Source of the DNA: Norana najaformis
Lineage: Eukaryota > Annelida > Clitellata > Crassiclitellata > Hormogastridae
DNA length: 64,000 nt
Assembly: GCA_964023275.1 (NCBI GenBank)
Contig: OZ029929.1
Coordinates: 1,987,501 to 2,051,500, forward strand
Direction: 5' to 3'
The translations under genes were made by a program, and so were the position numbers. Below are positions 1 to 64,000 of the stretch, piece by piece. Within the stretch, counting starts at the first letter, position 1. Each line of letters starts with the position of its first letter. Under the pieces are notes generated by a model. The model saw only the letters and a list, made by a program, of their open reading frames with translations. It ran no database searches and was not told where the DNA came from.

Positions 1-330
1 TCAGGGTAGGTTTAAGATTGATTAGGGTGGAGCAAAGTAGCAAAAGGGGGACTTGGTGGGGTGGCTTAGGGTAGAGTACAGATTACGGATTACACAATCT
101 GTAGATAAAAGCTGTGTATTTCTTACGGTAATGTACCGTAACAAGACATTTATATATAGCACCTTTAGCTGACCATTCAAAGCTAAACATTCAAAAATCC
201 TGCATCGATGGTGTGCATTCGAACAAGGTTTCACTGTAGAAGTTTTCACTGAACAAGGTTTTATTGTATGTGTTTTGTGGTTTGTTGAAACCAATGAAAC
301 ATTCTCCGAGCATCAGTAAGTAAGTAACTT
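1..330. other. Unassigned leading stretch
   Basis: No gene is recognised here. Around 146-180 there is a TATATATAGCACC string resembling the TATAGCGCC cap seen at the ends of many retroposed elements in this window, so part of this stretch is probably an old element end. Confidence 0.3.
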
Positions 331-369
331 GGATGATTACTTTGAGCAGAAAATGCAGCAATTGTTACT

Positions 370-705
370 TTACCACCACAACATCGTCATCACCATCACC
401 ACCATCGCCATCAGCAGCCACATTAACACACAGTAGTTTGCTAACACCAATCCGTAATCACATTAACACCATCAGAATCAATTAACACCCAATAGCAATC
501 TCTTTCACACCCGCTGGTAATCTCATTAACACCAATCTATATTGCTAGTCACATTAAGTCAGTAATCACATTAACACCAATCTGCACCGGTAGTCATGTT
601 AAAACCATCAGTAATCACATTGACACCAATTCAATTGATGGCCACATTAACACTCATCACATTAAATCCAGATTAACACCCATTAGTAACCAAAATAACA
701 CCCCC
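370..705. repeat. Degenerate minisatellite (CACATTAACACCAATC-type)
   Basis: Imperfect tandem copies of a unit of roughly 25-35 bp containing CATTAACACCAATC and GTAATCACATTAA, preceded by a short (CAC/CAT)n run at 370-415. No coding potential is visible. Confidence 0.6.
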
Positions 706-769
706 TTCTCATCCGTCATGACTGTGCAGACTAAACATATAACATTACCGCAATGCAGTGTGACCAGCA

Positions 770-947
770 AAATATAAACCACAGTAGGTTCGGCCTTGAA
801 CTTGACCGGGTCAAGGGTCATTCTGTACGTCCGCCTTTGTGGCTTCTTCCTTGTTTCTTTGCTCTGGTATCTATTTGTTTGTCTGTTTGTCCGTTTCCTA
901 CGATTCCTCGCTCAGCCAAGGGACATATGGCATGTTAACAAATGCAA

Positions 948-989
<42 letters not shown>
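770..989 (+). mobile_element. CTTA-tailed retroposon 3' end, copy 1
   Basis: The stretch ends in GTTAACAAATGC followed by about ten CTTA units. The same body (a TCTG-rich part, then ACGATTCCTCGCTCAGCC, then a TGTTAACAAATGC-like junction) recurs at 44640-44825 and 54905-55062, each time ending in (TTAC)n. A shared body with a simple tail at one end is typical of a non-LTR retroposon 3' end. The family is not named. Confidence 0.65.
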
Positions 990-999
990 TTGCCGGCCT

Positions 1000-1470
1000 C
1001 CCCTCCTACAGAAAATCGACCAGTCCTTACCTCGATCCTGGGCTTGCACGTCTCTCCCGCCTTCAGCTGCTCCTCCCACGACCCGAACGATATTCCGCCC
1101 CTCCTCCTGGCCAGCACCTCGTTCGGGACATCCAGATCCAGGGAAAGCCGAGACGGGACGGCTGCCCCTTCACCTGCGCCCGGCTCTCCATCGCCGCTGC
1201 CCGTAACTGGGGCACCGCTGCCCACGTACAAGCGCATGGCCCGACGGAGATAGACCGACGCAAAGGGTCCTGGGATCGTCGGGTGAAAACTCCGACCGTG
1301 GCCGGGTCCACGTCCGCCGACAGTAACCGACTGGTTTTCTGACAACGAAGCTCCCGCGATTATCCGCAGATTTAAGGAAATCAATGACGGAACGACCAAC
1401 CGCAGGACACCTGGGCTCAAACCCGTCCAACCTTTCACCATAATGGACTCGCCGCGGACGGGTCCAATCG
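1000..1470. other. GC-rich block with overlapping open frames, not recognised
   Basis: About 470 bp clearly richer in G+C than its surroundings, open for 100-150 codons in several frames on both strands. Polypyrimidine CTCCCCTCCTACAG at about 1000 could be a splice acceptor, but no frame gives a protein I recognise and no clear donor follows. It lies between a CTTA tail and a GTAAGTAAGTA run, so it may instead be part of a transposable element. Confidence 0.3.
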
Positions 1471-1514
1471 ACGCTCAGGGAGAACAGCTTGTATAAGTGA
1501 AGTAAGTAAGTATA

Positions 1515-1945
1515 CAATGCAATATCGCAATCGTAAGCCCGAGATTTCTACAGCGCCCAACGAAAGCTGAGTCGCGTGAACCAGTGTATTCATAGGCGCT
1601 CAGTCAAAACAAATCGATCGGCAGGAGGGGTTCGGTTCCAGATCAAGATCCAAGAGTAAGGCAGGAAGACAGTCAGACGGATACGGTGGGTGGTGTTTGG
1701 AACTGAATTTGCAAATAGATAATGGGAAGAAAAGGAATGAGGATAGGATCTGCGGAAGAGGAGTGTTTCCAGTTTTGAGTGAAATACATGCGCAGAGATT
1801 GCAAGGAGTAAAGTGATGGTGAGTTCGTGTGATCCATTAGATAGATAATTTCCGTAATTCTGCTGGAATGTTATTCCAGAGGGGTAGCTGGCTCCAAGTG
1901 ATGGAATAATTGGTTCGATTTCATCATGCATCACGCAGGGTCATT
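1515..1945 (-). mobile_element. LINE 3' end (family LT1), copy 1
   Basis: On the minus strand this encodes HVFHSKLETLLFRRSYPHS, matching the F-x-x-(K/R)LKT-x-LF motif found at the extreme C terminus of CR1/L2-like LINE reverse transcriptase polyproteins. It runs into a 3' UTR ending in GGGCGCTGTAGAAATC and an ACGATT-type tail near 1515-1535. Other copies lie at 28035-28260 and 58550-59140. It is 5'-truncated with no catalytic domain left. Confidence 0.75.
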
Positions 1946-2219
1946 TTCAAGTCAGGTCAGTGAGCTAGATTAAGGTAAGATGTGTAACCGTTCTTTTAAT
2001 GGTAAATTTTGGCGCTTTTCAGTTTTAAGGAAGATAAATTCAGACCACCATCCTTAATCTGTTAAAGGCATTTGATTCAACTCAGAAATCTGACTGTCAC
2101 AAATTACAAACAAATCTGAGACTAAAAATTTGACTGACAAAATCATCATTGTTAAAATGACCAGTTCAAAAAGAAAAGTGCTTCCATCTAGCGAATATAA
2201 TGATACTCAATAACGCCTC
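1946..2219. other. Unassigned AT-rich stretch
   Basis: Nothing is recognised on either strand between the LINE fragment and the following TATG microsatellite. Confidence 0.3.
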
Positions 2220-2235
2220 TACCGTCTAATAATGG

Positions 2236-2320
2236 GGTCTATATGTATGTATGTATGTACGTACGTGCGTACGTAGGTATGTATGTGTGTGTGTATGTAT
2301 GTATTTGTGTATGTACTATG
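2236..2320. repeat. (TATG)n microsatellite
   Basis: Imperfect TATG units with TACG and TGTG variants. Confidence 0.85.
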
Positions 2321-2439
2321 TAATTGTTATACAGAAAACTGATTTTATCGGTTGCTGCTGTTTCACCCATTGCCACTAGCGCTATAAAAATGCCCAGATG
2401 CGTTCATGACCAATAATTAGGTCTTATCTCTCTGTATGT

Positions 2440-2559
2440 ATCCGTGTATCTTCGTGTGTCTGTGTGTCTGAATGTCTGTCTGTCTGCCTCCCTCCCTCAC
2501 ACCCTTCCTCCTCCCTCCTTCCCTCCCTCCCTTCGTCTCTGTCTGTCTGTATGTCTGTC

Positions 2560-2594
<35 letters not shown>

Positions 2595-2620
2595 GTCTCT
2601 GTCTCTCCCTCCCTCCCTCT
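2440..2620. repeat. (TCTG)n / (CTCC)n microsatellite
   Basis: Mixed TCTG and CCTC units. The open frames across it encode only VCLS-type repeats and are not taken as genes. Confidence 0.9.
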
Positions 2621-2689
2621 CTTCTTCCCGTATCTCGACCGCATCTTTCGGACGGATTTATGCATATACGACGTAGCGCCTTTGTGGAT

Positions 2690-2900
2690 CGTCTATGAGC
2701 TTGTTTTCCATCTGAAGCGACCATCGTGTGATGCCTTGAGCTTCATCAACGGTGCGTTCAGCTGGGGGGACGAAGGGACGGACGCCCCTCTGACCGATGC
2801 TTCTCCCTTTTCTCATGATCTTCCAGACCCCAACATTATTTTGATTCAGTCAATTTAGATCTTGGATGCTCCTCTGAGTTATGATAACGGTGCTATAAAA
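2690..2900 (+). mobile_element. Retroposon 3' end with GATAACGGYGCTATARAAG cap
   Basis: Contains TGAAGCGACCATCG followed after a variable stretch by ATGATAACGGTGCTATAAAAG. The same pair of blocks recurs at 33635-33690, 38130-38195 and 40045-40110, and inverted at 40115-40165. Confidence 0.55.
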
Positions 2901-2989
2901 GTCTATTGCTTGGATGAGATCACAACGAGGCTGATATGCGTACAACAGTATCTTGTTGTCTGGCTTTTAGGGTGATTGGGAAGGAGGGA

Positions 2990-3230
2990 TGTGTAAATGG
3001 ATGGATGGATGGAGGGATGGAGGGACGGACGGACGGACGGACGGACGGACGGACGGACGGACGGACAGACGGACGGACGGAGGGACGGACGGATGGATGG
3101 ATGGATAGATAGAATATAGATATATAGATATACAGACAGACAGACAGACCGGCAGGCAGGCAGGCAGGCATACACAGAGAGAGGAGACAGACAGACAGAG
3201 ACAAACAGAGAGAGAGAGAGACTGACAGAC
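2990..3230. repeat. Mosaic tetranucleotide array
   Basis: Successive runs of GGAT, GGAC, GATA, CAGA, GGCA and AGAG units, as if one motif mutated stepwise into the next. The open frames across it are repeat translations. Confidence 0.9.
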
Positions 3231-3239
3231 CGACCCGCT

Positions 3240-3690
3240 GACCCTATGACCCACATCACCCAACCAAAACCACGTGATCACCCACAGTCCACTGCGATCC
3301 GAACCTGTGACCGAAGCAACGAAGGACTGCATCTCTGACATTCAGCCATTCGACTCTCATGGAGTCTTAACAATAAAAAGGCGAGCGTGATGCAATCTCC
3401 CTGCGCATAGAGCCCACGCTCCTCCTGTCCCCTAATACGTCATAGAGTCGCTGTTCGTTATAAGCGCTTCCACGATATATTATCCGCTGGGACGCCAGCT
3501 GAGCCGAACAGAAATCGATTCACTTCTACCGAAGATCCTTCGCCTAGTGTTCTTCCGCCTGATAAAGGATCCGTTACAAACAGACGAAACTTGGTGGATT
3601 AATACGCCGATACTTCGGTCACGCCTGTGTTCGATGAAAGCTCAACGCCCCCTGGCGTTAAAAAGAAACCCTGTGAAAATCGACCTTCAG
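3240..3690. other. Unassigned unique-looking stretch
   Basis: Mixed-composition DNA with no long frame, no recognised element and no clear splice-bounded exon. Confidence 0.3.
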
Positions 3691-3691
3691 T

Positions 3692-3762
<71 letters not shown>

Positions 3763-3785
3763 CAACAACAACAACAACAACAACA
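3692..3785. repeat. (AAT)n passing into (AAC)n
   Basis: A run of about twenty AAT units followed by about eight AAC units. Confidence 0.95.
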
Positions 3786-3879
3786 TTAAAAATAATAATC
3801 TATTAGTCGTAATATTAATGTATTATTGCGTGATGTAACTAGGCAGTTTCTAGCCCATGGTGTAGGTTTACGAAATGCG

Positions 3880-4145
3880 CTAAATGTAAATGTAAATGTA
3901 AATGTACATGTTTGACTATAGCCATCGCATATATGGGCTCGATCCTGATATTTTTCAATGTATTGAACGGGTGAGATCCTTCACCACCGCTGTCCGTTTC
4001 AATGGGCGCCACGCCATTTAAGGTCCCCGTGTACGGACCATGCTAGCCTGTGATTTAAATCTATGAAATAAGCCACGATCGGTATGCGAATCGGCATCCT
4101 CACGCACGGAGGCGCTTTAACCGATGTAGCTAACTAGGCCCGGTT
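3880..4145 (-). mobile_element. tRNA-derived SINE, family S1
   Basis: Read on the minus strand, the head at about 4145-4080 resembles a tRNA, with A-box-like TTAGCTACATCGG and B-box-like GATTCGCATACC about 40 bp apart. A body of about 150 bp follows (GGCGTGGCGCCCATT, then GGTGAAGGATCTCACCCG), and the 3' end is a run of TTTACA units. Partial or full copies lie at 33725-33860, 33885-34110, 42430-42590, 43045-43190, 57365-57500 and 58190-58420. Internal Pol III promoter boxes plus a simple tail define a SINE, and the shared body was checked by eye. Confidence 0.8.
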
Positions 4146-4435
4146 ACATTACACTACAGCGAGAGCACCCATGGTTGTGGAGTTGAAGGATTTTCTGCTG
4201 AAGATCACACGCTACACCAGCAACGGGCAACCTCTGATTTCGAACTTCGGACACAGTGGGAAAAGGTTAATGCTTTACTATTTAACCCAGAAGGCGATAT
4301 ACGAATTTGGGGAGGTATTAATTGGGTGACACATTCACGCTCAAAGAATTGGGTGAAACATTCAACCTAAATCTAACCTAATAAGCGCTGTCCCTTACAC
4401 ACCTCTTTTAAGCTCATCATATATATCTTCATCCG

Positions 4436-4505
4436 CTACTTCTATATATATATATCATATATATCATATATATATATACAGCAACAGTAATCCAGTATAT
4501 ATATA
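4436..4505. repeat. (TA)n-rich tract
   Basis: TATATATATATCATATATATC-type alternating sequence. Confidence 0.8.
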
Positions 4506-4526
4506 CAGCAGATAAAGAAGGGCTGC

Positions 4527-4795
4527 AAACTCCGCCACTGCTGTATTTGGGTGGTGCCAGTCCCAAGCCTGGATAAAGTCAACGGCTTTTGATACCATAA
4601 GATGTCGTTAAACACTAGAAGGGGGGGGCTGTCTCTTAGACACCTCTTTTAAGTTGACCATTCGCTATACAAATGAAAGAAGCTGAACAGTACATGTGTT
4701 AACACAACAGCAGTGGACGTATCTTTCGTAGTAACGGCTGGGTAGACGTCACTGGCTCTGGCAGCCACAAGTTGTAGTTAAACACTGGATAGCCC
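4527..4795. repeat. R150 dispersed repeat units
   Basis: Contains CTCCGCCACTGC and GTGCCAGTCCCAAGCCTGG, the block CTTAGACACCTCTTTTAAG, and CTGGCAGCCACAAG. These are variants of the roughly 150-bp modular repeat found at ten or so sites in the window, here in the orientation opposite to the 6800-7140 copy. Confidence 0.7.
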
Positions 4796-5055
4796 AGATA
4801 GACAGCCACAGACATGAAGTGTTAGCGACTTCATTTTCTTAGCCTCAGCATACAAGAGCGGGTGGCCAGTCCTCTCCATCGCCGCATGATCTTCCGATCA
4901 ACAGTGAACGGCAGTGTACTCATTTTAAAACAGAGTTCGCCAGATGGCGCAAATGGAGGGGATATTTTTGAAAATATTACTACCCTTACGGGATCTGAAG
5001 CCTCAACCTCTCGGTTGACAGATCAGCAAGCTGACCATTGGACTATCTGACCATG
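4796..5055 (-). mobile_element. tRNA-derived SINE, family S6
   Basis: The minus strand starts with an A-box-like TAGTCCAATGGTCAGC and, about 40 bp on, a B-box-like GGCTTCAGATCCC. The body carries CGAGGCTAAGAAAATGAAG-like sequence shared with 22136-22310, 50098-50280 and 54000-54272. Confidence 0.65.
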
Positions 5056-5280
5056 CAGAAGATACGCCAACCATGTCCCTGCTCTAGATTTAGGTGACAG
5101 GAACCGGGGGCGTGACCCCCTGGACACCCCAGTGTCTGCTAAGACTTCTGCACGTTACAGGCAGTTCCAAAAACACAGACAGCAATATTGAAAAGAAACC
5201 GGACATTAAAGCAGATCAGAAGGAATAGAGAGAGACGGACATGAAAGAGTAACGAGGTACCCGTCGCAATCTGCCCTGCT
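5056..5280. other. Unassigned short stretch
   Basis: No gene or repeat is recognised. Confidence 0.3.
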
Positions 5281-5282
5281 GC

Positions 5283-5512
5283 TATTCTCTCTGTCTCTCT
5301 GTCTGTCTGTCTGTCTGTCTCTGTCTGTCTGTCTCTCTGTCTGTCTCTGTCTGTATGTCTCTCTGTCTGTCTCTGTCTGTCTCTGTCCGTCTATCCCTGT
5401 CTGTCTGTCTCTCCTGTCTGTCTGTCTCTGTCTGTCTCTGTCTGTCTCTGTCTGTCTCTCTGTCTCTCCATCCTGTCTGTCTGTCTCTCTGTATATGTAT
5501 ATATATATGTAT
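5283..5512. repeat. (TCTG)n microsatellite with TA end
   Basis: TCTG/TCTC units ending in TATATGTATATATATATG. Frames across it on both strands are repeat translations. Confidence 0.9.
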
Positions 5513-5699
5513 TTCTCCTTGCTTCTCATCCTCTTGCTTCTCTTCTATTTCCTCTTTTTTTACCCCCTCTTCCATCTCCCTCCGCCTCATCTTTTTCTTC
5601 TTTTAAAAATATATATCTTTACTTATTATTAGATGTGCTCTTAGGTTGATTTTATGAATCCATTCAAGTCAGAAGACTTTTGAAACTCTGGTTCGAATC

Positions 5700-5785
5700 C
5701 TCCTCCTCCTCCTCCTCCTCCTCCTCTTCCTCCTCCTCCTCCTCTTCCTCTTCCTCCCCCTCCTCCTCCTCCTCCTCCTCATCTT
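5700..5785. repeat. (TCC)n microsatellite
   Basis: Nearly pure TCC/TTCC polypyrimidine run. Confidence 0.95.
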
Positions 5786-5859
5786 CATCCACCGCCAGTT
5801 TCCACGCATGCGCATTGCTCCACCGGGTTTAGACAGAGAATGTAGTGTAACGCAGTGCA

Positions 5860-6311
5860 AACGGACATTTATATAGCGCCCTATACAACCAATTGAAACA
5901 ATAACAATACTAAGGATGACAATGATTCATTAATATTTATATTACTATACTGCTACTACAACTACTACTATTACAACAACTACCACAACAACAACAACTA
6001 CTACTACTACTACTACTGTTACTACTACCGTTATTTTTTATATTATTAATTTATTATTATTATTACTTTTTTAAAATATTTTTCCTTATTAGTAATATTT
6101 TACTTTTATTATTATTATTTATTTTCATTATTACTATTTCGTCAATTTTTGAATTACACGGCATAACATCAATTAAGACAAGGATCCCACTTGTAAAAAA
6201 AAACGCCGTTTTGGAATTTATCGCCTTCATAATTGCAGTTTAAAGGTGTTTAAACGTGTACTTTTATTTGATGATATTCCGGCCTGAACCGCGTTTATTA
6301 CTAACTATTGA

Positions 6312-6370
<59 letters not shown>

Positions 6371-6430
6371 TTAAATTTTTTTAAAATTATTATTATTATT
6401 ATTATTTATTTTTATTATATCATATTATAT
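5860..6430. repeat. Trinucleotide-rich AT block (ACT, TTA units)
   Basis: Begins with a TTTATATAGCGCC element end at about 5868. Then come (ACT)n/(ACA)n at 5950-6030, AT-rich filler, and (TTA)n at about 6310-6370 with a second TTA run to about 6425. No coding signal. Confidence 0.75.
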
Positions 6431-6780
6431 TATATTTTATGCGCTAAGGTGGATATTCGGACATTGCCATATTGTGAAATCGTTTAATACGGACTCCGTA
6501 TAAAACTGAATCTAATGAAACCGACGATTACCTGCTCTAAAGCCTAGAAGCAGCCTACGCTAACGCAGCTTGAATGCTCATAGGCATCATTGTCTGGTAT
6601 TAGTGCACATTCACTATGGTATTATTGTCAGACATTGTTGTGGCCATTTGTACCAATTTGAAATTTAAATGAACTGTCTAGCAGGGCGTTAATCATTGTG
6701 CTTTGACACCAGATATTTTGTGTATATGACCTTTTTAGCTACGGTAGTGTCTGCTGATGACTGAGATTACAATACACAGT
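6431..6780. other. Unassigned AT-rich stretch
   Basis: Mixed-composition DNA with no recognised element or exon. Confidence 0.3.
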
Positions 6781-6799
6781 TAACCTTCACGTAATAGTA

Positions 6800-7140
6800 T
6801 TACCCAATGTTTAACGACACCTTGTGGCTACCGGGCCATTGATGTTGACCTTACTTACATAACGCTGCTGGAGTATTGCAGTATAGTAGTTCCTCAGTTT
6901 AACGACATCTTATGGCATCAAAGGCCGTTGCCGTAGCCCTCCTCCTTTATCAAGGCTTGGAACTGGCACTACCCCCAAACAAGGCAGTGGCGGAGTATTG
7001 CAGTATTAAGGGCCAGAATGAACATATAGTCTCGATCAAATGTGTTTTAAAGGTGTGTTATCTCATCTTCTATACTATCAATAGTATTCATTGTTTAGCG
7101 ACATCTTGTGGCCGCCAGGACAGTTGACGTTGACATTTAT
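6800..7140 (-). repeat. R150 repeat cluster
   Basis: Three consecutive modules: ACGACACCTTGTGGCTACCG (6812), a full extended unit with CTCCTCCTTTATCAAGGC and CTACCCCCAAACAAGGCAG (6885-6995), and GTGTTTTAAAGGTGTG plus GCGACATCTTGTGGCCGCC (7040-7135). Open frames here translate the repeat and recur identically at other copies (for example 51052-51252, where a MASKAVAVALLLYPGL start recurs), so they are not genes. Confidence 0.75.
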
Positions 7141-7348
7141 CCTCTGGATAAAACCGGATTTTAAGCAAAAGGTGTGTGTGTGCGTGTCTGAATAGTAGCA
7201 GACATTATTTCCGAAGAGCGTTTTATACAAGAGTTAGTCACATGGTCTTTCGATGTGAATGAACTTTGAACTCGGACGAAACTGGCGGAAAGTCTGTTAT
7301 TCGTTGGCACGTGATACTTCTCTTAGTTCTTGTAACGGGCTCCTTGGT

Positions 7349-7567
7349 GTCCGTTGCTTCTGACAACAAAGATGCCGTTGTTATTAACAACATAGTTCCC
7401 GTTGCTATTGACAGCAATGTTTGGGTTGCTATAGGCAACATACATATCTTCCGTAGAACAGACCCAGCTGCGAATGGCAGTATGGATTCCGTTGCTACTG
7501 GAAACAAACAAGACTTCGTTGTTATTGACAACATAAACTCCGTTGCTAATGGTAACATAGTCTCGCC
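7349..7567 (+). repeat. 24-bp tandem repeat encoding an open 8-residue repeat
   Basis: About nine units of 24 bp built on CCGTTGCTATTGACAACA, some degenerate and two with altered length. Because 24 is a multiple of three, one plus frame stays open through the array and reads as VVINNIVP / VAIDSNVW / VAIGNIHI / VVIDNINS / VANGNIVS. A hydrophobic VILLLVLVTGSLVSVA stretch precedes it, resembling a signal peptide, but there is no in-frame ATG before an upstream stop. The minus strand is open as well. I treat it as a minisatellite, with a low chance of being an exon. Confidence 0.6.
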
Positions 7568-7749
7568 GAAATAAACCACGCAGCGTACAGACTCATCACA
7601 AAGCAGAGTGAAGGGGATTTAGGGGGAATTTGAACTTTGAACTCGACAGAACAACAACGTCACAACGTTCTCTGGAATGCGCATGCGCGCGCAGCCGCGA
7701 AACCGGCGTCGCGAAAAGGTCGACGACCCGGCATGACCCCGGGGTCAGA

Positions 7750-8892
7750 CTACGACCCGTTGGCGGGGGCGGAGACAGTGGCAGCAGCCGAAGCCGGCAT
7801 CGTTGGTGGAAAAGAAGCGAGGTTGAGGATGTTGCACGGCATCAAATCGGAATGCGGGTCAATCTCCTCAATGATGATCTGACCCGCATTCTCCTTCGTC
7901 ACCTCTGGCCCTCCGAAGCCCTTGACGAACGCCCCGACGATCAGGTGCCCGTCGGGAGTCAGTCCTCCGCGGATCGAGTATGCCTCGATCTTCTCGGACA
8001 GCTCGAACTCCTTCGAGTACTTGTTCTTCGAGAGGCGTTCGGACGTCCGCTCCTCGTGCTTCGCCTTGATCAAGATCCGGTTCTCCTTGATCACCTGGAT
8101 CGTGATGTCCTTCGGCTTGAACATCGTCCCGACTTCGACAACGAGGTGCATCTTACGGTGCCCGTTCTCCTCGCGGAACGTCGGGATGCCCAGTTTCAGC
8201 TCCTTCAGAGGGCTGTTTGGGGTGTTGGCCGGCGACTTGGAGCGGGCCGAGCCGTGGAAGGAGTGCGAGGGGCTCGGCCCGCCCTTCTTCGTCGTTCCAG
8301 CCGCCGGCTGCTTCGGAACGGTTGGGGCCTCGACGAGAAGAATCCCGTCCGAGGTGAGGCGAGATTTCAGGCGCGTCGGGTCGACTTCCTTCGGCTTCTG
8401 AATCTTCCGGTTGAAGTCTCTCTTGACGGGGACTCCCGACGGCGTGTCCTCCATCTTCGTGGCCCTGACGACGATGCGGTCGCTGTCCGAGGAGACGCGG
8501 ACGCTGTCCGGGTCGAAACCCCTCAGGTCGAACCTCAGCCGGAACTTGCGGTGTTCGGATTCGGGGCTGTCCGTGAAGAGCGTCTTCATCTTCTTGACGT
8601 TGAGAATGTCGGTGCTGCCTCGACGCTTTGCAACCATGGGATCATCCAGGAGTTCATCGCTACCCCAGACGCGATCGCTACGGTGCAGCTTGAGGAACTC
8701 CTCACGCATCTTCTCGACGTCCCGTTCCCATTCGCGCCGTTTCAGCTTCAGCTCCGACTCGGCCTGTCTCTCCATATCACGCAGGCCCTTCAGCTGCCGG
8801 TTCTCGAAGGTCAGGCTGTCGTGGATCAGTGCGATCGACATCGGTTCCAGCGACAGCGCCACTCCGCTCGACGCTGACGCGGAGGACGGCAT
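7750..8892 (-). CDS. HSP20-family protein with two alpha-crystallin domains (p40/Hsp36-like)
   Basis: A 380-residue intronless frame ending in TAG at 7750. The first ATG is at 8890-8892. The frame stays open about 120 bp further upstream without an ATG, so a longer spliced N terminus is possible. Residues about 27-72 are charged and helix-prone (KLKRREWERDVEKMREEF). Alpha-crystallin domain 1 is at about 117-190, ending in the family-typical RLTSDGILLVEAP. A Ser/Pro/Lys/Gly linker covers about 191-235. Domain 2 is at about 245-324 with GGLTPDGHLIVGAF. Small heat-shock proteins are ATP-independent chaperones that hold unfolding proteins, usually as cytosolic oligomers. Two tandem crystallin domains on one chain are unusual and are best known from flatworms (Schistosoma egg antigen p40, Taenia Hsp36). 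I saw no clear heat-shock element in the upstream 500 bp, which is mostly a 40-bp minisatellite. Confidence 0.93.
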   Translation of the reverse strand: MPSSASASSGVALSLEPMSIALIHDSLTFENRQLKGLRDMERQAESELKLKRREWERDVEKMREEFLKLHRSDRVWGSDELLDDPMVAKRRGSTDILNVKKMKTLFTDSPESEHRKFRLRFDLRGFDPDSVRVSSDSDRIVVRATKMEDTPSGVPVKRDFNRKIQKPKEVDPTRLKSRLTSDGILLVEAPTVPKQPAAGTTKKGGPSPSHSFHGSARSKSPANTPNSPLKELKLGIPTFREENGHRKMHLVVEVGTMFKPKDITIQVIKENRILIKAKHEERTSERLSKNKYSKEFELSEKIEAYSIRGGLTPDGHLIVGAFVKGFGGPEVTKENAGQIIIEEIDPHSDLMPCNILNLASFPPTMPASAAATVSAPANGS

Positions 8893-9045
8893 CTTCTTCT
8901 TGGACGCCACGGTTGATGGTGGTAGCGCTGGCGGTGATATATGTGTTGTTGGTGATGGTATCGGCGGCAGCAGTGATGATGGTAGTACTGCCAGGTGGTG
9001 AACACTCAGATGTTAGTTAAGGTGGTGATAGATGTGGCAGCGACA

Positions 9046-9390
9046 GCGATGGTGGTTGTGGTGGTGCTGCTATCTGTGGCGGGATATAATAGTGGTTGTG
9101 GTGGTGGTGCTATCTGTGGCGGGATATAATAGTGGTTGTGGTGGTGCTGCCAACTGTGGCGGGATATAATAGTGGTTGTGGTGGTGCTGCTATCTATGGC
9201 GGGATATAATAGTGGTTTTGGTGGTGGTGCTATCTGTGGCGGGATATAATAGTGGTTGTGGTGGTGCTGCTATCTATGGCGGGATATAATAGTGGTTTTG
9301 GTGGTGGTGCTATCTGTGGCGGGATATAATAGTGGTTGTGGTGGTGCTGCTATCTGTGGCGGGATATAATAGTGGTTGTGGTGGTTAAGC
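9046..9390. repeat. 40-bp minisatellite upstream of the HSP20 gene
   Basis: Eight units of exactly 40 bp, phased by GGCGGGATATAATAG at 9078, 9118 and so on to 9358, with few substitutions. It lies 150-500 bp upstream of the HSP20 start codon, so it could sit in the promoter region. On the gene's strand each unit carries CTATTATATCCC. Confidence 0.9.
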
Positions 9391-9534
9391 TGTGGTGTAG
9401 TAGTAGTGACTGTGGTTGGAACCCAGCAACGGTATCACACGCAATCTACAATATATAAATTTTTCATTTAAAAAAGCACAAGAAACTAAAAATAACAATT
9501 CAGGATTTTAATAAGGACACCAGATGAGGTTGTA

Positions 9535-10035
9535 TTAGATCAGATTGGACTCGATTAGATTAAATTATATCATTTAGACTAGCCTAGACTAGACTAGACT
9601 AGACTGGACTACATTAGACTAGTTTAGATTAGATTAGATTCGATTAGATCAGATAATATTAGATTACTATGTTTGATTAGCAGAATTCCTGTAAGGTAAT
9701 AAAATACTTTGTACTCTGTAAGTTCAATGAGCAAAGAATGCTCAGATAAACTGAGTAATGTCACATCCTTTGGGGAGCCTATATTCCAATCTAGTGTAGT
9801 CCAGCATAGTCTAGTGTAGTCTAGTGTAGTCTAGTGTAGTCTAGTGTAGTCTAGTGTAGTCTAGTGTAGTCTAGTGTAGTCTAGTCTAGTCCAATCCAAT
9901 CACATTCATTGTAACCCAATCCAATCGAATCCATTTCAACCCTATCCCTTAAGACCCAGTCAAATCTCATCCACTCTAACCCAAACCAATCAAATAAATT
10001 CAAACCGAAATCCAATCAAATCCAGTTGAGAGCAG
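9535..10035. repeat. Pentanucleotide-derived arrays (TTAGA, CTAGA, TAGTGTAGTC, CCAAT)
   Basis: Three neighbouring arrays: GATTA/ACTAG units at 9535-9680, a nearly perfect 10-bp TAGTGTAGTC array at about 9800-9885, and degenerate CAATC/CCAAT units at 9885-10035. Confidence 0.8.
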
Positions 10036-10334
10036 GACAACGTTTCCTCGATGACTGCCTGAACTAGACAACTAAATGCCACCAGAAAAACAACCCCAGA
10101 CAACGTGAGTAACGGGCACGAATCCATCCAATAAACGCAAAGAGCAAAGAGCAATATCTGGTTTTATGAGTAGCACATTGCAATGCATGTATTATATGCA
10201 TCGCTCTGCATTGTATCTTGTATATCACACACTGTCAATGTGTCAAATGGTTTTGTATGGCATCGTGTCGCACAGGGCTTTATGGCTTGCCTGAAAAGTC
10301 TGCATGATATCAAGTTGGCGATTTTGATTCTGAT

Positions 10335-10431
10335 ATTAACGCAGCACACTTGATAATGATGATGATGATGACGACGACGATGACGATGATGATAATAATA
10401 ATGATGATAATAATGATAATAATGATAATGG

Positions 10432-10466
<35 letters not shown>

Positions 10467-10510
10467 CTGATGATGATGACAATAATAAGGGCCATTTATA
10501 TAGCGCAGTA
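10335..10510. repeat. (GAT/AAT)n run with ATATAGCGC element end
   Basis: GATGAT/AATAAT units followed by CCATTTATATAGCGCAGTAGC at about 10490-10510, the cap motif seen at many element ends here. Confidence 0.8.
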
Positions 10511-10589
10511 GCACGGCCAAGGCAAAAAATGGCATTATACATGAGCACTTCTGGGGTCTGTGCAGGTATTTGCTAACTGCAACCACACA

Positions 10590-12415
10590 GCAGGGAATGT
10601 ATGTATGACTGTATGTATGAATGTATGTATGTGTGTATGTATGTATGTATGAATGTATGTATGTATGACTGTATGTATGAATGTATGTATGTATGTATGA
10701 ATACATGTATGTGTGTATGTATGAATGTATGTATGAATGTATGTATGTGTGTATGTATGTATGTATGTATGAATACATGTATGTGTGTATGTATGAATGT
10801 ATGTATGAATGTATGTATGTGTGTATGTATGTATGTATGTATGAATACATGTATGTGTGTATGTATGAATGTATGTATGTATGAATGTATGTATGTGTGT
10901 ATGTATGTATGTATGTATGTATGAATGTATGTATGTATGACTGTATGTATGAATGTATGTATGTGTGTATGTATGTATGTATGTATGAATACATGTATGT
11001 GTGTATGTATGAATGTATGTATGTATGAATGTATGTATGTGTGTATGTATGTATGTATGAATGTATGTATGAATGTATGTATGTATGACTGTATGTATGA
11101 ATGTATGTATGTATGTATGAATACATGTATGTGTGTATGTATGAATGTATGTATGAATGTATGTATGTGTGTATGTATGTATGTATGTATGAATACATGT
11201 ATGTGTGTATGTATGAATGTATGTATGTATGAATGTATGTATGTGTGTATGTATGTATGTATGAATGTATGTATGAATGTATGTATGTATGACTGTATGT
11301 ATGAATGTATGTATGTATGTATGAATACATGTATGTGTGTATGTATGAATGTATGTATGAATGTATGTATGTGTGTATGTATGTATGTATGTATGAATAC
11401 ATGTATGTGTGTATGTATGAATGTATGTATGTATGAATGTATGTATGTGTGTATGTATGTATGTATGTATGTATGAATGTATGTATGTATGACTGTATGT
11501 ATGAATGTATGTATGTGTGTATGTATGTATGTATGTATGAATACATGTATGTGTGTATGTATGAATGTATGTATGTATGAATGTATGTATGTGTGTATGT
11601 ATGTATGTATGTATGTATGTATGTATGAATACATGTATGTGTGTATGTATGAATGTATGTATGTATGAATGTATGTATGAATGTATGTATGAATGTATGA
11701 ATGTATGTATGTATGTATGAATGTATGTATGAATGTATGAATGTATGTATGAATGTATGTATGTATGAATACATGTATGTGTGTATGTATGTATGTATGT
11801 ATGAATGTATGTATGAATGTATGTATGTATGAATGTATGTATGAATGTATGTATGAATGTATGAATGTATGTATGTATGTATGAATGTATGTATGAATGT
11901 ATGAATGTATGTATGAATGTATGTATGTATGAATACATGTATGTGTGTATGTATGTATGTATGTATGAATGTATGTATGAATGTATGTATGTATGAATGT
12001 ATGTATGAATGTATGTATGTATGAATGTATGTATGAATGTATGTATGTATGAATGTATGTATGAATGTATGTATGAATGTATGAATGTATGTATGTATGT
12101 ATGAATGTATGTATGAATGTATGAATGTATGTATGAATGTATGTATGTATGAATACATGTATGTGTGTATGTATGTATGTATGTATGAATGTATGTATGT
12201 ATGAATGTATGTATGTATGTATGAATGTATGTATGTATGAATACATGTATGTGTGTATGTATGTATGTATGTATGTATGTATGTATGTATGAATGTATGA
12301 ATGTATGTATGTATGAATGTATGTATGTATGAATACATGTATGTGTGTATGTATGAATGCATGTATGTATGTATGTATGTATGTAAGTATGTATGTATGT
12401 ATGTATGTACCCAAG
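10590..12415. repeat. 1.8-kb (ATGT)n array with higher-order structure
   Basis: ATGT/ATGA tetranucleotides with regularly placed variants: GAATACATG, GTGTGTATG and GACTGTATG. The variants recur in a fixed order, and two consecutive blocks starting near 11087 and 11291 match over about 204 bp, so the array has been amplified in large segments. Open frames of 600-774 codons on the minus strand (IHTY repeats) and 183 on the plus strand (MYVC) arise because few tetranucleotide phases produce stops. They are not proteins. Confidence 0.95.
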
Positions 12416-13030
12416 TATGTACTTTGGTATATAGTCGGACACTCACAGAGCGTGTCTTACGCGCCGTAAACGACTCCCTACTAGACACCCGACTATCAAT
12501 ATCAGTTAACGAACAAATTTGACAACTTACCTGTTAGTCGACCTCCAACACAACCAGCTTTCCCTCTGTCCGTCTCTCTGTCCGTCTCTCTGTCCGTCTC
12601 TTCCAGTCTCTGCTTGTCACGGCGCCTGTCACGACCTCCACTAGGGCTACGATCTGCGATCAACCTACCCAAGGGTCTTTCTACACAGCCCCAATGATCA
12701 ACACAAAATCATTTGCTGTGCGCAGAACCGTACACATACGAGCGTACGTTACGATGACGCCAACGTCTGCTGCTGTACCAATGCTATCGCCTGTAAGCAA
12801 GCATGTCTCATCTACATGGATAATGCGTTCTGCTTGCTCTGGCCGGGAATCCAGCCTGGTGATAATATTCCGATGTGGCCACGCCCCCTTCGCGGTTTTT
12901 CCTCAGCCCGAAAGGGTGAGAATGGCGGTCGGTCGGTTGTGGGATCGGCCCTTCTTCGCCGTCGTCTTTGTCGGGAATTCTTCTCGTCAGGCGATGTGCG
13001 GTTGTCCAGACTAGCTGCCACGAAAGAGAA
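12416..13030. other. Unassigned stretch with a short TCCGTCTCTCTG repeat
   Basis: Contains three TCCGTCTCTCTG copies at about 12568-12600. The rest looks unique. Frames of about 100 codons on both strands show no recognisable domain. Confidence 0.35.
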
Positions 13031-13031
13031 C

Positions 13032-13150
<119 letters not shown>

Positions 13151-13259
13151 TCTCTCTCTCTGTTGTCTGCGTCTTTTTCTGTCTCTCTCTCTGTTTGTGT
13201 CTGTATTTGTCCCCGTCTGTCTCTCTATGTCTCTCTCCCCAATCCAACCAGTTAGAACC

Positions 13260-13690
13260 GCCTAGAAGGCTAAGTGGGCGCCGCGTGCAGACAACACGAC
13301 GCCCGATCCACACGAGCCAAATACGGCGATCTATCGGGTTGACCGCATGGGACAACCTCACCCCGTGAGCTTCACAAACTACCTAGTACTACTGACCTGT
13401 AATCCTTCGCCTGACCCGACTTAATCAATATTCAACCGCGGCTTAGTCGTACTGTATACCGTGCGGTTAACCTATTGCCATGTACCTTACTGCATCGGGT
13501 GCGATTATCCAGTTGCTCGGCTACGGAGGCTGCGCTACGATGGCGACATAGTAATGAGGCGCAACGACGCTAGGTGTCTGCAGGCGCTCGGCCAAATGAG
13601 GGAGGGATGGGGAGAAGGAGGAATAAAAGAGGAAGGGAGGATGGGAGGAAAGCTGAGGCTGCAGCTGCGGTGAGCAAGACGATTGTTTTA
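13260..13690. other. Unassigned unique-looking stretch
   Basis: Moderately GC-rich sequence without a recognised element or exon. A GGAGGGA-rich part at 13600-13660 is purine-biased. Confidence 0.3.
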
Positions 13691-13756
13691 ATCCTTCATG
13701 GATGTCCGCAAATATATGCGAGACTATGACTCAGCTCCATGCATAGGATTACGATG

Positions 13757-13760
13757 CATG

Positions 13761-13801
<41 letters not shown>

Positions 13802-14115
13802 CACACACACAGACAGACAGACACAGACACACACAGACAGACACAGACACACACAGACACACAGATACACACACAGATACACAGACAGACAGACACAGAT
13901 TCACAGACAAGCACAAACAAGCCCAGACACACAGACAGACAGAGAAGACAGACAGAGAAGACAGACAGACAGACAGACAGGCAGGCAAAGGCACCCAGAT
14001 AGACAGACACACAGATACACACACAGACACACACAGACGCAAACACGGACACAGACACAGATTCACGGACAGGCACAAAGATACGTACATACAGACAGAC
14101 AGACAGATATGGACG
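13757..14115. repeat. (ACAG)n microsatellite
   Basis: ACAG with ACAC, ACAA and AGAG variants. Long frames on both strands (DRQT, CLSV) are repeat translations. Confidence 0.93.
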
Positions 14116-14264
14116 GACATACACGTGCAGCCCGGGAGACACACAGACCGACGGAAAGACCAGCGGATGGACACTGTTATTCTTCCTCCCAGAGATCCTC
14201 ATCGTTCCTCTTCTTCCACTACTTGATCCTCTTCGTGATGCCTTCATTCTCTTCATCGTCATGA

Positions 14265-14785
14265 TTATCCTCCTACTACATCATCATTCCTCCTTCCTCC
14301 TTCTTCTTCTCTTCTTCCCCTCCTTTTCTTTCACTTTATCTTCCTCCTTTCTTCCTCCCTTCTTCTTCCCCTTCCTTTCCTGTTCCTCTTCTCTACTCTT
14401 CTTTCCCTCTACCTTCATACTCTCTCCTCTTCCACCTTCTCCTCCTCCTTCTCCTCCTCTTCCTCCTTTTCCTCCTCCTTCTTTTCCTCCTCCTTTTCCT
14501 CCTCCTTCTCCTTCTCCGCCTCCTCCTCATGGTCTTCTTCCTCTTCCTCCTCCGCATTTCCTTTCCTCCTCCTGCTCCTCTTCTTTCTCTTTCTTCTTTC
14601 CTCTTTCTCCTCGTCCTCTTCCTCCTCCTTTTTCGTCTTTCTCCTATTCTTCCTCCTCCTCTCTCGTCTTCCTCCTCCTCTCTCGTCTTCCTTATCCTCC
14701 TCTTTCTCCTCCTCTTCCTCCTCCTCCTCATCGTCCTCTTCCTTCTTATCTTTCGCTTCTTCCTCTTCCTCCTCCTGCTCGTATT
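14265..14785. repeat. 500-bp polypyrimidine tract (TCC/TTC)n
   Basis: Almost entirely C and T on the plus strand for more than 500 bp. Such homopurine-homopyrimidine tracts can form triplex (H-) DNA. The frames across it are compositional artefacts. Confidence 0.95.
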
Positions 14786-15100
14786 CAACTATTTATAGGA
14801 GCTGAATAGCTGAGCTCAGAGTAAGAGTCGTTGCACTTGAAACAAATCAAAAAGATTCATGCGCTTCTGTCCAGCCACCCAGCCAAGTGCGCTCATCCGC
14901 TTGCGACACAGACAGTCAGCCGTCTGGCCGCCAGACACGTGGGCAGGGCATCCTACATGGGACATGCGCATCTAAAGGAAGCAACGGGCAGAGACAGAGC
15001 AGGTTATAGAGACATTTCTAGACAGAGACACGAACAGACAGTTACAGATACTTAGGCTGATGGGCATACAAGTACAGAAAGAAGAGACAGAGACATTGAG
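14786..15100. other. Unassigned stretch before the GATA array
   Basis: Unique-looking DNA passing into ACAGAGAC-type repeats. Nothing is recognised. Confidence 0.3.
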
Positions 15101-15104
15101 AGAT

Positions 15105-16965
<1,861 letters not shown>

Positions 16966-17019
16966 GAAATACTTTCAGTCAGAGGCTCCTATGTATGGGG
17001 TTTGTGTTTGCAAACAAAA

Positions 17020-17145
17020 ATATAAAACAATTCAACACAATACACTACAATATAATACAATACAATGCCATACTATAATATACTACACTGCCCTATACTA
17101 CATTATACTACACTATAACATGCAATACACTACATTACGTGACAA
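17020..17145. repeat. (ACAAT/ACTAC)n array
   Basis: Degenerate pentanucleotide units. A TTTATGTAGCGCCGTAC element end follows at about 17159. Confidence 0.75.
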
Positions 17146-17334
17146 TGATAAGATCTGCTTTATGTAGCGCCGTACTTCTCTGTTTAATCTTGGAGTTCCC
17201 TACAAATTGACCTTCGTTCGCTGAATCATCATTATTCGGCTGCTGAGGAAACAGATTCGCCAGAGAAACACTGCAGGCGCTACATAAATTAATGATTTCT
17301 CTTCAGTCGTTTTCTGCCCTTACCATGCGGCTCT

Positions 17335-17680
17335 ACCGGACAGGCAGGCAGGCAGACAAAACGACATAAGGACAGACACACACAGACACACAGGCACACA
17401 GACAGACACACAGAAACACAGACTGACACATAGACAGACCGAAAGAGACTCAGACACGCAGAACAGCGACAGACACCATTGAAAACCTAGACAGACAGAC
17501 AGACGGAAATACAGACAGACAAACACACAGACAGACAGACGCATAGACACACAGACAGACACACAGAGACAGAGAGACAGACAGACACACAGACAGACGT
17601 GTACGTTGTCATTCTGAAACACACACACACAAACAGACACGCAGGCAAACACACAGACAGACAGAGACACACACAGCAAT
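17335..17680. repeat. (ACAG)n microsatellite
   Basis: ACAG units with ACAC variants. Open minus frames (CVSV repeats) are artefacts. Confidence 0.92.
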
Positions 17681-17689
17681 CAGCAACAA

Positions 17690-18130
17690 ATGTACTTTGT
17701 CATTCCGTACTCCGGTCACGAGCAAACTGCACCGAGTGCCAAGAGGATTCGTCGCGTGGATAAATACACGGATACATCATCCTCTGCTTGGATGTGTGAC
17801 ATGGAGGAACTCTGGACCTGACAAATGACCGAAATTAATGGTGGTCATTTATTTGCAGCCATAACCGCCAAATGGCTGGCGTCAGGAGCTGTTGTTGATG
17901 GTGATGATTACACGCATAGAAATATATATATACAGAATATTTCTATATATGCTCCAATATATCAAGGTATGTGTATATGTAGATATAATGTATATATATA
18001 TAAATATATACAGTATATACACACAACGTGTACAACGGAGGGGATTCTGGTCTTCTGTGAACAAGTAAATGACATATTTTGATGGTTGCATGTTTTCATT
18101 GTTTATCTTCAGTAGCAGTGAATCAATACA
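17690..18130. other. Unassigned AT-rich stretch
   Basis: Contains TATATA-rich sequence at 17920-18015. No exon or element is recognised. Confidence 0.3.
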
Positions 18131-18139
18131 TCGTCACAA

Positions 18140-18405
18140 TAATGATGATGACGACGACGACGACGATGATGATGATGATGATTAAGACGACGTCGACGAT
18201 GACGAAGACGACGATGACCATGATGCATTGCTTGACTGGCGAATGAAAGGGAGAGTGAATAAGTGGGTAAGTGAATGAACGAACGAACGAACGAAAGAAC
18301 GAACGAACGAACGAACGAAAGAACGAACGAACGAAAGAACGAACGAAAGAACGAACGAAAGAACGAACGAACGAACGAATGAAAGAACGAACAAACGAAC
18401 GAACG
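18140..18405. repeat. (GAY)n and (GAAC)n microsatellites
   Basis: GATGAC units at 18140-18215, then GAAC/GAAAGAAC units at 18275-18400. The GAAC array ends only about 15 bp from the stop codon of the Sp-family gene, so it lies in that gene's 3' UTR or just beyond. Confidence 0.9.
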
Positions 18406-18416
18406 CTGGACGTGTT

Positions 18417-19370
18417 TCACTTGATGTCCGTTTCAGTCGAATGTATCTTTGAGTGTTTGTGAAGATGGTCGCTCCTCATGAATCTCTTTCCACAGACGCC
18501 ACACTCAAACTTCTTTTCTCCCGTATGAGTCCGCAGATGGCGCTGCAGTTCATCGGAACGAGTGAACCGCTTGCCACAGAACAACCAGTTGCAGAGGAAC
18601 GGCCGATCACCTGAGTGCCAGCGCAGGTGTGCCTTCAGGTGCGACGTCTTGTTATACACCTTGCCGCATCCGGGCACGTGACAGTTGTGCACGTGACCTC
18701 GTCTGGTGCCCGGCTCCGCGTCGGCGGCTGCGTGACAGTTCGGGCAGTCGCAAGTCGCGGTTCGAATCTCTTTCCGGATGTGAGTCGCTGCTGCGTAGTA
18801 GCCCGGATGTTGGGCGAGTTCCGGCGATAGCCCACTTCCGGTTGAGTCGGGAGCGAGCGGAGAGGATTCTGGGAGAACCGGAAGCGAGGTGAGCAGGTTG
18901 CGGTAGTCGAGAGATGTCGTCTGCAGCGAGCGCGGGAAAACGGCGTAATCGTCGTGGGTGGCCCACCGGACCACCGGGGGAGAGGGCATCATGTGGGTGG
19001 TCCTGAGGGAGGAGGTCGATTCGCTTATGGTCCAGGGTTCGAAGCCTGGAACCCTATGTGCAGCGACCCCTAACGAAGGTGAACGAATCACCGTTTTTAC
19101 CCCTTCTATGTGTAAAGGGGTGAAGGACAGAGGGTCAAGGGATCCCCGTTCGGAGGGAAACCCGAGGTTCTGGCTCCCCAGGTGGGGTATGACCTCCACC
19201 GTCTCCCCCTCTTCCTGGAAAGAAGGTGGATAGATCGATGGAGCGTTGTGAGTTCCATTCCAGGGAAGAAAGCTTCGCCAGAGGGCAGGTGATGGAGATA
19301 CGACATCTTGCGGAGGGCAGAGTCCACTACTGGTCATTTGCGGGTCAAACTGACCAGTACGCGTCAACAT
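18417..19370 (-). CDS. Sp-family zinc-finger transcription factor (Sp5 / Sp6-9 / buttonhead group), terminal exon
   Basis: A minus-strand frame of 317 codons from the first ATG (19368-19370) to TGA at 18417. It is open a little further 5', so the true start is probably in an upstream exon joined by splicing. A buttonhead box CDCPNC lies at about 207-212. Three Kruppel-type fingers follow at about 230-252 ([10 protein letters not shown]), 260-282 ([19 protein letters not shown]) and 290-310 ([14 protein letters not shown]), with linkers SGDRPFL and TGEKKFE. Finger 2 starting CNWLFCGK is characteristic of the Sp5-9 side of the family rather than Sp1-4. The helix residues KTSHLKA, RSDELQR and RSDHLHK predict binding to GC boxes or GT boxes in the nucleus. 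Sp5 acts downstream of Wnt, and Sp6-9 act in appendage and neural patterning in other animals. The N-terminal 200 residues are Pro/Ser-rich and not conserved enough for me to place it further. Confidence 0.93.
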
Positions 19371-19660
19371 GACCACTTGACGAACGAAGATGACCACTCG
19401 ACGAAGATGACCACTGGAATTTCTTTGCGCGAGATTCAGCTTCTAAGCAAAAAAGACTATCAGAATTAATTTTAATTATAATAAATAATTAATAATAATT
19501 CACTGTAGACATATTTAGAAGCTAAATATGAACATTCTATAAATATGTGTATTATTTGTCAAACTTATATTTTATTAAAGCACTTGTAACGCTCCCAATG
19601 TCAGTACACCTGAATCTGAAGCGCGGTGACCACGGTGACTATAAATAATATTATAATTAT
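19371..19660. other. AT-rich flank with short TGGTCATCTTCGT repeats
   Basis: On the minus strand, two to three imperfect copies of GTGGTCATCTTCGTCGA (19375-19412) stand just upstream of the Sp-gene frame, then AT-rich DNA. Any splice acceptor for the Sp terminal exon should lie near 19300-19412. I could not choose one. Confidence 0.4.
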
Positions 19661-19664
19661 AAAT

Positions 19665-20085
19665 AATTATCTAGTCCTTTAGTCAGTTATTCATTTCGAC
19701 ATTTAGACACTTAGGCATTTATTCATTTAAACACCTAGGCATTTAGACAGTTAGGCATTTAGACACTTAGGCATTTAGGTACTTAGGCATTTAGTCATTT
19801 AGACACTTACACATTCAGGTACTTAGGCATTTAGTCATTTAGAGACATAGGCATTCAGGTACTTAGGATTTAGTCATTTAGGCACTAAGGCATTTAGTAA
19901 TTTAGACACTTACACATTCAGGTACTTAGGCATTTAGTCATTTAGAGACATAGGCATTCAGGTACTTAGGATTTAGTCATTTAGGCACTAAGGCATTTAG
20001 TAATTTAGTCATTTAGGTACTTAAGCATTTAGTAATTTAGTCATTTAGGCACTTAAGCATTTAGGCATTTAGTACTCAAGTATGA
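19665..20085. repeat. Minisatellite of GCATTTAGTCATTTAGACACTTAG units
   Basis: Imperfect hexamer-based (ATTTAG, ACTTAG) array. A block of about 100 bp at 19800-19900 is repeated at 19905-20005. Confidence 0.85.
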
Positions 20086-20179
20086 TCTCTAGAACAAATC
20101 TTGGAGAATTAAGTAAGCCAATTAGAATTGTAGTAAATCACTGTAATCCGTGGTCAGTAGTTAGCAGAATAATTCTTCT

Positions 20180-20560
20180 TCTTTTCTCTCGTCCGTCAGG
20201 CTATAGCCGACGATGAGGTCTGAACGAAATGCTTCCACGCTGTTAAATTGTGGCTCATTTGTTCAGATTTCTAGGTCCTGTAACCAGGTGGTGACCATTC
20301 CTCTCCTGGTAGGGTAAGGAAGCCGGTGGACCCTGGTTGAGCCTCATACGCCCTAGGGTGTCCTTCCAACACCCGCCTCCTGCGTTGGCCAGCCGTTTTC
20401 AGAGTTCCTAGCGAACCTGTCCACCTCGCGTAACGCCCTAGGTGGTGCCTCGGCCTGAGCCTTCTCCACTGATGGCATAGCCTCGCTAGGCGATCTCTTA
20501 CTTGGCTGTTCACCCTTCCACCGCGTTGAGGTGCAGGTAGGCAGCAGAATGATTATGACT
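20180..20560. other. GC-rich block, possible transposable-element remnant
   Basis: Distinctly GC-richer than its neighbours, with open minus frames (for example RSPSEAMPSVEKAQAEAPPR) that match no family I know. It is embedded between AT-rich minisatellites, which suggests insertion, but ends could not be defined. Confidence 0.35.
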
Positions 20561-20574
20561 CGTTTATTCACCTT

Positions 20575-21060
20575 GTAGCAAATCTCTTTAATCTAATCTC
20601 TCAATGAAATCTCATCAACCAATTTCTTCAATCAGTCACTCAATGAAATCTCTTCAGTTATTATCCGTTAGCATATATCTCTCAATAAACTTTTTAATAT
20701 ACTACTGTAGTAAATCTATCTAATTAATCGCTATAATAAATTCCCTAAGAATTAAAGAAATCTTCTAAGAATTCGCTGTAATAAGTCTTTTCAACTATTT
20801 TTTCTTCTAAATCTCTCTAATAAATCACTGTTACCAATCATCATAGCAATAGAGAAATCTCCGAGAAGATCTCTCCAATAAATTTCTATAACAAATGTCT
20901 AAAATTAATCTCTCTAATAATTATCTCCATAATAAATCTCTTTTAAATAATCTCTCATAGTTATCTATCTAATAACTGTCTTTCTAATAAATCTCTCTAA
21001 CAAATCTCTCGAATTAATCTCTCTAATAATTATCTCGGTAATAAATCTCTTTAATTCACC
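20575..21060. repeat. Degenerate AATCTCTCTAATAA minisatellite
   Basis: Imperfect 14-30 bp units containing TAATCTCTCTAATAAAT over about 480 bp. Confidence 0.75.
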
Positions 21061-22130
21061 TCTTGCGATGTTCCGTGCGTCCTTCCTCTTCGGTTTCCAA
21101 CTTGTAATCCAATCCTCTGTGACGTCTTGTCCTGGAAAAATTAAACACTTGCCTCTACCGGTCAGTCTTCTTTTCCACACGATGACCGTATCCCCGTCCA
21201 GATCGGCATCCGTCACGGACCGTGGTCATCGGTCAAGCGTGACCGTTGACGCCCACTTTTCGCTGCCTTACCAAGTCAACCGTGACTGACACGCCCTCTG
21301 ACGAAAACGTGATGTAAATGCGAAGTTTCATTCTTCACAGGAGTCTGATTTTTAATGCATAAAAATCTGCAAAAATTAAAAGAAATTTTAGAATAAGGAA
21401 ATTATAATATTACTTAAAGAACAGTTTAAAGTTTTTTTTTGCTGTATAACTAATTATTAATAAAATTTTAATATTACAAATGAGTTTAGAGATTTGTTTA
21501 AAGAAGTGAATTTAAAACAGGCTTTATAGATCATTTTGTTTTCTAGGTTTAAACAGAGGCACAATACAAATTTAATAATTGATTATTACTAACGGCGCTA
21601 TACAAATTTCATAATAATTAATAAAGGATTCAGAAATAAACATAAAAATATTTTTGTGACGTATTACAGAATTCAAAATTAACCTTAAAACCACTTAAAC
21701 TTACAATTACTTCCTTTGTGTTTTTGGTGGGAGGCGAATGGTCTATTTGGGATTAAGAGGAGTCATGGGGAACCCTTAAAACTATACCCTTTACCTCTTA
21801 GAATACAAAGGGTTTCTCTCCCATCCGTTTACCTCAGACCGCTGATGAGCTCCGCCCCTCTTTGTCCCACACGCCCACCGGTCCACCCCTCAACCGTCTA
21901 CCACCCCTCCTGTCCATTAGGCGGCCCTTGATTCCCCCGTCAACTGTGACCCTATTTTCTCGACCACCCCTTAATGTCAACGATCATTAGTTGACCCCGG
22001 GGACACCGATCTTCTCCCTCCGGCCTTCAGGTAAGACCACCTGCCGGGGCAATGATCAAAGACGATCCGTTCATGATCATCTGCTTGATCATGATCGGAT
22101 CTTTGATGACGACGACGACAGAGGGCGTTA
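21061..22130. other. Unassigned kilobase
   Basis: Mixed DNA including a CGTGAC/GACCG-rich part (21200-21300), AT-rich sequence with a GGCGCTATACAAATTTC element end at about 21593, and a C-rich part (21840-21960). No recognised gene or element body. Confidence 0.3.
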
Positions 22131-22135
22131 AGCTA

Positions 22136-22310
22136 ACCACGGAGGCAGCCATGGGTAAAAAGTGCTAGCGACTTCATTTTCTTGGCCTCGGCGCATGAGG
22201 AATTGCGCAGAAATGAAGAACAGCCCCTTTAGCTACCCCTGAGAGGCAGTCGTGGGTATGATGCGTCAACGACTTCATTTTCGTAGCCTCGGCATATGCA
22301 AGAGGGTGCA
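22136..22310. mobile_element. Two fragments of SINE family S6
   Basis: GCGACTTCATTTTCTTGGCC at about 22165 and ACGACTTCATTTTCGTAGCC at about 22270 are two copies of the S6 body seen at 4796-5055 and 54000-54272. Confidence 0.55.
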
Positions 22311-22390
22311 TTGTATTGTATTATATTGCATTGTATTGCATTGAATTGTATTGTTTTGCATTGTATTATATTGTATTGTATTGTACCACT
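22311..22390. repeat. (ATTGT)n array
   Basis: TTGTATTGTATTATATTGCA-type pentanucleotide units. Confidence 0.85.
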
Positions 22391-22399
22391 ACACCCACA

Positions 22400-22904
22400 T
22401 TGTGTGTGTGCGCGCGCGTGTGTGTGCAGTGCTTGGGCATGTGTTGTATCACGATAAACATCATCACAAGAGAATCAGCAGGTGGTTTCCTTTGAGACGC
22501 CGCATCCCTGACTCTCCAGAAATTAATCTCCCGCTTGACCCTGTAATCAATCATGCGCCGGTATTATTCGGGCCCCCGGCGCGCCATAGTCTTAGCTCTT
22601 AGCCCCAGTTCATTATGCGGTCCGAGTGAATGCGACGGATGGCACGCGCTTGGTTTCATAATCGACTTATTTTGTTGAGCCATTCACTCGGTTGCGTGGG
22701 GACGTTTTCGATGGGGGGACTAATGGAGGCGATCAAAGGGTAGAATATCCATTTCGGGGATTTAATCAGGGTCTTTTGGGTTCAGAGGAACCAGGACGCC
22801 GCCTTAGCAACGTGCTATAGGGGGTTGCGTAATTGTAGAGACGGCGGCGGTGACAATGATGATGATAACGACGAAGACGATGATGTAGCTGATGTTAAAG
22901 TACT
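22400..22904. other. Unassigned stretch
   Basis: Unique-looking DNA with a GATGATGACGA run near 22855-22895. Nothing is recognised. Confidence 0.3.
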
Positions 22905-23312
22905 GCAATGAAATGCTATGCTGTGCTGTGCTACAACATGCTATCGTATGCTCTGCTATGGTATGATATCGCATGTAAAGTAAAGTATCCCATATGATCC
23001 CACAAGTGAGACGTAGGGGAGGCGTTCATTTCCTTTTCTTTAGGCCCTTTAGCCGGCAATGGACGAATCCCAAGGTCCTGGACACGGGGCCAGTGCATCG
23101 CAGGACTTGCCGTTTACTTCCCAGCTTACACCGGTACCAAATTCTACTGCTTGGTGACAGAGGCACGGTGTGCGCAAACAACTTGCCAAAAGTCGTTACA
23201 CGGAGTCGAACCCGCAACTGCATGATCATTGACCAAACGCGTTACCGATAGACCACCGTGCCGTATGCTCTGCTACAATATGCTATGCTATGCTCATACG
23301 ATATGCTATGTC
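22905..23312. repeat. (ATGCT)n array split by a SINE
   Basis: GCTAT/ATGCT pentanucleotides at 22905-22978 resume at 23263-23312, with SINE family S2 inserted between. Confidence 0.75.
22979..23262 (-). mobile_element. tRNA-derived SINE, family S2, copy 1
   Basis: The minus strand starts with the tRNA-like head: A-box TGGTCTATCGGTAACG and B-box GGGTTCGACTCCG about 35 bp apart. A 200-bp body containing GGTACCGG-GTAAGCTGGGAAG follows, ending in GATACTTTAC. Copies lie at 24900-25169, 30288-30456 and 46096-46388. Confidence 0.85.
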
Positions 23313-24190
23313 ATGTTATCTGGGCTGTTTCAATGTCTTTTACGTCACAGGCGTAAAGAAATAACGTCTATGTGATGTCATGCTATGCTAGTATGTCACG
23401 CCATCTATTCAACGGTTACGTTAATTTTATGGCACAACCGATTTAACAAAATCCAGTTATATTATGCTTAACAGTAAATTACCATGTCTGGCAAAAACTG
23501 ATTCATTACAGACCCCAATCGACCTCTTCGGGGGGCAGTTGAACCCACCCAAGATGAGACCTGGTTTCACCCAATGCAATAAATAACCTTTGCTATGTCC
23601 TGCGTCTACCCAACCCTCCGGCAATCTCTCCGAACCTTTGTTAAGTGTTAATGAAGAGAAGCAGTTAGTTCTAGCAATTTTTCCATCGCTTCGAGCCCTT
23701 CCTGAAACAGTTTCACCCGATGTAGCCGGCTGAAAGGGCCAGGGTATTCTTCGGTCTGGTAGAATTCGGATGGGGAAGATCTAAAAGGGGTAGGGTATTC
23801 TTCCGAAGGGCGATCGAGTCATTACTATCAGCCGTTATAGACCTACCAGCGGCCCGAACTACCGGGCCCCCTCTTGGGTCGATATCTTAACCCCCCGAAG
23901 TTATAGAGTGCATCGGGGTGGTTAAGATTAATTTACCAAATGTGCCCCTATCTCGGGTTTTGTGTGTAAGAGAGCTAGTTTGCCCCTCGGGTGTCAGAGG
24001 GCGATTAAGAACTGTCACCAGACGGCGCGAATGCAAAGTGGTTCTAGTGACATCTATCGGTGAAAGGTTTCTGCAGAAGGGGCAGGGTCTCTTTATCTTG
24101 GGGGGGGGGGGGCGTTGGGGTTGTGATCGATGGATGGAGGGAGGAGGAAGGGAAGGAAGGGTAAGGGAAGTGGAAAGGGTGTGGGGGAGG
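23313..24190. other. Unassigned stretch with a G homopolymer
   Basis: Mixed DNA with a run of about 14 G at 24098-24112, then purine-rich AGGAAGGGAAGG. No gene is recognised. Confidence 0.3.
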
Positions 24191-24194
24191 AGGA

Positions 24195-24300
24195 TACTCC
24201 GTTTCCGGATTTCGCTTTCAAACTACAATTGCAACTACAACTAAAGTTACTTTACAACTGCAACTAGAATTACAGTTACAATTACAATTACAATTGACCC
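24195..24300. repeat. (TTACAACTACAA)n-type repeat
   Basis: Degenerate ACAATTAC/ACAACTAC units, similar to the tails of elements in this window. Confidence 0.6.
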
Positions 24301-24357
24301 AACGATTAACTGCCTCTTGTGGATTTCATTCAACTACACTAAAACACACTATGCATT

Positions 24358-24695
24358 ATATTAGACTGGATTAGATTGGATTAGATCGGATTGGATCAGA
24401 TTGGATCAGATTGGATCAGATCAGATTGGATCAGATCGGATTGGATCAGATTGGATCAGATCAGATTGGATCAGATCGGATTAGATCGGATCGGATTAGA
24501 TCGGATTGGATTAGATCGGATTGGATCAGATCAGAATGGATCAGATCAGAATGGATCAGATTGGATTAGATTGGATTGGATTAGATTAGATTGGATTGGA
24601 CTGGATTTAATTAGCTTAGGTTAGGTCTGGTTAGATTTGGTTTGAGTAGGTTAGACTAGATTGGGTTAGATTAGATTAGATTAGATTAGAGCAGG
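24358..24695. repeat. (GGATCAGATT / GGATTAGATC)n array
   Basis: Pentanucleotide-based (GGATT, AGATC) array of about 340 bp that decays to GGTTAGATT at the right edge. The DQIGSDWIRS frame is an artefact. Confidence 0.9.
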
Positions 24696-24899
24696 TCAGA
24701 ATAGATTTCAACCTGTGGGCCCTACATGTGATTTTAGAGCATTCAAGTCAATTGATTCCACGGAATTTCGAATCCTGTGTGCGTTGTGAATGAAGGAGAG
24801 GCGCAAACAGTCGACTTTTTGATAAGAAATAGGTTTTTAGGTTTAATATTTTTTCAGACGCTTGGTTTGTCGTCGTTTGCTTGGAAGGCAAGACAGAAC

Positions 24900-25169
24900 T
24901 CATGAACCACAAGGGAGACTTAAGGGAGGCGCTCCTTTCCTTTTCTCTAGAACCTTGAGCCGGCAGTGGACGAATCCCAAGGTCCTGGACACGGGGCCAG
25001 TGCATCGCAGGACTTGCCGTTTACTTCCCAGCTTACGCCGGTACCATATTCTACAGCTTGGTGACAGAGACACAGTGGGCGCAAACTACTTCCCCAGGGT
25101 CATTACCCAGGGTCAAACCCACAATTGCATGATCATTGACCAAACGCAATACCGATAGACCACCGTGGC
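24900..25169 (-). mobile_element. tRNA-derived SINE, family S2, copy 2
   Basis: Closely matches the copy at 22979-23262, including the CGGTGGTCTATCGGTATTGCG head. A minisatellite begins immediately after its head. Confidence 0.85.
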
Positions 25170-25520
25170 TAGAGAATGGTGGTGGTAAGAGATAATGGTG
25201 GTGGGAAGTGATAATGGTGGTGGGAAGAGATTATAGTGGTGAGAAGAGAGAATGGTGGTGGGAAGAGATAATGGTGGTGGGAAGAGATAATAGTGGTGAG
25301 AAGAGAGAATGGTGGTGGGAAGTGATAATGGTGGTGGGAAGAGAGAATGGTGGTGGGAGGAGAGAATGGTGGTGGGAAGAGATAATGGTGGTGGGAAGAG
25401 AAAATGGTGGTTGGAAGAGAGAATTGTGGTGGGAAGAGATAATGGTGGTGGGAAGAGATAATGGTGGTGGGAGGAGAGAATGGTGGTGGGAAGAGAGAAT
25501 GGTGGTTGGAAGAGAGAGTG
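25170..25520. repeat. 16-bp minisatellite (GATAATGGTGGTGGGAA)
   Basis: About twenty units of 16-17 bp, alternating GATAATGGTGGTGGGAA and GAGAATGGTGGTGGGAA. Both strands are open through it by composition. Confidence 0.9.
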
Positions 25521-25654
25521 ATGGTCTCAGAAATGGTTAACATTCTGTCTTATAGTGACACTTGACCTTGTTCTGGCAAATTTAGAGAGCGCCTCTGTTA
25601 CTTCATCTGAAACGGCGCTATAAAACTTTCTAATTACAATTACAATTGGTGTTG

Positions 25655-25850
25655 GAGAAATTACGACTGCGGTGGGAGTGGGTGATGGTGGGAGTGAGTG
25701 ATGGTGGGAGTGGGTGATGGTGGGAGTGGTTGATGGTGGGAGTGGGTGATGGTGGGGGTGGGTGATGGTGGGAGTGGGTGATGGTGGGAGTGGGTGATGA
25801 TGGGAGTGGGTGATGGTGGGAGTGGGTGGTGGTGGAAATGTTGTGATGGT
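25655..25850. repeat. GGGTGATGGTGGGAGT minisatellite
   Basis: About twelve units of 15-16 bp. It shares the GGTGGGA core with the preceding array but is separated from it by a GGCGCTATAAAACTT element end at about 25613. Confidence 0.9.
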
Positions 25851-26129
25851 GGAAGGAATGAATGGTCGAGGTTTAACTGACCGCGATAAATCATGGCGAG
25901 TCTTAGTCGAGTGGACAACGAGATCGTCCGGCGGACTGGACAACAGCTTCCGGTCGGTCGCTCTAATTACTTTATGTCGCTGCGTTGTTGTGGTCAGACT
26001 GGACACAAACTGGACATAGACTGGACATAGACTGGACGAAGTGATCAAGTGGAGGGCTTCAGGGGATCATATCCGGGCTGATAAGACACGAGCCACGAAA
26101 GAAGATCGGTTGAAGTAATATCCTGCGTT

Positions 26130-26420
26130 GTTCAATTGTAGAGAGACAGACAGACAGACAGACGGACAGACAGACATACAGACAGACAGACAGACTGACA
26201 GACAGACGAACGGACGGACGGACAGACAGACAGACGAACTGACAGACGAACGGACGGACGGACAGACAGACAGACGAACGGACAGGCAGACAGACACAGA
26301 TGGATGGACAGGCAGACAGACGGACAGACATACGGACAGACAGACAGACGGACGGACAGACAGAGAGACATACGGACAGACAGACGGACAGACGGACGGA
26401 CGGACGGACAGACAGACTTA
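26130..26420. repeat. (ACAG/ACGG)n microsatellite
   Basis: ACAG and GACG units. Frames across it are repeat translations. Confidence 0.92.
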
Positions 26421-26424
26421 TATA

Positions 26425-27145
26425 AGCTAAAGAGAATAGCACGTTCAGATTCTGAGATTTTCTCAAATTCAGAGAAAATCCGACTTCATTCTCTGAAGTC
26501 GTTAATTTTGTTGCTAAATTCGGCTCTTTCTGTATACTGGCGCCTCTAGCGATCGACGAAACTCCTTCGCTCAAGTTGGACTTAGCGCATTGCCAGCCGC
26601 AGCGAGCACATCGGGGTCATGACCTAATCTGGATCAGCACGCTTACATACGGGTCGGATTAGTCTACCCTAAGCCATGTCGCTGTCAGCCGCTGACATCC
26701 TAGCCGATAACTCAGCCAATCAACTGCTGGCGGTGGATTATCGATCGTAAACACTTCGCCCTTGGCACATTTCGCTTTTTGGCAAGCGGTTGATAAGCCG
26801 TTCGTGCCCTGATTTCAAGCCCGTTTAATCTGCGCCCCAGTCTCGTGGCTGAACCCCAGGGTCGGTGTGGCTCGAATCCGCAGCCCCTACCACCACCCGA
26901 CGTCCACGCGGAAGGGTTTGGGCCCTGTGCTAGGACTATGGAGTCCCCGCGTCGTACGGCCCGTAGCCCTCAAAACACAGACACGGAAGGCATGTGGACT
27001 GTCTATGCGCCGACGGTGGCGCCACGTAGCGATTGGTTGTGATGCTCATGCATCAAGAAATGGCCGGTGCTATCCGCGATAAATATGGAGTTTGACTAGC
27101 AACCTGCAGTACACGTTTCTTGATCCACTTTATTTCGCAACAGGT
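26425..27145. other. Unassigned stretch, GC-rich in the middle
   Basis: 26840-27060 is GC-rich and open in two plus frames for about 65 codons without a recognisable domain. No splice-bounded exon is convincing. Confidence 0.3.
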
Positions 27146-27150
27146 AACGC

Positions 27151-27475
27151 AAAAGCCCGATGGTCTCGTGGTCAGCGCCCTGGACCGTCAACCCAAAGGT
27201 TCGTGGTTCAAATTCCGGCCAAGGCAGAAAGGTTTCTCGAACATTCTGCTTCACTTGCGCCCCCTAGTGAACTCAGCCACAAATGAGTACATAATTGATC
27301 GTACACTGATGATGGTCAGATCTGCCGACGAAACAGGTTCTGGCCACCCGCGGTGATATACCGAGACCAAGAAAGAGAAGTTGCTATCACTTCGTACCCA
27401 TGGCATAAGGGACTGTGCTCTCTTCAACACAAAGGCCAGGACTTTCTCTTGTCCTGCCCTTTGCTACAAAAAAAT
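27151..27475 (+). mobile_element. tRNA-derived SINE, family S5
   Basis: The head has A-box TGGTCTCGTGGTCAGCG and B-box GTGGTTCAAATTCCG about 35 bp downstream. A 250-bp body follows, ending in an A-rich stretch (CTACAAAAAAATACA). Confidence 0.75.
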
Positions 27476-28030
27476 ACATAACAAGTATTTTTTCAAATAG
27501 AATCATTTTTAGTCTTAACTAATTATGTCTGTCATTTGGTAGCAGTTGCTTGTACTTTGTCATAGTTTATTAATTGCTAAAAATATTGCAAACCTTATAA
27601 TGCATACCAATCAAAAGCAATCAAAGACTGCTTACTTACTTTCCTGTCTGCTTAGGAAACTTAATGCTATCATAATAATATGGCCGTTCCCACGTGAACT
27701 TAACCGTTTGCTAGGGGGCGCTTTAATTTGTACACGTGATTCAACTACGAGCGCTCTATTTATCTTCGAGTCTGTGCTCCAGAGACGAGAGCAATGCGTC
27801 TAAAACACATGATGGCTGCGTTTCGCGAGAGGTTAGCCGCCCATTTCGGTGTCGATGTAAATTTTGACCACGATTTTTTTCTTTCTCTCGCCAGTGAACG
27901 ACTATCGGGAGTTTTCAATCGACCTGAGTGACAGTTATCTCAACGCCTAACATCAACGCAGAAGCTTTGCACGAATTTTCTTTGTTCTTAGTTCGCATTG
28001 GGATGCAGCTTTGAATACTGCAATCGTATC
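27476..28030. other. Unassigned stretch
   Basis: AT-rich then mixed DNA. No element or exon is recognised. Confidence 0.3.
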
Positions 28031-28034
28031 TCTA

Positions 28035-28260
28035 GATTTCTCCAGAGCCCAATAATCGTAATCGTAATCGTAATTGTAATCGATATTCCGAGATTTCTAC
28101 AGCGCCCAACGAAAGCCACGTCACGTGACCAGCTTATTCGCAGGCGTTCAGTCAAAACAAAAACGATAGGCAAAAGGGTTCTGTTCCAGGTCAAGGTCCA
28201 AAAGTCAGGTAGGTAGATAGGCAGACGGCTACGGTGGGTGGTGTTTAGGATTGGAGGAGA
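28035..28260 (-). mobile_element. LINE 3' end (family LT1), copy 2
   Basis: Tail ATTACGATTACGATTACGAT and the GGCGCTGTAGAAATC cap are visible on the minus strand, followed upstream by the CTGAACGCCTGCGAATAAG body shared with 1515-1945 and 58550-59140. A further piece of the same body (TCAGTCAAAACAAAATCGATAG) appears at 28510-28575, on the far side of the microsatellites. Confidence 0.7.
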
Positions 28261-28290
28261 GTGAGAAAAAAAATAGAAAGAGAGAGAGAA

Positions 28291-28325
<35 letters not shown>

Positions 28326-28366
28326 GGAAGAGAGAGAGAGATAGAAATAGAAAGAGAGAGAGAGAC

Positions 28367-28397
<31 letters not shown>

Positions 28398-28398
28398 T

Positions 28399-28467
<69 letters not shown>

Positions 28468-28470
28468 CAA
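28260..28470. repeat. (GA)n and (GATA)n microsatellites
   Basis: GA-rich run at 28260-28362, then about 25 GATA units with one TATA interruption to 28468. They separate two pieces of the same LINE tail family. Confidence 0.92.
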
Positions 28471-28583
28471 GGGGAAGAAAGCTTTATGCGGGAACCAATT
28501 TTTCACATGCGCTCAGTCAAAACAAAATCGATAGGAAGATAAGGTCAGGTTCAGTTCCAGGTCGTGATCCAACTATCCAAAAT

Positions 28584-28755
28584 GGGGGCACCGTAGCTCG
28601 GCCTATAACGCGGAGGGTACGGGTTCGAGCCTCCTTCCCTGCGACGGTTACTGTGTAGGGACCTTGAGCAAGTCATTCACTCAATTGCTCGGAGCCATCG
28701 GTTGGTGCTTTGTCATTAGATAGTGGTGCTTCATAAATTCAGAAATGATAACAAT
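28584..28755 (+). mobile_element. tRNA-derived SINE, family S3, copy 1
   Basis: Head GGGCACCGTAGCTCGGCC and B-box GGGTTCGAGCCTCC, then a body with GTTACTGTGTAGGGACC and GAGCAAGTCATTCACTC. It ends in an AATAAT run. Other copies: 29042-29203, 31068-31250, 47246-47425 and 60877-61015. Confidence 0.85.
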
Positions 28756-28955
28756 AATAATAATCATCATCATCATTAATAATAATAATAACAATAATCA
28801 TATTAATAACCACCTGTATCATCTTCTCCGGACATTTTTTAAATCCTGAGGAATCGTAGATATCTTGGGGCAAAAAAATAATAATAACAATATTATGATG
28901 ATGATGATGACGACGACGACGTCGACGACGACGACGATGATGATGATGATGGGTG
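28756..28955. repeat. Trinucleotide runs (AAT, GAT, GAC)
   Basis: (AAT/ATC)n at 28756-28810 and (GAT/GAC)n at 28893-28953 with AT-rich DNA between. Confidence 0.8.
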
Positions 28956-29041
28956 GCGTTTGAGTGATAGTTGGTTTACAATAATTTGTTATTCTACTAA
29001 TCGTTAACACCAACATATTGCATAATTTCGTCAGTTATTAC

Positions 29042-29203
29042 TTCTGCGTTCATCAAGTGCCACTATCTAATCAATGATGCTGAGAAATTTTGAGTGAATG
29101 ACTTGCTCAAGGCCACACAAAAAACCGTCTCAGAGGAGGAGGCTCGAACCCGTACTCTCCGCGTTACAAGCCAAGCCCCCTTACCAAAGGGCTACCGTGC
29201 CCT
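29042..29203 (-). mobile_element. tRNA-derived SINE, family S3, copy 2
   Basis: Minus-strand copy with B-box GGGTTCGAGCCTCC at about 29135-29155 and head GGGCACGGTAGCCC at about 29188-29202. Confidence 0.82.
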
Positions 29204-29830
29204 CTTTTCGTAAGTAAGTAGCCTTTTCCACAAATCCACAACCATATGGAGTTTACGATATCTATGGCCAAAGCGCCGTATCAATGTTCGCCTTAATGCC
29301 TTCATTCCCCAGTGTATGTATGCGCATATATACACTTGTATAGCGTCTATCAGACGCCTCACACAAGCGCTGAAACACAATTGTCTAGGAGATCTTAAGC
29401 TAAATATATTTCTTACGCTATTTGTGTTGCCAAAGTTCTAAATTGATTCCAAATCACTGAAAGTTTAAATCAAATGTATTGAAGACTCATAATAATTCTA
29501 AGCATCCCAATAGGATTAAAGTTTCCCGAGGAACAGTTTTTGTCGCACTAACTTAACATGCACGACGTACAGAGACGTGTACGCCGCGAAAGTTTTCAGT
29601 CGTACGCTTTGCGAATTAAAATCGTAGTTTGAACGAATCGGAAAAATTCAGGAAAAGAAGGTTAAAAGTTTCGATTGGTTGGGGTATACGCGCTTCGGGT
29701 GAGTGGGGCGAATTTTTGGGGTATTATTTGTTAAATGAATCGCTTGAGGCGGCTGTGTTTACCTGTGGATTTGTTACCCACCTGAGAGATAGCCGAGCGC
29801 TATCGCGTTGTTGGCGAAACTCAAGAAGAG
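29204..29830. other. Unassigned stretch
   Basis: No exon, element or tandem repeat is recognised. Confidence 0.3.
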
Positions 29831-29831
29831 G

Positions 29832-30200
29832 AGATTTTGATCTAATCTTATCTGATCTTACGTGATTTATTCCCTTATAATCTAATCTAATCTTGTATGT
29901 GGTTATCGCATCGTTGTGACGTGGCGTCTGGTACATTAGACAAAGTAATCGCATGCCGTTAAGTCTAATCTAATTGGAGTCAATTCTCATCGAGTCATAG
30001 TCTTCGCGTTTCTCTGATCAAATCAAATCAAATGCTGTATGATTGAATAGGATGTAATCAAATTAAACGCCTTCATCTAGTTTGATCTAACATCTAATCA
30101 CCTAATGTAAGTGAAGCTAGCCTAATCCAATCTAAAGCTTTCGAATCATATTGAATGATATCTACTCTAACTGACTTAATCAAGTTCAGTCTCATATCAA
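29832..30200. repeat. Degenerate (TCTAA)n array
   Basis: TCTAATC/TGATCT units scattered through about 370 bp, strongly decayed. Confidence 0.55.
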
Positions 30201-30287
30201 ATCTGTTAATCTGATTGAATATGCAACTGCTGTTTCAACACTTTCATTTTAAGAGAACAAATTTACTCATGTCTTCTTCTTAAAGTA

Positions 30288-30510
30288 TTCTATCCCACAA
30301 GTTAGATGTAGGGGAAGCGCTCATTTCCTTTTCTTTAGGCCCTTTATCCGGCAATGGACGAATCCCAAGGTCCTGGACACAGGGCCAGTGCATTGCAGGA
30401 CTTGCCGTTTACTTCCCAGCTTATGCCAGTACCAAATAATACTGCTTGGTGACAAAACTGGGCAAGCTGTTTGTATATACTATGCCCCTGTCACTAAGCA
30501 GTCTTCTCAT
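30288..30510 (-). mobile_element. SINE family S2, copy 3, with an inverted end
   Basis: 30288-30456 matches the 3' body of S2 on the minus strand. Right after GCTTGGTGACAAAAC the sequence continues as CTGGGCAAGCTGTTTGTATA and GCCCCTGTCACTAAGCAGT, which is the adjacent S2 segment in plus orientation, giving a fold-back. Confidence 0.7.
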
Positions 30511-30589
30511 TATTACGATTGAAATTATCACATTCTGTTAGCACGTGGTGATGAAGTAGTGTTTGTATAATATCACTTTCTGAGGACAA

Positions 30590-30675
30590 TAATAATGATA
30601 ATAATAATAATGATAATGATAATAGTGATGATATGATGATGATGATGATGATGATAATAATAATAATAATAAAAC
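30590..30675. repeat. (AAT/GAT)n run
   Basis: AATAATGAT units, about 85 bp. Confidence 0.9.
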
Positions 30676-30827
30676 AATTTATGGAGCACTGTAGGATGGC
30701 TGAGGCCAAGGATGAAGTGAACTTGAATTGATCTCCCTAATTGCGTTTATCAGATATTGTGTCAAAATGGAGCATGTTGTAAGGAGGATCCAGTGTATAC
30801 ATTATTGTTATTATTATTATTAATTAG

Positions 30828-31066
30828 TAACTTCTGATGCGCCGGTGTCTAATGCACGAGGCATCAACCGATGGCGCACCAAAGCCAAGCCGCAATCAGG
30901 TCAAGATCCAGAGGTCAGTCCATAAGACAAAGAGGCAGCCTATGGTGGATAAGCAATCTGAAAAAATAAGTCTTAAGTGGAGATTAACATGAGCTGAATG
31001 AACAGATGCAGGAAGAGAGTTCAAAAATTTAGGCCCAGCAACTGAAAAAGCCCAGTCACGAAGAAC
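30828..31066 (-). mobile_element. Retroposon 3' end, family LT2, copy 1
   Basis: Shares ATGCACGAGGCATCAACCG, GCGCACCAAAGCCAAGCCG and the rest of about 230 bp with 48178-48545. Both copies begin next to an AT-rich tail and a GCGCCGGTGT cap, so they appear to be 3' ends of a non-LTR element read on the minus strand. Confidence 0.6.
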
Positions 31067-31067
31067 A

Positions 31068-31250
31068 GATTATTATTTCTGCATTTATTAAGCACCACTA
31101 TCTAATGACTAAGCATCAATCGATGGAGCAGTTGTGAGTGAAGGACTTTTTCAAGGACCCTACAGAGTAACTGACTCTGGAGAGGAGGCTTGAATCCATA
31201 CTCTCCGCATTACAAGCCAAGCGCTCAATCCAATCGGCCACTGTGCCCCA
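31068..31250 (-). mobile_element. tRNA-derived SINE, family S3, copy 3
   Basis: Minus-strand copy with CAAGCCTCCTCTCCAGAGTC and a head ending GGGGCACAGTGGCC at about 31235-31249. It is inserted next to the LT2 fragment. Confidence 0.8.
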
Positions 31251-31599
31251 CAAGAGTTCTAGTCGAAGACTGACCAGAGAAAGATGACCAGATGACCTGG
31301 TTGAATAGTGCATATCCTTATGTAGGTCAAGATTTCTGAATATTTGCATATGTTGCTGTGTGTGTGTGTGTGTGTATTTTTATGTAATATTTATGTATAT
31401 ATGTAGATTCTTGTGAATGTACAGTATTTTGTATAAAGTGTAGATGCCTTGTGGATAATAATAGGGGGAGGGTGATAACTGAAGTATAGCTTTTTCAGTT
31501 TCTCTGATGGCTATGAATTTATTCAGAGATGATCTGGTGATGCCAAGTCTGTCTTTTCGTTTCTTCCCATCCACCTTGGGCTCTGCATTGCTTCATAGC

Positions 31600-32085
31600 T
31601 ACTCGTCTGTCCGTGTGTCTGTCTGTGTGTCTGTTTGTGTGTCTGTCGGTGTGTCTGTGTGTCTATCTGTGTTTCTGTCTGTGCGTGTCTGTGTATCTGT
31701 CTGCATGTCTATGTGTCTGTCTGTGTGTCTGTGTGTCTGTCGGTGTGTCTATCGGTGTGTCGGTGTGTCTGTGTGTCTATCTGTGTTTCTGTCTGTGCGT
31801 GTCTGTGTATCTGTCTGCATGCCTATGTGTCTGTCTGCATGCCTATGTGTCTGTCTGTGTGTCTGTGTCTGTCTGTGTGTCTGTGTCTGTCTGTGTGTCT
31901 GTATGTGTGTCTGTGTCTGTCTGTGTGTCAGTGTATGTGTCTGTATGTATGTATGTACGTATTTGTGTTGTCAGTCTGTCTGTCTGCCAGTCAGTCGTCA
32001 GTCAGTCAATCAGTCTTCCTGCCTGTGTGTTTGTCCATCTCTGTGCCCGTCTGTCTGTCAGTCAGTCTGTCAGTTGACTGTCTGA
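31600..32085. repeat. (TGTC)n microsatellite, part 1
   Basis: TGTC with TGTG variants and local duplications of about 100 bp (the TCTGTGTATCTGTCTGCATG block occurs twice). All plus frames are open through it by composition. Confidence 0.93.
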
Positions 32086-32164
32086 GAAACTGACAGACTG
32101 ACTGTCAATAGGTATATATATTTCTTATGTATTGGTGTATGTTGTTGTCCGGTTGTATGCTTAT

Positions 32165-32345
32165 ATGTATAACTGTCTGTCTGTGTATCTGTGTGTCTGT
32201 CTGCATGTCTGTGTGTGTGTCTGTGTCTGTGTGTATGTGTGTGTCTGTGTGTCTGTCTGTCTGTCTTTGTGTCTGTATGTGTGTCTGTCTGTCTGTGCGT
32301 CTGTCTGTCTAATTGTCTGTGTATATGTCTGTGGCTTGTGTGTTT
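32165..32345. repeat. (TGTC)n microsatellite, part 2
   Basis: Continuation of the same motif after a short GTATATAT-containing gap. Confidence 0.9.
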
Positions 32346-32399
32346 GTGTATTATTGTGGATGAAGCTCAATTTACCTGGGATTAAATCGCATTTGCTGT

Positions 32400-33030
32400 G
32401 ACCTGCAGTGAAACAGCTATCATGCATAGCGCAACGGGCGCTATATAAATCATGGAAATTACATTACATTCGAGAATTGGCACAAGTTGACTGGTGCATA
32501 CGATAACGGCGCTATAGAAGTTTACCGGTTAGATGAGATTAGGTTAGAAAGCGGGTGTAGCAGACACTTAGTGTGTTAATCTCTGATCCTTCTAGACACA
32601 TTGCTTTAAAAATGACTGAGCGATTAGTCGACTTTTTTCAAGGTTTGTTGCTTTGGCGGATTTTCCGTGAAGCCAATTGCGCTGTTCTAGTCTTCGGCGA
32701 TAAACGGTGCCACTTGAAGCGACCCTAATGGCGTCTGATTAAAGAAAAGTAATCAGAGCTCTTGTTCATGATCTTGTGCCTCGTTAGATCCGGGACTGCC
32801 GCTGGTGGCGCCACTCTACGGGGAGAGGCGCATGTCACGCTGCCCCCGCAAGTGACACGAGGCGCTGTTTGTGGCACGTGTCACGTCGGACTGCGACACA
32901 TGACACGTGAAAAATAAGGCGTGGGAAGCAGTTTTGTTATTTGGTTTCTCGCTTTGGCTCAGATATTTACTTACTTACGAGGCTCTGTGGAACTAGTTTG
33001 TTGCAGTCTGGCTTTAAGTGGCGCTATATA
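32400..33030. other. Unassigned stretch with several element ends
   Basis: Contains GGCGCTATATAAATC at about 32430, ATAACGGCGCTATAGAAG at about 32502 and GGCGCTATATAAAG at about 33012, caps of decayed elements. A CACGTGTCACG / TGACACGTG inverted pair lies at about 32875-32910. Confidence 0.4.
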
Positions 33031-33034
33031 AAGT

Positions 33035-33390
33035 GTATATTACAATTACAAGTACGTAAACGTTTTACAGTTACGGTGTGAATGTTTTATTACAGTTTGT
33101 TGCAGTGTATAAAATGTGTTTACAGTTAGAGTTACAGAGTGTAAATGTTTTATTATAGTTTCAACATGTAAAATGTGTGTAGGCCTACAGTTAATGTTAC
33201 AGTTTGTAAATGTGTTTTCAGCTAAAGTAAGAGTGTAAATGTGTTATTACAATTTTCAGTGTAAATGTTTTATTACAGTTACAGTATGTAAATGTTTTAT
33301 TACAGTTTGTACATTTTTTATTACTGTTACAGTGTAAATGTTTTACATTTACGTTGTGTAAATGTTACATTGCAGTTACAGTGTTTAAAC
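33035..33390 (+). repeat. Minisatellite of GTAAATGTTTTATTACAGTT units before exon 1
   Basis: About a dozen degenerate units of 20-30 bp sharing TTTTATTACAGTTACAGTGT. Each full unit carries a pyrimidine-rich stretch followed by CAG, so the array holds many weak acceptor-like sites just before the acceptor at 33410-33411. Confidence 0.75.
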
Positions 33391-33411
33391 GTTTTATTGT
33401 TTTGTTTGCAG

Positions 33412-33511
33412 GAGTAAGAAACTGACCTTGTGACCCCGGGGAATAAAGGCCATCATCATGGACCGAAGACGTTCACCATCACCCGAGGAAGGTAGTAATG
33501 ATCATCTAAAG
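33412..33511 (+). CDS. Exon a of a split gene: 5' UTR, start codon and 18 codons
   Basis: Preceded by the acceptor TTTTATTGTTTTGTTTGCAG and ended by the strong donor AAG|GTAAGA. The first 46 nt are untranslated. ATG at 33458 opens MDRRRSPSPEEGSNDHLK, ending on a complete codon (phase 0). An acceptor before the start codon means at least one upstream 5' UTR exon. The next in-phase exon is at 43863. The encoded N terminus is basic then Ser/Pro/Glu-rich, like many nuclear proteins, but I recognise no family. The exon is not part of any repeat I see. Intron 1 would be 10.35 kb. Confidence 0.75.
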
Positions 33512-33528
33512 GTAAGACGTGTACAGTT

Positions 33529-33588
33529 GCATCCATGGATACCGTTTCTATAGCAACCGCATCCATAGATACGGTTTCTATAGCAACC
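33529..33588 (-). promoter_or_regulatory. Tandem pair of RFX-type X-box motifs
   Basis: A 30-bp unit occurs twice in direct succession. On the minus strand each contains GTTGCTATAGAAAC (33544-33557 and 33574-33587), which fits the RFX X-box consensus RYYNYYATRRNRAC at all positions. It lies 18 bp into intron 1 after the start-codon exon. RFX binding is an inference from the motif. Confidence 0.5.
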
Positions 33589-33634
33589 GTACAGCTTTGG
33601 TCCAGAGCTTGGAATTCAGTTCGGATGTCGATGA

Positions 33635-33690
33635 GATTTTGAAAGTGACCATTGATTGATGCCTTGTGCTTTATGATAGCAGCGCTATAG
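33635..33690 (+). mobile_element. Retroposon 3' end with GCAGCGCTATAGAAG cap
   Basis: GAAAGTGACCATTGATTGATG then TTATGATAGCAGCGCTATAGA, the same pair of blocks as at 2690-2900 and 40045-40110. Confidence 0.5.
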
Positions 33691-33724
33691 AAGTTATTAG
33701 ATCAGCTTAGAGCCTTGATCGGCT

Positions 33725-34110
33725 CATGTTTCTATGACTTTATCGAGTGAGGTCTTTCACCATCTCTACCCGTTTGAATGGGAGTCACCCCAATTTAGAC
33801 CCCTATGCGGTTTGCTCGTGGCTCAAATATGATTAGGTTCTTGATTGGTTAGCCTTCCGACGACACACACACGCAGACCACATCTCAACATTACATGTAA
33901 ATGTATATTGGTTTCTGTAGCGACCGTATGGCCTCGACCCTGCTCATATTTTCAGTGAATTTATCGGGTGAGATCCTTCACCACCGCTGCCCGTTTGAAT
34001 GGGCGCCACGCCATTTAAGGTCCCCGTCTACGGACCGTGATAGCCCGAGATTAAAATCTCTGAATAATAGCCACGGTTGATATGCGAACGGGATTCTCTT
34101 TGTGTCTCAG
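33725..34110 (-). mobile_element. SINE family S1: one partial and one fuller copy
   Basis: 33725-33860 retains GAGTGAGGTCTTTCACC and GAATGGGAGTCACCCC. 33885-34110 retains the tail (TTACATGTAAATGTA), GAGATCCTTCACCACCGCTG, GAATGGGCGCCACGCC and the B-box region GGTTGATATGCGAACGG. Confidence 0.7.
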
Positions 34111-34570
34111 TTTATGGGGAAAGTGTGTGTTTAAGGGAGGGGAAAGACATGTGGCTAGAAGCAAAATGTGTGCGGAAAAGGTTACCTGTTTTGGAAGATA
34201 TCTAGACTAGTAGGTGGGGAAGACTTAGGGTAAGATTTAAAATGAATGGAAAATGTCGTCGTTGGGGGAAATGTGACCAGAGGAAGATGGGGAGTTTCTT
34301 CTTTTCCCCCAGACAGTTTACAAATCGTACCATGCAAGGGTTTTAAATAATCTTTTATAGTCTTGCAAGTGGCGGTGTAATTCTGTGCGTTTATCTCTTC
34401 AGTCGCCAGGCGCCTCCACAGTAAATCGACCGTGTGTTTGAGTATTTTCATAGTATTCGCTAGGTGTCGCCATCGTATTTTCGCGCATCTAGCAATCGTT
34501 CTTTCGCAAATTTATTTCTGCGTGTACGGACCAGGGTACCTCAAGGATGGATGGATAGAGGGAGAAAGGA
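34111..34570. other. Unassigned stretch
   Basis: Unique-looking. The minus frame 34182-34451 is open for 89 codons with no recognised domain. Confidence 0.3.
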
Positions 34571-34571
34571 T

Positions 34572-34885
34572 AACTGTGTGTGTATGTATGTATGTTTGTA
34601 TGCATTTATGTATGCATGTATGTATGTGTGTATGTATGTGTGTATTTATGTATGTATATATGTATGGATCTGTATGCATGCATATATGTATGTATGGGTA
34701 TTTATATGTGTATATATGTATGTATGTATGTATTTATGGGTATGTATGTATGGGTATGTATATGTGTATTTATGTATGTATTTATGGGTATGTATGGGTG
34801 TATGTTTGTACGTGTGTATGGATCTATGTGTATGTATGTTTGTATGTATGTGTGGGTATGTATATGTGTATGTATGCATTTATTT
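34572..34885. repeat. (TATG)n microsatellite
   Basis: TATG with GGTATG, TTTATG and CATG variants. Confidence 0.93.
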
Positions 34886-35298
34886 ACTCGACTGTTTTCT
34901 GTCAAATGTGCTGGTCCTTCTGTTTGGAATAATATATCGCACGATATTCGTTCTGAACCTAATTTGATATTGTTCAAGAAAGCAATGCGCGCGTGCCTTA
35001 ACGATCTAAATAAATAAACAATTTGTTTGTTTTTAGTTTTTCACTAGTTAAGGTTTATTCTTGTTTGGTTCATTCTTTTTTGTATTCCAACTCGTTCAGA
35101 TTCTGACTATGCTTTTTTCCAGTTAATCATTCGTCATCTAGCAATAGCTTTTGGTACGGGGGGGGGGGGGGGGGACCCTAATAAGCGGGACTTTGGTCCC
35201 TTCTGGGTTTTCCTTTTGTATCCTAAAACCATTCTGTATATTGTGCTTATCGGTGCTATATTTTTTTGGATCAATAAAAGATTGTTCAATGTTCAATA
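34886..35298 (+). mobile_element. LINE 3' end with C-terminal reverse-transcriptase tail
   Basis: In plus frame 2 the sequence encodes CAGPSVWNNISHDIRSEP and LILFKKAMRACLNDLNK before a TAA at about 35015. The W-N-x-(I/L)-x-x-(D/E)-IR pattern followed by FK-x-x-x-x-x-L is the usual end of Jockey/CR1-type LINE polyproteins. A 3' UTR of about 280 bp follows, with a run of about 16 G (35159-35174), AATAAAAG at about 35272 and a GTTCAATGTTCAAT tail. Body and catalytic domains are missing. The (TATG)n array abuts its 5' side. Confidence 0.75.
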
Positions 35299-35470
35299 TA
35301 TGTAAGTATTTATGTGTATATATGTATGTATGTATGTATATGTGTATTTATGTATGTATATATGTATGTATATATATGTACGTATGTTTGGGCATGTATG
35401 TATGTATGTGTGTATGTATGTATATATGTATGTATGTATGGGTATGTATATATGTATGTATGTACCTTCT
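35299..35470. repeat. (TATG)n microsatellite
   Basis: TATG/TATA units immediately after the LINE tail, then a TTGTATAGCGCC element end at about 35478. Confidence 0.9.
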
Positions 35471-36715
35471 TGAACATTTGTATAGCGCCTTTAGAGAACC
35501 TTCCAAAGGCGCTGACAAATGGGACCAGAGTCTGGACCAGATGGGGGGGGGGGAATTTTCCCTTTTCCCACCCTTGAATTCGTACCCTGGGCAAGGGTTC
35601 GACCGTAGAGGCCGTTCTTTGGACCCACCCTTTCCCCTTTGCCCCCTTTCCCACCCTAGTAATCGTACACTAGGCAGTGGAAATGAAAGAGCGATGGGAG
35701 AGATGTCGGTGGAGGGGTGCTAGTATCAGCAGCGCCACCTTTCGGAGGCGGCCCCACAAAGGCGGAGATTTTCCGGGCGAAATGTTTTTCCGGGTTTCTC
35801 GTTTCAACGATATTCCATTTCAGCGAACTTTTCCTTCATCCGCTGTAGCAATTTTATTTGTTGACCCTGTCATCATCACAGTTGTCGTCATCATCATCAT
35901 CGTCTTCGTCGTCTAAGATGCTTTTGTTTTTCAGCAGAGGCTTCGGGAAGTGCCTCTTCTCCATATTGCGGGGTCTTCGTTTCGCGGTTGTCTTGGCCGG
36001 TGTGAGGCCAAATTAGGACCAGACGAAAATAGTTCCGCAAAGTATCGCTATTGGTTCAGTGACCAGACCAGAACGCGGAAATTTGTGTCCATAAAGAATT
36101 CTGTCCGTAACATTTTCTGGCGCTTCGTTTGTCAAAATCCTGGGTCTACTAACGACTGCATAAAGAAAGACTGCTTGGGCTTCTATTTTGCTCTCCGTAA
36201 AATTTTGTTTTCTATCAGATGTTGCTGTCAAGACAAGGGGATGCTTTAAAATTCGTCTCGCTATGTTTTGCTAAAAGTTGGCTCAGCCGGAACCGTTTTC
36301 GCGCTGGAACCGATTTTACACCGCACCGGCGTTTCTTCTCCACGCGTGAAGTTTCCTGTTTGTTCACGAACCGGATACCTGGTTGAGGCGACGATAAGCC
36401 TTATGGGTCTTAGCGTTTGATGCCCTCCGACTTCACCCCTCCCCAAACACCCCTTTGTGCCCCTCTCCCTCCTCCCTGGCGGATCTTGGTGGGGGGGAAG
36501 ATAGACGGACCGGGAAATGCGGGGTCCCTCCTGGGTCGGATTGGTAGGGGGATTGCGTGATTGGAGGGTCGAATTTCGAGTTGGAAACGACAAGTTGAAG
36601 AGGTTGAGTTAGAAATATCAGCTTCAACTTAAGAAGTTTTTGTCAAGGTTTTTACAGAAATATTACGCGGTGTTAACAAGTTTTTTCTTTTATGTCGAAG
36701 CGAGAAATACTGTGA
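35471..36715. other. Unassigned 1.2 kb with GC- and G-rich parts
   Basis: Holds G9-10 at about 35544, a CATCATCATCGTC run at 35870-35910 and a GC-rich block at 36290-36560 (CCCTCCTCCCTGGCGG, GGTGGGGGGG). Several frames of 70-110 codons exist on both strands but none resembles a known domain. Confidence 0.3.
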
Positions 36716-36719
36716 GGTA

Positions 36720-36929
36720 AGATAAGCCGACGTAAACGGTCCTGTCAGTCGGAAGATGTCGTTTAAGAAAGAATGATGCAGTGCTCTGCTTTAGACACCT
36801 TTAAAACGCTTTCAGCCGACGCTATATATTCAGCAACTGCGTTACATCGTGTGAATAGTACCTATAAATAGCTTAGGTCGACGTAAAGCGGCGGTGTCAG
36901 TCGTAAGATGTCGCTAAAGAAAGAAAGAG
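36720..36929. repeat. R150 repeat units, interrupted by a LINE
   Basis: Two consecutive copies: CGGAAGATGTCGTTTAAG / CTTTAGACACCTTTAAAACG at 36750-36815, and CGTAAGATGTCGCTAAAG then CAATGCTCTGC at 36900-36929. The second copy breaks off where the RTE-like LINE begins, and R150 sequence resumes at about 37788. Confidence 0.7.
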
Positions 36930-37785
36930 GCAATGCTCTGCAGGGATTTGCTGGAGGCTTCAGAATTGGGGGTAAGACTATCAGCAATCTCAGGTATGCC
37001 GATGACATGGTCTTGCTGGCCACATCACCAGAGGAATTACAGGTGTTGGTGAGGCGTGTGGAGAACGCTGCAAATGAATATAACATGTTGATCAATGCGA
37101 AAAAGACGAAAGTAATGGCGAACGTAGACCAAGTTCTTGAGATCAGCGTGATTGGTGGAAGGCTAGAGCAGGTGGACTCTTTTGTGTACCTGGAGAGCAG
37201 AGTGAACAAGGAAGCGGAGTGCACGGGAGAGGTGAAGTAGAGGCTAGCAATGGGTATGGCAGTCATGGTCAAATTGACAAAGATGTGGAGGAACAAGTCA
37301 ATTAGCACCAGGACCAAACTGCGGTTGATGAAGACATTGGTGTGGCCAGTGGCAAAGTACGGATGCGAGGCATGGACGATGGAGAAAGAAGAAGAGAAGC
37401 GTATCCAGGCGTTTGAGAACGGATGTCTTAGAAAGTTGCTGCGGATTTCATGGACAAAAAAGATGACCACAGAACGAGTCTATCAACTGGCTGGAACAAA
37501 AAGCGAACTGTTGGGACATATTAAAGTGCGCAAGCTGCGTTACTTCGGTCATGTAATGAGACACCCTCAGGACACTATTGAAGCTGGCGTTATGTTGGGT
37601 CTCATCGAGGGAAATAGAAAACGTGGAAGACCAAGAATAAGTTGGATTGACAATAGCATGGCATGGACTGGCCTGTCGGGCACGATGATGGTGAACGCTA
37701 CGCGCGACACATGGCTTTGGGAGAGGATAGTCCATACATGTAGTCAACCGTCGGGAAGCGACGATGGCGTTGTGACATGACATGA
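36930..37785 (+). mobile_element. RTE-like LINE, 5'-truncated, one in-frame stop
   Basis: A single plus frame runs from about 36930 to TGA at 37778-37780, broken only by TAG at 37238-37240. It starts inside the reverse-transcriptase palm with the catalytic box LRYADDMVLLATS, continues with a thumb-like region (YNMLINAKKTKVM) and ends with the C-terminal tract LRYFGHVMRHP and GNRKRGRPRISWIDN, the signature of RTE/BovB-type LINEs. The endonuclease and the first RT motifs are absent. A short GACATGACATAA tail follows. The one stop and otherwise intact frame suggest fairly recent decay. It lies in intron 1 of the split gene, same strand, nested in an R150 repeat. Confidence 0.9.
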
Positions 37786-37995
37786 CATAACTGCGCCACT
37801 GCTTTGCTTGGGGGTAGTGCCAGTCCCAAGTCTGGATAAAAGAGGAGGGCGACGGCAACGGCCTTTGATGCGATAAGCTGTCGTTAAACTGAGGAACTTC
37901 TACTAATAGTTTGAGTAATAAGTCAGTAGAACTTCAGGTTGATGTTTACGGCCCTGACAGCCACAAGATGTCGTTAAAGAACGCAATGGTAAGTA
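37786..37995. repeat. R150 repeat, extended unit and partial unit
   Basis: GTGCCAGTCCCAAGTCTGG, GAGGAGGGCGACGGCAACGG and AAGCTGTCGTTAAACTGAGG match 51172-51285. A second module (CCTGACAGCCACAAGATGTC) follows at about 37950. Confidence 0.75.
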
Positions 37996-38129
37996 TTTCA
38001 TCCTTCTTAAGTCGAAGTTTTCAGCTGCGATTTGGCAACATAATAAGGGTTTCGAATATTTAGCCTGCGTTCTCGACATGGTTGAAGAACCTTGCTGTTT
38101 TTGAAAGGTTTACGAGTTTTTGACTGCGG

Positions 38130-38195
38130 TTTCACTTGAAGCGACCATCGCTTGATGCATTTTGCATTATGATAACGGCGCTATAGAAGTCATTA
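38130..38195 (+). mobile_element. Retroposon 3' end, GATAACGGCGCTATAGAAG cap
   Basis: CACTTGAAGCGACCATCG then ATTATGATAACGGCGCTATA, matching 40045-40110. Confidence 0.55.
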
Positions 38196-38500
38196 AACTG
38201 AATCGCCTCTCGCGTTTTTCTTCCTTCTATTCCTGCATATCTCCATCCGTTCCTTCTTCCCTCTCAGCCTCCCTCCTTCCGTATACTCGTCCATCATTCA
38301 TCCATCCATCCATCCATTGTCTTCGCGTGAGGTTAACGAGGGGTCATCCCCTCCCCGCCTTTTGTTCACGGTGTTTTGATCGCGTGGGAGGGAGTCCAGG
38401 CCAGGAGGGATCCTCAGGGCGGAAGGAGAGCGTGTTCCCGGTTTCCTGGCGAGTATATAGGGTGTTGAAACGAGTGATGACATGTGAATATCTTTACCTA
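38196..38500. other. Unassigned stretch
   Basis: Short TTCC/ATCC runs and unique-looking DNA. No exon is recognised. Confidence 0.3.
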
Positions 38501-38504
38501 TAAG

Positions 38505-38735
38505 GGTTAAGGTAAGGCCGACGTCAACGGCCCTGGCGGCCGCAAGATGTCGTTAACCAATGGATAAAGGCAATGCGCTTCTTAGACACCCTTACAACGC
38601 TTTCGACCGACTGTATATATATTTATAAATTCGGCACAAGCGTTAATCGTTACTCTTAATCTCTTTCTAGGTCAGGTGGGGTCGACGTCAGCGGCCTTGG
38701 CAGTCGCAAGATGGCGTTGAACGCGGAATTGTAAC
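38505..38735. repeat. R150 repeat units
   Basis: GTCAACGGCCCTGGCGGCCG-type block and CTTAGACACCCTTACAACGC at 38515-38615, then GTCAGCGGCCTTGGCAGTCG with CAAGATGGCGTTGAACG at 38680-38725. Confidence 0.7.
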
Positions 38736-39050
38736 TACTGTTAATAATGCTGGTGCTGACATGTGAAAATCAGGGAGTGCGGAGTGAGGGGATTGTCGGT
38801 GGATTTAAGGGACTGTGGGAGGGGTTGGCATGGTAGCAGTTTCCTGGAGCTTCCTGCTGGCCCCTGGGGTCGCCTACTGGCCCTGAGACGTTGGGGTCGC
38901 GAAGGGGGTCGGGATGGGTCCATGGGAATCGACGTTTAACGTTCTGGTGGTCGAGTCGTGTTGTAGGTAATCGTTAGGAATTTATAGTGCGCCGATTGCG
39001 AAGTCAGCTCTGAAGCGTGGGCAATCGGTTGAATGTTGTCCTGTGCAACT
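38736..39050. other. Unassigned stretch
   Basis: Unique-looking DNA, locally CCTGGGGTCG-rich. No gene is recognised. Confidence 0.3.
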
Positions 39051-39052
39051 GG

Positions 39053-39270
39053 TGTCATCATCGTCGTTGTCGTCATCATCATCCTCGTCGTCTTCATCAG
39101 CATCGTCATTGTCGTCATCATCGTCAGCATCATCGTCTTTATCATATCATGGTCGTAGTCGTCGTCATCGTCATTATCGCCGAAACGATCATCTTCCTCT
39201 CCTTAACCACCATCATCATCATCTTCATCTTCTCTTCTTCATCGTCGTCATTATCATCGTCACTCTCGAG
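39053..39270. repeat. (CATCGT)n-type trinucleotide array
   Basis: CATCAT/CGTCGT units with decay. Open frames are compositional. Confidence 0.88.
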
Positions 39271-40044
39271 TCTTGTCCTTGAGATGTTTCTACACCTCGT
39301 TTACAAAGCCAGCAAAATTCGGCGCAGTTTCCTGCATGTCATTTATTTAGCGCCAGCCATCGGCTGAGGCGCACAATGAACGTCATTTCGAAGCCATATG
39401 GTTCCTAATGGATCTCGGTTCCGCTTGGCTGAAGCGCCGCAGGGAGTGGCAGACCCAGCAGAGGGTGACAATCCAGTGCCAGGTGGGGCATTGTCTGATC
39501 TTGCCCAATGGGGCAGCTGCGTTGGGTAGCCACTCTCACCTGCCGTCGGTTACAACCCCACGGGGAGGGGGTTGTCTGGTCAGCGAGGCTCTGACCGAAT
39601 GAGACGAAGAGTCGAATTTGGGTTTTAGTGACATCTGGGGCCGGTTCGGTTGATCTGCGTTTTTTGCGTTTTACGGAGGGATCTTTACGGATTACGCGAT
39701 TTACTGGATTACGCTGTAACTCGAGTTGTAAGTGTAAATGTAGAAATCCGAAATTTTTCGGCGCTACATAAATCTACGACAGGGAGACCAGCGTTTTCAC
39801 AGGCGCTATATCGAATCGAGTCCGCGAGAAAGACGTTCTTTAAGAGCTTTGGGATGTAAGTGATTGGTTTTGGTGTTGATGGGAATTTGTGTAACGCTTT
39901 ATGGATCGAACCATATGGCTATCAGCTATGCAACGTTCGATCGAACTAAATGACTTCTATAGCGCCTTTGTCCTAATGCACCTATTTTCTATGACCTTTC
40001 GGAATTCGACCTGGCTTCCCAAAACGAACTATGATTTTGGATTG
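39271..40044. other. Unassigned stretch with element ends
   Basis: Caps TTTATTTAGCGCCAGCC (about 39350), GGCGCTACATAAATC (about 39760) and TTCTATAGCGCCTTTG (about 39957) show at least three decayed element ends. No coding exon is recognised. Confidence 0.35.
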
Positions 40045-40165
40045 TGATTTTGACTTGACGCGACCATCGATTAATGCGTTGGGCATTAGGATAACGGCGC
40101 TATAGAAGTCTTTAGATTAGCACCGTCCATCAGTCGATGGTCGCTTCAAGTGAGACCGTGGTTGA
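40045..40165. mobile_element. Two retroposon ends in inverted orientation
   Basis: TTGACGCGACCATCGATT and GATAACGGCGCTATAGAAG on the plus strand (40052-40105), then CATCAGTCGATGGTCGCTTCA, the inverse of the first block, at 40128-40148. Confidence 0.55.
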
Positions 40166-40202
40166 AAATCATGATCCGTTGGAGAGCTTGTCGATATCGG
40201 CT

Positions 40203-40252
40203 AAGCCACGTGACATCAGCTGTCACGTGACGTCGGCTAAGTCACGTGACAC
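40203..40252. promoter_or_regulatory. Cluster of three CACGTGAC E-boxes
   Basis: CCACGTGACATC (40206), GTCACGTGACGTC (40221) and GTCACGTGACACT (40240) occur within about 50 bp. Two are perfect GTCACGTGAC palindromes, the form preferred by USF/MITF/TFE-type bHLH-zip factors. It sits in intron 1 of the split gene. Function is not shown by sequence alone. Confidence 0.45.
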
Positions 40253-40327
40253 TGCACTTAAGCACAAAAAACTGATGAAACATGTAGCATGTTAAATGTA
40301 TTGATGTTTTGAAATTTACTTGAGGAA

Positions 40328-40420
40328 TTAATGATGGTGATGATGATGATGATGATGGTGATGATAATGATGATGGTGATGATGATGGTGGTGATGATGG
40401 TGATGATGATGATGATGATG
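40328..40420. repeat. (GAT)n run
   Basis: GATGATGGT units directly at the 3' tail of the following SINE. Confidence 0.9.
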
Positions 40421-40600
40421 AGTTCTCTGCCCGAAGGCAGGTCCACTGAGCTTATACCACTCGGGGATGAGATGAGTGAGGTGGTTTCCCATTTGCCTTC
40501 CTCACAGACAATTGTGGTGAGCAACTTGCTTGAGGCAGATTCGAACCCGCGACCCTCCGGTTACGGACACCGACCATACCACTACACCACCGCGTCCCAC
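40418..40600 (-). mobile_element. tRNA-derived SINE, family S4
   Basis: Minus-strand head GACGCGGTGGTGTAGTGG with B-box GGGTTCGAATCTGCC about 35 bp on, then a body of about 110 bp ending in a (CAT)n tail. It closely resembles the 5' half of a tRNA gene, but the acceptor stem does not close. Confidence 0.8.
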
Positions 40601-40784
40601 TTCAGTAAGGAATTAGGTGAATCTTTTGGTCTCACCTGTGGATGCCTATTATTAATTTTGTCTGTTTAAGTGACTGTAATAGCAGTTGTTTCTCCCTTTT
40701 TTGTGGTGTTGAACAAACGTTTACTCTGATTTAGAGAAGAGGTTAGGCTACGGTGGGTAGGGAGTCGGAACAACTGGCATTATT

Positions 40785-41190
40785 TCTAATCTAATCTAAT
40801 CTAATCTAATTCCAATTAGATTAGATACCATGTAATATGTTTCTATTTCATATGAAATAGAAATAGGTACGAAATAAAAAATATGACGTGATATCAGCTT
40901 AAGTTTAGCTGTGAATGATGTTTAAAAAAGCTGACAGAACGAACCGAATTGGGCAGCGAATACAGTGGCTTCAGACGAAATTCTTTATATGTAGGTGTAT
41001 AAATACACGTATGAAATAGAAAAACATGACATGGTATCTGATCTAATCGGATTTAGATTAGATTAGATTAGATTAGATTAGAAATAGTACCGGTTGTAGT
41101 TGATAGATAGAAGCTATAAATGCACAGTAGTGTACCAGACCTTGCCATATTAGTAAGTAAGTAAGCATGTAAGTAAGTAAGTAAGTGATG
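40785..41190. repeat. (TCTAA)n / (TTAGA)n arrays in inverse orientation, and (AAGT)n
   Basis: CTAATCTAATCTAATCTAAT (40789-40810) is followed after a few bases by ATTAGATTAGA (40815-40827). A second TTAGA run lies at 41049-41083 and an AAGT run at 41153-41187. The first pair can form a hairpin. Confidence 0.75.
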
Positions 41191-41287
41191 CATTTGACAA
41201 CTAAAGTTATACCTCATCATACCTCACGTTAACTACCTTCTTTACCTAACGCAGTTCACTTTAACTTATCTTACCACGTCATACGTT

Positions 41288-41600
41288 GCATTGCCTTACC
41301 TTGTCGTTCCTTACCTTACCTTGTTCCTTACCTTACCTTGTCTTTCCTTACCTTACCTTGTTCCTTACCTTACCTTGTCGTTCCTTACCTTACCTTGTCG
41401 TTCCTTACTTTACCTTGTCGTTACTTACCTTACCTTTGTCGTTCCTTACCTTACCTTGTTCCTTACCTTACCTTGTCGTTCCTTACCTTACCTTGTCGTT
41501 CCTTACCTTACCTTGTCGTTCCTTACCTTTGTCGATCCTTACCTTTGTCGTTCCTTACCTTGCCTTATCATACTTGACCTTACTTTACATCATCTCACCT
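41288..41600. repeat. 20-bp minisatellite (CGTTCCTTACCTTACCTTGT)
   Basis: About fourteen units of 15-20 bp, some missing the CGT or one CTTAC step. Confidence 0.9.
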
Positions 41601-41995
41601 TCACCTCACCTCACCTCACCTTACTTTTGATTGATATCCCTCCAAGGGTCTCTTTGCCTTGATTTACTCTTTCCTGTAGCCGCCGTTGAATTACCCGCCA
41701 GCACCCCTCGATCCTAAGGCGCCCCATCATGACTACCCATAATTCACTTTGATTGCTTGCTGCCCCCTGTTTTCCAACCGACGCAGTCTAATCTCTCTTT
41801 AGAGGGCCTTCCCCTCACGCTTTTCTCCCCCTCCTCCGCACAGGGGCCATTACCCTGCGCTACCCATTCATGGTCTTGTCGCCCCGTCGTGTTGTACATT
41901 AGCGTCGGTTCGTCTCCGTGACCTTATGACCTTTAAACTGTCGCCCCCTATCGGTCGGGCGTCATTCAGATGTCAAGTCTACGACGTCACACGCC
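41601..41995. other. Unassigned stretch
   Basis: C-rich unique-looking DNA. No gene is recognised. Confidence 0.3.
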
Positions 41996-41999
41996 CCAT

Positions 42000-42112
42000 C
42001 CTCTTCGTTCTCTTCCTTCTCCTCTTCCTTCTCTTCCTCCTCTTCCTTCTCTTCCTTCTCCTCTTCCTTCTCTTCCTCCACTTCCTTCTCTTCCTTCTTC
42101 TCCTCCTCTTCC

Positions 42113-42146
<34 letters not shown>

Positions 42147-42186
42147 ATTATTCCTCCTATTCTTCCTCTTCCTTCTTTTCTCTTCC
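42000..42186. repeat. (TCC/TTC)n polypyrimidine microsatellite
   Basis: CTTCCTCTTCCTTCT-type units. Abuts the LINE fragment that follows. Confidence 0.93.
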
Positions 42187-42194
42187 TCTCTTTC

Positions 42195-42380
42195 TTGCGG
42201 TCTTGGATGGCGGCTAATAAACTCGTCCTTAACCCATCGAAAACCGAATTTCAACTACTGGGCTGTCCTCAGCAACTCAAGAAGTTCGAATGTCCTAAAT
42301 CCTTAAAGCTGGGGACCTCACTTGTTGAGGTGACCGATGCTTGGCCGTTGTTTTTTATATTCTACTATGCGTCCCACTGA
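42195..42380 (+). mobile_element. Fragment of CR1/L2-like reverse transcriptase
   Basis: Plus frame encodes RSWMAANKLVLNPSKTEF then LGCPQQLKKFE and KLGTSLVEV, matching the segment just after the catalytic FADD region in CR1/L2/Jockey LINEs, where W-M-x-x-N-x-L-x-LN-x-x-KTEF is a hallmark. Only about 60 codons remain, and the catalytic motif itself is absent. Confidence 0.8.
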
Positions 42381-42429
42381 CTGTATCTACGGTGTTTGTA
42401 AGTTGAGAATGAGGGATGGCTGGCTGGGC

Positions 42430-42592
42430 GGGTGTAAATGTAATTGTAAATGTAGATGTTTTTCTATAGCGACCGTATGGCCTTGACCCTTTGCTCACTT
42501 TTCAATGAATTAATTGGGCGAGATCCATCACCACCGCTGCCCGTTTGAATGGGCGCCACGCCATTTAAGGGGTGGACGTATATGGCCCTGGT
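42430..42592 (-). mobile_element. SINE family S1, 3' part
   Basis: TGTAAATGTAGATGTTTTTC tail, GAGATCCATCACCACCGCTG and GAATGGGCGCCACGCC. The tRNA-like head is missing. Confidence 0.7.
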
Positions 42593-42639
42593 TTAAGACG
42601 CTGTTTATTCGTCGGTCAGAAGGTAGGTAGCTTGTTTCT

Positions 42640-43020
42640 CCACTCATAGGTAGCGGTTAGACGCAGTCGATGAATATACAACGTCGGTTGAAAGCGTTAA
42701 AAAGGCCAATTAGTTTAATTTTTAGTTTTCGTTGTTAAAACGACATCTTGTGGCTGCCACGGCCGTTAACGTCGATTTCTCACCAACATTTTGGTTTCGG
42801 AACACTTGACCATTGTAGTTCCTCAGTTTAACGACAGCTTATGGCATCAAAGGCCGTTGCCGTCGCCCTCCTCCTTTATCCAGGCTTGGGACTGGCACTA
42901 CCCCCAAACAAGGCAATGGCGGAGTTCACTTGACCATTAAACGCAGTTGACTTATATATAACTTCGGATGAACGCGTTTTAAAGGTGTCTAAATTAAACG
43001 ACATCTTGTGGATGCTTTTT
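42640..43020 (-). repeat. R150 repeat cluster
   Basis: ACGACATCTTGTGGCTGCCA (about 42742), an extended unit at 42818-42925 nearly identical to 61981-62085, and GCGTTTTAAAGGTGTCTAA plus ACGACATCTTGTGGATG (42972-43012). Confidence 0.75.
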
Positions 43021-43044
43021 CTTTAGCTTAATTGCCTCACGGCT

Positions 43045-43195
43045 TGCAAATGTAATTGTAAATGTATACGTTTTTCTAAAGCGACTGCATGGCGTCGACC
43101 CTGAATGGGCGCCAACCCATTTAAGGTCCCCGTGTACGGACCGTGCTACCCCGAGATTCAGATCTCTGAAATAAGCGACGGATGAAGAGATGAAT
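43045..43195 (-). mobile_element. SINE family S1, internally deleted
   Basis: AAATGTAATTGTAAATGTA tail, GACCCTGAATGGGCGCC (the central 60 bp are missing) and GGTCCCCGTGTACGGACCG. Confidence 0.65.
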
Positions 43196-43454
43196 GGAAT
43201 GGACGGATGGGAAGATGGATAGATGGAAGTGGATCTTTATCTTCAAGTAGTTTGTTGATTTTCAGGACCGAGTGTACGTGTGTGCGTGCGTGAGTTCAAC
43301 CGTTTATTTACTTTGCTTGTCGGAGCCTACAGTCAAACCTTCGTAATACGTCTTCGTTATGTCGGTCGGCTGATCCGACGCTTCTACAGTCAGACCTCTA
43401 TAAAACGAAACATAAGCTGCATTAGGCATTCTAGTATTTGGAGAAAGAGACAGA

Positions 43455-43755
43455 TTCAGAAGGACGTAGGGACCAAGTGAGGGGGACTTAGGGACATAGG
43501 GACAGATTGAGAAGTTCTTAGGGACATATTGAGAAGGACATGGGGCAACTTGAGAGCAACCTATAGGGACTGATTGAGAAGGAAATAGGGACAGGTTGAG
43601 AAGTTCTTAGGAGCATATTGAGAAGGACATAGGGACGACTTATAGGGACAGATTGAGAAAGAAATAGGGACAGCTTGAGAGGGTCTTAGGGACATATTGT
43701 TGAGGATGTAAGGACATATTGAGAAGGACACAGGAAGGATTGAGAGGGACATTTG
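43455..43755. repeat. Minisatellite of AGGGACATATTGAGAAGG units
   Basis: About fifteen imperfect 18-22 bp units. It ends about 110 bp before exon b of the split gene. Confidence 0.85.
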
Positions 43756-43862
43756 TATGTCACAAGTGCGTTAATGTAATGGCTCTATACAAATTCTAAG
43801 ATTATATTAGATTTGCATTTAGTTTTTTTGAGTAATCTGCAGGTTATTCTATTATAATTTAG

Positions 43863-43933
43863 GTCAAGAGATTTCGTTCAACTGAAGAAGAAGATAATTT
43901 AAAGTTTGACCAGACAACAGAAGATCGGGAAAG
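43863..43933 (+). CDS. Exon b of the split gene (71 nt)
   Basis: Acceptor TCTATTATAATTTAG at 43862, donor GAAAG|GTGAGA at 43933/43934. Entered in phase 0 it reads VKRFRSTEEEDNLKFDQTT then EDRE plus two bases (AG). The other two frames are not needed: the phase left by exon a gives an open frame directly. The start VKRFR could contribute to a nuclear-localisation signal. Separated by a 489-bp intron from exon c. No domain is recognised. Confidence 0.75.
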
Positions 43934-43959
43934 GTGAGAATCAACTCTTTTTAATGATA

Positions 43960-43966
43960 ATAATCT

Positions 43967-43998
<32 letters not shown>

Positions 43999-44127
43999 AT
44001 TATAATAATTGTAATAAATATAAATATGACTATATTTGCACGGATATCTACAAAGATAGCCATTCCAGATAGTTTTTCCCATCCCTCTTGATTTTATCTG
44101 TTGAAATAAATGCCAACAACAACAAGA

Positions 44128-44171
<44 letters not shown>

Positions 44172-44199
44172 ATAGATAAATAAATGATAATAATAATGA

Positions 44200-44232
<33 letters not shown>

Positions 44233-44385
44233 ATATAAATAAATAAATAATAAAAATAATATTATTATTATTAATATAAATAAATAAATAATAATAATAT
44301 TAATAGTGGTAGTGGTGATTATGATGATGATGATGACGATGACGACAACGACGACGATGATGATAATATGAGTAGAGATGATACC
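43960..44385. repeat. Trinucleotide runs with AAT/ATT inversions
   Basis: (AGT)n at 43967-43998, then repeated AATAATAAT-ATTATTATT pairs at 44128-44300 that can fold back, then (GAT/GAC)n at 44318-44370. The block fills intron 2 of the split gene. Confidence 0.85.
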
Positions 44386-44422
44386 CAATTACTAATACTG
44401 ATGTTACCGTTTTCCTGTACAG

Positions 44423-44502
44423 CTCATCCCATCCTCTACCGGTGGCTCTTCCATCTTCTACCCTTTCCACGTCTGCATCGCATGAAGATTATTCCAGTCA
44501 TG
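44423..44502 (+). CDS. Exon c of the split gene (80 nt)
   Basis: Acceptor CCGTTTTCCTGTACAG at 44422, donor CATG|GTAAGC. With the AG carried from exon b it opens with AGC and reads SSSHPLPVALPSSTLSTSAS then HEDYSSH, leaving one base (G). A Ser/Pro/Thr-rich, probably disordered segment. The strong splice sites and the matching phase are the evidence. No family is recognised. Confidence 0.77.
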
Positions 44503-44549
44503 GTAAGCAATGCCAGAGTTTTCTAAGCCTCGCTACGAAGTTTTACTCT

Positions 44550-44640
44550 GTCTCTCTGTCTGTCTGTGTGTATGTCTGTCTGTGTGTCTGTCCATCTGTC
44601 TTTCTGTCTGTCTCTGTCTGTCTCTTTGGATGCGTAATAC
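44550..44640. repeat. (TCTG)n microsatellite
   Basis: TCTG/TGTC units leading into the CTTA-tailed element. Confidence 0.85.
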
Positions 44641-44825
44641 TCTGTGTGCCTCTACCTTAGTGTTTATGTGCCATGCTGTGTGTCTGCCTGTGTGACTGCA
44701 TCTTCCTTCATTTGTTTGCTTCGTTATGTGTTTTATTGTTTGTGTGTCCACGCCTACGATTCCTCGCTCACCCGATGGACTTGTGACGTGTTAAAAAACG
44801 CATTATTTACTTACTTACTTTCTTC
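44640..44825 (+). mobile_element. CTTA-tailed retroposon 3' end, copy 2
   Basis: CCACGCCTACGATTCCTCGC, then GACGTGTTAAAAAACGCATT and (TTAC)n. Matches 770-989 and 54905-55062. Confidence 0.65.
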
Positions 44826-45394
44826 TTCTGTGGTTATTGACCTGACCACAGCTTGGTTTTGGTCGCCGATGGTTGATGGCTTTTGCATTGGACACCGGTC
44901 ACACCTGTCCTCGTTAGCAATTAATTCCTACCTGTCCTGTCTTTAATTACGTTTCGTGTCCGGAGCGGCAGATGCTTACTTATTTACTTAGTTTCCTAAT
45001 GAATTTCTTCTTGGATGCGGGGAGAGGGTGAGATGAGCGAATTTTAAAGCATCTTTTTCCTCGGTCTGAATGGAGGATGGTGGACGAGGGGAGGTTGATG
45101 GGTTGGGGGAAGCAGGGGAGAAGATGGGGAGAACTTGGGGAGGCACAAATGGGAGGGTGAGCAACTCGAGAAGGGAGGATGAGGGAGAGAGAAACTCGAA
45201 GGGAGGTGGGGGAAATCTTCGGTAGTTGGGGAGCCGGAGTGGCTATGCGAACGGAAAGAGGCGAGTTCGTTCCTGGTGCCCCCCGCTTTTGTCTAATTAC
45301 GTGCGCCGCTAATGAAACGACGCCGACCGATGACGGGCGTCGGATGAAGTCGGAGTCGGCGACGGTGTCGACTTTCTCGTCATGAGCGACAGAT
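44826..45394. other. Unassigned stretch
   Basis: Purine-rich GGGGAGAAG-type sequence at 45060-45200 and mixed DNA. A short unidentified ORF shows no domain. Confidence 0.3.
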
Positions 45395-45800
45395 GGATGG
45401 ATGGATGGATGGATGGATAGATGGATGGATTGATGGATGGACGGATGGACGGATAGATGGATGGATAGATTTGTTGGTGGATGGATCGATGGATGGATGG
45501 ATTGATTAGTGGATGGAATGGATGGATGGATGGACGGACGGACGCGCGGACGAACGGACGGACGGACGGATGGATGGATTGATTGGTGGATGGATGGATG
45601 GATTGATGGATGGATGGACGGAAGGAAGAAGGGATGGATGGGTAATGGATGGATGGATCGATTGATTGATGGATGGATGAATGGATCGATGGATGGATTG
45701 ATTAGTGGATGGATCGATGGATGGATTGATTAGTGGATGGAATCGATGGATGGATTGATGGATGGATGGGTTATGGATGGATGGACGGATGGACGGACAG
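45392..45800. repeat. (GGAT)n microsatellite
   Basis: GGAT with GGAC, GATT and GATC variants for about 400 bp. Confidence 0.95.
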
Positions 45801-46095
45801 ACCTCTTGCGACGAATATTCTTAAAATCGGTTGCTAGATGGCGACAGTGAGGGGCGGCGTGCGAGTGCAGTGAATGAGCCGAGGACTATGGTCTGTGCAA
45901 ACTCAGTGCAAACTAATCGTTAATGGTATGGTACGGTTAAGGTAAATTTATGATGCATTTACCGCTTTCACTCAACACAGAAAGTGCTAACTTACCTGTT
46001 CGATTACCTTACCGTAAATTATGTTACCTTATGTTAACTTGCATGACAACACCTTACCTTGCACGTAGCTTATCTTCCATTACATTAGATCACCT
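45801..46095. other. Unassigned stretch, TTACC-rich
   Basis: Scattered TTACCTTA units and unique-looking DNA. Confidence 0.35.
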
Positions 46096-46388
46096 GGGTT
46101 GCGGCCCGGTGGTCTATCGGTAACGTGGTTGGTCAGTGATCATGCGGTTGTGGGTTCGACTCCGTGTAACGACCCTGGGCAAGTTGTTTACGCGCGCCAT
46201 GCCCCTGTCACCAAGCAGTAGAATTTGGTACCGGCGTAAGCTGGGAAGTAAATGGCAAGTCCTGCGATGCACTGGCCCCGTGTCCAGCACCTTGGCATTT
46301 GTCCATTGCCAGCTCAAGGGCTGAAAGAAAAGGAAATGAGAGCCTTCCCTACGTCTCACTTGTGGGATATGGAATACTTTACTATAAT
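46096..46388 (+). mobile_element. tRNA-derived SINE, family S2, copy 4
   Basis: Plus-strand copy. Head GGCCCGGTGGTCTATCGG, B-box GTGGGTTCGACTCCG, body GGTACCGGCGTAAGCTGGG and tail GGAATACTTTAC. The best-preserved copy in the window. TACCTT repeats follow at 46405-46455. Confidence 0.87.
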
Positions 46389-46455
46389 CACCCTTCATTG
46401 AACTGTCTTGCCTTACCTTTCTCTATATATCTTACCTTACCTTATCTTATCTTAC

Positions 46456-47244
46456 CGTACACTGACTTAACATATGTCCTTCACCATCTCCTCACTCAGT
46501 CGCTGGTCTTCGCAACCTTTGGATTTTTTCCATTAAAAACTGACGACCCCAGTTAATCGAACCGTTGTCTTCGCACCTTTCTACACCCCGCTAATCATCA
46601 CCCAACAGGTGTTACACGCTCCGTCGGCGAAGTTTTTGACTTCATTTACGAGCTGCGGGGTGGGGCTTTGAACAAAGGTGGGATCTAGGCGAGGGGTGAC
46701 GACGCAGGCAGCCCCGCCCCAGGGTTGAGCCGTCGGAGGGGCCGTTCGCTCGACGCCCTTTCACCTTCAACCCCAAGGTGACCCGTGAAATGAGCAAAAA
46801 CGTTTTACTGTGGTAAGATTTTTGTCTGTCGGAGGGGTGGGGTGAGCGTTGGGTGTCGGAAACCGGTTGAACCGGTTCTGTTGCCCAGAGGCACCGCCGG
46901 ATGAAAAAGTGGTGACTACGAAGTGTTCGAAAAAATTCGTAGGGTAGCCCTGCACCCCCTTGTACTCAGTGATGTCAGTTCGAAGCGTGTTCAGGAAAAT
47001 TTGTGGGGGTTTGAAGACCCCGAAATGCCCAGGGCCTGAGAAGGCATGAGTGGAATTTCAAGAGCCAAAATATCCAGGGGCTTGATGAAAATGAGTCGGG
47101 GAGGTGATGGCTTAAAATCCCAAAAATCTCACGGGCTAGAAAAAATTGCTTGGAGTTTAAAATCCCCGATATTTCAAGGCAACAGAAATCAGAGAAGGGT
47201 TTGTGAGGTGTCGATTTCGTTTAAATCCTCCTAATCTAACCCGG
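46456..47244. other. Unassigned stretch
   Basis: Unique-looking DNA with no recognised exon or element. Confidence 0.3.
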
Positions 47245-47245
47245 C

Positions 47246-47425
47246 CAGATTATTATTTCTGCATTTATTTAGCGCCACTTTCTAATGACTAAGCATCAAT
47301 CCATGGCGTGAACATTGTGAATGAATGACTTGCTCAAGGTCCCTACACAGTAACCGTCTCGGAGTAGGAGACTCGAACCCGTACTCCGCGTTAAGAGACG
47401 AGCGCTCTAACCAGAGTCTCGTTAA
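47246..47425 (-). mobile_element. tRNA-derived SINE, family S3, copy 4
   Basis: ATTTAGCGCCACTTTCTAATG tail side, GTAACCGTCTCGGAGTAGG and B-box region ACTCGAACCCGTAC. The tRNA head is partly lost at the right end. Confidence 0.78.
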
Positions 47426-47810
47426 ACTATAAAACTGCTGAGTTTTAAACGTCAAACCCTGGCGGGGCAGATCAAAGTTCATAGGGTTTAAGCCCCAGAA
47501 ATCTCGCGGGGAAAAAGAAAAGTGCCTGGGTGATGGCTTCCTAAATGTTCCTACTCCGCCGAGGCCTGAGAAACGTCGGCTGGTCTTTAGAGGACCGGGC
47601 GTATGATTGACAGTTCGATTTGATCGTCGACCAATTCTTAATTCTTGGTCGATTTGCTTGGTTGACGAAGCGTGACTGGTTTTTGATTGATCCAAGGCTC
47701 GGATTCGATCTCTTTTTCGTCGCATCAGGTGTAACTGCTTCTGACTTTGTTCCGGATTCGAAACTCGGTACACAAAAGGCGTTTTATAAATGTATTGATA
47801 CATACTTAGA
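47426..47810. other. Unassigned stretch
   Basis: Nothing is recognised. Unidentified minus frames carry no domain. Confidence 0.3.
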
Positions 47811-47811
47811 C

Positions 47812-48160
47812 AACAAATATGTACATACATAATATATACATACATGCATACATTCATACATCTATATTCACATACGTGCGTAGAACATGACATACATATA
47901 TACCTACCTTCCTACATACATACATACATACATATGCATACATAAATGACATACATATGCATACATGAGTGACACATACATATGCATACATGAGTGACAC
48001 GCATATATATGCTTACTTAAGTGACACATATGCATACATAAGTGACATATATATGCATACCTACGTGACATACATTGATTTGCATACAAATGACATACAT
48101 ACATATGCATACATATATAAGTAACATACATGCATACATAAATACATACATAGATTTTCA
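47812..48160. repeat. (ATAC)n array with a 20-bp periodicity
   Basis: CATACATAAGTGACATATAT-type units embedded in ATAC tetranucleotides, six to seven copies. Confidence 0.85.
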
Positions 48161-48174
48161 TTTTTTTATATTAT

Positions 48175-48545
48175 TATTAACTTCTATAGCGCCGGTGTAT
48201 ACTGCACAAGGCATCAACCGATGGCGCACCAAAGCAAAGCCGCAGTCAGGTCAATATCCGGAAGATGAGTCCACAGGACAGAGAGGCGGCCTACGCTGGA
48301 TGAGTCAACTGAATGAGCCAAGTCTTGAGCCGAGACCGAAATGACTCAAGCGACTGAGCAGAGCGAACAGAAGGCGTAAGAGAGTTTCAAATTTAGTCTA
48401 GCAACCAAAAAAATTCGACCACCAAGAACAATTCTAGTTCTTGGATGAACCAGAGAAAGACAATCAGATGACCTCTTTGAAAAACGATAAGTCTGGGGAA
48501 TGAGGACTGATTTTAAATTTCGTGGTTGGCCAGAGTTTAATGTTT
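48175..48545 (-). mobile_element. Retroposon 3' end, family LT2, copy 2
   Basis: Cap TTCTATAGCGCCGGTGT at 48181, then ACAAGGCATCAACCGATGGC and GCACCAAAGCAAAGCCGCAG, matching 30828-31066 over about 230 bp and extending beyond it. Confidence 0.65.
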
Positions 48546-48734
48546 TATGAACTGTAAGCCCCTACTTCCATGCACATATCCGTCCATGCATAAATAAATA
48601 AATTAATTAGTTAAATAATATGACGATTTACGTAGCGCTGTAGTAGGGCCGAGGCCGAAAAAATACATCCATGCGTGCATACTTACAGCCTCGCTTTCTC
48701 TGCCTTCCTCTGTCCATCCATCCTTGAGAGTCAG

Positions 48735-48970
48735 TCGCCCATATTCCTTCCTCTTTCCACCAATCCCGACTTCTCTCCCTCTCGCCCATATTCCTTCCTC
48801 TTTCCACCAATCCCGACTTCTCTCCCTCTCGCCCATATTCCTTCCTCTTCCCACCAATCCCGACTTCTCTCCCTCTCACCCATATTCCTTCCTCTTCCCA
48901 CCAATCCCGACTTCTCTCCCTCTCACCCATATTCCTTCCTCTTCCCACCAATCCCGACTTCTCTCCCACC
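48735..48970. repeat. 47-bp minisatellite
   Basis: Five units of 47 bp phased on CCCATATTCCTTCCTCTT, nearly identical (CTCGCCC/CTCACCC and CTTTCCA/CTTCCCA differences only). Preceded by a GATTTACGTAGCGCTG element end at about 48625. Confidence 0.93.
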
Positions 48971-49204
48971 CTCCAACCGTTCGTTAGATACTGCCTTCCA
49001 TCTGTCTACTCCTCAGTCATCCTCCCTGCAGCTGGTGCTCCATCCTATCCTTTTCCTTTACCTTCGTCCCTCCTCAGCTCTCCGACCCCCTCCTCCCTTC
49101 TCCCCGTTAGATACATTCGTCTTTGTTCTATTCTCCATTCTTCCCTGCCTGCTTTTCTTCAAATACATCAGTTCGATATTCTCCCATACGTCTCCCTACA
49201 TTCC
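48971..49204. other. Pyrimidine-rich unassigned stretch
   Basis: C/T-biased DNA without a recognised feature. Confidence 0.3.
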
Positions 49205-49395
49205 TCTGTGCCTTCCTCTCCTCTGTCTGTCTGCCTGTCTGTCTGTCTATATCGCTTTCTGTTTCTGTCTGTTTGCCTCTGTCCGTCTGCCTGTTTGTGT
49301 GCCTCTGTATCTCTATCTGTCTGCCTGCGTGTCCGTTTGTCTGTTTGTCTGTGTGCCTGTCTGTCTGTCTGTCTGTCTGTCTGTATCTATTCTTA
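49205..49395. repeat. (TCTG)n microsatellite
   Basis: TCTG/CCTG units. Frames are artefacts. Confidence 0.92.
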
Positions 49396-49437
49396 GTTGC
49401 ATTCATCCGTCCATCCATCCCTCCACATATCTTCCCA

Positions 49438-49805
49438 TAATGATGATGATGATGATTATGATGATGATGATAATTAGACGATTTATAGAGCGCCGTATCC
49501 GGCCGAGGCCGAGAAAGCTCGCTCTACATGTACAGTTATTCGTTGACTTCCATCCATCCCTCCATCCATCCCTCCATACATCCCTCCATCCATCCATCCA
49601 TCCATCCCTCCGTCCATCCCTCCATCCATCCCTCCATCCGTCCATCCCTCCGTCCATCCCTCCATCCATCCCTCCATCCGTCCATCCCTCCGTCCATCCC
49701 TCCATCCATCCCTCCGTCCATCCCTCCATCCATCCCTCCATCCGTCCATCCCTCCGTCCATCCCTCCATCCATCCCTCCATCCATCCCTCCATCCTTCCT
49801 TTCGT
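49438..49805. repeat. (ATG)n run, element end and (ATCC)n/(CTCC)n array
   Basis: ATGATG run (49438-49470), GATTTATAGAGCGCCGTATCC cap (about 49480), then 49545-49800 of ATCC/CTCC/GTCC tetranucleotides in repeated blocks. Confidence 0.9.
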
Positions 49806-50097
49806 ATAAAGAAAACCACCTGACTCAGCAACCCAATTAAACATCGTTTCTCTACCGAATCAGCCGGAAAATTAACCGATTAGTTTCAGGGGAGAGGAGG
49901 GGGATCGCCAACCCACCCACTCTCACCCACCTCCCGCCGTGAACCGAACAACCCTTCCAGAGGGAAGGTCCAGTGGGCCGGAGCTTCAACTCGTAAAATT
50001 AGTATCGGCTATCGGTAGACACTAATGCAGTCATTACATTCGTAAAACACCAGTTGTCTGTTTGCAAGACACAGTCACTGTGGCCTATGTAGAACAG
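49806..50097. other. Unassigned short stretch
   Basis: No feature is recognised. Confidence 0.3.
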
Positions 50098-50285
50098 AAG
50101 GGCAGTCTCTTCAGCTTGACTCCCCAAGAGGCAGCCGTGGTTTTGAAGTTGGCGACTTCGTTTCCTCAACCTCGGCATATGAGGCGGGTGGCCCGTTCCC
50201 TTCCTCGCCGCGTAGTCTTCCCACCGGCAGTGTACGGCCAGAGTACGCATTTTGCAGATGAGTTCCCTAGGGGGTTGAAAGTGCA
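50098..50285 (-). mobile_element. SINE family S6, body fragment
   Basis: GGCGACTTCGTTTCCTCAACC, CTCGGCATATGAGGCGGGTG and CGCCGCGTAGTCTTCCCACC match 4796-5055 and 54000-54272. The tRNA-like head is missing. Confidence 0.6.
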
Positions 50286-50710
50286 ATTTGTAACGTTGGG
50301 AATAAACGCAGTTGGTGGTTATAGCGTCGATCGAAAGCATTTTTAAGGTGTCTAAGTAGAGCATTGATTTATTGAATTTTTTGCGACATCTTATTGCAGC
50401 GTCAACCTTACATTGCATGAAGCCGTAGTATGACAGAGAGCATTCGGGAATAAACACAGTTGATGGTTACTAGCCTCTGTTTAAAGCATTTAAAAGGTAT
50501 CTAACGAGCGCTTCCTTTGGCGTTAAGCGACATATTGTGACTATCGTGGTCGTTCAGCTTGCTTCTAAATTAAGCAAACGCGACGAATTTATTATAGCTT
50601 CGGTGGAAAGCGTTTTAAAGGTATCTAAGCAGAGCGTTGCATAATCCAATGGTTAGCAACATCTTGTGGCTGCAAGGCCCGTTGACGTCGACCTTGCCTT
50701 ACCTGACAAG
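50285..50710 (-). repeat. R150 repeat, three units in tandem
   Basis: Three successive copies of the GCATTTTTAAGGTGTCTAA block (about 50337, 50485 and 50610), each followed by GCGACAT-TTGTG-type sequence. Spacing is about 125-150 bp. This is the clearest tandem arrangement of the family. Confidence 0.8.
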
Positions 50711-51165
50711 TTATTAAATGTTTAATTGAGTGGTTTTACTTGTCTGACACTCATTTCCATAGTTTATTAACACCGTCCTAAGACATCGAATTAATAGGCG
50801 CAAAACGCGACCTCCGACGGTCACACTAGTAATTACACTTGGTACACGTTACTGGGCCTCAGAGTATTTGGGCGTTGCTTACCTTGGGTGTTGTGAAGGG
50901 AATAATTGATTGTTTTGCCAACGATCCCTATAGGTCCCGGGTTCTGCTCCCCCAGATGGCCTTTGACCCATATATCCTGCCAACCGTGTAACAGCTACGG
51001 AATTCGATTGGAAAATTAATTAGTGAGAGCGGAATAGCGACTAATTAGTAATTAGTGACTCGTTTCTGCCGGTCTGTGACGTTGGTATGGTATGGCCGAC
51101 CAAGAACACCATAATTTCCGTTTCGATTCGGACGATTTGTTAAAAAATGTAACGAGTGCCGGTCC
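50711..51165. other. Unassigned stretch
   Basis: Unique-looking, AT-rich. Nothing is recognised. Confidence 0.3.
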
Positions 51166-51167
51166 TA

Positions 51168-51290
51168 ACTCCGCCACTGCCTTATTTGGGGGTAGTGCCA
51201 GTCCCAAGCCTGGATAAAGGAGGAGGGCGACGGCAACGGCCTTTGATGCCATAAGCTGTCGTTAAACTGAGGAACTAACTCGTGCCGGTC
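51168..51290 (+). repeat. R150 extended unit
   Basis: CTCCGCCACTGCCTTATTTG, GGGTAGTGCCAGTCCCAAGC, GGATAAAGGAGGAGGGCGAC and AAGCTGTCGTTAAACTGAGG. It is the reverse of 42818-42925 and 61981-62085 with very few differences. Confidence 0.85.
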
Positions 51291-51467
51291 CTAAAATCTT
51301 CGAGATTTAATGATATAATTTACTACGAGTTAAAATATATTGAACTTGATGTAATTAATAGAATTTAATTGATTGCTACCAGTCTGGAAATTAAAAGTTA
51401 GTAAATAATATTATTAAATGTTATTATGTTTTCTCGAGGTAATTATTACTTTAAATTAGTGCTAAAA

Positions 51468-51614
51468 ATTATTATTATTGTTATTATTATCATCATCATT
51501 ATCATTGTTGTTATTATTATTGTTATTGTTGTTTTATTATTATTATTATTGTTATCATCATCAGCAGCAGCATCATCGTCGTCGTCATCATCATCGTCGT
51601 CATCATCATCATCA

Positions 51615-51649
<35 letters not shown>

Positions 51650-51652
51650 GCA
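51468..51652. repeat. (TTA)n / (ATC)n trinucleotide block
   Basis: TTATTATTG, ATCATCGTC and again TTATTATTA runs. Open frames are compositional. Confidence 0.92.
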
Positions 51653-52030
51653 TGTATACGCAGATGGTTCAGCCTGTTGTCCGCATTCACAGGCGCTGTC
51701 ACCCGTTGCCTCATTACGGACCCTGCCTGTCGCTTTCCATGTCACCTGCTATGCCGATCACCTGTCGCGGGTGTGTCTCTGGGTCTGCAGGTAGTTCACG
51801 AGGTATGTCGTGTCTGGTATCAGCGGACACTTTGTGTATCGAGGGAGACTACAGGGGCCACTTGGAATGACATCTTTGGGGCTTCAGGGTTTGGACCTGT
51901 TTCTTACATCGCGGAAGTTCAGTATGCAGAGGCGCTATATAAATAACCAGGTCCATTCATACATAGATAGATACATACATACATATGCACAAATGCATAC
52001 ATGCACACGTACATACATATACGCATACAT
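51653..52030 (+). mobile_element. Decayed retroposon ending in GGCGCTATATAAATAA
   Basis: About 280 bp of unassigned body ends at GAGGCGCTATATAAATAACC (51930-51949), the cap motif of LINE/SINE 3' ends, followed by an ATAC-rich stretch (51955-52030). Confidence 0.45.
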
Positions 52031-52185
52031 ACGTATCCGTTGTTTAGCTTCTTATGGCTGTCAGGGCCGTTTACGTCGACCTTACTTTGGCAAACTGCTT
52101 TGAATATGTTAAGCAATGATTTAAAGCAGTTATATATGGCATCGGTTGAATGCATTTTAAAGGTGTCTAAGGAGAGCTTTGCATT
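52030..52185 (-). repeat. R150 repeat unit
   Basis: CTTATGGCTGTCAGGGCCG, TTTACGTCGACCTTACTTTGG and GCATTTTAAAGGTGTCTAAGG. Confidence 0.75.
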
Positions 52186-52204
52186 AGAGAGTGACAATGG
52201 GACA

Positions 52205-52340
52205 AAGATTTTCTCCATCCCCACCCGATACCTGTGGGTCTGTTCCAATCCCCACCCCATTCCCAGCAGGCCTGTCCCATCCCCATACCGTCCCCATCAG
52301 ATCTGCCCCATCCCCAAACTGTCCCCATTCCCGTCACAGT
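52205..52340. repeat. (CCCCATC)-based minisatellite
   Basis: CCCATCCCCATACCGTCCCC-type units, degenerate. Confidence 0.7.
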
Positions 52341-53040
52341 GAAGCAAAAACAATTAAATGTGACCCGCTTTGACAAAATGAGTCACCGAACAAATTTTTA
52401 GAAACTGACGTTTTCTTCGGAACTACAGTATTTGGAATATTTACATAAATGATAAACCAATTTAAACGAAATTGAATTCACTATTTGACAACAGAAGAAA
52501 CCGAATGTGAAAAATGCCACTTTTTCAGAGCGGGTCACGTGTTATGTGTGTATATTGTAATATTAATAGGTCATAATTATAACAGATAATACTTCAGAAC
52601 GGTTCACCATTTACTTGATCGTTACATTTGGTTACAGTTATATATCACTGCAATAAAGAGGGTCTTATTTCTTAGGTCAAATATCAGTAAGGAGTGGTCT
52701 TATGTACTTTTTAACCCGTGGAGGAAAAGAAGTCCCACGGTAGTATCTGGAAGAACAGTTTAGAGCAAAAAACAATTATCTGATGCAGTGGGGATTTTTG
52801 GTAAGCAAGTAAAGTAAGTAAGTAAGTATATTTTTTATTAACCAATAGCTAATCGCACATCGGTTTACAAGCATTTGAGAACACAAGAGAAATTTAATAT
52901 TCATACAACATCCTAATAATAAGTAATGGCACAACCGTTACCGCGGCAATTACCGTGCTCGTATTTCCATCCCCACGGTATTACCGTCCCTTCTGACACC
53001 ACTACAGCGGTAAAATCTTTACGTTGCATCATTCATTATT
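52341..53040. other. Unassigned AT-rich stretch
   Basis: Includes an AAGTAAGTAAGT run at 52805-52830. No exon or element is recognised. Confidence 0.3.
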
Positions 53041-53044
53041 AATT

Positions 53045-53325
53045 CATTATTTAACGCCATTTGTGGCTGCCAGGGCCGTTGACATCGATCCTAGTTATAG
53101 GCAGGGTGGAACACGAATTATTATACGCAGGTGTGGAATATATGACGTCGGTTGCTAGCGTTTTAAAGGTGTCTACAGAGAACACAACTATTCTTTGTTT
53201 AGCGACATCTTTCGACATTATACATACATACACACTTGCATACACGCATACATATATACGTGCATAAGTATGTAGTTGCATACTCTGATACATGCATACA
53301 TACATGCGTAAGTATACGTAGTACG
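53045..53325 (-). repeat. R150 repeat unit followed by (ATAC)n
   Basis: GTGGCTGCCAGGGCCGTTGAC (53063), GCGTTTTAAAGGTGTCTAC (53158) and GCGACATCTTTCG, then ATACATAC units at 53220-53325. Confidence 0.75.
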
Positions 53326-53534
53326 AATATGCGTTTAAATTTTACGGGGTCCTTGGAAATCGATAATCCGAATACAAACTTGGTCGCAACGGCTGAGCTA
53401 TTTCAGTTCTGAATCTATATGTTATATCCATGTGTTTATGCCCTATATATCTACCATAGACGACTCTTAACTGTGCCCTACCGCCAGACATTTTTCAGCT
53501 ATTTATTGTGGCCAAAATAAGGCTGAACGCGAGA

Positions 53535-53700
53535 AAGTCAATTGACGCGCGTCACGGTCATTGACGCAAGAAAAGGCGCCTTTTGGCGCGGAAACTGACA
53601 GCGAACTGTCAAGTATTGATTGACGCTTGACGTAGCGTGACGCCGCCGCGACGAGATGTCAGTGTCATGACGTCTGATTGTCAGGATCGGAGTCTGAAAC
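53535..53700. promoter_or_regulatory. TGACG-rich cluster with an E2F-like site
   Basis: Within about 165 bp there are at least six TGACGC/TGACGT motifs (half-sites for CREB/ATF-type factors), AAGGCGCCTTTTGGCGCGG (palindromic GGCGCC next to TTTTGGCGC, an E2F-consensus match), and several CTGTCA/TGACAG inverted repeats. Composition is sharply different from the flanks. A regulatory role is an inference. Confidence 0.35.
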
Positions 53701-53999
53701 GACAGGGGAAGTGACAGTTACGATGCGATTTTGTGAACGAGGAACTCCCTTAACCCTCCCCCTCGCTGGTTCAGACTACGTCCCTCTATTGACTCCCCCA
53801 CCTTTTCCCCTTCCATTACTTTAGTCTATCCCCAACTGAATACACATTTTCCCATTATTTTTCTGCTGTCTTCCCAAAATTGTCTCGCGTTCTTTGGCCC
53901 ACTTGATCGAGATTTAAAATCTTCTTTATTATTAGCGAATCCCAGGGGTAGAAAGGAAAAGAGGAAAACAGGCTGGCTGGCCATTTTGTAAGATCAAGA
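53701..53999. other. Unassigned short stretch
   Basis: Pyrimidine-rich DNA. Nothing is recognised. Confidence 0.3.
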
Positions 54000-54272
54000 A
54001 GAAGAGCCAAGCCAAGCCCGAGAGGTGTCCATGTGTATGAAGTGTTAGCGACTTCGTTTTTCTTCGCCTCGGCATACGACAACGGATGGCCAACCGTCTC
54101 CCTCGCCGCCTGATCTTCCACCGTCGGTATACTAGTTTTAGCTGAGCTCGCTCGAGACGCTACTGCAGCAGAATGTTCGATATAATCTATCTGGCGCTGC
54201 GAGGATTTGAACATCCACCTCTCAGCTGACAGCCTAGCATGCTAACCACTGCACTATCGCGCACCCTAGATT
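54000..54272 (-). mobile_element. tRNA-derived SINE, family S6, with well-kept tRNA-like head
   Basis: On the minus strand from 54272: GGGTGCGCGATAGTGCAGTGG, then GCATGCTAGGCTGTCAGC (anticodon-arm position), B-box ATGTTCAAATCCTCG and GCAGCGCC, so all parts of a tRNA are traceable. The acceptor stem pairs at only about five of seven positions. The body continues with the S6 sequence to 54000. Confidence 0.78.
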
Positions 54273-54609
54273 TATTAAGATAAGATTAGCGTATCATCCG
54301 TGTGAGTCATTGATGAAGCCCGTGTTGATGTCATACGCGTCAGATGACATGGAATACGACAGTAGTCAATGTAGATTAGATTAGACTTTTAAAAACTGGC
54401 CACGAAGATCCCCTGTTGAAATAAGGGGCGTAAAAAATGGCACCTCGTCTGATGCCTAGAAGTTCAGCGTCGGGTGTCTTCTTCTGCTGCTGGTTAGATA
54501 GGATTTCATCGGTTGGGGCGATTAGCATCCAGGGCAAAACTACGCAGCAAGTCGTCGCCGTCATCTGTATCTGCCACTAGGAAATTCTGATAAGGAAAAC
54601 CGCAAAGAA

Positions 54610-54700
54610 AGATTCCCTTCTCGAGGAATTTCGTGAACTTTAGAGAGGAGTGGGATGAAGTTTCTGGAAGAATTGCGCGAACGTTGAGCAGCTTTTTAAG
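54610..54700. repeat. Left piece of a GTGAACTTTGGGGAG repeat
   Basis: TTTCGTGAACTTTAGAGAGG and GGGATGAAGTTTCTGGAAG match units of 55064-55330. An R150 unit and a CTTA-tailed element lie between the two pieces. Confidence 0.55.
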
Positions 54701-54765
54701 TGCCTCACAAAAATGATAAAGTTTATGTATGTGTCACTATAAGCGTGTCACTGCGGATGTGTCGG

Positions 54766-54872
54766 CTCCGCCACTGCCGTACTGGGGTGGTGCCAGTCCC
54801 AAGCCGGGATAAAGGAGGAGGGCGACGCTAATCATCTTCGTTATGAGACGGCGTCGTTAAGCAGTAGCTACC
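54766..54872 (+). repeat. R150 extended unit, diverged
   Basis: CTCCGCCACTGCCGTACTGG, GGTGGTGCCAGTCCCAAGCC and GGATAAAGGAGGAGGGCGACG. Confidence 0.75.
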
Positions 54873-54904
54873 AACCTCAGATGTGTCGCCACTGTGTCAC
54901 GTGT

Positions 54905-55062
54905 GTTATGTTTGCCTGTCTGTCTGTCTGTCTGTCTGTGCCTCTTCCTTTGTTTGCTTTGTTATGTATTGTTAGTGTGTTTGTGCACGCCTATGGTTCT
55001 TCGCTTAGCCGACGAACTTATGGCGTGTTAACAAATGCTTACATACTTGCTTACTTACTTAA
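54905..55062 (+). mobile_element. CTTA-tailed retroposon 3' end, copy 3
   Basis: (TCTG)n, then CACGCCTATGGTTCTTCGC, GGCGTGTTAACAAATGC and TTAC units. Same layout as the copies at 770 and 44640. Confidence 0.7.
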
Positions 55063-55063
55063 G

Positions 55064-55340
55064 AATGTCGTGAACTTTGGGGAGCAGTGGGGTGAACTTT
55101 CGGGAAGAACTGAGAGAAAACACGGGGAAAGATGTCGTGAACGTTGGGGAGCAGTGGGGTGAACTTGGAGGGTTCATCGAACGCTGGGGGAGACGTTTGT
55201 GAACTTTAGCGAGGGTGATCTCTGCATGGGGAAGAACGGAGCGAACTTGTGGGAAAAATTTCGTTAACTCTAGCGAACAGTTGGCTGAATTCATCAGCTT
55301 GAGGAAAAGTTGAGCGATGTTTCGGGGCAAATTGGAGCGA
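55064..55340. repeat. Minisatellite of GTGAACTTTGGGGAGCAGTG units
   Basis: Degenerate units of 30-70 bp (TGTCGTGAACTTTGGGGAGC, TGTCGTGAACGTTGGGGAGC, etc.), purine-biased. Confidence 0.7.
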
Positions 55341-55789
55341 ATGTTTGCGAAGAACTTAGAGAATCGTATAATCGTAAACTTGAAATTTCTAAAGCTCTGC
55401 TTCAAGCTTAGCGCAGGGCACCAGCTTATTCACGAGCGCTGCGTCAAGTCAGTGGGGTTTTCCAGCAAAGAAGTCCTGTCGAGAACCAAGTCCGGTTGCC
55501 AGAAGACCAGAGACAGACAGAAAGAGACAGACAGACAGACAGAAAGAGAGAGAAGGGGGACAGCTGTTAGGGTGAGTTGTGCTTAAGCTGAGAGAAATGG
55601 GAAGAGAAATGAGAGAACATTCGGTTAGAGTTGAGCAACTTATGTAGAATTGAGCAACCATTTGGGGAGACTTAGTGAAGCTTGGGGAAGACTTGGGGGG
55701 GGGCAGAGTTGGGTGGACTGTGTGAACAATTAAGTGAGCTTTTGAGAGAATGGAACTAAGTTTTGTAAAAAAAATTGAGAACTTTATAC

Positions 55790-56250
55790 AGGGAAACGAC
55801 TTACCATCTGAGTTACAATCTCAATAACCTAATGAGTTACCATCTGAATTATCTAGTCAGTTACCATCTGAATAACTTAATGAGTTACCATCTGAATAAC
55901 CTAATGAGTTTCCATCTGAATAACCTAATGAGTTACCATCTGAATAACTTAATGAGTTACCATCTGAATAACTTAATGAGTTACCTACCATCTGCATAAT
56001 CTGCTGAGTGACCCTAAGAACGATTTACGTTATGAATTACCTATTGAGTTACCTAGTGAATTACCTATTGAGTTACCTAGTGAATTACCTATTGAGTTAC
56101 CTAGTGAATTACCTATTGAGCTACCTAGTGAATGACCTATTGAGCTACCTAGTGAATGACCTATTGAGTTACCTAGTGAATTACCAATTGAGTTACCTAG
56201 TGAATTACCAATTGAGCTGCCTTACGAACGACCTATTGAGTTGCCTTGCC
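55790..56250. repeat. Two adjoining 24-bp minisatellites
   Basis: 55795-55990: units CCTAATGAGTTACCATCTG plus AATAA. 56035-56245: units CTATTGAGTTACCTAGTG plus AATTAC. Both have a 24-bp period made of two related 12-mers and share GAGTTACC, so the second probably derives from the first. Confidence 0.9.
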
Positions 56251-56459
56251 GTTGACCTGGCTAGTGACCTTCTGAGTGACCAGGCGCAGTAGCCATAACA
56301 CTGGACATATCGCGTGACCTTTTTCCTGCGTCGTAGGCAACCGAACCTAAAAACCGGGAATCCTGGAAGGTTAATTCCACGAAGAAGCCATCGAGGCCTC
56401 GCGTGCAAAGCCGACCCTTAGCCGGTCCTGTCAATCACACACCGAAGCCCCGCCTCCCG

Positions 56460-56649
56460 GCAACATCTTGACCAATTGCGTTGAGCCGAGCAGACGGCGC
56501 GCGCAGCCATTAATAAAGTCGGTAACGAGCAGACGATGTTCGGTGCGAGCGAGAAGTCAGCCAGCGGACGGTAGAGGGACTTTGGTTTTGCTCTCTTCCG
56601 TTTCTTCCTTCCTTCAGTCAGTTCGTGGATTTCTTAACGGGATTGGTAA
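56460..56649 (+). promoter_or_regulatory. Possible promoter and non-coding first exon
   Basis: A CpG-rich patch (GCAGACGGCGCGCGCAGCC) is followed by ATTAATAAAG, a TATA-like string, and then about 140 bp ending in GGGATTG|GTAAGG, a good donor. The only ATG (56536) opens a 12-codon frame. It lies in intron 3 of the split gene on the same strand and could be an alternative promoter, but no transcript evidence is available. Confidence 0.3.
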
Positions 56650-56719
56650 GGATTACTCCCTACGCTGAGGAAGGATTCGAAGGCAGGGCCCTTGGACCGG
56701 CAGTGCTAGGAGGAAATCG

Positions 56720-57015
56720 TTTTTGGGAAGGTAAATTTCTCTTTAAGGCGTTACCTGGAGGTAATTTGAAGGTAAATTTCCATTTATGATGCTACTGGGA
56801 GGTAGATTTCCATTTGGAGCGTTATGTGATGGTAGACTGAAGGTAATTTTCCGCTTAGGACGTTATCTGAAGGTAATTTGAATGTAAATTTCCGTTTACG
56901 GCGGTACCTGAAGACAACGTGAAGGTAAATTTCCATTTGGAGGGTTGTATGAAGGCTAATAAAGGTTCCGCTTAGGCTAATTGAAGGCAACTTTGTCTGA
57001 AGGTAAATTGAAGGT
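56720..57015. repeat. Degenerate GGTAAATTTCCATTT repeat
   Basis: About six units of roughly 50-60 bp, each with GAAGGTAAATTTCCRTTTRG and GCGTTA-CTG. Confidence 0.7.
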
Positions 57016-57129
57016 AAATTACTTGCCTCTGGGGTGCAGCGCCGCCATTCGGAAAAGCGTTGACCGGCGTAGCACGGGGCTGCGGTTCTAATCTCGGTGT
57101 GAAATACAGTTGCCATGGAGATTTCCAGA

Positions 57130-57345
57130 GCAAAAATCGTGGATAGGGCGATGGTGGTGGTGGTGAAGATGTGGAATTGATTGTGGTGGTTGTGGTGGTG
57201 GAATTGATTCTGACTGGTGCGCGTGATGGTGTTAATGGTGGTGATAACGGTGATAATCGTCGTTGTCATCATTATCATTGACCCGTTGACAAGAAAACTG
57301 CAACAAGAGCTCGGCTGTGTTCTAATCTAATCTAACCTAATGACT
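57130..57345. repeat. GGT/GAT-rich stretch
   Basis: GGTGGTGGTG at 57152-57165 and GGTGGTGATAACGGTGAT to about 57275. A TTCTATAGCGCCG element end follows at 57346. Confidence 0.6.
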
Positions 57346-57364
57346 TCTATAGCGCCGTTTTCAC

Positions 57365-57500
57365 GAGTACACGTAAATGTACATGTTTTTCTATAGCGAC
57401 CGTATGGCCTCGACCCTGCTCGTTTTTCAGTTAATTAATCGGGTGAGATCCTTCGCCAGCGCTGGCCGTTTGAATGAGCGCCACACCATTTCAGATCCGT
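57365..57500 (-). mobile_element. SINE family S1, 3' part
   Basis: CGTAAATGTACATGTTTTTC tail, GAGATCCTTCGCCAGCGCTG and GAATGAGCGCCACACC. Confidence 0.65.
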
Positions 57501-57835
57501 ATTGCTACTTCCAGGGCCGGATTTAGACGTGGTGAGGCGGACTGAAGCCCTAAGTTCCTGTAGGAACCTGTGGAGGCTCTATTTGGCAATTGTTGGCAGA
57601 GAAGAAGGCTGTGTAACAATTGAACTTAGCAGATATGCCACCAAGATGTTAATTGTTGTTAATTAGGTTATATTAATTACAGGAAATCTGTACTCAAATA
57701 TAAATTATAAAATTATAAAACTGTAACAAATGAAAAAAATCTGAATTTTTAAGCGGTCCATTCAGACTGTGAGGTCCTAAGTTATAGCTTGTTTAGCTTA
57801 TGCCTAAATCTGGCCCTGGCTACCTCCCATCCGAC
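57501..57835. other. Unassigned AT-rich stretch
   Basis: Nothing is recognised. Confidence 0.3.
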
Positions 57836-57837
57836 TT

Positions 57838-58188
57838 TGATCGTCTTAATAGTTTTAACGACATCTTATGGCATCAGAGGCCGTTGACGTCGCCCTCCTC
57901 CTTTTTCCAGGCTTCGGACTGGCACTACGCGACTAAAGACAGTGGTAGTTTCCAATGTTTAACGACATCTTATGGCATCAGAGGCCGTTGACCTCGATTC
58001 GAGGAAATTCTAGTTTTCACTCGAGTTTGAAGGATACACGCACGTATATTCCAGTAGTCTGGTCGACGGTTATATATAGCGTCGGCGGAAGCGTTTTAAA
58101 GGTGTCTAATCTCAACTGCTATTTTATTATTAGATTCCACTTTTTAGCGACATCTTGTGTCTTCCAGGGACGTTGACGTCGACCCTAA
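57838..58188 (-). repeat. R150 repeat cluster
   Basis: Extended unit at 57855-57950, then ACGACATCTTATGGCATCAG (57961), GCGTTTTAAAGGTGTCTAA (58092) and GCGACATCTTGTGTCTTCC (58146). Confidence 0.75.
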
Positions 58189-58189
58189 A

Positions 58190-58425
58190 TGTAGACGTAC
58201 ATGTTTTTCTATAGCGACCGTATAGCCTTCACCCTCGGCTCATTTTTCAGTGAATTAATCGGGTGAGATCATTCACCATCGCTGCTCGTTTGAATGGGCG
58301 CCCCGCCATTTAAGGCCGTGTACAGACCGTGCTAGCCCGAGATTGAAATCCCTTAAATATGGCCACTGTCGGTATGCGAACCGGCATCCTCTCGCTCAGA
58401 GGCGCCTTGATGTACACACACACAG
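58190..58425 (-). mobile_element. SINE family S1, nearly full length
   Basis: TACATGTTTTTCTATAGCGAC side at the tail, GAATGGGCGCCCCGCC, then B-box region GGTATGCGAACCGGC at 58371. The A-box side is replaced by CACACACAC. Confidence 0.7.
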
Positions 58426-58549
58426 AGCAGATATCAATCGATGGTCTTCACTTGAAACCGCAGCCAAAACTTGTGATTCGTTGGGGGAAGCTTGGTCGAA
58501 ATTCGACCTGTTTGAGAAAGGAAAAATTGCATGCGAGGTGCTGTGCAGT

Positions 58550-59140
58550 CGTAATCGTAAGCTCGAGATTTCCACAGCGCCCAGCAAAAGCTAAGTGGCG
58601 GGAGCCAGTTTATTCACAGGCGCTCAGTCAAAACAAAATCGTTAGGCAAGAAGGGTTCGGTTCCAGGTGAAGATCCCAGAGTTAGGCAGGCAGACAGTCG
58701 GACGGCTACGGTGGATGGTGTTTGGAATTGAACCGGAAAGTGAGATAAGGGGAAGAGGAGGAATCAGGGTAGAACTTGTGGAAGAGGAGTGTTTTCAGTT
58801 TTGAGTGAAAGACAGGGTAGAACTTGTGGAAGAGGAGTGTTTTCAGTTTTGAGTGAAAGACCTGCGCAGAAATTGCAAGAGGTGAAGTGTTGGTGAATTT
58901 ATATGATGGGTATACGTGATTCAGGGTCGAGTTTCCCCCAAGGACTCTCGTCGCTCCTTCGTCGAGACCATTACCCGCCTGCAGATGGCGTACATGGGAC
59001 CGTAGATTTGATGCTCGACCGTACAACTGGAAGCCCATCCCTCCTTCTGCTGTCACGTACGCCAGGCTGATGTGCGTAGAAAATACCGTCCAAAATATTC
59101 CAAATCTGCGGCGAAAACGAAGATTAATTCCTACACGCAA
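58550..59140 (-). mobile_element. LINE 3' end (family LT1), copy 3, with an internal duplication
   Basis: The minus strand encodes SPLAISAQVFHSKLKTLLF followed by a second copy of VFHSKLKTLLFHKFYP, because about 48 bp (58760-58807 and 58808-58855) is tandemly duplicated in frame. The 3' UTR ends with the GGCGCTGTGGAAATC cap and an ACGATTACG tail at about 58550-58570. Upstream the frame stays open to 59140 but is not clearly RT. Confidence 0.78.
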
Positions 59141-59174
59141 ATTAGCAACAGCAGACTTCCAACCATGTCAGAAA

Positions 59175-59372
59175 GTGTGTGTGTGCGTGCGGTTGTATGT
59201 GTCTGTGTATATGTGTGCATGTGTGCGTGCGTGTGGTTGTGTGCGTGCGTGTGTTGTTGTGTGTCTGTGTGTATGTGTGTGCATGTGTGCGTGCGTGTGG
59301 TTGTGTGTGCGTGCGTGTGTGGTTGTGTGTGGGTATGTATCTGTGTATGTATGTGTGTGTATGTGTGTGTGA
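59175..59372. repeat. (GT)n-derived VNTR
   Basis: GTGTGTGCGTGCGTGTGGTT units, four or five copies of a block of roughly 40 bp. Confidence 0.88.
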
Positions 59373-59640
59373 CTGCTAGCGCAGAAAACTCAAGGCCGTT
59401 GTCATCGGGGGCAACTGTGTTTGCCGTAGCTGTGTTCCACGTGCACTCCGAGTACGCCCCGAGCATACGCCGAATACAGTTAAGCAACACGTGGCGAATC
59501 TGTTCAAGAGGCCGCTCGGAGTAAGCTCGAAGGGCGCCCGGAAAGGACACAGAACACACCCTCTGACTTTGCACCCCTTCAGTGAGGATATTGGGGAGGC
59601 TGGGCTGGGCATCTCTAAGGAGGAACGGTGATTTATCCGA
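59373..59640. other. Unassigned short stretch
   Basis: Moderately GC-rich, with a minus frame open into the adjoining polypurine tract. No domain is recognised. Confidence 0.3.
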
Positions 59641-59644
59641 CGGT

Positions 59645-60245
59645 GGGGAGGAGGAGAGGAGACAAGAGGAGGAGGAAGAGCAGCGAGAGAACTTTGAGGA
59701 AGAGAGGGGATAGGAGGAGGAGAAATAGGAGGAGAAGGTTTTGAAGGAGAAGAAGAGGTAGGAGGAAGAAGAGGAGGAGGAAGAGGAAGAGGAGAAGAAT
59801 AAAGGACTAGGAGGAAGAGAAAGAATGGGAGGAGGAGGAGGAGGAGAAGGAATAGGAGGAAGAGAAAGAATGGGAGGAGGAGGAGGAGGAGAAGGAATAG
59901 GAGGAAGAGAAAGAATGGGAGGAAGAGGTGGAGGAAGAATTGGAGGAAGAGAATGGGAGGAGAAAGAATGAAAGGAGGGAGAGCAGGAGAAAGAATAGGA
60001 GGAGAAAGAATGGGAGGAGAAATAGGGGAGGAGATGGAAAAGGGAGAGGAGGTGGAGGAGGAAGAATAGGCGGAAAAGAAAAGAGGAAAAGGAATAGGAG
60101 ATGGTAGGAGGAGTAGGAGGAAAAGGAGGAGAGCGACAGAAGAAACAGGAGGAATATGAAGAGAGGAGGAGAAGGAGAGGAGAATGCATGTGAGGAGGAG
60201 GAGTAGAAGGAGCTGGAGGAGGAGGAGGAGCAGGAGGAGGAGATG
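59645..60245. repeat. 600-bp polypurine tract
   Basis: Almost only A and G on the plus strand, with a 60-bp block (AGGAGGAAGAGAAAGAATGG) repeated three times at 59808-59935. The minus frame of 352 codons across it is an artefact of the missing stop codons. Confidence 0.95.
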
Positions 60246-60555
60246 TTGGGTCAGAAGGTCAGGACGTTGCTGTCTATCGTTGTGACGTTAATACCGCATT
60301 AAACGACGAACCGTTATTAATAGTTCATAGCGGAGTTCGGCGGGAACGGTGGGAAGGTGGGGCCGAATGGAGGGGAGGGCGGGCGAGGTGGGGTGGGGTG
60401 GGGAGGTGGAATTCCTCGGCCGTGCGCCGGACGGGATGGTGGTGGTGGTGATGATGATTCATGAGGCGGCCGCGAGGTGCCAAGGATGACGGTCGAGAGA
60501 TGAGCATGGCACCTCTCGCAGGGATGCGATTCTCAGCCCTCTCCGCATGGCCGTC
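60246..60555. other. Unassigned GC-rich stretch
   Basis: GGTGGGGTGGGG and GGCCGTGCGCCGG-type sequence at 60340-60440. No gene is recognised. Confidence 0.3.
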
Positions 60556-60732
60556 TCTCTCTCTCGCTCTGTCTATCTGTCTGTCTATCTGTCTATTTAT
60601 CTATCTAAACTGCCTGCCTGCCTGCCTGCCTATCGGTCTGTTTGTCAATCATTCAGTCAGTCAATCTGTCAGTTAGTCAGCTTGTCTGTCTGTCAATCTG
60701 TCTCTCTGTCTGTCCGTGTGTCTGTCTGTGTC
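60556..60732. repeat. (TCTG)n microsatellite
   Basis: TCTG, TCTA, TGCC and CAGT units. Confidence 0.88.
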
Positions 60733-60876
60733 CGGAAAATGCAAACAACATTTTATTTATTTCTCGTTGTTTTGTTGGCAACGAACACTGGATTTAAATG
60801 TTCGGAGATTCTACTGAATAGCATTGTATGTGTTTATTTAATTTTTGTTTATTTTTTGGTTATGTTGATTTCTTAA

Positions 60877-61015
60877 GAAGCCGCTGAGCGATGGCTTAGA
60901 GCGATTGGCTTGTAGAGCGAGGAGTAGGGGTTCGAGCCTTCTCCCCTGAGACGGTTACTGTGTAGGGACCTAGAGCAAGTCCTTTATTTGCATAGTGGCG
61001 CTTAATACTTGCAGA
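60877..61015 (+). mobile_element. tRNA-derived SINE, family S3, copy 5
   Basis: Head GCCGCTGAGCGATGGC, B-box GGGGTTCGAGCCTTC, body GACGGTTACTGTGTAGGGACC and tail running into (GAT)n. Confidence 0.82.
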
Positions 61016-61152
61016 AATGATGATGATGATGATGACGAGGAGGAGGAGGAGGAGGAGATGACGACGACGATATGATGACGTCGATGATGATGATGATGAT
61101 GATGATAGTGGTGGTGGTGATGATGCTGCTGCTGCTGATGATGATGACGATG

Positions 61153-61184
<32 letters not shown>

Positions 61185-61262
61185 GACGATGACTATGGTG
61201 TTGATGCTGCTGCTGATGATGATGATAATAATGATGATGACGATGATGATGATGATGATGAA
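61016..61262. repeat. (GAT)n / (GAG)n trinucleotide array
   Basis: GATGATGAC, GAGGAG and GCTGCTGCT units, probably the expanded tail of the SINE before it. Confidence 0.93.
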
Positions 61263-61474
61263 TTTCAAAATGCACCGTGCGTATGAAGCAACCACGCAAG
61301 CCTTTGTTTCCAAACCCCGTTTGATTCCGATTTCCAGAATTCCGTTTTCCAGGCTTCCCGAGAAAGTGGAGGATTCTGATTTCTGTTCGAATTCAGCTTG
61401 TCCTCCAAGGAGGGGCATCACCAGGAAGCTGAAGAAGGACTTGCGAACGGAGTCTCGAGTATCTTCAGCTGGCT

Positions 61475-61635
61475 TTTGCATATCTCCTCCTTTCTCCCCC
61501 CCCCCTCAGTGTTCCGCAGGCGCCTGAAGACTGTACTGTTCATCGGTGATTTTACTTTTTCGGGTCGGAAGCACCTCTGTTGAGTTTATCCTCTAAGAGG
61601 CGCTATATAAATCTCAAACTACAATTACAATATGA
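61475..61635 (+). mobile_element. LINE 3' end with FRRRLKTVLF motif
   Basis: Plus frame 1 reads SVFRRRLKTVLFIGDFTFSG before a stop at about 61581. The 3' end is GAGGCGCTATATAAATCTC at 61598-61616 followed by ACAATTACAAT. The SLxSFRRRLKTxLF pattern plus this cap is the usual end of CR1/L2-type LINEs. Confidence 0.7.
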
Positions 61636-61730
61636 TTTAATTATGTATGACACAATGACAGTAATGATAATGTTAATGATAATGATTGGTAATAAAACCG
61701 TCCGTGTTTAATGCGTGCTTTTCTCTGTAG

Positions 61731-61809
61731 GTGGCGTTGGTGAGGAGCAGAAGGAGAAACTAACTTCCGTTGTTGAAGAACCGAAGTCGCAATCGTCGTC
61801 CCCAGACAG
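61731..61809 (+). CDS. Exon d of the split gene (79 nt)
   Basis: Acceptor GCGTGCTTTTCTCTGTAG at 61730, donor GACAG|GTGAAG. Combined with the single G left by exon c it reads GGVGEEQKEKLTSVVEEPKS then QSSSPD and leaves AG (phase 2). Acidic, Ser-rich and probably disordered. Intron 3 before it is 17.2 kb and may hide further exons whose length is a multiple of three. The next exon must begin in phase 2. The acceptor-like TTAAACTGATTGCAG at 62415 would give 17 more residues and then a stop in that phase, which I do not consider established. Confidence 0.75.
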
Positions 61810-61979
61810 GTGAAGGATTTCCCGCTCTTTTTCCAAACCCAGTTGTAACAGTATTCTGGACTGATTTCTTGGACACTCACTGACCGGCTTGAATACTTAA
61901 TCGTAGTAATAGTATTCATTGCTTGATGACATACTGATGTCGACCTTAGACAGTAAAACCTTTGTTCTGCTAACGGTTA

Positions 61980-62345
61980 GTAATGTTTAACGACAGCTTA
62001 TGGCATCAAAGGCCGTTGCCGTCGCCCTCCTCCTTTATCCAGGCTTGGTACTGGCACTACCCCCAAACAAGGCAGTGATGGAGTTTGGCACTGATAAACG
62101 CGGTTAAACGAAATATAGCGTCGGTTAAAAGCGTTCTAAAGGTGTCCGTGGAGAGCATTGCATTGTTCTTGCGGCTGCCAGGGCCGTTGACGTCCACCTT
62201 ACTTTGGCATTGTGCTTTCACGCTGGAGGTAACGATTGAATGCTGTTTGTTGTTGTCCATGGGTTTAACGACATCTTATGGCAACTAAGGCCGTTGACGT
62301 CTTCAACATGAAAATGTTGTTGACGTTGTCCATAAGTTCATTTCT
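61980..62345 (-). repeat. R150 repeat cluster
   Basis: Extended unit at 61988-62083, GCGTTCTAAAGGTGTCCG (62131), GCGGCTGCCAGGGCCGTTGAC (62171) and ACGACATCTTATGGCAAC (62266). Confidence 0.8.
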
Positions 62346-62544
62346 TTCTTCTTACCGTTTCCTTTAAGATTTTTGTTTCCGTAGGTAATGTATGTATTTT
62401 TTAAACTGATTGCAGCACGACATGGATGAGATACCAAATGCAGGCGAAGGGGGTTTTGTTGACTGGTTGATGGCACCTTTGTCGACTTCTTGTTGGTTTT
62501 CTTCTTGTTGGAAGACTGTCCACTGTCCATTACGGCTCTTGTGT
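62346..62544. other. Stretch with a possible but unconfirmed exon
   Basis: After TTAAACTGATTGCAG (62415) a phase-0 plus frame reads HDMDEIPNAGEGGFVDWLMA, which looks protein-like. Exon d leaves phase 2, so it does not fit directly. No good donor follows. Confidence 0.2.
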
Positions 62545-63010
62545 GTCCATTAAGGGTCTTCTCGGTTGCTATAAAGCCTTTTTTTCAATATCTGATTTAT
62601 ATATTTTCTGTAATTTTTTCTTTTCACTTGCCATTTCGGCTCTTTTGTAGCCGTCGGGCTCTTTTGTGGCCATTTAAGGCTCTTTTGTGGCCATTTAAGG
62701 CTCTTTTGTGGCCATTTAAGGCTCTTTTGTGGCCATTTAAGGCTCTTTTGTGGCCATTTAAGGCTCTTTTGTGGCCATTTAAGGCTCTTTTGTGGCCATT
62801 TAAGGCTCTTTTGTGGCCATTTAAGGATCTTGTGGCCATCAGGCTCTTTTGTGGCCATCGGTTTCTTTTTTTGCCATCAGGCTCTTTTGTGGCCGTCAGG
62901 CTCTTTTGTGGCCATCAAGGCTTTTTTGTGGCCATTTAGGCTCTTCTCAGTTGCCATAAAGGCTTTTTTAGCGTATTTATAGATTTTCGGTAATTTTTCG
63001 GTGTTTTGTT
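62545..63010. repeat. 21-bp minisatellite flanked by a 60-bp direct repeat
   Basis: About nine perfect or nearly perfect units TTTTGTGGCCATTTAAGGCTC (62655-62835), then diverged units to 62940. The outer flanks, TTGCTATAAAGCCTTTTTTT (62568) and TTGCCATAAAGGCTTTTTTA (62951), each continue with a similar TATTTAT-TTTTC-GTAATTTTT segment, forming a direct repeat of about 60 bp. A minus frame is open as seven-residue KWPQKSL repeats because 21 is divisible by three. Confidence 0.9.
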
Positions 63011-63680
63011 TTTCGTTCTTTTTTTCTTTTTTCTTCTTTTTTTCACAAAATACAAATGAAATAAAATATATTTAATGAAATCAACAAAGACTATATACAA
63101 ATTAGGTAGGTGCAACAATTACAGGGAGCCAATGTTTACAGACAATACCATTTACTACTAAGATGGTGGTGTCCTAACAAAGTGGTATAGCCATGTGTAT
63201 TTTATCAAGTAAAATGACTTAATGTTACAAAAGGTAAAATTGATAAACATACAGAAATGTGAGTTTGGCACACAGGCCCATGTCGTATAAAAGACATAAC
63301 ATTATCTTTAATAATTATACACTAATAAAGTGATGTTTTAGGCCTGATAACAGGTTTGTACTTGTACTATAAATTTAATGTATAGTCCATCAGTAAGCAC
63401 CGGTATTTATAAATGAATTCTAAAAAGCTGTTTAAGAGAGATTTAAAAATTATTATTATTATTGAAAAGTAAGTTCTAGGCCCATATAACAGATTATTTC
63501 ACCATTAAAAACAGAACAATATTTTTACATATATACATGTAGAAAATGTTCAGATAAATTTTTAAACAGGCTAAAACATAATTAGTTTTATTTACATCAC
63601 AAATGTTTTGTCAGGGAGAATATCACACATACAATCGAAAAATTTACAGATTATATTTACATTGGAATAATCCATTTTAT
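63011..63680 (-). mobile_element. AT-rich stretch, probably the 3' UTR of the adjoining LINE
   Basis: Clearly more AT-rich than the rest of the window, with no open frame. It directly follows the stop of the minus-strand LINE at 63681, so it is most simply read as that element's 3' UTR. Its left limit is not defined. Confidence 0.4.
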
Positions 63681-64000
63681 TTAAATGACTCTATCTTTGT
63701 TGATGCTCATCAAGATTTTATAAACCTCTAGGTAAAGATAACGGTTACACAGGATGTTTTTTACAATAAAGTCTAGTCTCTTTTCCTGGCATTTTTGTTT
63801 TAGTATATATGAAATATTCTGTTTTTTGCAATTTAATAATACATGTTCAATTGTGTCAGGTACCTGACATTGTATACATAAGTCTGTTAGGCTCTTTTTA
63901 ATTTTCTTAAGCCATGTGTTAGTTAGGATATGTCCTAAACGCAGTCTAGTAATTTGAACTTCCTGTTTCCTAGGACAGTCCATATACTTAATGTCAGTGG
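63681..64000 (-). mobile_element. LINE C-terminal region (RNase H end with CCHC motif), cut by the window edge
   Basis: The minus frame is open from the right edge (64000) to a stop at 63681, about 106 codons. It contains EVQITRLRLGH, then LCIQCQVPDTIEHVLLNC, a C-x2-C-x7-H-x4-C motif. This R-L-R-x-GH plus CCHC arrangement with EH-x-L-x-x-C is typical of the end of Jockey/I/Ingi-type LINE polyproteins, after the RNase H domain. The frame has no stop or shift in the visible part, so the copy may be young. The rest lies beyond the window. Confidence 0.85.

Follow-up and report, generated by a model that had tools for sequence, protein, structure and literature searches.

Four short exons lie on the + strand of the window, the whole 64,000-nucleotide stretch of contig C17 of Norana najaformis analysed here. 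Exon 1 (33412..33511, 100 nt) comprises part of the 5' UTR, an ATG at 33458 and 18 codons, and leaves in phase 0. Exon 2 (43863..43933, 71 nt) enters in phase 0, reads VKRFRSTEEED... and leaves two bases; exon 3 (44423..44502, 80 nt; SSHPLPVALPSSTLSTSASHEDYSSH) leaves one base, and exon 4 (61731..61809, 79 nt) leaves two. Direct reading of the sequence places an AG acceptor and a GT donor at all four. Joined from the ATG, they give 284 nt, or 94 codons plus 2 bases, in a frame with an in-frame stop 5' of the ATG within exon 1 and no stop 3' of it. The start context, atcATGg, is favourable, with A at -3 and G at +4. Exon 1 carries an acceptor, so a non-coding exon is expected upstream. One tandem array ends at 33398, within the far end of the exon 1 acceptor tract. 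An earlier note had proposed these exons, and its coordinates, splice sites, phases (0, 2, 1, then leaving 2) and 94-codon peptide were all reproduced; its statement that they avoid repeats also holds, in that none of the four falls in a tandem array among the 150 of 182 arrays listed.

The splice sites are strong for this window, as the same note had said in describing pyrimidine-rich acceptors and strong donors. Scored on the + strand with approximate matrices, on which all splice ranks and scores given here depend, exon 1 has acceptor rank 3/4069 and donor rank 4/4318. The corresponding acceptor and donor ranks are 161/4069 and 5/4318 for exon 2, 43/4069 and 23/4318 for exon 3, and 39/4069 and 69/4318 for exon 4. 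Exon 1 is the top scorer of the window's 559 start-exon candidates, and exons 3, 4 and 2 rank 10, 14 and 17 among 509 open candidate exons. In a search of the genome (608,420,607 bases in 17 contigs), exon 1 matched only itself, and the 94-residue peptide gave four matches at E <= 0.001, each one of its own exons. In residues 1-94, S, T, P, E, D, K, R, Q, N and G together make up 78%.

Further along the + strand, about 16 kb past the window end, begins a complete domain of the eyes absent (Eya) family. We examined the following 200 kb of C17, numbering positions above 64000 by extending the window along the contig (extended x is C17 position 1987500 + x). An Eya-domain sequence used as a probe gave eight collinear pieces from 79906 to 100571, and seven other matches, with E 0.6 or more, were no better than chance; the TIGR01658 model also picks up Eya-domain exons at this locus. 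The splice-site model resolves the domain into exons 9 (79853-80004), 10 (89674-89763; weak acceptor, 3.8), 11 (90270-90328), 12 (91815-91975; weak acceptor, 2.8), 13 (93283-93397), 14 (96162-96283), 15 (99285-99385) and 16 (100494-100574), all + strand, with every mutual junction in phase through to the stop at 100574.

The identity of this domain is clear from its translation. The C part of the model (exons 8-16, 328 aa) matches TIGR01658 at E 2.3e-113 with 378.5 bits, above the cut-off of 195.3, and aligns C-part residues 58-327 with profile positions 2-273 of 274. Among PDB sequences it matches EYA2 (E 3.9e-142) and EYA3 (E 6.5e-137), and it matches the Pfam Hydrolase family at E 4.1e-10. 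Residue 64 of the C part begins a DLDET motif, which we take to be the catalytic DxD motif of HAD-type enzymes, with activity predicted. By these sequence matches, the downstream exons of C17 encode a complete C-terminal Eya domain.

Between the window and the Eya domain we modelled three further + strand exons. Exon 5 (66039-66523, C17:2053539-2054023, 485 nt) has an entry phase that fits the exit of exon 4; its three frames contain 11, 0 and 2 stops, leaving one open. Its modelled donor scores only 1.5, which is weak; either of two other donors, at 66367 and 66408, would also fit an exon 6 acceptor. Exon 6 (69629-69849) fits exon 5 and has an ambiguous start, with alternative acceptors at 69664 and 69740, while exon 8 (75086-75193) fits exon 9. 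A missing exon presumably joins exons 6 and 8; it must enter in phase 0 and leave one base, and no such exon was found in the readable part of the interval. For exon 7, the only readable candidates, 71879-71942 and a second version beginning at 71882, were unconvincing.

The four window exons are quite probably the first coding exons of this Eya gene, which would run on the + strand from 33412 to at least 100574 (C17:2020912-2088074). Exon 5 is the downstream phase-2 exon that the earlier note had suggested looking for; it begins 4.2 kb beyond exon 4, on the same strand, outside the window, and the joined frame is open. The splicing of exons 1-4 into exon 5 is inferred from their position, strand, phase and splice strength. 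The four exons may instead be real and form a separate gene upstream of Eya: the 61809/66039 junction is a predicted one, and the 94 residues have no significant likeness to the Eya N-termini compared. Against this stand the shared strand, short distance, matching phase and open frame of exons 4 and 5, together with the lack of a comparable substitute, as the best of 102 start exons able to join exon 5 directly scores 18.1 vs 23.3 for exon 1, in a ranking that covered direct joins only. We consider a separate gene very unlikely.

Exon 5 is tied to Eya through a second locus, independently of exons 1-4, because its homologue on C12 also lies near an Eya domain. With the N part of the model as query, the genome gave 68 matches at E <= 10, six of them the gene's own exons. 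Of the remainder, the strongest is on C12 (E 1.0e-4, 43% identity over query residues 167-264) and sits 17 kb 5' of the Eya domain there, in the same orientation. Aligned with each other, the C17 and C12 pieces score 131 vs a maximum of 66 in 500 shuffles and have TMQAYQ.LGCQ...SFG.Q in common. The two acceptors where the C12 piece begins set an entry phase of 1, the same as in C17; two higher-scoring acceptors near its 3' end would drop most of the aligned part. The next match, on C13 (E 4.9e-4), contains two stops and sits at no Eya locus, and further matches have E 0.01 or more and fall mostly within the repeat part of the query. Upstream of exon 5 on C12, the 10 kb that we read showed no convincing exon 4 homologue.

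Eya domains occur at several loci in this genome. The Eya model gave 34 matches at E <= 10, each roughly a single exon and none above the family cut-off singly, and they cluster at five loci: one each on C17, C12 and C7, and two on C3. The remaining match, on C4, is weak (E 0.199) and contains a stop. Among the pieces read, C12 is the copy nearest to C17, at 91% over 35 residues of exon 15, with the rest more divergent. A splice scan of the two C3 loci, covering 40 kb with short motifs and the best 45 candidates per locus, found nothing resembling exons 1-5. One KTEGGL-like piece was seen in that scan.

The first 94 residues by themselves resemble no Eya N-terminus that we compared. Local alignments of exons 1-4 with N-termini of EYA3, EYA4 and fly Eya did not rise above shuffles, 41%, 100% and 78% of 1000 shuffles, respectively, scoring as high. 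The 94 residues alone matched no Pfam family at E <= 1 and no PDB sequence at E <= 10. Matches of the N part in Pfam and NCBIfam (SdrD, DUF6501 and others) were far under cut-offs and were taken as low-complexity matches. We also set aside a VKK/VKR motif at the start of exon 2 as common to Eya N-termini, an early idea for which a literature text search gave nothing related. Since PMC11328874 describes the N-terminal domains of Eya proteins as disordered and difficult to align, the lack of similarity is expected, yet it lends no support either, and it does not bar the gene from the Eya family. The same disorder and high divergence, as that paper describes them (PMC11328874), would explain why these residues appear to belong to no family. 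The earlier note had indeed found no family for them; they most likely form the 5' end of an Eya gene whose diagnostic domain lies beyond the window.

Considered in isolation, the four-exon chain is suggestive and short of proof, because shuffled sequence can match it and the window holds a better chain and many alternative bridges. The best four-exon chain from a set of 60 shuffles scored no higher than 72.7 vs 74.1 for exons 1-4, and in 500 further Markov shuffles nine gave a chain of 74.1 or more, one reaching 77.7. Codon usage is uninformative. The coding model had only three pieces of the genome as training data, among them the C part of this same gene; under it the 94 codons average -0.230 bits each vs a null of -0.442 (sd 0.237), a value that is not coding-like. 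That score is equalled or exceeded by 18% of 3000 random open sets, which is not significant, and the other two frames of the piece score -0.232 and -0.045. Phase agreement taken alone is weak evidence for exons. A chance assembly of splice-like sites could thus account for such a chain, but exon 1 is exceptional, with a start exon as strong in only 4 of the 500 Markov shuffles, and the chain continues in phase into an Eya-gene exon 4.2 kb downstream. Pure chance is extremely improbable as an explanation.

Other middle exons would fit as well. Exons 1 and 4 can be bridged in frame by 2,351 two-exon combinations, exons 2 and 3 included, and by 35 single exons; by splice score the pair of exons 2 and 3 is 17th among the two-exon bridges. 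A real chain in the window scores 77.7 vs 74.1, keeping exons 1 and 4 with different middle exons. Exons 1 and 4 could accordingly be true 5' exons of Eya with exons 2 and 3 wrong or optional, replaced for example by 36658-36716 and 56618-56730, the latter likewise single-copy by search. The best alternative bridge is hydrophobic in the middle, with a mean hydropathy of 0.14 vs -1.17 for exons 2 and 3, which is unlike a disordered Eya N-terminus, and exons 2 and 3 fall within the lowest 2.0% of the 2,351 bridges in hydropathy, an argument made post hoc. We regard this substitution as unlikely, though it is the likeliest departure from a model in which all four exons open the Eya gene.

On that model, the gene most likely spans at least 67 kb and at least 15 exons and is an ordinary new member of the Eya family, a kind of developmental gene. 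The earlier note's hidden spliced gene is supported, while the extent it gave, four exons over 28 kb, gives way to this longer structure. Exons 1-4 would encode the start of a disordered, Ser/Pro/Glu-rich N-terminal domain, for which the composition of residues 1-94 would be suitable, exons 5-8 would encode the remainder of that domain, and exons 9-16 would encode the Eya domain at the C terminus, which is a tyrosine phosphatase of HAD type. In known members of the family this domain has a second role, with Six/sine oculis transcription factors. The protein would most likely act like other Eya proteins, as a transcriptional co-activator and tyrosine phosphatase, with a flexible N-terminus that would carry activation and phosphatase-recruiting segments. 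All of these functions would follow from family membership.

Known Eya proteins offer both likenesses and differences. PMC12246617 describes a C-terminal tyrosine phosphatase, co-activation of Six factors and an N-terminal domain that recruits PP2A-B55. Like human EYA1-EYA4 and Drosophila eya, the C17 gene combines a complete, DLDET-bearing C-terminal Eya domain with a polar N-terminal region and many short exons; as a difference, its first 94 residues match none of the EYA3, EYA4 and fly N-termini compared. In Eya3, the PP2A-B55-binding segment lies within the disordered N-terminal domain according to that paper (PMC12246617), the kind of position that exons 1-4 are predicted to have. The Eya3 K-x-Y-x-H spacing (K75, Y77, H79) is absent from both translated parts of a model that lacks one exon. 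A six-tyrosine threonine-phosphatase motif has also been described in the Eya N-terminal domain (PMC3419738); a search with Eya motif patterns gave nothing convincing in the readable sequence, again with one exon missing from the model.

Copy number and exon 5 further distinguish this genome and this copy. There are at least five Eya-domain loci here vs four Eya genes in mammals (PMC12246617), and exon 5 of C17 bears a 12-residue tandem repeat with six KSY units, which the aligned C12 piece lacks. A very unlikely reading is that the family expanded to five loci and that the C17 copy gained a new N-terminus made of a divergent Ser/Glu-rich start and the 12-residue repeat, whose K-S-Y core might serve as repeated weak docking or phosphorylation sites and tune phosphatase recruitment differently. 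An ordinary Eya gene is the reading we prefer.

A statistically weak chain of short exons can be the front of a known gene whose diagnostic domain falls outside the window. For this annelid, the result supplies a model of what would be one Eya gene, along with splice junctions that can be tested, in a genome where at least five loci carry Eya domains.

Exon 5 of the Eya gene carries a coding tandem repeat with a 12-residue period. This exon lies beyond the window (extended coordinates 66039-66523, counted on from the window's first base; C17:2053539-2054023), and its repeat spans residues 136-198 of the gene model. Six KSY units make up the array, at model residues 136, 148, 160, 172, 184 and 196. 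No KSY units occur in the aligned C12 piece, the homologous sequence upstream of the Eya domain on the contig with the second Eya locus.

The introns between the short exons that probably form the gene's 5' end hold other elements. A reverse transcriptase fragment sits in the first intron (36887-37240, + strand; RVT_1, E 6.6e-10), and a type-P1 twister ribozyme match scoring 72 bits, above the Rfam gathering score, falls within the intron that separates exon 3 from exon 4 (51162-51231, + strand). At the window's end is a weak zf-RVT match below cut-off (63681-63998, - strand; E 2.2e-4).

Two open frames occupy the minus strand elsewhere in the window. The first, of 420 aa (7750-9012), carries two Hsp20/alpha-crystallin stretches, both matched by Pfam HSP20 (E 2.7e-21). 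The second, of 341 aa (18417-19442), ends in three C2H2 zinc fingers and resembles an Sp-family transcription factor with a CDCPNC box. Far downstream on C17, an open candidate exon (extended 237743-238312, + strand) resembles, by eye only, a piece of a seven-helix receptor.

Eya-domain exons occur at five or more loci in the animal's genome: on C17, C12 and C7, and at two places on C3. In the pieces read, the C12 locus is the nearest to that on C17, and the remaining loci are more divergent.
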